Origin: a virus
DNA length: 20,534 nucleotides
IMG/VR virus record: IMGVR_UViG_3300017719_000288
Coordinates: 1-20,534 of that record
Reading direction: 5' to 3' (one strand)
Shown: piece by piece, positions 1-20,534 of the stretch
How positions within the stretch are numbered: position 1 is the stretch's first letter
Layout of the letters: each line of letters opens with the position of its first letter
The notes under the pieces: model-generated
What the model saw: the letters and a program-made list of their open reading frames with translations, nothing else
The model's database searches: none
Told to the model about the DNA's origin: nothing
Made by a program: the position numbers and the translations under genes

Positions 1-1
1 T

Positions 2-298
2 ATGCGTCATGAAGGATGGCACGCTGCACAAGATTGTATGGCAGGAACGATTGATAACAGTCTGATTGCTATCATCAAACCAGAGGATGAAGTTCCTATG
101 ATTTGGCGTGTGCTAGCAGAACGTACATACCCTAAGTCTGCTGTGCCATGGGAAGCAGAAGCAGGTTGGGCAGGTCGTACTGAAAACATGACTATGAATG
201 CCCTTGCTGCCTGTGCTGGCGGTAGTATGTGGGAAGTCTATCCTCCTACTCCACTAACACGTAAGTATCTGATAGACTCAGGATACATTAAAAACTAG
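2..298 (+). CDS. Possible HEXXH zinc metallopeptidase-like protein, 3' part only
   Basis: This is the C-terminal 98 residues of an open frame that enters the window from the left; the ATG at position 2 is probably internal. What can be seen is the motif HEGWH at residues 3-7 of the visible part. It fits the HEXXH zinc-binding and catalytic signature of many metallopeptidases. A later WEAEA stretch (about residues 50-54) could supply the third ligand glutamate, as in gluzincin-type enzymes; that assignment is inference. There is no signal peptide or membrane segment in the visible part. The closing residues, YIKN, run to a TAG stop. The exact family and substrate cannot be named. The motif could also occur in a non-peptidase, so the functional call is tentative while the coding call is firm. 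Confidence 0.6.
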   Translation: MRHEGWHAAQDCMAGTIDNSLIAIIKPEDEVPMIWRVLAERTYPKSAVPWEAEAGWAGRTENMTMNALAACAGGSMWEVYPPTPLTRKYLIDSGYIKN

Positions 299-340
299 GT
301 TCCATAAAGGTAACTATATAGAGAACCCGTGAAATGAAAC

Positions 341-517
341 ATGTATGAAGAACTAAATTGTTTTGAGGAAGCACTCAAACATTTTGGTACTAGAGTTGAA
401 ATCATCACTGCTATGGAAATGGCAAGAAAAATATCACCTGAAGATGCCTATCAGTTGATTAAAGATGAACTCAAAGAAGTAAAGAAGTGTCGTAAACTAT
501 TCAAAAAGGAGGGATGA
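341..517 (+). CDS. Small hypothetical phage protein, 58 aa
   Basis: This is a short ORF starting MYEELNCFEEALKHFGTRVE and ending in a Lys-rich tail (KKCRKLFKKEG). The alternation of charged and hydrophobic residues suggests two or three helices with no membrane segment. The composition is that of a small soluble cyanophage protein; I do not recognise the function. Its last bases (AAGGAGGG, 506-513) form the Shine-Dalgarno sequence of the next gene at 523, so the two are likely co-translated. Its own start has no clear Shine-Dalgarno upstream; the 43 nt before it hold no convincing promoter. It is real by frame length and tight fit between neighbours, but very short. Confidence 0.65.
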   Translation: MYEELNCFEEALKHFGTRVEIITAMEMARKISPEDAYQLIKDELKEVKKCRKLFKKEG

Positions 518-522
518 CTCTA

Positions 523-870
523 ATGGGATTGTACGACACTGTTCGGTCTTCTTTTGATTTAGGACCAGGTTACAACAGAAAAGACCTCCAAACAAAAGAT
601 TTGGAGTGTATGATGTATGACTATTGGATTGACCCTACAGGTAAACTGTATGAAGTTGATTACTCACATACACAAGATTTCAATTTAGATTTTACTTCAT
701 ATATTGCCAATGGCAATCACGGTAAAGTCAAACCAATTTATTGGAATGGTGTAGTAGAAGTATTTCCTGCCAAGTGGGATTGTTACTACGCACCATTTCC
801 ATCTTGCTTTTTAACCTTTACTCGTGGTATAATTACTGAGGTAACACATGAACGTAAAAGAACTGCCTGA
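523..870 (+). CDS. Conserved cyanophage-type hypothetical protein beginning MGLYDT
   Basis: This encodes about 115 residues starting MGLYDTVRSSFDLGPGYNRK. The MGLYD opening, followed by a stretch with DYWIDPTGKLYEVDY, is a style I know from hypothetical proteins of cyanomyoviruses and other T4-like phages; no function is assigned. The protein is soluble, rich in Tyr, Asp and Trp, and reads like a compact beta fold. The start at 523 is preferred over the in-frame ATG at 514 because AAGGAGG (506-512) sits 10 nt before 523 but only 1 nt before 514. The stop TGA shares its A with the ATG of the 870 ORF, and the gene's end also overlaps the ORF beginning at 848, so its 3' end is read in more than one frame. 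Confidence 0.75.
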   Translation: MGLYDTVRSSFDLGPGYNRKDLQTKDLECMMYDYWIDPTGKLYEVDYSHTQDFNLDFTSYIANGNHGKVKPIYWNGVVEVFPAKWDCYYAPFPSCFLTFTRGIITEVTHERKRTA

Positions 871-1102
871 TGGCAAACTCGAAATCGAATGGGACGAAAA
901 CGACCCGATTGAAAGCGTCCTCAACAACTGGACGGAAGAAGACTTCAAAAACTTCTTCGACGAATGCCTCCGTCGCGACTCAGGAGAATTTGAAAAAGAA
1001 TCTGGAGAAACTGGCATCTCCGAAGCAACCCAAGAAGACATCGAAGACTTCTGGTACAACGAACTCCTCCAAGAAGACGACATCACGAAAGAAGGTTGTT
1101 GA
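848..1102 (+). CDS. Small acidic hypothetical protein overlapping the 870 ORF in another frame
   Basis: This is an 84-residue, very acidic protein (MNVKELPDGKLEIEWDENDP at the start, many Glu/Asp, several Trp and Phe). GAGG at 838-841 lies six bases before the ATG, a good ribosome-binding site. It overlaps the 3' end of the 523 gene by 23 nt and the 870-1283 ORF by 233 nt, lying one base out of frame with it. Its codons are unusual for the neighbourhood. By my count 37 end in C and only 9 in T, whereas flanking genes favour T. The Trp/Phe-rich acidic sequence looks like a genuine folded or binding protein, possibly a DNA-mimic-like or interaction protein, but that is speculation. Function unknown. 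Confidence 0.65.
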   Translation: MNVKELPDGKLEIEWDENDPIESVLNNWTEEDFKNFFDECLRRDSGEFEKESGETGISEATQEDIEDFWYNELLQEDDITKEGC

Positions 1103-1283
1103 ACCCAAAAATAGTCGCAAGCAAGAACTATTTCCCCATAAAACATTTCCATATCGTCTAGAAATAAAAAAACAAAAACGATTATGCTGGTTTGTTTGTC
1201 ATGAACATGCCTTAAAAGAAATCACCAGATACAATCTACAACCTAAAGATTACATCTATCAAGTTTATCCTAAGTACCTATGA
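870..1283 (+). CDS. Hypothetical protein: Lys/Ser/Thr-rich N-terminus plus conserved-looking C-terminal domain
   Basis: The protein is 137 residues. Residues 1 to about 77 are low-complexity and strongly basic (Lys, Ser, Thr), with no hydrophobic core. Residues from about 85 to the end form a domain with features such as FPYRLEIKKQKRLCWF, a CxxxH pattern (CHEH) and RYNLQPKDY, which looks like a small compact fold. The ATG at 870 is the only ATG in this frame, and it overlaps the previous stop (TGATG), which favours translational coupling. The basic half is encoded by the same DNA as the acidic 848-1102 protein, shifted one base. The basic tail could bind nucleic acid, which is inference. Alternatively the C-terminal domain could be joined to the 848 frame by an indel or frameshift. 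Confidence 0.6.
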   Translation: MANSKSNGTKTTRLKASSTTGRKKTSKTSSTNASVATQENLKKNLEKLASPKQPKKTSKTSGTTNSSKKTTSRKKVVEPKNSRKQELFPHKTFPYRLEIKKQKRLCWFVCHEHALKEITRYNLQPKDYIYQVYPKYL

Positions 1284-1570
1284 GACCTGAAACTCGCGAA
1301 TCAATGGAAAATCTCTGGTCAGCAAAATGGAACTTGCCAAAAGCAGCAAACAATGCTAACCTAACTCATAAGGAGATGAAAATCATCTTCAATGAGTATT
1401 GTGCTTTTCATCCCCCTACTTGGGAAATTGGTAACACCAAACAAATTGGCGTACTCTATACTGATGGGAGTGTGGCGGAATCGGTAGACGCACCAGACTT
1501 AAAATCTGTTGAGCAATATGCTCGTGAGAGTTCAAGTCTCTCTACTCCTATAGTCACGGATGGACTTTAA
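1280..1570 (+). CDS. Small hypothetical protein whose frame runs through the tRNA-Leu gene
   Basis: This starts MRPETRESMENLWSAKWNLP with an ATGA overlap on the previous gene. The first 60 or so residues look like genuine protein: helical, with KAANNANLTHKEMKIIFNEY and a HPPTWEIG segment. From about residue 63 the frame enters the tRNA-Leu gene (1466-1550), and the remaining peptide (VAESVDAPDLKS and onward) is simply translated tRNA, ending at TAA 1568-1570. Either the protein really carries this tail, or a tRNA was inserted into or fused onto the 3' end of an older gene and took over its stop. Function unknown. The 5' half is likely real; the 3' end is doubtful. Confidence 0.5.
   Translation: MRPETRESMENLWSAKWNLPKAANNANLTHKEMKIIFNEYCAFHPPTWEIGNTKQIGVLYTDGSVAESVDAPDLKSVEQYARESSSLSTPIVTDGL
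1466..1550 (+). tRNA. trnL: tRNA-Leu (anticodon UAA)
   Basis: The cloverleaf can be drawn by hand. The acceptor GGGAGTG pairs with TACTCCT (two G-U pairs), followed by TGGC...GGTAGACGC D-arm features, anticodon loop CTTAAAA (anticodon TAA), a long class II variable arm, and T-arm GAGAG-TTCAAGT-CTCTC. The discriminator is A1550. No CCA is encoded, so the host CCA-adding enzyme would be needed. The outermost anticodon-stem pair is a C-U mismatch. It decodes UUA and probably UUG. The gene is nested inside the open frame 1280-1570. Confidence 0.93.
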
Positions 1571-1576
1571 CAGCAC

Positions 1577-1774
1577 ATGGGTAAATATGACTTTGGCGGA
1601 CTTGAAAGGCATCCCGCTAACATACTAAGATTAATTAGTGAGTTAGAGGGGTCCTCTCAACTTTGCAAGTATATGGGTTTTGAAGAGGATATGAAAATCC
1701 TTAACGAAATGAAAAGACCATACTACAAACTCTACTTCAAAACGAAGAAAGAGTATGATAAAATGCCTCCGTAG
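1577..1774 (+). CDS. Small hypothetical protein ending inside tRNA-Thr
   Basis: This encodes 65 residues starting MGKYDFGGLERHPANILRLI. It is predicted soluble and helical, rich in Lys, Tyr and Glu, with a C-terminus of KTKKEYDKMPP. It lies between tRNA-Leu and tRNA-Thr. The last three codons and the TAG stop (1772-1774) are the first ten bases of tRNA-Thr, which begins at 1765, so the tRNA supplies the stop codon. There is no evident Shine-Dalgarno sequence before its ATG. I do not recognise the family. The amino-acid composition resembles a real small phage protein rather than random frame, but the gene is short, so the call is moderate. Confidence 0.55.
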   Translation: MGKYDFGGLERHPANILRLISELEGSSQLCKYMGFEEDMKILNEMKRPYYKLYFKTKKEYDKMPP

Positions 1775-1836
1775 CTCAGTGGTAGAGCAGGGCTTTTGTA
1801 AAGCTCAGGTCGCAAGTTCAAATCTTGTCAGAGGCT
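1765..1836 (+). tRNA. trnT: tRNA-Thr (anticodon UGU)
   Basis: The acceptor GCCTCCG pairs with CAGAGGC, with one C-A mismatch at the sixth pair. The D-arm is GCTCAGTGGTAGAGC, the anticodon stem GGGCT/AGCTC carries loop TTTGTAA (anticodon TGT), the T-arm is GCAAG-TTCAAAT-CTTGT, and the discriminator is T1836. No CCA is encoded. The gene starts inside the coding region that ends at 1774, and only five bases separate it from tRNA-Asn, so the two are probably processed from one transcript. Confidence 0.93.
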
Positions 1837-1841
1837 CTCAT

Positions 1842-1913
1842 TCCTCCTTAGCTCAGCGGTAGAGCGGTTGACTGTTAATCAATTTGTCCCTGGTTCGATC
1901 CCAGGAGGGGGAG
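1842..1913 (+). tRNA. trnN: tRNA-Asn (anticodon GUU)
   Basis: The acceptor TCCTCCT pairs with AGGGGGA (one T-G pair). The D-arm is GCTCAGCGGTAGAGC, the anticodon stem GTTGA/TCAAT carries loop CTGTTAA (anticodon GTT), the T-arm is CCTGG-TTCGATC-CCAGG, and the discriminator is G1913. All stems are well formed. No CCA is encoded. Its 3' arm supplies the Shine-Dalgarno of the following oxygenase gene, whose ATG begins at 1916. Confidence 0.95.
1903..1908 (+). promoter_or_regulatory. Shine-Dalgarno AGGAGG located within tRNA-Asn
   Basis: AGGAGG, at the junction of the T-stem and acceptor stem of tRNA-Asn, lies seven bases before the ATG at 1916. It decides the start of that gene. In the folded tRNA these bases are paired, so access by ribosomes would depend on the tRNA not being folded or not yet matured. 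Confidence 0.7.
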
Positions 1914-1915
1914 TT

Positions 1916-2539
1916 ATGAAAAAACTAGAAGTATTTCCAACACCATTACATTTCTTTAATATTGGTACTACTAAAGAATTTTTAGAATGTAAAAAAGTAT
2001 TGGAAGATATTGCTGCTGAATGGGATTATAAAGCAAGACCCAATGACCTTTCAGTGACTACAGATGATAATTTGCATATGCAAGAACCTTTTATAGGTTT
2101 ATCTAAACTTATTCTGTCTAAATCGAAAGAAGTATTTGACGACCTTGGATTAGTGAGAGAATCTGAAAAGGTTGTTTGTATGTGGTCAAATATATCTCGT
2201 GCAGAAAATAAGCATCAAATGCATTTACATGCAAACTCTTACTATAGTGTTGTACTATATTTTAATTGCCCTCAACCATCACCAGGAAATTTCAGAATTA
2301 GAGACCCTCGTCCTGGATTACTGACAACATTTTTTGAATATGAAAAAGAAAATGCATTTTCTAAAAGAGATATAGATATTTTACCAGAGGAAGGATTATT
2401 AATTTTTTTCCCCTCTTGGTTAGAACATGGTGTGCAGAATGGAGATTTTCCTAGCAATGAAAGAAGAATATCTCTTAGTTGTAACATCATGCCAGTTTCA
2501 AATGTAACAGATTACACCCATCAGTATTATTATCAATGA
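1916..2539 (+). CDS. 2OG-Fe(II) oxygenase-like protein 1 (PF13759-type)
   Basis: The protein is 207 residues. It resembles the putative 2OG-Fe(II) oxygenase family PF13759: a WSNISRAENKH segment (about 90-100) leads into HLHANSYYSVVLYF (about 103-116). A strand pair with FRIRDPRPG follows, then LLIFFPSWLEHGV with the distal histidine at 171, and ERRISLSCN with an arginine at 183/184 placed to hold 2-oxoglutarate. The proximal metal motif reads HLHAN rather than a clean HxD. Such enzymes couple oxidation of 2-oxoglutarate to hydroxylation of a substrate; the substrate here is unknown. The start at 1916 is chosen because an AGGAGG precedes it; the longer frame upstream is only translated tRNA. 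It is the first of three consecutive oxygenase genes and overlaps the next by 4 nt. Confidence 0.85.
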   Translation: MKKLEVFPTPLHFFNIGTTKEFLECKKVLEDIAAEWDYKARPNDLSVTTDDNLHMQEPFIGLSKLILSKSKEVFDDLGLVRESEKVVCMWSNISRAENKHQMHLHANSYYSVVLYFNCPQPSPGNFRIRDPRPGLLTTFFEYEKENAFSKRDIDILPEEGLLIFFPSWLEHGVQNGDFPSNERRISLSCNIMPVSNVTDYTHQYYYQ

Positions 2540-3021
2540 AAGGCATCTATTTACAATACGATTTTTTGTCCTCGGCAGAATGCTTTGCTGTAATGTCTTT
2601 TTATGAGGCAAATAAAGATAAGACATTTTTGCATGAATACAATCAATCATACCCTCTTCAATTGCATCATTTTCAGGGATTTCATGAATTTGATTATATT
2701 CATTCACGGGTAGTTGATTATGCCGAAGTGCTATCCAAGACCAAGTTTGAAGTTCATAATTTTGAGATTGTGAAGTGGGGTCCTAAATCAAAAATGAAAC
2801 CGCATAAAGATTTTTCTGTTGATGAGTGGAGTGCTATTGTATATCTTAATGATAATTACTATGGTGGCAAAACAAGATTTACTGACCAAGAGTTAGAGAT
2901 TACACCAAAACAAGGAACATTAGTTTTGTTTAATGGACATGCTATGAGGCATAGTGTCTCAGAAATTTTGAATGGAAATAGATATACTATGGCATACTGG
3001 TTAGAAAATGAATCTGTTTGA
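2536..3021 (+). CDS. 2OG-Fe(II) oxygenase-like protein 2 (prolyl-4-hydroxylase-like fold)
   Basis: The protein is 161 residues, short for the superfamily, but with the double-stranded beta-helix signatures in order. VKWGPKSKMKPHKDF carries the metal motif H90-K-D92, then AIVYLNDNYYGGKTRF, then ITPKQGTLVLFNGHAMRHS with the distal H139, and a 2OG-binding arginine in NRYTMAYWL (R149). The YGG-x-T-x-F pattern followed by P-x-x-G-x-x-x-x-F is typical of P4H-like oxygenases that hydroxylate peptides or small molecules. The ATG overlaps the previous stop (ATGA), so translation is probably coupled. The complete triad suggests an active enzyme. Substrate unknown. Confidence 0.88.
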   Translation: MKGIYLQYDFLSSAECFAVMSFYEANKDKTFLHEYNQSYPLQLHHFQGFHEFDYIHSRVVDYAEVLSKTKFEVHNFEIVKWGPKSKMKPHKDFSVDEWSAIVYLNDNYYGGKTRFTDQELEITPKQGTLVLFNGHAMRHSVSEILNGNRYTMAYWLENESV

Positions 3022-3658
3022 GTTTGGGGAATGGAATCTCACTACCGAAGAGTTTATGGGTAGTAAGATTATTACTATTGAAAATTATTTTAAGTATCCA
3101 GATTTAATTCGCAATCTTGTTCTAGAACCATTACCTGATTTATGGAGAGCAGATTTAGAAGGTAGTATGAATGGTGTTCATTACATGGATAGACGGTCGA
3201 TATCAAAATTAACTGGTAAATATGATGAGCAATTTTCTAAGCATTATGATTACCTAGGTCAACTTATTAATCAGAAGGCAGGATTGCATAGTGTTAATCA
3301 ATCTGTTATCAGTAATGTTACGAGATTTTTAAAAACTTCTTTTAATAATATCAACGATAACTATTGGTGGCCGCATAGAGATAGGGGATACAATGCAATC
3401 ATATCTCTGAATAATGAATTTTATGATGAATGCTCTGGTACGGTTTTATATCATCCTACAGGAGAACAACCCAAAGCACCAGAGAGCACAAATCCATGGG
3501 TATCTAAAAGTGAATATACTATTGTAAAACATTTGAAAGCAAAATATAATAGATGCATAATGTTTGATGGGAAATTATTTCCTCATGCTATGCACATAGA
3601 TAACTATGATTTCTTTAGTGATTTTTATCGAGTAAACCTAGTCTTATTTTTTGAATAA
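3008..3658 (+). CDS. 2OG-Fe(II) oxygenase-like protein 3 (DUF6445-like)
   Basis: The protein is 216 residues. The core reads NDNYWWPHRDRGYNAIISLN, with a metal motif H123-R-D125, then SGTVLYHPTGE, then a distal histidine in LFPHAMH (H193 or H196) and an arginine in FYRVNLVLFF (R208). WPHRDRGYN with the following GT-LY pattern resembles the DUF6445 group as I remember it; this group is usually regarded as related to 2OG oxygenases, but its reaction is not established. It begins 14 nt inside the end of the preceding oxygenase and ends at a TAATG overlap with the next small gene. It is therefore part of one translational unit with the two oxygenases before it. Confidence 0.8.
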   Translation: MNLFEFGEWNLTTEEFMGSKIITIENYFKYPDLIRNLVLEPLPDLWRADLEGSMNGVHYMDRRSISKLTGKYDEQFSKHYDYLGQLINQKAGLHSVNQSVISNVTRFLKTSFNNINDNYWWPHRDRGYNAIISLNNEFYDECSGTVLYHPTGEQPKAPESTNPWVSKSEYTIVKHLKAKYNRCIMFDGKLFPHAMHIDNYDFFSDFYRVNLVLFFE

Positions 3659-3798
3659 TGAATGAAGAAAAAGAACAAACTATACCCGAACATCTATACG
3701 ATGAGTGGGAATCTTATCTTGCTGTTTGTGAATCTTTTGGTATAGAACCTAACAAACGTAGATTCTTAAGATACAACGAATTGTTCCCGTATAAATAA
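3658..3798 (+). CDS. Small hypothetical protein, 46 aa
   Basis: This is a short acidic ORF (MNEEKEQTIPEHLYDEWESY at the start, RRFLRYNELFPYK at the end) that overlaps the previous stop by one base (TAATG). Helical, soluble, no recognisable domain. Its terminal codons TAT-AAA-TAA make up the late-promoter box TATAAATA that precedes the fibre module, so the gene's stop codon doubles as promoter. The exact fit between stop overlap and promoter supports it being real despite its length. Function unknown. Confidence 0.6.
   Translation: MNEEKEQTIPEHLYDEWESYLAVCESFGIEPNKRRFLRYNELFPYK
3790..3797 (+). promoter_or_regulatory. T4-type late promoter box TATAAATA
   Basis: An exact match to the T4 late promoter -10 consensus, recognised by the phage sigma factor gp55 in T4-like phages. 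It lies 28 nt before the GTG of the first fibre gene and overlaps the stop of the 3658 gene. Confidence 0.75.
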
Positions 3799-3825
3799 AC
3801 TTGTAGCAAATCGTGTGATTATTCC

Positions 3826-5148
3826 GTGGGAACTAGAAAAATTTCTCAGTTAGAAACTATTGATGATGCGAATCTATCTGGAGAAGCGATTCTTCCTGTA
3901 GTTGTATCTGACCCATTGATTCCTAACCGCAAGGTAAAGGTCAATCAACTCCATAAAGGAGTTGCACAAGGAGTAAAAAATGCACCTGGTTTGTGCTTTG
4001 ACTTGGATCGTGATACGGGTTTGTATCAAACTCAGTATGATGAAATAGGTCTTGGTTTTGGTGATGGTGGTATTGAGTTTAGTAGAAGTGTAATTGATGT
4101 TACTTCTACATTAACAATCAATGCAGTTGATGAGACAGCAACTAATTCCAACATTAGATTGTCTCCTAAGGGAACAGGCGTTGTTCAAGTTGCTGGTGGA
4201 TTTCGTATTGCTGATGGTGATTTTGAATTAGAAGATGCTCAGGGTCCACGAGTAAAGTTTGAGGTTGGACTTGTAGGAAGTGGAACTTCCTTACGAACAA
4301 TGACATTCCCCTCCATATCTGCTGGTAGTGGAACTACGTTAGTTGGTGCAGATACTCAGCAAACATTAACGAATAAAACCTTACTCATTGATGAAGACAA
4401 TTTAGTTATTGTTGATGGTTCGGAAGAAGCAAGTTTTCAAATTAATTGGGCGTTATCGTCAGGAATTAGAAGATCGTATTTTCTTCCTGATGCAGGAACA
4501 GTAACAACTACTGCTGAACCAACTGCAACTGCCTCTACATTGCTGGATACTAAAAGTACTCAGACAATTCTTAATAAGACAATTGTTGACCCTAGATTTG
4601 CTACTGACTCTGAGGCAGACACTTCATATGTAATCATTAACACTGATTCATTAACTGATAATAGAACAATTACAGTTCCTGATTTAAGTTTAACTTTAGT
4701 TGGTCTTGATACTACTCAGTCGTTAACTAACAAGACGATTGAGAACCTAATTCTTAATGATAGTGGGGATATTACAAAGAGAGCAACCTTCAGTACAGCG
4801 AATCAAAACACTACTACTAATAGAGTATTTGAATTCCCTGCTACTGATGACCTAAATACAACTATTAGTGATAACAATACGTTAGTCACTACATTAGCAA
4901 CACAGAAGTTATCTAACAAAGAATTAGTACAACCAAGCATTTCTGATACTATTTCTTCTGCTTTTAGTGTTACTATTCGTGCTGATAACATTACTGGAGA
5001 TAGGGTCATTCGTTTCCCCGATTCGGATGCTACACTTCTTTCTACAGAAAACGTTACTGCTGAAGACGTAAACTTCGGTGCTGGTATTGGTGGTCAGACC
5101 CTGACTGGTAGAACCAGACAACAACAATTTTTCTACGCAGGATTCTAA
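3826..5148 (+). CDS. Tail-fibre-like structural protein with four imperfect repeats
   Basis: The protein is 440 residues, beta-rich, with Thr, Asn, Asp and Ser dominating. The N-terminus (GTRKISQLETIDDANLSGEA) resembles the attachment segment of cyanophage fibre-like proteins. Four repeats of roughly 55-65 residues begin near residues 178, 246, 299 and 360 with TQQTLTNKT, TQTILNKT, TQSLTNKT and TQKLSNKE. Each is followed about 35-40 residues later by an Arg plus proline element (RRSYFLPD, NRTITVPD, NRVFEFPA, DRVIRFPD). This is the pattern of a trimeric beta fibre shaft. The start is GTG at 3826; no ATG lies in frame between it and the upstream stop, and there is no Shine-Dalgarno sequence. 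A late promoter precedes it. It probably forms part of the tail fibre or baseplate periphery. Confidence 0.78.
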   Translation: MGTRKISQLETIDDANLSGEAILPVVVSDPLIPNRKVKVNQLHKGVAQGVKNAPGLCFDLDRDTGLYQTQYDEIGLGFGDGGIEFSRSVIDVTSTLTINAVDETATNSNIRLSPKGTGVVQVAGGFRIADGDFELEDAQGPRVKFEVGLVGSGTSLRTMTFPSISAGSGTTLVGADTQQTLTNKTLLIDEDNLVIVDGSEEASFQINWALSSGIRRSYFLPDAGTVTTTAEPTATASTLLDTKSTQTILNKTIVDPRFATDSEADTSYVIINTDSLTDNRTITVPDLSLTLVGLDTTQSLTNKTIENLILNDSGDITKRATFSTANQNTTTNRVFEFPATDDLNTTISDNNTLVTTLATQKLSNKELVQPSISDTISSAFSVTIRADNITGDRVIRFPDSDATLLSTENVTAEDVNFGAGIGGQTLTGRTRQQQFFYAGF

Positions 5149-5157
5149 TTTTTAACA

Positions 5158-6597
5158 ATGGCAAGACAAGGACTTCTAGCACAAGCTAAACCAGCGGCAA
5201 CAACTGATACATTGTTGTACTCTTCCTCAGTTACTGAGTCGGCATCAGCATTACTTAAAATTGCTAATGATGGTACTGGAGCAGCATATCGTGTTGCACT
5301 TAGGGATTACGATCAAGCGTTAGTGCTTGACGCATCAACTTATAAATTACATAAAGGTGATGTAGTTACAAACTACCGTATTAATATTGATACTGCGATT
5401 AGTGCTTCAACATTCACTCCAGGACAGGCATTTACAACTGGTGATGGAGAAAAGAGTTTTAAATTTGAATCTTTCTTCATTCCGACTCTAACAACAATTT
5501 TTGTTAAAGCATTTGCGATTCGTGACTTATCCCTAGAATCAGTTTCTGGTGATTTTGATTTGGGAGATACAATCACAAAGGGTACTGGTAGTGATACAAC
5601 TGTTGCAACAGTATTTGCATCATCTGGTGGATTTATTTCTGTTGGTCCTTCTACTATTAATGGTTCGGGAACCGAGTTTGCAGATGGTGATACTGTAACT
5701 AGTAGTTCTGGCGGTACAGGTACTGTTTCTGTTGGTGGTATTGGCACTGCTAATAGTAAGTATGTCTTCTCAGAAACTACCATTGGTGCTAACTACGATA
5801 GACAAGTATCTGCTCTATTCTCCGATAGAACGTATCGTTTTGATGTTTCTGACAGCACAATGTCAGGTAGAGATTTCAAACTATCGATTACTGAAGGGGG
5901 AGAATTTGGTCCTGATGGGGACTTTACGGCAGTAACTGATAATGGTGTTGAGTATACAACAGGAAAAACTTCTAATGGTACTGCTGGTAGCGGTGGTGCA
6001 TACGTTCAGTACGATTTCTCTGCAAATTCCTCACTCCCTGTAGAAATGTTTTGGTATGATGGTGGAACTGGAACTGCTGGTAATTCCTCTTATGGTGGTG
6101 CTGATGACACCTTTGCTACTACAAGTCTCGTGACTTATGATGAATTCTACGCATATGATGTTAACGGTACTCTTGTAGACAATACGGATACCTTTGAATT
6201 TGATAGTATTACATATACTATTGAAAGTCAAACATCAGGTTCATATGGTGTTGTTTCTGATTATACAGGAACAGCATTAAAAATTATTCTTGGTATTGGT
6301 TCTACTGAATTTGCTGGTAGTGATATCTTTAGAGATGTTCCTAAAGTTGCTTCTATCAATAGAAGTGATGTAACAGTAAGTTCAGTAACAACGGCAAAAG
6401 CAGCGATTGATACCAATACATTCCTTGCAGTTGATAAAGCGTTGTCTGCTAATACCGTAGATAATATTACATCATTAGTTATTGGTCCTGGTCAAAGAGT
6501 TCATGTTTATTCAGCAACTCAAAATAATGTATTCTCCTTAATTGGTTTTGAGGATGGAAGTAGTGAGTTTACAACTCGCGTCCACGGCATCTACTAA
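5158..6597 (+). CDS. Virion structural protein, beta-rich, cyanophage fibre module
   Basis: The protein is 479 residues beginning MARQGLLAQAKPAATTDTLL, an opening I associate with structural proteins of T4-like cyanophages. It is beta-rich throughout, with many Gly, Thr, Ser and Asp and almost no Cys or Trp. About residues 128-200 form a Gly/Ser/Thr-rich stretch (DFDLGDTITKGTGSD, ADGDTVTSSSGGTGT) that looks like two copies of a short beta motif. There is no enzyme motif, signal peptide or membrane segment. It starts nine bases after the previous stop with no late-promoter box in the gap, so it is probably transcribed from the promoter at 3790. It could be a tail or baseplate decoration protein; the exact position in the virion cannot be read from sequence. 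Confidence 0.72.
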   Translation: MARQGLLAQAKPAATTDTLLYSSSVTESASALLKIANDGTGAAYRVALRDYDQALVLDASTYKLHKGDVVTNYRINIDTAISASTFTPGQAFTTGDGEKSFKFESFFIPTLTTIFVKAFAIRDLSLESVSGDFDLGDTITKGTGSDTTVATVFASSGGFISVGPSTINGSGTEFADGDTVTSSSGGTGTVSVGGIGTANSKYVFSETTIGANYDRQVSALFSDRTYRFDVSDSTMSGRDFKLSITEGGEFGPDGDFTAVTDNGVEYTTGKTSNGTAGSGGAYVQYDFSANSSLPVEMFWYDGGTGTAGNSSYGGADDTFATTSLVTYDEFYAYDVNGTLVDNTDTFEFDSITYTIESQTSGSYGVVSDYTGTALKIILGIGSTEFAGSDIFRDVPKVASINRSDVTVSSVTTAKAAIDTNTFLAVDKALSANTVDNITSLVIGPGQRVHVYSATQNNVFSLIGFEDGSSEFTTRVHGIY

Positions 6598-6600
6598 ATA
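6594..6600 (+). promoter_or_regulatory. Late promoter box CTAAATA
   Basis: A one-base variant of the T4 late box, overlapping the TAA stop at 6595-6597 and lying 28 nt before the ATG at 6629. Confidence 0.55.
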
Positions 6601-6628
6601 ACTGTATAAGAAAGACCTCTAAGCAGAA

Positions 6629-9600
6629 ATGGCTCTTACTAGACTTAAGAATATTATTACGTCCAGAACTGGACGTATTATCTACGTTAACCCTGATGAT
6701 TTCGATGCATCCGATGCTATCGATAATAGGGGAAACTCGGCGTTACGACCCTTTAAGTCTATTCAAAGAGCGTTTCTTGAGGTAGCAAGATTCTCGTATC
6801 GAGTTGGTTTATCAAATGACGAATTTGATGCCTTCTCGATTATGCTGTATCCAGCAGAATATATTGTTGACAACAGACCTGGCGAAGTTTTATATACAAA
6901 CGTTGCTCCCATTGATGAGAACTCAAACTTAGATTTGACTTCTCCAAACAATGTTCTGCATAAATTTAATTCGGTAGAAGGTGGTATCATTGTTCCTAGA
7001 GGTTGTTCCCTCGTTGGTACTGATCTTCGCCGTACAAAAATTATTCCTAAGTATGTTCCATATCCTACAGTATTTGCTGCAAAGGGTATTAATACAGAAT
7101 CTCAAGTTCCTCCTCGTACTGCTATCTTTAAGGTAACTGGTGGTACTTATTTCTGGCAATTCTCATTCTTCGATGGTGCTGAAGAGGGTGTATATTACAA
7201 ACCTGATAGTGTAGAGACACTAGCACCTAAATTTTCACACCATAGACTTACTTGTTTTGAATTTGCTGATGGATTTAATTCCTTGCAAACCTTAATCTCT
7301 GGTGATCCTACTAGAGGTTTAGAGCAAACAGTTCCTAATGCAGATTATTCTGCTGTTCCTAATATCTTAGAAAGAACTGACCTAGAAATTTACTATCAGA
7401 AAGTATCGAAAGCATTTGCTACTATTCCCGATACATCTGGTGACCCTGCTAATGACCAAATCCAGGCAAGAGTAGAAGAAAATAGAATCGTTGGTCCTAT
7501 TTCCGATGAATACCGAGTCCTTCAAGTTACTCGTAATGGTAATACTGCTACGGCAGTTACTGTTGATGAGTTTGATAATCCCAGGGACCATGGTTTCTCT
7601 GTTGGTGTTAACATTAATATCTCAGGAGTTACTGGTTCATCTGGACCACAATCGTTAGTCGATGCAAGTTTGTATAATGGTTCCTTTACTGTAACTTCTG
7701 CATCAGGTAATATCTTTACCTATCAGATGCTATCCGAACCTTCTGGTAATGCTGTTGGTAGTAATGTTACAGTTAAGACTGAAATTGATACTGTTGACTC
7801 TGCATCTCCTTATGCGTTTAACCTATCCCTGAGAAGTGTCTGGGGTATGAATGGAATGTTGGCGAATGGTGCTAAAGCAACTGGTTTCAAATCAATGGTT
7901 GTTGCACAGTTCACTGGTTTGAGTCTTCAGAAAGATGATAGAGCGTTTGTAAGATTTAACGAGTCTACTGGTAATTATGATAATGCAGCAGCGGGTGATG
8001 GTGCTCACTTAGATGGTTTTGCTGAGTATCGTAAGGGTTGGGCACATAGACATATCGTCTGTACTAATGATTCTTTCATCCAGGCAGTTTCTGTGTTCGC
8101 TGTTGGATATGGCACACACTTTACTGCTGAAAGTGGTGCTGACATGTCGATTACGAACTCAAACTCTAACTTTGGATCGACAGCACTTCGTTCTGCTGGT
8201 TTCAAAGCAAAGGCATTCTCTAAAGATAAAGCAGGAGAAATTACACATATCATTCCTCCTAAAGCACTTAGTGTTATTTCTACAACTGCAACAGGTGCAA
8301 GTGGTGAGGTGAGTATTACATTAGCAAACGATGGTTCTGTTAATGGTGTTATTGAGGGTATGAATGTTACTGGCACTAATGTTGGTGTCGGTGCAACAGT
8401 TGTTTCTGTTAATACTAACACCAGAATAGTTACGCTGTCTGTAGTTAACACCGATACTGTCAATGGCAATATTATTTTTGGAGAAGAGACTTCGGTTAAC
8501 TGGGTGAATATTGACATTCAGAGAACAGTTACTATTAACCAAGCACTTGCTGCTGGTGGAGGAGTTGCTGGTTCAAGACTTTACCTCTATGGATATACTG
8601 CTCAAGGTTCACCACCAACAACTAGAGTACAAGGTTATAGTGTTGGTGCTCGTCAAGATGGTACTGGTGCTAGTGCAGTTGCAGATAGACTTAATGTTAA
8701 GTTGATTCCTTCTGTAGGTTCTGATGCTGAAATTAAAACCGCAGACATCTCTCCATATGGTCCTGATGTATCGGGTAAAGCAGCAGGAGAAACAGGATCT
8801 CCAATCCAATTTGATGAAAATACATACACTGTCGGTGGATTATCTGTTGTTGGTGGATGGTATCTGTCTGTAAATGCAACTGGAAATTCAATTTATACAG
8901 TTCTCACTACAAATACACAAACATACGGTAATGTAAACTTTACACCAACAACATTTATTAAGAGAATTCCTGACTCTAGAGACCTTGCTGATAGAACTTA
9001 CCGTGTTCGTATGGTTATTGACAAGGACAAGAGCAATCCTCTTCCTAGAGATCCTTTGAGTGGTTATGTAATGCAACCACTTAATAGTAATACATCCGCA
9101 TTCAAATTGAATGGTACATTCTACATCTATGATATTGAAAAAGTACAAGAATTTGTTAGAGGCGTCGATGATGGAATATACTACCTCACCCTTTTATATG
9201 CATCTGTTGCACCTTCAGCTGCTAATTTTAACGACAGAAAGTTCAGTCAAAATGTCAACGAAGTCTACCCTTCGTTTGACAGAGACAACCCTCTTGCTGA
9301 CCCTGATCGTGCTTATTCCATCGCTGACAACGAAACTATCGGTCTCGTAAATGCAACGGATAATGCAAGTCCAACTCCAAATAAAGATCCTAAGAGGTCT
9401 ATTACGAAAGAGGCAATTGTTAATCTTTTAACCGACACTGGTTGGGCAGATCCTTCTACTGAACCTGCATATAATTCAGTTAACAAAACACTTTCTAGTG
9501 TTCAACTCACTGCTCGTTTTGGTGATGAAGAAACCAGAAAGATTAATATCAGAGAAAATGTTGCTGATAATTCGGTTGCACCGATTCCAATAGAACTTAG

Positions 9601-10675
9601 AAGGCATTCTATTATGCGTTCTGGTAATCACACGTTTGAGTATCTTGGTTTCGGTCCTGGTAACTACTCAACTGCATTCCCTCAGACACAAGTAGAAACT
9701 TTATCACAAGACCAAATTAAGTTCTCTCAGTCTATTAAAGAGGAAGCAGGAGTTGCATTCTATTCGGGTCTTAACTCTAATGGTGACCTATTCATTGGTA
9801 ACCAGGTTATTAACCCTGTTACTGGTCAGATTACCAATGAAGATATTGCACAACTGAATGTTATTGGTGAAGAGAATACAACGATTGAGACATTCTCAGA
9901 GTTGGTTCTGACTGATAAACTCACTGTTATTGGTGGTGCATCTAACCAATTAGAATCTGTATTTGCTGGTCCTGTCACATTCCAAGGTCAGGTATCTTCC
10001 ACTAGTAATATTATTGCTAGAAAGATTACTTATAATAACCAAGACGGCACGGTTATTAAATCTACTCTGTTAGCACCAGAAGATTCAAATGGTTTACCAA
10101 ACTTTACTAATATCACTAACTATGACACACCTTCTGATGGTGATTTAGTTTATAATTCAACTTGGTCTCCTGGTAAATCTTTGGGGTGGATTTATTATGG
10201 TCAAGTTTGGAAAGAGTTTGGATTAACTGATATTGAGCAGATTGATATTCAAACATTTACTGACAATAATGGTGATGAGCAACAACACTTAGGTTTTGGT
10301 GTTGCTGCAAATACTTCATACCGTGCTAATCTAAAAGGTAATGTTAGAATTGATGGTAACTTAGTTACTACAGGTACGGGTGGTATTTCTGCTGACAAGT
10401 ATGTCAGTCGCATATATCGCAATGGTGAAAATAATGGACCTGACGGTAGTATTTTGACATTCCCAATTACTACTTTTACTGGCGGTGTTCAGCACACTGC
10501 AACTTCTCTCTTAGTTATGTTGAATGGCGTAGTTCAAATTGGAGGAACTACTACTGAAGTTAACAGTGGAGATGCTAACTATTCTGTTGATAGTAATGCA
10601 CAAAACATTGTGTTTGCTTCGGGTACTCCTCCTCAGGCAACTGATGTTCTTCATATTATTGAAATGCCTATCTAA
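6629..10675 (+). CDS. Giant virion structural / tail-fibre protein with beta-helix-like N-terminus
   Basis: The protein is 1348 residues, the largest gene here. The N-terminus (RTGRIIYVNPDDFDASDAID, then ALRPFKSIQRAFLEVARFSY) matches the entry to right-handed beta-helix (pectin-lyase-like) domains: a YVNP element, then P-F-K-S-IQ-A. An IIVPRGCSLVGTDLRRTKI segment follows. About residues 550-620 form an immunoglobulin-like or beta-sandwich stretch full of Thr, Val, Asn and Gly. The C-terminal hundred residues hold a LLVMLNGVVQIGG and SGTPPQATDVLHIIEMPI region that looks like a compact tip domain. No enzymatic residues can be assigned. Proteins of this size and layout are conserved structural proteins in cyanomyoviruses. 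A late box precedes it; there is no Shine-Dalgarno sequence. Confidence 0.78.
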   Translation: MALTRLKNIITSRTGRIIYVNPDDFDASDAIDNRGNSALRPFKSIQRAFLEVARFSYRVGLSNDEFDAFSIMLYPAEYIVDNRPGEVLYTNVAPIDENSNLDLTSPNNVLHKFNSVEGGIIVPRGCSLVGTDLRRTKIIPKYVPYPTVFAAKGINTESQVPPRTAIFKVTGGTYFWQFSFFDGAEEGVYYKPDSVETLAPKFSHHRLTCFEFADGFNSLQTLISGDPTRGLEQTVPNADYSAVPNILERTDLEIYYQKVSKAFATIPDTSGDPANDQIQARVEENRIVGPISDEYRVLQVTRNGNTATAVTVDEFDNPRDHGFSVGVNINISGVTGSSGPQSLVDASLYNGSFTVTSASGNIFTYQMLSEPSGNAVGSNVTVKTEIDTVDSASPYAFNLSLRSVWGMNGMLANGAKATGFKSMVVAQFTGLSLQKDDRAFVRFNESTGNYDNAAAGDGAHLDGFAEYRKGWAHRHIVCTNDSFIQAVSVFAVGYGTHFTAESGADMSITNSNSNFGSTALRSAGFKAKAFSKDKAGEITHIIPPKALSVISTTATGASGEVSITLANDGSVNGVIEGMNVTGTNVGVGATVVSVNTNTRIVTLSVVNTDTVNGNIIFGEETSVNWVNIDIQRTVTINQALAAGGGVAGSRLYLYGYTAQGSPPTTRVQGYSVGARQDGTGASAVADRLNVKLIPSVGSDAEIKTADISPYGPDVSGKAAGETGSPIQFDENTYTVGGLSVVGGWYLSVNATGNSIYTVLTTNTQTYGNVNFTPTTFIKRIPDSRDLADRTYRVRMVIDKDKSNPLPRDPLSGYVMQPLNSNTSAFKLNGTFYIYDIEKVQEFVRGVDDGIYYLTLLYASVAPSAANFNDRKFSQNVNEVYPSFDRDNPLADPDRAYSIADNETIGLVNATDNASPTPNKDPKRSITKEAIVNLLTDTGWADPSTEPAYNSVNKTLSSVQLTARFGDEETRKINIRENVADNSVAPIPIELRRHSIMRSGNHTFEYLGFGPGNYSTAFPQTQVETLSQDQIKFSQSIKEEAGVAFYSGLNSNGDLFIGNQVINPVTGQITNEDIAQLNVIGEENTTIETFSELVLTDKLTVIGGASNQLESVFAGPVTFQGQVSSTSNIIARKITYNNQDGTVIKSTLLAPEDSNGLPNFTNITNYDTPSDGDLVYNSTWSPGKSLGWIYYGQVWKEFGLTDIEQIDIQTFTDNNGDEQQHLGFGVAANTSYRANLKGNVRIDGNLVTTGTGGISADKYVSRIYRNGENNGPDGSILTFPITTFTGGVQHTATSLLVMLNGVVQIGGTTTEVNSGDANYSVDSNAQNIVFASGTPPQATDVLHIIEMPI

Positions 10676-10678
10676 ATA
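10672..10678 (+). promoter_or_regulatory. Late promoter box CTAAATA
   Basis: This overlaps the TAA stop at 10673-10675 and lies 23 nt before the ATG at 10702. Same arrangement as at 6594. Confidence 0.55.
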
Positions 10679-10701
10679 GTATCGGAGCAACTTAGTTAAA
10701 A

Positions 10702-11631
10702 ATGGCACTTACTAAAATCAGTGGAAATCAAATTTCCACTGCAACAATTGCAACTATGGATTCTCTCTCATTTTTAGATGGTGAGAGCATCTTAAAGTTA
10801 CCTAATGGAACAACTGCTCAACGTCCAGGTTCTCCAACTCAGGGAACGCTTAGATATAACTCTGAGTTGAACAATAATGCTGGTGCTGCTGAAGTATATG
10901 TTGCCAATAATGGTACTGGAAATCCTGGTTGGGTTGCCGTAGGTTCTGGTGGCGCATCTTTAGGTAAAGGTGGTGTCATTAGAAGTAATCCCGACTTTAT
11001 TGATGAAAATATTACTGTCGATCCATCTCTTGATGATAAATTCAAGAATGCATTTACCAGGGGTCCATTAGAAATTAGAGACGGTTTTACGGTTACTATT
11101 GCAGATACTGCTGATTGGCAAATTTGGGGTGGAGAACCAGCAGATCCGTTTCCTGGTGAAGTATTGGCGATGGGATATGCTCAGACACCAGCAACAAGAT
11201 ATACGTTGAACACTGACAATTTAAGCGATGCTGGCGCTACTATTCCTGATTTAGCAGTATCATTCACACCAACAAGAACGACTTCTAAGGTTATTATTAC
11301 TGCTTCTATCAGTAATAATAATAGACACGTTTATTCATTTGGAGTAAAACGTGACGGTGTGTTACTGACGACTGGGGCAGCAAATTCCAACAACAGTAAT
11401 TCTTCTGGTGCGGTAGTAACTGGTTATCATGGAGCAGACGTAGAAGGTGAGTTGACAACAACTACGTTTAGTTTTGAGGATACTTCGGTTTCTGCTGGAG
11501 ATACTTATGTGTATGAAATTTGTGGCACTGCATCTTGGAGTGGAGGGGTTCGTGATCTTTTTATTAATGATAGACAGCAGAACGACATGAGAAGTATTTC
11601 TTCTATGACTGTCACTGAAATCATGGGTTGA
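10702..11631 (+). CDS. Tail-fibre protein with RPGSP module and jelly-roll-like C-terminal domain
   Basis: The protein is 309 residues. Residues 1-33 (MALTKISGNQISTATIATMD) look like a fibre attachment segment. Residues 34-52 carry PNGTTAQRPGSPTQGTLRYN, a module repeated in the next two genes, followed by a variable W-containing end (NPGWVAVG). A linker then leads to a separate C-terminal domain of about 150 residues rich in beta strands (LAVSFTPTRTTSKVIITASI, TYVYEICGTASWSGG), resembling the head domains of phage receptor-binding fibres. It is probably a host-contact or fibre-tip protein. The start is ATG after an A-rich leader with no Shine-Dalgarno sequence. A late box is present upstream. 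Confidence 0.75.
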   Translation: MALTKISGNQISTATIATMDSLSFLDGESILKLPNGTTAQRPGSPTQGTLRYNSELNNNAGAAEVYVANNGTGNPGWVAVGSGGASLGKGGVIRSNPDFIDENITVDPSLDDKFKNAFTRGPLEIRDGFTVTIADTADWQIWGGEPADPFPGEVLAMGYAQTPATRYTLNTDNLSDAGATIPDLAVSFTPTRTTSKVIITASISNNNRHVYSFGVKRDGVLLTTGAANSNNSNSSGAVVTGYHGADVEGELTTTTFSFEDTSVSAGDTYVYEICGTASWSGGVRDLFINDRQQNDMRSISSMTVTEIMG

Positions 11632-11637
11632 TAAATA
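11631..11637 (+). promoter_or_regulatory. Late promoter box ATAAATA
   Basis: GATAAATA overlaps the TGA stop at 11629-11631 and lies 22 nt before the ATG at 11660. It matches seven of eight bases of TATAAATA. Confidence 0.6.
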
Positions 11638-11659
11638 AAGAGGGGAGTAATTAACTATT

Positions 11660-12031
11660 ATGTCTAAAGTAAGAGCATCTTCTATTAAGGGACTTGGGGT
11701 AGCAGATGGTGGACCTTTTATTGACCTGAATAAATTCAGTCATGGTCAACCACTTGATATGGGCAATTCCAATATTACTACTGGAGTATTGACTATTACA
11801 AGAGTAAACATTACCACTGCAACTACTACTACAGTAAATGCTACAACCATGGTTGTATCTGAGGGTGCTGCAAATTTGAATGGTGATGAATTGCTAGTTC
11901 CCACTGGAACAACAGCAGAAAGACCTTCGTCGCCTACTCTTGGAAGTTTACGAGTAAATAGTGAACTAGGGCAAGTTGAAATGTATACCAATCAAGGTGG
12001 TCAAGGTAATGGTTGGGAAAAATTAGGATAA
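11660..12031 (+). CDS. Short fibre-base protein (N-terminal and RPSSP modules only)
   Basis: The protein is 123 residues. It starts MSKVRASSIKGLGVADGGPF, matching the start of the next gene (MSQLKVNSIKGLNVPASGPQ). A Thr/Asn/Val-rich shaft follows (TITRVNITTATTTTVNATT). It closes with PTGTTAERPSSPTLGSLRVN (81-100) and a W-containing end (NGWEKLG). It therefore has the attachment and shaft parts of its two neighbours but no C-terminal adhesin. It could be a stub left after loss of a tip, or a genuine short fibre or fibre-network component; the clean stop followed at once by the next late promoter favours a stable gene. AGAGGGGAG lies 13 nt before the ATG, a poorly spaced Shine-Dalgarno. Confidence 0.72.
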   Translation: MSKVRASSIKGLGVADGGPFIDLNKFSHGQPLDMGNSNITTGVLTITRVNITTATTTTVNATTMVVSEGAANLNGDELLVPTGTTAERPSSPTLGSLRVNSELGQVEMYTNQGGQGNGWEKLG

Positions 12032-12037
12032 TTATAT

Positions 12038-12045
12038 TATAAATA
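12038..12045 (+). promoter_or_regulatory. T4-type late promoter box TATAAATA
   Basis: An exact consensus 34 nt before the ATG at 12080. It lies just after the stop of the 11660 gene, followed by an A-rich tract and a small hairpin (AAAAAG/CTTTTT). Confidence 0.75.
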
Positions 12046-12079
12046 AAAAAAAGGACGGACTTTTTCAGAAATAATTACT

Positions 12080-13168
12080 ATGTCACAACTTAAAGTAAAT
12101 TCTATTAAAGGATTAAATGTTCCTGCATCTGGTCCGCAGATTGACATCGGTAATACGGGAGATATTAGTCTAAATAACTCCAATGTAACTAATGTCAACC
12201 AGGCAACCGTAACTACAGCAAACATTACAACTAATAATGTAACAACAGAGAACGCAACAACTCTAAATGTTACTAATACATTAGATATGCGTACTGCTGA
12301 ACAAATGTTAGTTCCTTCAGGAACAGATGCTGAGAGACCTGGATCTCCTTCAGTAGGAACAATTAGATATAATACTACCAGTGGTAAACCAGAATTCTGG
12401 AATGGTACTACCTGGAAAAACTTCACTATCCAAAGATTTACTGAAGAACTGTCAGGAAGTTCTTGGACAGTTCCCTCTGGTGTTTCTGCTGTTGATGTTT
12501 TAGTTGTTGCTGGTGGAGGTTCTGGGGGTTCTGGAACTGGTGGTGCTGGTGGTGCAGGCGGTGCTGTATTTGCCTCAGGATTTCCTGTAACTCCTGGTGC
12601 TGCTCTTTCTATTTCGGTGGGAAATGGTGGTCCTGGTGGATACCAAGGAAGAGGAAATAGCGGCGCTAACAGTACATTTGGCACTATTACTGCTAATGGC
12701 GGTGGTGGTGGCGGTACGACTTATCCTCCTGCTCGTTCTAATGGAAGACCTGGAGGTAGTGGTGGCGGTGGCGCACAATATCCATCGGGTAGATATAATC
12801 TAGGTAACTCCACTCAACCTGCCACTCCTGTTGCTGGTGCTTCTGGATATGGAAATCCTGGTGCTCCTGGCGACCGTGGAGGCGGTGGTGGTGCTGGTGG
12901 CGCTGGTAGTGGCAACACTGGTGGTGCTGGCAGAACCTTTACTCTAGGTGAAGCCCAATACACCGTAGCAGGTGGTGGTAAAGGTCAGTCAAGAAGTCCA
13001 GCAGCGTCTCCAGGACAACGCCCAGGCGGTGGTGGTGGTACTAATGGCAATCGCGGTGCAGCAGGAACTGCTCGTACTGGCGGTGGCGGTGGTGCTGGAT
13101 GGGATTACGGCGGCGGTCGTTCTGGCGCTGGCGGTTCTGGTATTATTGTTGTTTCGTATCTAAACTAA
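12080..13168 (+). CDS. Glycine-rich tail-fibre adhesin
   Basis: The protein is 362 residues. Residues 1-70 are an N-terminal segment and Thr/Asn shaft like the previous gene; residues 78-97 are the VPSGTDAERPGSPSVGTIRY module; then WTVPSGVSAVDVLVVAGGG (about 129-147) opens a long polyglycine domain reaching the C-terminus, with many GGGGG or GGAGG runs separated by short variable loops, ending GIIVVSYLN. Polyglycine tip domains that fold as glycine helices with exposed variable loops are known from the T4-like phage S16 gp38 adhesin, and glycine-rich C-terminal domains also occur in fibre proteins. The role is most likely host receptor binding at the fibre tip. Local GC is well above the neighbouring genes because of GGN codons. 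An exact late promoter stands upstream. Confidence 0.8.
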   Translation: MSQLKVNSIKGLNVPASGPQIDIGNTGDISLNNSNVTNVNQATVTTANITTNNVTTENATTLNVTNTLDMRTAEQMLVPSGTDAERPGSPSVGTIRYNTTSGKPEFWNGTTWKNFTIQRFTEELSGSSWTVPSGVSAVDVLVVAGGGSGGSGTGGAGGAGGAVFASGFPVTPGAALSISVGNGGPGGYQGRGNSGANSTFGTITANGGGGGGTTYPPARSNGRPGGSGGGGAQYPSGRYNLGNSTQPATPVAGASGYGNPGAPGDRGGGGGAGGAGSGNTGGAGRTFTLGEAQYTVAGGGKGQSRSPAASPGQRPGGGGGTNGNRGAAGTARTGGGGGAGWDYGGGRSGAGGSGIIVVSYLN

Positions 13169-13177
13169 TTTACAATC

Positions 13178-13474
13178 ATGGCACATACATTCGGAGAAGA
13201 AAAAGAAGTCGTTTCTAAGATTTCTATTGATGGAGACTTCCTAGTATATGTTTATAAAAAGCATTACTATGAAGCAGCAGATGGTACTGAACTATTAATT
13301 TCGGATACTATGAATCAACCACTTGAACCTGGAGATGATTTGAGTGGTGATGAATGGTATATGACTGATGCGGTTCGTGCAATTTGTGCTCAACAATGGG
13401 ATGAGGAATCAGTTGCTGAGTGGGAAGCAATGAGTGATGAAGAGAAAGACGTGCATCGTCAAACATCTGATTGA
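13178..13474 (+). CDS. Small acidic hypothetical protein, 98 aa
   Basis: This encodes MAHTFGEEKEVVSKISIDGD and onward. It is acidic, with one Cys and several Trp (DEWYMTD, QQWDEES, EWEAMSDEE). It begins nine bases after the glycine-rich adhesin, with no late box of its own, so it is probably co-transcribed with the adhesin and could assist it, perhaps as an assembly factor; that is inference from position only. No motif is recognised. Its final 16 nt overlap the end of the opposite-strand gene 13459-13878, marking the boundary between two convergent transcription units. Confidence 0.7.
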   Translation: MAHTFGEEKEVVSKISIDGDFLVYVYKKHYYEAADGTELLISDTMNQPLEPGDDLSGDEWYMTDAVRAICAQQWDEESVAEWEAMSDEEKDVHRQTSD

Positions 13475-13878
13475 AGTTTGCATTGATATAATTCAATCAT
13501 TTCTTTCAAATCATCTGATTTCAATTCACTATAATGTTCAATCATATTAGCAAGATTGATAAACATTAAATCTTTATTCTCACTTTTGAGAATAGTATAG
13601 TCTTTACTACGAAAATGGCAGAAGAGAAACACCAACTCTTCTGCCATTTCTCCTATGTAATATTTTACTGTTTCTCTTTCTACGGGCAATTCACAGTTGT
13701 ATTCATCTGTACTATAAATCGAGTGAAATAATCCTGCCAAACAGACATATTCTGGTGCATCCATTCTCTTTAATATGGAATATGTACCAAACAAATGTGA
13801 TGCTAAAGTTATATTACTATGGGGTATATTGGATGACATAGAGTAAATGTAATCTATGCATTCATTGGTACTTTTCAT
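13459..13878 (-). CDS. HD-like (DUF6817-type) protein in the oxygenase operon
   Basis: The protein is 139 residues. HSNITLASHLFGTYSILKRM (20-39), then YVCLAGLFHSIYSTD (44-58), ERETVKYYIGEMAEELVFLF (67-86) and ANMIEH (110-115) match, as I recall it, the DUF6817 family: a helical HD-like fold in which histidines such as H28 and H52 would bind metal. FHS replaces the standard HD pair, which is normal for that group, so hydrolase activity is uncertain. The gene starts within the end of the preceding oxygenase (ATGA overlap, 13875-13878) and is last in a five-gene minus-strand operon. Its coding sequence contains two perfect inverted repeats (13575-13594 and 13613-13649). Possible roles are phosphohydrolase or metal-dependent oxygenase partner; both are inference. 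Confidence 0.75.
   Translation of the reverse strand: MKSTNECIDYIYSMSSNIPHSNITLASHLFGTYSILKRMDAPEYVCLAGLFHSIYSTDEYNCELPVERETVKYYIGEMAEELVFLFCHFRSKDYTILKSENKDLMFINLANMIEHYSELKSDDLKEMIELYQCKLQSDV
13575..13594. repeat. Perfect inverted repeat, 8-bp stem with CTTT tetraloop
   Basis: TATTCTCA-CTTT-TGAGAATA. It lies inside the coding sequence of the HD-like gene and about 100 nt past the stop of the last plus-strand structural gene. It could serve as an RNA terminator or stabiliser for readthrough fibre transcripts. Confidence 0.75.
13613..13649. repeat. Perfect inverted repeat, 14-bp stem with 9-nt loop
   Basis: AAATGGCAGAAGAG (13613-13626) is the exact reverse complement of CTCTTCTGCCATTT (13636-13649), with loop AAACACCAA. 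It lies 18 nt beyond the first hairpin, within coding sequence. Either strand would form a stable RNA hairpin. It lacks a strong U-tract on the plus strand, so a simple intrinsic terminator is not certain. Confidence 0.8.
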
Positions 13879-14477
13879 GAGAATGTGGTCACTGAAACTA
13901 CTCTTCTATTATTGGAATGAAAGTTACTAACACTATGGAATATTGACCCAGGGAAGCACACTGCTTTATACCTCTTTGGTTTTATATTGCATAGAACATT
14001 TAGTTGATCGTATTCATCTACATTATAATTTAGTTTTTGATTGTCTCCAACTAACATTTTATCAAACAATAAGGTGCCACCACCCTCAAATTCATCAGTT
14101 AGATATATCAGTAAGTTGTAGTGATTGAATTTATGATCTACATGAGGTTCGATATAAGGATATGGTAAAGTCCAACCTTGAGTGGAATTTAGACAACTGC
14201 GATATATTTTTTCAACAGATTTGTTTAGATAAAGTGTGGAAAATCTTTCAACTATAGGTAATACCCAACTACTTAATGTTGAATTTGATATTGGTGTATA
14301 ACTATCATCATCTAATGTATCTCTTCCAAAAATTACATGTGAGTAAAATGGAAATAATCCACCTACAGAGTTTTGTTGGTAAAACCAACCGAAGTCATTA
14401 GATAGTATATTATTTTCTACAATCTCAATTTCATCAGGATTTAGAAAATCTTCTGCTTCAATATATAATTCATTCAT
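13875..14477 (-). CDS. 2OG-Fe(II) oxygenase-like protein 4
   Basis: The protein is 200 residues. The metal motif is in YIEPHVDHKFNHYNLLIYL (H112-V-D114). A GGGTLLFDK element follows (132-140), then FPGSIFHSVSNFHSNN with the distal H181, and an arginine in NRRVVSVTTF (R191 or R192). This is the complete order expected of a P4H-like double-stranded beta-helix oxygenase. The start is supported by GGAGGA about seven bases upstream on the minus strand, the best Shine-Dalgarno in this operon. It overlaps the upstream oxygenase by 8 nt and the HD-like gene downstream by 4 nt, which implies coupled translation. The substrate is not deducible from sequence. Confidence 0.87.
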   Translation of the reverse strand: MNELYIEAEDFLNPDEIEIVENNILSNDFGWFYQQNSVGGLFPFYSHVIFGRDTLDDDSYTPISNSTLSSWVLPIVERFSTLYLNKSVEKIYRSCLNSTQGWTLPYPYIEPHVDHKFNHYNLLIYLTDEFEGGGTLLFDKMLVGDNQKLNYNVDEYDQLNVLCNIKPKRYKAVCFPGSIFHSVSNFHSNNRRVVSVTTFS

Positions 14478-15063
14478 TAAAATGTCCTCCGAGACAGAAG
14501 TTAATCACAGACCTTATTCCTTGTTGTGGTAGTATATTAGCATGATAATTTCTACCATTAAATAACACAACACGTCCTTGTTTTGGTGTCACTGATTCAA
14601 TTATATTATATTCTTTGAATGATGGTCTGTCATTGGATTCACTTTTCTTATCAAAAAATACAGTATCCCCATCAGAAGTAAGTACATAATACAAACAAAC
14701 TAAATGGTCTTCATTTATCATATCAACATGTGGATTTGATAATCCCGAAGCACCTATAACAGGTTGCTGAAGGAATGTCCTAACAAAGTAAGTATTATTG
14801 ATAGTGTAGTTTATATTTTCACATGCCATATGTGCTAGAGGCATAACAATATTGTATAGATGTCTATTGAAGATGTTCTCATCATCTACACTATACATCA
14901 AATTAGAAAATCCAGGCACATTAACAAAGTATTCTTCTTCTTGTTTTGGTGTATCCTCGGATAAGTTTTTGTAGAACCAATTAGTGTTTAATACTTCGTG
15001 CTTAATACATTCTTGATATGCATCAGATACAACGTTATCAATTACTTTCAGATTGAAGTTCAT
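14470..15063 (-). CDS. 2OG-Fe(II) oxygenase-like protein 5
   Basis: The protein is 197 residues. LSNPHVDMINEDHLVCLYYV (108-127) gives the metal motif H112-V-D114, then SDGDTVFFDK, then VTPKQGRVVLFNGRNYHANI with the distal H174, and GIRSVINFCLGG with the 2OG-binding R184. PKQG-x-x-V-x-FNG-x-x-x-H closely resembles the corresponding part of oxygenase 2 (PKQGTLVLFNGHAMRH), suggesting these two share a subfamily although they lie in different clusters. It overlaps the upstream unknown gene by 26 nt and the downstream oxygenase by 8 nt. There is no clear Shine-Dalgarno sequence, consistent with coupled translation. It is likely an active hydroxylase of unknown substrate. Confidence 0.87.
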   Translation of the reverse strand: MNFNLKVIDNVVSDAYQECIKHEVLNTNWFYKNLSEDTPKQEEEYFVNVPGFSNLMYSVDDENIFNRHLYNIVMPLAHMACENINYTINNTYFVRTFLQQPVIGASGLSNPHVDMINEDHLVCLYYVLTSDGDTVFFDKKSESNDRPSFKEYNIIESVTPKQGRVVLFNGRNYHANILPQQGIRSVINFCLGGHFNE

Positions 15064-15457
15064 TTTTTAATTCATGCTTTAATGTCTGGAAAAATACCTC
15101 AAGTCTCATAACATCTGTTGTTATTCCAATAATAGGATATCGAATTGCTTGTTGACCTTCTCCCATAGTTAAATATCCCTGATTAACACAACGAATTCCA
15201 CCATTTTCCATCCTTCTAACACACTCGCTATCTTGAATTGGAAATACAGGAACAGTTTTTAAGTTGTGTGCTATAAGTAACTCCTCAGATTCATCAAACA
15301 TTCCTTTACTACGCAACCATTCTGCTGCTATATTTACTCCCTGTCTTTGATAATCATTTAATGCGTTTCCACCTTCAATAAGATCTTCTTGCTCTATGTT
15401 ATTAAGTAATTCGTAATCAGGAATATCAGGAATCAAATCAGTATCTTTAATTTTCAT
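15038..15457 (-). CDS. Hypothetical protein within the oxygenase operon
   Basis: The protein is 139 residues starting MKIKDTDLIPDIPDYELLNN. It has acidic N-terminal helices, a segment QRQGVNIAAEWLRSKGMFDE, and a middle part with two Cys (DSECVRRMENGGIRCVNQGY, about 77-96) that could bind metal or form a disulphide-like pair. I do not recognise the family, and it has no oxygenase triad. It sits between two oxygenase genes in the minus-strand operon and overlaps the next by 26 nt, so a shared function with them is plausible but unproven. It may be a substrate or accessory protein for the flanking enzymes; this is inference from position only. Confidence 0.7.
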   Translation of the reverse strand: MKIKDTDLIPDIPDYELLNNIEQEDLIEGGNALNDYQRQGVNIAAEWLRSKGMFDESEELLIAHNLKTVPVFPIQDSECVRRMENGGIRCVNQGYLTMGEGQQAIRYPIIGITTDVMRLEVFFQTLKHELKNELQSESN

Positions 15458-15487
15458 GATGATGTATTCACAAACTCTTACTATATA

Positions 15488-16060
15488 TTACCTTAAATTG
15501 AATGAGATTGCAATTTTTCTATGGGATTTCTGAGATTGTGTTCCATGAAGCATGTTACTCTTAAACATGATTAATCTCCCTGGTAAACATGGAATTGTAT
15601 AATACTCAGAATTGAAAGTATTTGATGTTGTTGGTTTTCTATCCATCAAATCATTGGGATTATTAAAAAATGTAATCTCATCATCTGGATTACATTCAAC
15701 ATAGTATACACCAGAGATAAAACTGTCTCGATGATTATGGGGAAAAATATAACTATTCTCTCCACTAACATTAGTCCACATATTATGGAGAGACATATCT
15801 TCTATATCGGTATTGCTATAACCCAATTCTTTACAATATTCTAGTGCATTGATACATATATGCTTAACTAGACTTTGCATTTCTGGAAACTGTTGCAAGT
15901 TGCTCTCGGTTTTATGTGTAGAGGGGACGTTTAGTAAGTCATTACTTTCTACACTGTAAGTATCACATATGTCTATGCAAAATTGTGACAGAGAGGGCAA
16001 CTCATCCACCAGGATATTATCTACCATCCAAATAGTCTTAGGAAATATTGTATGAATCAT
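15488..16060 (-). CDS. 2OG-Fe(II) oxygenase-like protein 6 (PF13759-type)
   Basis: The protein is 190 residues and first in the minus-strand operon. MIHTIFPKTIWMV at the start, NMWTNVSGENSYIFPHNHRD (93-112), SFISGVYYVE (113-122), FFNNP (131-135), CLPGRLIMFKSNMLHGTQ (158-175) and HRKIAISFNL (180-189) follow the PF13759 pattern closely. The motif reads H108-N-H110-R-D112, which provides both HxH and HxD possibilities; the distal histidine is H172 and the arginine R181. SGVYYV is the family's usual strand and is better kept here than in oxygenase 1. The ATG lies in the divergent control region, where its complement overlaps the -35 of the plus-strand promoter. Substrate unknown. Confidence 0.88.
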   Translation of the reverse strand: MIHTIFPKTIWMVDNILVDELPSLSQFCIDICDTYSVESNDLLNVPSTHKTESNLQQFPEMQSLVKHICINALEYCKELGYSNTDIEDMSLHNMWTNVSGENSYIFPHNHRDSFISGVYYVECNPDDEITFFNNPNDLMDRKPTTSNTFNSEYYTIPCLPGRLIMFKSNMLHGTQSQKSHRKIAISFNLR

Positions 16061-16088
16061 TGACGAATAATGTATTCAAATGTATAAT
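16060..16088 (+). promoter_or_regulatory. Strong sigma70-type promoter TTGACG-17-TATAAT
   Basis: The -35 TTGACG (16060-16065) and the -10 TATAAT (16083-16088) are separated by 17 nt, nearly perfect consensus. It would drive the oxygenase pair at 16117-17282. Early promoters of T4-like cyanophages are of this host-sigma type, in contrast to the late boxes of the fibre genes. Confidence 0.85.
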
Positions 16089-16092
16089 ACAT
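16070..16092. promoter_or_regulatory. Operator-like inverted repeat between divergent oxygenase operons
   Basis: ATGTATT (16070-16076) and AATACAT (16086-16092) form a perfect 7-bp inverted repeat with a 9-nt spacer. It overlaps the spacer and -10 box of the plus-strand promoter and lies about 10 nt before the minus-strand start at 16060. It fits a dimeric repressor site or a structured leader; both are inference. Confidence 0.45.
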
Positions 16093-16113
16093 ATAATATC
16101 TAGCATACAGTAA
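16084..16113 (-). promoter_or_regulatory. Possible minus-strand promoter TTACTG-18-TATTAT
   Basis: Read on the minus strand, TTACTG followed by 18 nt and TATTAT lies before the oxygenase gene starting at 16060. The match is fair only, and the region is A/T-rich, so chance is possible. Position makes it the natural source of the five-gene minus-strand operon. Confidence 0.35.
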
Positions 16114-16116
16114 GGA

Positions 16117-16716
16117 ATGGCACAAAATATGGTATGGTGGCAAACTACAATGCCATCTGAACTAATTGATATTGTATCTAAAACTTTAAGCAGTAATGAT
16201 AATCAGTTTAGCACGGCAGAAACTACAGGCGGAGTTAATCTAAAAATCAGAGATAGTAAAACTATTTGGATGGAAGAAGCACATTGGATTACAGGATTGT
16301 GCTGGCACTATATCATGATGGCAAATAGAGAAAACTTCTTATATGATATTGATAGAGTTGAAGGTGGTACTTTACAATATACTTCTTACGAACCAGGAGA
16401 ATACTATCATTGGCATGTAGATGCTGATATACTAAGTTCCCGAGTACCCAACTTAACAAATCCAGATGTTGAGTTTGTGCAAAGCAATATCGAAAATATT
16501 CGTAAGTTAAGTATTATTGTTCAGTTGTCTGACCCAGAAGAATATAGTGGTGGAGAAGTACAACTTCAATATAGTGATAGGTCTACAGGTTTTATACCAA
16601 AACAAAAAGGAACTGTGATTGTATTTGATAGTAGAACTTTGCATAGAGTCAAAAAGATTAAAAGTGGGAGAAGAAAATCCTTAGTTGGGTGGGTTACAGG
16701 ACCGAGGTGGAAGTAA
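16117..16716 (+). CDS. 2OG-Fe(II) oxygenase-like protein 7 (PKHD/PiuC-like hydroxylase)
   Basis: The protein is 199 residues with a textbook triad. YEPGEYYHWHVDADI (91-105) carries H100-V-D102. RKLSIIVQLSDPEEYSGGEV (129-148) is the classical YSGGE strand. FIPKQKGTVIVFDSRTLHRV (159-178) holds the distal H176, and SGRRKSLVGWVTGP has an arginine at 185/186. WHxD followed by LS-x-x-VQLS-x-P-x-x-Y-x-GG-E is typical of PKHD-type hydroxylases such as PiuC/Sbp-like proteins and of the 2OG hydroxylase common in cyanophages. It is likely active. It starts 28 nt after the -10 box of the promoter at 16060-16088, and TAAGG lies just before the ATG. It overlaps the next gene by one base. Confidence 0.9.
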   Translation: MAQNMVWWQTTMPSELIDIVSKTLSSNDNQFSTAETTGGVNLKIRDSKTIWMEEAHWITGLCWHYIMMANRENFLYDIDRVEGGTLQYTSYEPGEYYHWHVDADILSSRVPNLTNPDVEFVQSNIENIRKLSIIVQLSDPEEYSGGEVQLQYSDRSTGFIPKQKGTVIVFDSRTLHRVKKIKSGRRKSLVGWVTGPRWK

Positions 16717-17282
16717 TGGCAATTCAAAAAGACTGGTCTGTTGTTAAATTATCCATGATTGCAGACCCCTCAAAATATATTGAGCAACCTCCATGGGTAA
16801 GGGGTTCATTAAACTATCACTCGCCAGGTCACGTTACATATAATAATGAAGAAGGTCAGGTAAATGGTAGTTTTTCTCGCTACAATTATCCTGCATATAA
16901 AGAACTGCATTATCACATTAAAGGTGTTGTAGAGAAAGTAATTGGGGAACAATTATATCCAACATATTATTTTGACCGATTCTATTTCAAGGGGCAGGAA
17001 TTAGTGCCACATAGAGATAGACCAGCATGTGAGATTAGTGTTTCGTATCATATATCAGACAACATAGATTATGATTGGCCAATATTTTTTGAAGCAGAAA
17101 ATGTCCCTAGAGTATCACTAACATGCCTACCTGGAGATGGTGTTCTTTATAGAGGATGTGAATTGACACATTGGAGAGAAAAACTAAAAGGAGATGCAAA
17201 CACATATTTTCATCAAGTGTTTTTCCATTATGTGAGAGCGGACGGCAACTGTGTCCACCATGCTTATGACACTTGCAACTAG
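16716..17282 (+). CDS. 2OG-Fe(II) oxygenase-like protein 8 (divergent)
   Basis: The protein is 188 residues starting MAIQKDWSVVKLSMIADPSK; this ATG overlaps the previous TAA (TAATG) and has GAGGTGG about ten bases upstream, so it is preferred over an upstream non-ATG start. The core is FKGQELVPHRDRPACEISVS (91-110) with H99-R-D101, then a long strand WPIFFEAE, then LPGDGVLYRGCELTHWRE (138-154) with distal H152, and YFHQVFFHYVRADG. The order PHRDR ... PGD-x-x-x-YRG-x-x-x-x-HWR matches a group of phage and bacterial 2OG oxygenase-like proteins. The 2OG-binding arginine is not obvious, so activity is less certain than for its neighbour. Confidence 0.78.
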   Translation: MAIQKDWSVVKLSMIADPSKYIEQPPWVRGSLNYHSPGHVTYNNEEGQVNGSFSRYNYPAYKELHYHIKGVVEKVIGEQLYPTYYFDRFYFKGQELVPHRDRPACEISVSYHISDNIDYDWPIFFEAENVPRVSLTCLPGDGVLYRGCELTHWREKLKGDANTYFHQVFFHYVRADGNCVHHAYDTCN

Positions 17283-17290
17283 TGGTACAC

Positions 17291-17324
17291 GGGGGTTGCA
17301 TTCCCCCCACCACCATGCTATATT
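17291..17324 (+). promoter_or_regulatory. Hairpin with embedded -35, promoter TTGCAT-17-TATATT
   Basis: GGGGG (17291-17295) pairs with CCCCC (17303-17307). The loop TTGCATT contains the -35 TTGCAT (17296-17301), and the -10 TATATT lies at 17319-17324 after 17 nt. It follows the oxygenase pair by 8 nt and precedes the gene at 17349. There is no U-tract, so termination by the hairpin is uncertain. Confidence 0.6.
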
Positions 17325-17348
17325 ACATAGGTAATCAATCATAGGACC

Positions 17349-17570
17349 ATGCCTCAATTCACTCTCATCTGTACTGATGAAGATTCTACAGTGACAACTA
17401 AAGAATTTGAAGCAACAATCCTAGAAGATGTTGTGGACAAAACAGAAGACTTCTTAAAAGGTGTCGGATATTGTTTCGAGGAACTTCACACTCAGGTATA
17501 TCCTATTCCTGAAGTAGAATCATACGAGGATGATGATTTGCTTCACCTCTACAATCAAAACGACAACTGA
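17349..17570 (+). CDS. Small acidic hypothetical protein, 73 aa
   Basis: This encodes MPQFTLICTDEDSTVTTKEF and onward, a small acidic protein with a beta-like N-terminus and a C-terminal acidic helix (YEDDDLLHLYNQNDN). It resembles the many small early proteins of T4-like cyanophages, and I think a similar protein recurs in them, but no function is known. The start follows a weak AGGA at 17343-17346. It is the first gene behind the promoter at 17296-17324, so it likely belongs to the early class. Confidence 0.72.
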   Translation: MPQFTLICTDEDSTVTTKEFEATILEDVVDKTEDFLKGVGYCFEELHTQVYPIPEVESYEDDDLLHLYNQNDN

Positions 17571-17613
17571 ATACATAGTATTGTAAATTTATTTCAGATA
17601 CATTTTCATTACA

Positions 17614-17814
17614 ATGGGCAAGACATTTCGACGTGGTGGAGATGAAAGAGGTTATTACTCTTTCGGAAAATCTATCAGAGACAAGCGTCAACGTGGCGGA
17701 ACCAATCGCACAAACTGGGGAGATGACAGCAACTTCGATGACTACCAAGAAAAGAAAAAAGCAGGAAGAAAAAAGTTCGATCCTGAACTTGACAACGACA
17801 CTGGATGGTATTGA
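17614..17814 (+). CDS. Small basic/Arg-Gly-rich hypothetical protein, 66 aa
   Basis: This starts MGKTFRRGGDERGYYSFGKS and continues through a basic KSIRDKRQRGG segment to an acidic NWGDDSNFDDYQ, then a Lys-rich stretch and DNDTGWY at the end. The alternating basic and acidic low-complexity sequence suggests a disordered, perhaps nucleic-acid-binding, protein; I recognise the style from small cyanophage proteins but not a function. It overlaps a second ORF that lies one base out of frame and continues beyond it (17738-17896). There is no strong Shine-Dalgarno sequence before the ATG. Confidence 0.7.
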   Translation: MGKTFRRGGDERGYYSFGKSIRDKRQRGGTNRTNWGDDSNFDDYQEKKKAGRKKFDPELDNDTGWY

Positions 17815-17896
17815 CATCGAAAAGGAATTTGAAATTGTCGAGTTCGATGACTATTCCGAAGTAGATTACGACATGGACTACACCTCACAATACTAA
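17738..17896 (+). CDS. Small acidic hypothetical protein overlapping the 17614 gene
   Basis: The chosen ATG gives 52 residues starting MTTKKRKKQEEKSSILNLTT and ending with a very acidic, Tyr-rich tail (EIVEFDDYSEVDYDMDYTSQ). In-frame starts also exist at 17642 and 17723, so the N-terminus is uncertain. The frame is +1 relative to the preceding gene and overlaps it by 77 nt from this start. The part beyond 17814 is free of overlap and looks like real coding sequence with the local C-ending codon habit. The Lys-rich start and acidic end are typical of disordered phage proteins. Function unknown. Confidence 0.45.
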   Translation: MTTKKRKKQEEKSSILNLTTTLDGIDIEKEFEIVEFDDYSEVDYDMDYTSQY

Positions 17897-17900
17897 TCCA

Positions 17901-18086
17901 ATGGACTTTGAAAACGAATCACAAGACATTAAGTTCAACCGAGGACTTGATTTGTTCATGGAATCTGTCCTTAAACCAGACAGTAAATTGCGTGAGTGTG
18001 CTCACAATCAAAAATGTTACACCGAACTGATGTATGTCCGTTCCTATGTTCTTGACTATCTAAAAACTCTAAGACGAGACGACTGA
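17901..18086 (+). CDS. Small hypothetical protein, 61 aa
   Basis: This starts MDFENESQDIKFNRGLDLFM and is probably helical throughout (ELMYVRSYVLDYLKTLRRDD at the end), with two Cys (ECAHNQKCY). It begins four bases after the previous stop, and its TGA shares an A with the next ATG. This tight packing and the amphipathic helical pattern support a real gene. No family recognised. Confidence 0.68.
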   Translation: MDFENESQDIKFNRGLDLFMESVLKPDSKLRECAHNQKCYTELMYVRSYVLDYLKTLRRDD

Positions 18087-18283
18087 TGCAATTTCTACAC
18101 TCACCAATCCTTGACAGGGATGAGAAGATGGTATTAAAAGATGCGTTGATTTTGTATGTTTCTGACATGCAAAAACGGTACTACGCTGATGGTGTGATTC
18201 CCGAAGATGCTTATCTAAGTAAGATGGAACGAGTGAAAGAAATTGTTGAAATTTTACATTTAAGTGAACTGTATCGCCAGTGA
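18086..18283 (+). CDS. Small hypothetical protein, 65 aa
   Basis: This starts MQFLHSPILDRDEKMVLKDA and continues with long amphipathic helices (ALILYVSDMQKRYYADGVIP, ERVKEIVEILHLSELYRQ). It overlaps the previous stop by one base (TGATG), so it is probably translated by coupling with the 17901 gene; both are small helical proteins and could work as a pair, which is inference. A hairpin (18282-18299) starts in its stop codon. Function unknown. Confidence 0.68.
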   Translation: MQFLHSPILDRDEKMVLKDALILYVSDMQKRYYADGVIPEDAYLSKMERVKEIVEILHLSELYRQ

Positions 18284-18299
18284 CACTTCGCAAGGTGTC
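18282..18299. repeat. Short stem-loop after the 18086 gene
   Basis: GACAC pairs with GTGTC, and TT with AA across a bulged G, enclosing CGC. It begins in the stop codon of the 18086 gene. No U-tract follows, so it may be a transcript-end structure or leader hairpin for the 18342 gene rather than a full terminator. Confidence 0.4.
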
Positions 18300-18341
18300 T
18301 ACTATGCCTTGCCAACCTAAACAATCTATGCAATACTAACA

Positions 18342-18524
18342 ATGAACGAATTGAACAAGGACATCCGCCTATTGAACAAAGTCATCAAGAAAGGTGAAAA
18401 CGGCGAAACTAATTACTCTTCAGAAGAACTAATTAGACTCAAATCAAAACGTACTCAGTTGAAGAACTGGAAACGTTCAGCACAAATCTCTCAAAACAAT
18501 GGATTCGGTCAGTATGTTCAGTGA
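18342..18524 (+). CDS. Small basic coiled-coil-like hypothetical protein, 60 aa
   Basis: This starts MNELNKDIRLLNKVIKKGEN and continues with EELIRLKSKRTQLKNWKRSA, two Leu/Ile-spaced helices that could form a hairpin coiled coil, then a Gln/Asn/Gly-rich tail. Strongly basic. It follows a 58-nt gap that holds a hairpin but no convincing promoter. Its end overlaps the next gene (18499) by 26 nt in another frame. Possibly nucleic-acid-binding given charge; not recognised. Confidence 0.65.
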   Translation: MNELNKDIRLLNKVIKKGENGETNYSSEELIRLKSKRTQLKNWKRSAQISQNNGFGQYVQ

Positions 18525-18642
18525 TGAAACTTTCAATGTCTCTTGGCAAGAGACTGATATGGTTCAAGTAGAGGAAGACGATTGGGTTTCTTCTATTCTT
18601 GGTTCTGAAGATGAGGTCATCAATGACATCTGCAATGCTTGA
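18499..18642 (+). CDS. Small acidic hypothetical protein, 47 aa
   Basis: This starts MDSVSMFSDETFNVSWQETD and continues acidic with Trp (VEEDDWVSSILGSEDEVIND). The ATG at 18499 and an in-frame one at 18514 are both possible. It overlaps the basic protein before it by 26 nt and the next gene by 20 nt, each in a different frame, so translation is probably coupled. A small acidic protein beside a small basic one could be a binding pair; this is speculation. Function unknown. Confidence 0.5.
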   Translation: MDSVSMFSDETFNVSWQETDMVQVEEDDWVSSILGSEDEVINDICNA

Positions 18643-18910
18643 ACAAACTACATTCAAACTTCACACTTTTGACAAATGGGTTACTGAATGGTCTCATTAT
18701 GTTGACAATGAAGACTTAGGAAAAATCAGAATCTATAGGTCTAGGTTTGGATTGTTCACTAGTATCAATGAAAACGGTGAAAAACTTGTTACAGGACCAA
18801 CTCAAGAATCCATCGCCACTATGACTTATTGGCATCTAAAGTGGAATCGTGATGGTTATGATGGTTTGTCTGGTGTAACTTATGACAGTACAGTGGGGGG
18901 TAAATTGTGA
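18623..18910 (+). CDS. Hypothetical protein upstream of oxygenase 9, 95 aa
   Basis: This starts MTSAMLEQTTFKLHTFDKWV. The ATG at 18623 is chosen because TGAGG lies six bases before it; ATGs at 18611 and 18635 are alternatives. A pattern of beta strands (GKIRIYRSRFGLFTSINENG) is followed by ESIATMTYWHLKWNRDGYDG, rich in Trp and Tyr. It overlaps the 18907 oxygenase by 4 nt (GTGA), so the two are likely produced together, and it may act with the enzyme; that is inference. No family recognised. Confidence 0.68.
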   Translation: MTSAMLEQTTFKLHTFDKWVTEWSHYVDNEDLGKIRIYRSRFGLFTSINENGEKLVTGPTQESIATMTYWHLKWNRDGYDGLSGVTYDSTVGGKL

Positions 18911-19506
18911 TACTATGGTCAGGTAATTATATGATGGATGAATCTACCATTGAACCAATGGTGGATAAACTTAAAACGTATCCTAAAGCATACAATCACA
19001 AGTTTAATCATCATTCTTCATATTATCTGAACCAACAAGATAGACCAGAAAACTGTTTACACTCTTTTTACTTAGAAATTCTAAACCAAGTAACTAAAGA
19101 CCTAACTCTGTATAATAGAATTAGGTTTAAGTATCCATTTTGGATGCAAGTTTATGGCAAGAATACTAAGTCTAATCATGGTCAACACGACCATTTTTCT
19201 GGTGGAGAAGCACTTTCTTGGGTGCATTTTATACAACCAACATCACAAAAATGTTTTCATTTTGTTGATGTGAACGGCGAAAATGTATATCCTAAGCAAG
19301 ATAAAGGTGACTTCATTGTTTTTCCTGCTTGGGCATTACATAGGGTTGATAATAACACTTCAAATGAAGAACGTGTTATCATTGCAGGTAATGTTGGTTT
19401 TGAACAAATCAGTGTTGAACATGTTGACAATGTGATTCAAGTGTCTACATTAACTGAGGTAAGCAAATTTGTTAGAGTATGGGAAACCTATGAAGAAGGA
19501 CTATGA
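18907..19506 (+). CDS. 2OG-Fe(II) oxygenase-like protein 9 (divergent PF13759-like)
   Basis: The protein is 199 residues from a GTG start (GTGA overlap with the previous gene, G-rich stretch upstream); ATGs eight codons in are alternatives. FWMQVYGKNTKSNHGQHDHF (78-97) carries a metal motif H94-D-H96, with H91 nearby. SWVHFIQP stands where PF13759 proteins have SGVYYV. KGDFIVFPAWALHRVDNN (133-150) gives the distal H145, and SNEERVIIAGNVGF the arginine R156. The overall order agrees with the family, but the proximal motif is HxH and the strand is altered, so activity or metal could differ. This gene is separate from the two fibre-flanking clusters, surrounded by small early genes. Confidence 0.8.
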   Translation: MILWSGNYMMDESTIEPMVDKLKTYPKAYNHKFNHHSSYYLNQQDRPENCLHSFYLEILNQVTKDLTLYNRIRFKYPFWMQVYGKNTKSNHGQHDHFSGGEALSWVHFIQPTSQKCFHFVDVNGENVYPKQDKGDFIVFPAWALHRVDNNTSNEERVIIAGNVGFEQISVEHVDNVIQVSTLTEVSKFVRVWETYEEGL

Positions 19507-19651
19507 CCGTTGGCGTATTCTCTGGAAGAAGGAGAAGAAACCAGGATTTTATGCAACTCAAGAAGTTGTAGTTTATGGAATGCACAACGTTGAATATGTA
19601 ATCGACAATGTTGTGCCAGAAAATGTAAACTGGGACGTTCTCCCCGCGTGA
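19490..19651 (+). CDS. Small basic hypothetical protein, 53 aa
   Basis: This starts MKKDYDRWRILWKKEKKPGF and continues YATQEVVVYGMHNVEYVIDN. It is basic and aromatic at the N-terminus and beta-like afterwards. It overlaps the end of oxygenase 9 by 17 nt in another frame; an upstream in-frame TTG exists but ATG is preferred. It is the last gene before the terminator at 19670, so it closes the transcription unit that began upstream. Not recognised. Confidence 0.6.
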   Translation: MKKDYDRWRILWKKEKKPGFYATQEVVVYGMHNVEYVIDNVVPENVNWDVLPA

Positions 19652-19669
19652 CAGTCAGCAAACTGGTCG

Positions 19670-19695
19670 GGCACCCTTGACGGGGTGCCTTTTTT
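19670..19695 (+). terminator. Rho-independent terminator
   Basis: GGCACCC (19670-19676) pairs perfectly with GGGTGCC (19683-19689), with loop TTGACG and then six Ts (19690-19695). It ends the early-type operon 18 nt after the stop at 19651. Confidence 0.9.
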
Positions 19696-19705
19696 GTGCC
19701 ATACT
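19677..19705 (+). promoter_or_regulatory. Promoter with -35 in the terminator loop
   Basis: TTGACG, the whole loop of the terminator, is a good -35. With 17-nt spacing the -10 would be CATACT (19700-19705, 4/6 match); with 19-nt spacing TACTAT (19702-19707) is an alternative. It would drive the 19726 and dam genes. Confidence 0.5.
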
Positions 19706-19725
19706 ATAAGAGTCAAAGGAAAAGC

Positions 19726-19905
19726 ATGATTTTTGATTTTGAAACTGAGTATCATTGGGGTGCTCTCATGGTCAAACTTGTTCCTATGTTTGCCATGGAT
19801 GTTTACAAAGCATCTGATGATGAGTTAGTATGGGTCTTTGATGTGAACAATCCCAAAAATGGTTATCATGTTCCCGCTCGTAATCTCTCCACCTATTCTT
19901 ATTGA
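19726..19905 (+). CDS. Small hypothetical protein, 59 aa
   Basis: This starts MIFDFETEYHWGALMVKLVP and continues FAMDVYKASDDELVWVFDVN, beta-rich and acidic, ending NLSTYSY. The ATG at 19726 has AAAGGA (19715-19720) five bases before it and is preferred over an upstream GTG at 19696, which would lie in the terminator tract. It stands alone between a promoter and the dam gene and ends two bases before it, so it is the leader gene of that unit. Function unknown. Confidence 0.7.
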   Translation: MIFDFETEYHWGALMVKLVPMFAMDVYKASDDELVWVFDVNNPKNGYHVPARNLSTYSY

Positions 19906-19907
19906 TC

Positions 19908-20534
19908 ATGCGTAAACCATTCCTTAAGTGGGCAGGCAACAAGTATAGAGTCCTAGACCATTTACTGCCTCTGATTGGTACTGTAAAAACATATGTTGAA
20001 CCATTCGCTGGTAGTTGTGCAACAGCATTGAATGTTGATGCTAAACGATATGTACTGAATGATATTAACCCTGACCTTATCAATCTTTATAAGTACCTGA
20101 CTAACCCAAACGACGACAATTTCATCCCATATTGTGGTGACTTCTTTCGTCCTGAGAATAACGACAAGGAAGAATATATTGCACTTCGTAAGTATTTCAA
20201 TGACAGCACTGATACACTAGAACGCTCACGTCTGTTTGTATATCTCAACCGTCACTGTTTCAATGGTCTGACTCGATATAATTCTGGTGGTGGGTTCAAT
20301 GTTCCATTTGGTAAGATGAAGAATCCAATGTTACCTAGCACGGCAATGATGGACTTTCGTATGTATTTTCTCATGCGTAAGCATATCTTTGCTAACGTGC
20401 ATTTTGATGACGGTCGTTTATATGCAGGACTAGGATCTGGTGATGTAGTATACCTAGACCCTCCCTATGTTCCTGCTTCTGATACTGCTAACTTCGCAAG
20501 TTATGCCAAGCAAGGATTCTCTTATGATGAGCAA
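19908..20534 (+). CDS. dam: DNA adenine methylase (Dam family, GATC), 3' end outside window
   Basis: The visible 209 residues contain the Dam-family order. MRKPFLKWAGNKYR holds the KW-A-G-x-K motif and YVEPFAGS the AdoMet-binding motif I (usually FxGxG-like). NDINPDLINLYKYL is the following acidic strand and helix, LNRHCFNGLTRYNSGGGFNVPFG the conserved N-x-x-x-F-x-G-x-x-R-x-N region, and VVYLDPPY the catalytic motif IV (DPPY). These enzymes transfer a methyl group from S-adenosylmethionine to the N6 of adenine, in Dam relatives at GATC. T4-like phages often carry such a gene to protect their DNA. The start ATG is two bases after the preceding stop. The target site is inferred from family and not proven. 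Confidence 0.93.
   Translation, partial: MRKPFLKWAGNKYRVLDHLLPLIGTVKTYVEPFAGSCATALNVDAKRYVLNDINPDLINLYKYLTNPNDDNFIPYCGDFFRPENNDKEEYIALRKYFNDSTDTLERSRLFVYLNRHCFNGLTRYNSGGGFNVPFGKMKNPMLPSTAMMDFRMYFLMRKHIFANVHFDDGRLYAGLGSGDVVYLDPPYVPASDTANFASYAKQGFSYDEQ

Follow-up and report, generated by a model that had tools for sequence, protein, structure and literature searches.

Arrays of diverse 2OG-Fe(II) oxygenase genes beside the tail fibres of a T4-like cyanophage

Introduction

Few genes have multiplied as much in marine T4-like cyanophages as those for 2OG oxygenases, which have no known function there. That a single cyanophage genome can hold many of them, from 9 to 24, has already been published (PMC9602691, PMC9964418, PMC9146016), as has an accessory-gene hot spot "near gp5 with tRNAs" (PMC3037559). 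In this work we have analysed a window of 20,534 nt, IMG/VR virus record IMGVR_UViG_3300017719_000288, which derives from an ocean virus of photosynthetic bacteria and for which a preliminary description had listed nine oxygenase-like genes, eight of them bracketing the tail-fibre module. The window is a piece of a T4-like cyanophage genome, 99.6% identical to Synechococcus phage ACG-2014g (NC_026924) over the 7 kb compared, and it matches gp023-gp048 of that phage in genes, order and strands, with no essential difference; adding 16622 to a window position gives the ACG-2014g record coordinate. We surveyed 22 complete genomes and an independent set of IMG/VR loci, 50 distinct ones being used for the test of arrays against fibre tips.

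Results

All nine reading frames are present, and the RefSeq boundaries in ACG-2014g agree with them except at 16117, where the RefSeq gene is 12 nt shorter; only four of the nine are named 2OG oxygenases there. Three lie on the plus strand before the fibres: oxygenase A (1916..2539; TIGR02466/PF13759 type; HxH103-105...H171...R184), which starts 2 nt past a tRNA-Asn, oxygenase B (2536..3021; PF13640; HxD90-92...H139; "DNA endonuclease" in RefSeq) and oxygenase C (3008..3658; phrog_1644; HxD123-125...H193...R208; "minor coat protein"). The fibre module (3826..13474, plus strand) has seven genes, namely a virion structural protein starting at 3826, a tail fibre at 5158, a large tail fibre at 6629 (phrog_529), three distal proteins at 10702, 11660 and 12080, and a 98-aa protein at 13178. 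The last of the distal proteins (12080..13168) carries a Gly_rich_2 domain (PF21722, 9.8e-22), and its densest 150 aa contain 39% Gly and 7% Pro. Beyond the module, the minus strand encodes oxygenase F (15488..16060; TIGR02466/PF13759 type; HxH108-110...H172), a 139-aa protein (15038..15457; phrog_10937), oxygenases E (14470..15063; HxD112-114...H174...R184) and D (13875..14477; HxD112-114...H181...R192), both phrog_274 and both "DNA endonuclease V" in RefSeq, and, as the final gene of the minus-strand cassette, the DUF6817 protein (13459..13878), whose proposed type we confirmed (PF20680, 1.3e-21). The 139-aa protein occurs in 3 of the 22 genomes, each time next to D/E, and an IMG/VR search gave no additional relatives. 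On the plus strand follow oxygenases G (16117..16716; PF13640 / PKHD-type hydroxylase-like; HxD100-102...H176...R186) and H (16716..17282; phrog_2954 / T4-GC615; HxD99-101...H152-W-R; "ferrochelatase"). Oxygenase I (18907..19506, plus strand; phrog_81/PF13759 type; HxH94-96...H145) is 1.6 kb from the array, with small genes between.

Profile searches, iterated HMMs and the models of H and C confirmed that all nine genes encode proteins of the 2OG-Fe(II) oxygenase superfamily. Five pass the curated Pfam cut-off (1916, 2536, 15488, 16117 and 18907), the matches of 13875, 14470 and 3008 fall below it, and 16716 has no Pfam match; PHROGs gave strong oxygenase-family matches for seven of the nine. 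When eight of the nine were used as seeds, iterated profile searches all reached one set of about 235 proteins in the 22 genomes, and gene 16716 stayed outside this set. Searching PDB sequences with a gene-H profile gave nothing relevant, whereas its AlphaFold model is of high confidence (pLDDT 92.9) and matched 2OG oxygenases in the PDB (Foldseek, prob 1.00, TM 0.5-0.6): the best 50 of 315 matches at E<=0.001 were inspected and all are 2OG or putative oxygenases. There is no ferrochelatase among these best 50 of 315, and we reject that name. For gene 3008, the HxD, H and R residues are invariant among relatives and 2OG oxygenases make up nearly all of the best 50 PDB matches of a medium-confidence model (pLDDT 69.5), and we reject the minor coat reading. 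Likewise, 13875 and 14470 have no DenV/EndoV Pfam match, a weak PF13640 match and a conserved HxD...H...R, and gene B is a PF13640 protein with HxD...H, so that neither endonuclease name holds. Three misleading public annotations, ferrochelatase, minor coat protein and endonuclease V, can thus be corrected. The nine share only 18-31% identity, which bears out their assignment to several subfamilies and leads us to reject recent local duplication as the origin of the arrays, though D and E could stem from an old duplication.

It had also been proposed that most of these proteins keep HxD...H...R residues. This holds for HxD in six (B, C, D, E, G and H), while A, F and I have HxH...H instead, and the candidate 2OG-binding Arg is conserved in five (A, C, D, E and G); at 85% it is not clear in B, F, H and I. 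Gene 16716, with HxD...HWR, lacks an obvious canonical Arg for 2OG binding at 10-15 residues past the second His. Of 242 aligned relatives, 238 keep the ligand triads (132 HDH, 88 HHH, 18 HEH) and, in comparison with S-RIM50, all nine genes vary more at codon position 3 than at position 2; the genes are therefore maintained.

The claimed clustering around the fibres is real. ACG-2014g has 9-10 of its approximately 15 oxygenases within 11 kb of a fibre gene, and across the 22 complete genomes oxygenases form tandem arrays, mostly near the main fibre gene, which is a new observation: there are 61 adjacent oxygenase pairs, where 17.3 would be expected and none of 2000 permutations gave more than 31, and 16 of 21 runs of at least three lie within 16 kb of that gene. 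Counted singly, 101 of 262 oxygenases are at most 12 kb from a fibre gene, where 84.8 would be expected (p 0.001, without correction for lineages). Accessory genes of equal size that are not oxygenases are enriched there too (30% within 16 kb, which is 18% of the length), and the excess of oxygenases over them is modest because the surroundings of the fibres are a hot spot for accessory genes in general. Subfamily predicts location (the tree needs 49 changes, and 75 after shuffling), and the G-H pair is conserved beside the fibres in eight genomes. The association is not universal: about half of all oxygenases sit elsewhere, for example near uvsX, uvsW and gp15-gp16, and few are near the fibres in S-SSM4, ACG-2014d, S-RIM2 and S-SCSM1.

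Are the oxygenases exchanged with the fibre tips? Between S-RIM50 and S-RIM8 the similarity is 0.92 for the core, 0.08 for the fibre tip and 0.03 for the near oxygenases. Fibre tips and oxygenase sets are swapped together, and in one of two data sets unrelated neighbours are swapped as well. Their co-variation is significant by Pearson (0.64) but not in a rank test (partial r 0.09, p 0.22), and in the independent set co-variation with tips is as strong for small unrelated neighbours as it is for oxygenases (0.37 and 0.36), so we do not take it as proof of function. Among the 50 distinct IMG/VR loci, arrays of at least three occurred only where the tip is Gly-rich (12/29 against 0/21 elsewhere, Fisher 0.0004), and in the 22 genomes the same link has a rho of 0.66. 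On new loci, a test fixed beforehand gave no significant result (p 0.5 downstream, 0.06 on both sides), and phylogeny-aware pairs were too few; the link between large arrays and Gly-rich tips is suggestive and phylogenetically unproven. Tips of array genomes are also richer in Pro (0.057 against 0.027, p 0.029, uncorrected over seven residues). Many Gly-rich tips have no array.

The late promoter motif, counted as [AC]TAAATA upstream of genes, precedes the first fibre-module gene as TATAAATA (3790..3797, plus strand) and recurs at 6594 (CTAAATA), 10672 (CTAAATA), 11631 (ATAAATA) and 12038 (TATAAATA). In the 22 genomes it stands before 65 of 109 fibre genes (60%) against 2 of 118 near oxygenases (1.7%) and 38 of 454 nearby accessory genes; fibre genes exceed oxygenases in all 22, and the independent IMG/VR loci gave 131/242 and 6/128. 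A sigma-70-like promoter, TTGACG-N17-TATAAT (16060..16088, plus strand), lies upstream of oxygenase G and scores 11/12; its S-RIM50 equivalent is TTGACA-N17-TAGAAT, and good sigma-70 matches are confined to a few array heads. These promoter signals suggest that the flanking oxygenases are not switched on with the fibre genes. Those on the plus strand could still be expressed by transcription running on from late promoters, and our literature search found no expression class reported for these genes.

Discussion

What could so many oxygenases be doing beside the fibres? The reading that we favour, with about an even chance of being right as a whole, is that of a host-interaction island whose oxygenases are early or mid-infection enzymes, most likely directed at the host. 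Together with the tRNA-rich stretch preceding it, the fibre locus would be a recombination hot spot in which distal fibre and accessory genes are swapped together between phages. Diverse oxygenases with intact predicted catalytic sites have built up there, in short operon-like arrays on both sides of the fibres. Judging from the promoters, a host-type RNA polymerase most likely transcribes the arrays in the early or middle phase of infection and not with the late fibres. As fold and metal ligands suggest, each enzyme probably acts on a substrate of its own, hydroxylating it with O2 and 2-oxoglutarate, less surely so for the three HxH proteins A, F and I. The targets would most likely be host proteins or metabolites during takeover; since the enzymes would be made before the fibres, they could also stand ready to hydroxylate fibre tips, although the data do not require it, and the Gly-rich, Pro-containing tips would be the best specific candidate in the virion. 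S-SCSM1 has 24 oxygenases, and its list of 45 virion proteins includes none by name (PMC9602691). Against a host target, the restriction of arrays to Gly-rich-tip loci and the tailoring enzymes in the same slot of relatives would fit a fibre target better.

We give somewhat less than an even chance to pure hitchhiking, in which the position beside the fibres results only from recombination of accessory DNA and the roles are unrelated, mostly metabolic or regulatory; in its host-directed reading the favoured explanation overlaps with this one. The published hot spot (PMC3037559), the enrichment of same-size accessory genes, the modest oxygenase excess and the many oxygenases located elsewhere are all in its favour, but tandem adjacency far above chance and the persistence of the G-H pair beside the fibres speak against it.

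Could the arrays instead be dedicated to the fibres, hydroxylating residues of the distal fibre or adhesin, such as X-Pro-Gly, and so tuning stability or receptor binding? The preliminary description had suggested a dedicated modification system; the clustering on which it relied is real and recurs in other genera, yet position alone does not imply that fibres are modified, since the hot spot is general, late promoters are missing and co-variation is no stronger than for unrelated neighbours. Location, recurrence, the confinement of all 12 arrays of at least three to Gly-rich-tip loci and the Pro content of tips speak for fibre modification, as does ACG-2014f, where a collagen-repeat protein, a glycosyltransferase and an oxygenase are near one another. 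Late promoters, a supporting though not essential feature of a virion-modifying system, are not shared with the virion genes; the test fixed beforehand failed to reach significance, and Gly-rich tips without arrays are common. We consider this explanation unlikely. Our literature search found no reported phage fibre hydroxylase. In relatives the same slot holds other tailoring enzymes, a carbamoyltransferase and two Trp halogenases. It is a bold and rather improbable idea that the arrays are early-made hydroxylases which, with the halogenases and carbamoyltransferases of relatives, decorate the Gly-rich tips of adhesins in marine cyanophages. If true, this would add to host-range control a swappable post-translational layer that travels with the tips when they are exchanged.

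An AlkB/TET-like role in DNA or nucleotide modification or repair, put forward for uvs-linked copies (PMC3037559, PMC9146016) and consistent with the DNA adenine methylase gene starting at 19902 and a weak Tet_JBP similarity of gene B (3.2e-4, below cut-off), is very unlikely, as the stronger matches are to general PF13640/PF13759, PKHD and P4H-like proteins, P4H ranks before AlkB among the fold matches of gene H, no nucleic-acid-binding domain was found and the suggested DNA or nucleotide targets gained no specific support.

The recurrent arrays, the lack of late promoters and the Gly-rich-tip pattern replace a vague "auxiliary metabolism" label with concrete tests. How does the locus compare with known systems? 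The top fold match of gene H, Pseudomonas putida prolyl-4-hydroxylase (4iw3/4j25), likewise has HxD...H, but at about 10% identity and TM 0.5-0.6 the substrate of H cannot be inferred from it. The HxH...H metal-site pattern of A, F and I is found in TIGR02466/PF13759 proteins (3bvc, 2rg4), which differ in being bacterial and have no known function either. Like the window, S-SCSM1 has many divergent PF13640/PF13759 genes, but just one lies within 20 kb of a fibre gene; such genes also make up the 10 oxygenases of S-CREM1 (PMC9964418) and the 9 of S-SZBM1 (PMC9146016), the latter described as scattered. In Syn9, eight consecutive oxygenases (gp45-gp54) follow the fibre module, although that array is entirely on the plus strand, belongs to other subfamilies and is separated from the fibres by two tryptophan halogenases.

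Results and discussion

Because the window, a 20.5 kb IMG/VR fragment, is 99.6% identical over the 7 kb tested to Synechococcus phage ACG-2014g, a T4-like member of Kyanoviridae, we took the complete record of this phage as its genomic context. The observation of nine oxygenases in the sequence is solid. As the preliminary description had claimed, all belong to the 2OG-Fe(II) superfamily, by Pfam (five above the cut-off, three more with hints), PHROGs (seven in oxygenase families, some wrongly named), iterated profiles and structure models. Profiles seeded with eight of the nine all reach the same approximately 235 proteins in 22 complete cyanophage genomes. The gene at 3008 is a member of this set, retains HxD...H...R and gives a medium-confidence model for which nearly all of the best 50 PDB matches are 2OG oxygenases. 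The gene at 16716-17282 lies outside the main set by sequence; the best 50 PDB matches of its model (pLDDT 92.9) are all 2OG oxygenases. The cyanophage 'ferrochelatase' family to which it belongs (T4-GC615 and phrog_2954 relatives), with invariant HxDR, CE and HWR motifs, is predicted to have the 2OG-oxygenase fold. Pelagiphage relatives are also annotated 'ferrochelatase'. HxD...H...R had been ascribed to most of the nine; HxD is present in six, and three have HxH instead. Aligned relatives comprise 132 HDH, 88 HHH, 18 HEH and 4 other triads. HxH...H, which replaces HxD/E...H in about 37% of aligned 2OG-family proteins of the 22 genomes, is similarly numerous near and far from fibres. It characterises the PF13759/TIGR02466 family, including the bacterial structures 3bvc and 2rg4, and is therefore no phage oddity; 2OG use by this branch is less certain.

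The tRNA genes Leu-TAA, Thr-TGT and Asn-GTT (1465-1914) stand directly ahead of the first array, three oxygenases with overlapping ends (1916, 2536, 3008) that begins 2 nt past tRNA-Asn, upstream of the fibre module (3826-13474, plus strand). After the module come a tightly packed minus-strand cassette (oxygenase F at 15488, an unknown gene, oxygenases E at 14470 and D at 13875, and DUF6817), the divergent pair G-H (16117, 16716) and, 1.6 kb beyond, oxygenase I (18907). The final fibre-operon gene (plus strand, ending at 13474) and the DUF6817 gene (13459-13878, minus strand) converge with a 16-nt tail-to-tail overlap (13459-13474), where no terminator was predicted. The 139-aa phrog_10937 protein (15038-15457) occurs only in ACG-2014g, S-RIM50 and ACG-2014b, always adjoining oxygenase E, of which it is a possible partner or substrate.

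Is this position peculiar to oxygenases? In the 22 genomes, the 20 kb on either side of the main fibre gene, about 22% of the genome, contain 130 of 262. Similarly sized accessory genes of other kinds cluster there too (35%), which leaves only a modest oxygenase-specific excess: 101 against 84.8 expected within 12 kb (p 0.001) and not significant within 8 kb, lineages being uncorrected in both. The tandem signal is much stronger, with 61 adjacencies against 17.3 expected; 16 of 21 runs of at least three lie within 16 kb of the main fibre gene. Orthologues of the window's genes in other genera mostly adjoin fibres, and G-H does so in eight genomes. In relatives, the equivalent slot holds other tailoring-type enzymes: a Nol-like carbamoyltransferase, two tryptophan halogenases, or a glycosyltransferase close to a collagen-repeat protein. 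At the end of another tip class (distal fibre proteins), a single oxygenase is recurrently directly preceded by a 573-583 aa phrog_1458 protein (L326:16708-18456, L335:17867-19585), which has no Pfam match.

The T4-type late promoter ATAAATA, strongly enriched ahead of large genes in a de novo k-mer count, precedes five fibre-module genes and no oxygenase in the window. Across the 22 genomes, 65 of 109 fibre genes have it upstream, compared with 38 of 454 accessory genes and 2 of 118 oxygenases in the neighbourhood, fibres exceeding oxygenases in every genome; for four altered motifs the figures are only 5-15% (fibre genes) and 3-5% (oxygenases). Independent IMG/VR loci agree (131/242 against 6/128), and all 30 near-fibre oxygenases heading operons lack it. 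A TTGACG-N17-TATAAT site in the gap ahead of 16117 is retained in S-RIM50 (TTGACA-N17-TAGAAT), the surrounding DNA having diverged. Together, these promoter motifs make early or middle transcription of the oxygenases the better reading. At L317, L318, L353, L367 and similar loci, which share a tip class, the fibre module itself contains a lone oxygenase that lacks a late promoter and is flanked by genes encoding about 60-90 aa on one side and 343 aa on the other.

Of all pairs, S-RIM50 and S-RIM8 are the most similar in their cores (0.92), but their tips (0.08) and oxygenase sets (0.03) differ, so arrays are replaced along with tips. The statistics on this co-variation are mixed: the rank partial Mantel value is 0.09 (p 0.22) and the Pearson version 0.64 (p < 0.001), against 0.12 for nearby non-oxygenase genes; 28 independent loci give 0.37 for oxygenases and 0.36 for small neighbours. 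Linkage alone is enough to account for it, and although S-RIM2 and the S-SSM5 group have tip genes in common, no array adjoins them in S-RIM2. Arrays of at least three stand beside Gly-rich tips (such as 12080-13168) at 12 of 29 loci and beside other tips at 0 of 21 (50 distinct loci); a test fixed beforehand, run on the 22 new loci among them, gave no significant link, and there were too few phylogeny-aware pairs. Proline is higher in tips of array-rich genomes (uncorrected).

The density around the fibres had been taken to suggest a dedicated modification system. Tandem arrays near fibres do recur, but they lack late promoters and linkage can explain their co-variation with tips. Modification of the fibres by the oxygenases is of modest probability, and action directed at the host, or hitchhiking accessory roles, is at least as likely. 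The tRNA area flanking fibres was earlier named a hot spot (PMC3037559). The abundance of oxygenases in cyanophages is already known from the literature; the recurring tandem arrays flanking fibres and their non-late promoters are the new contribution.
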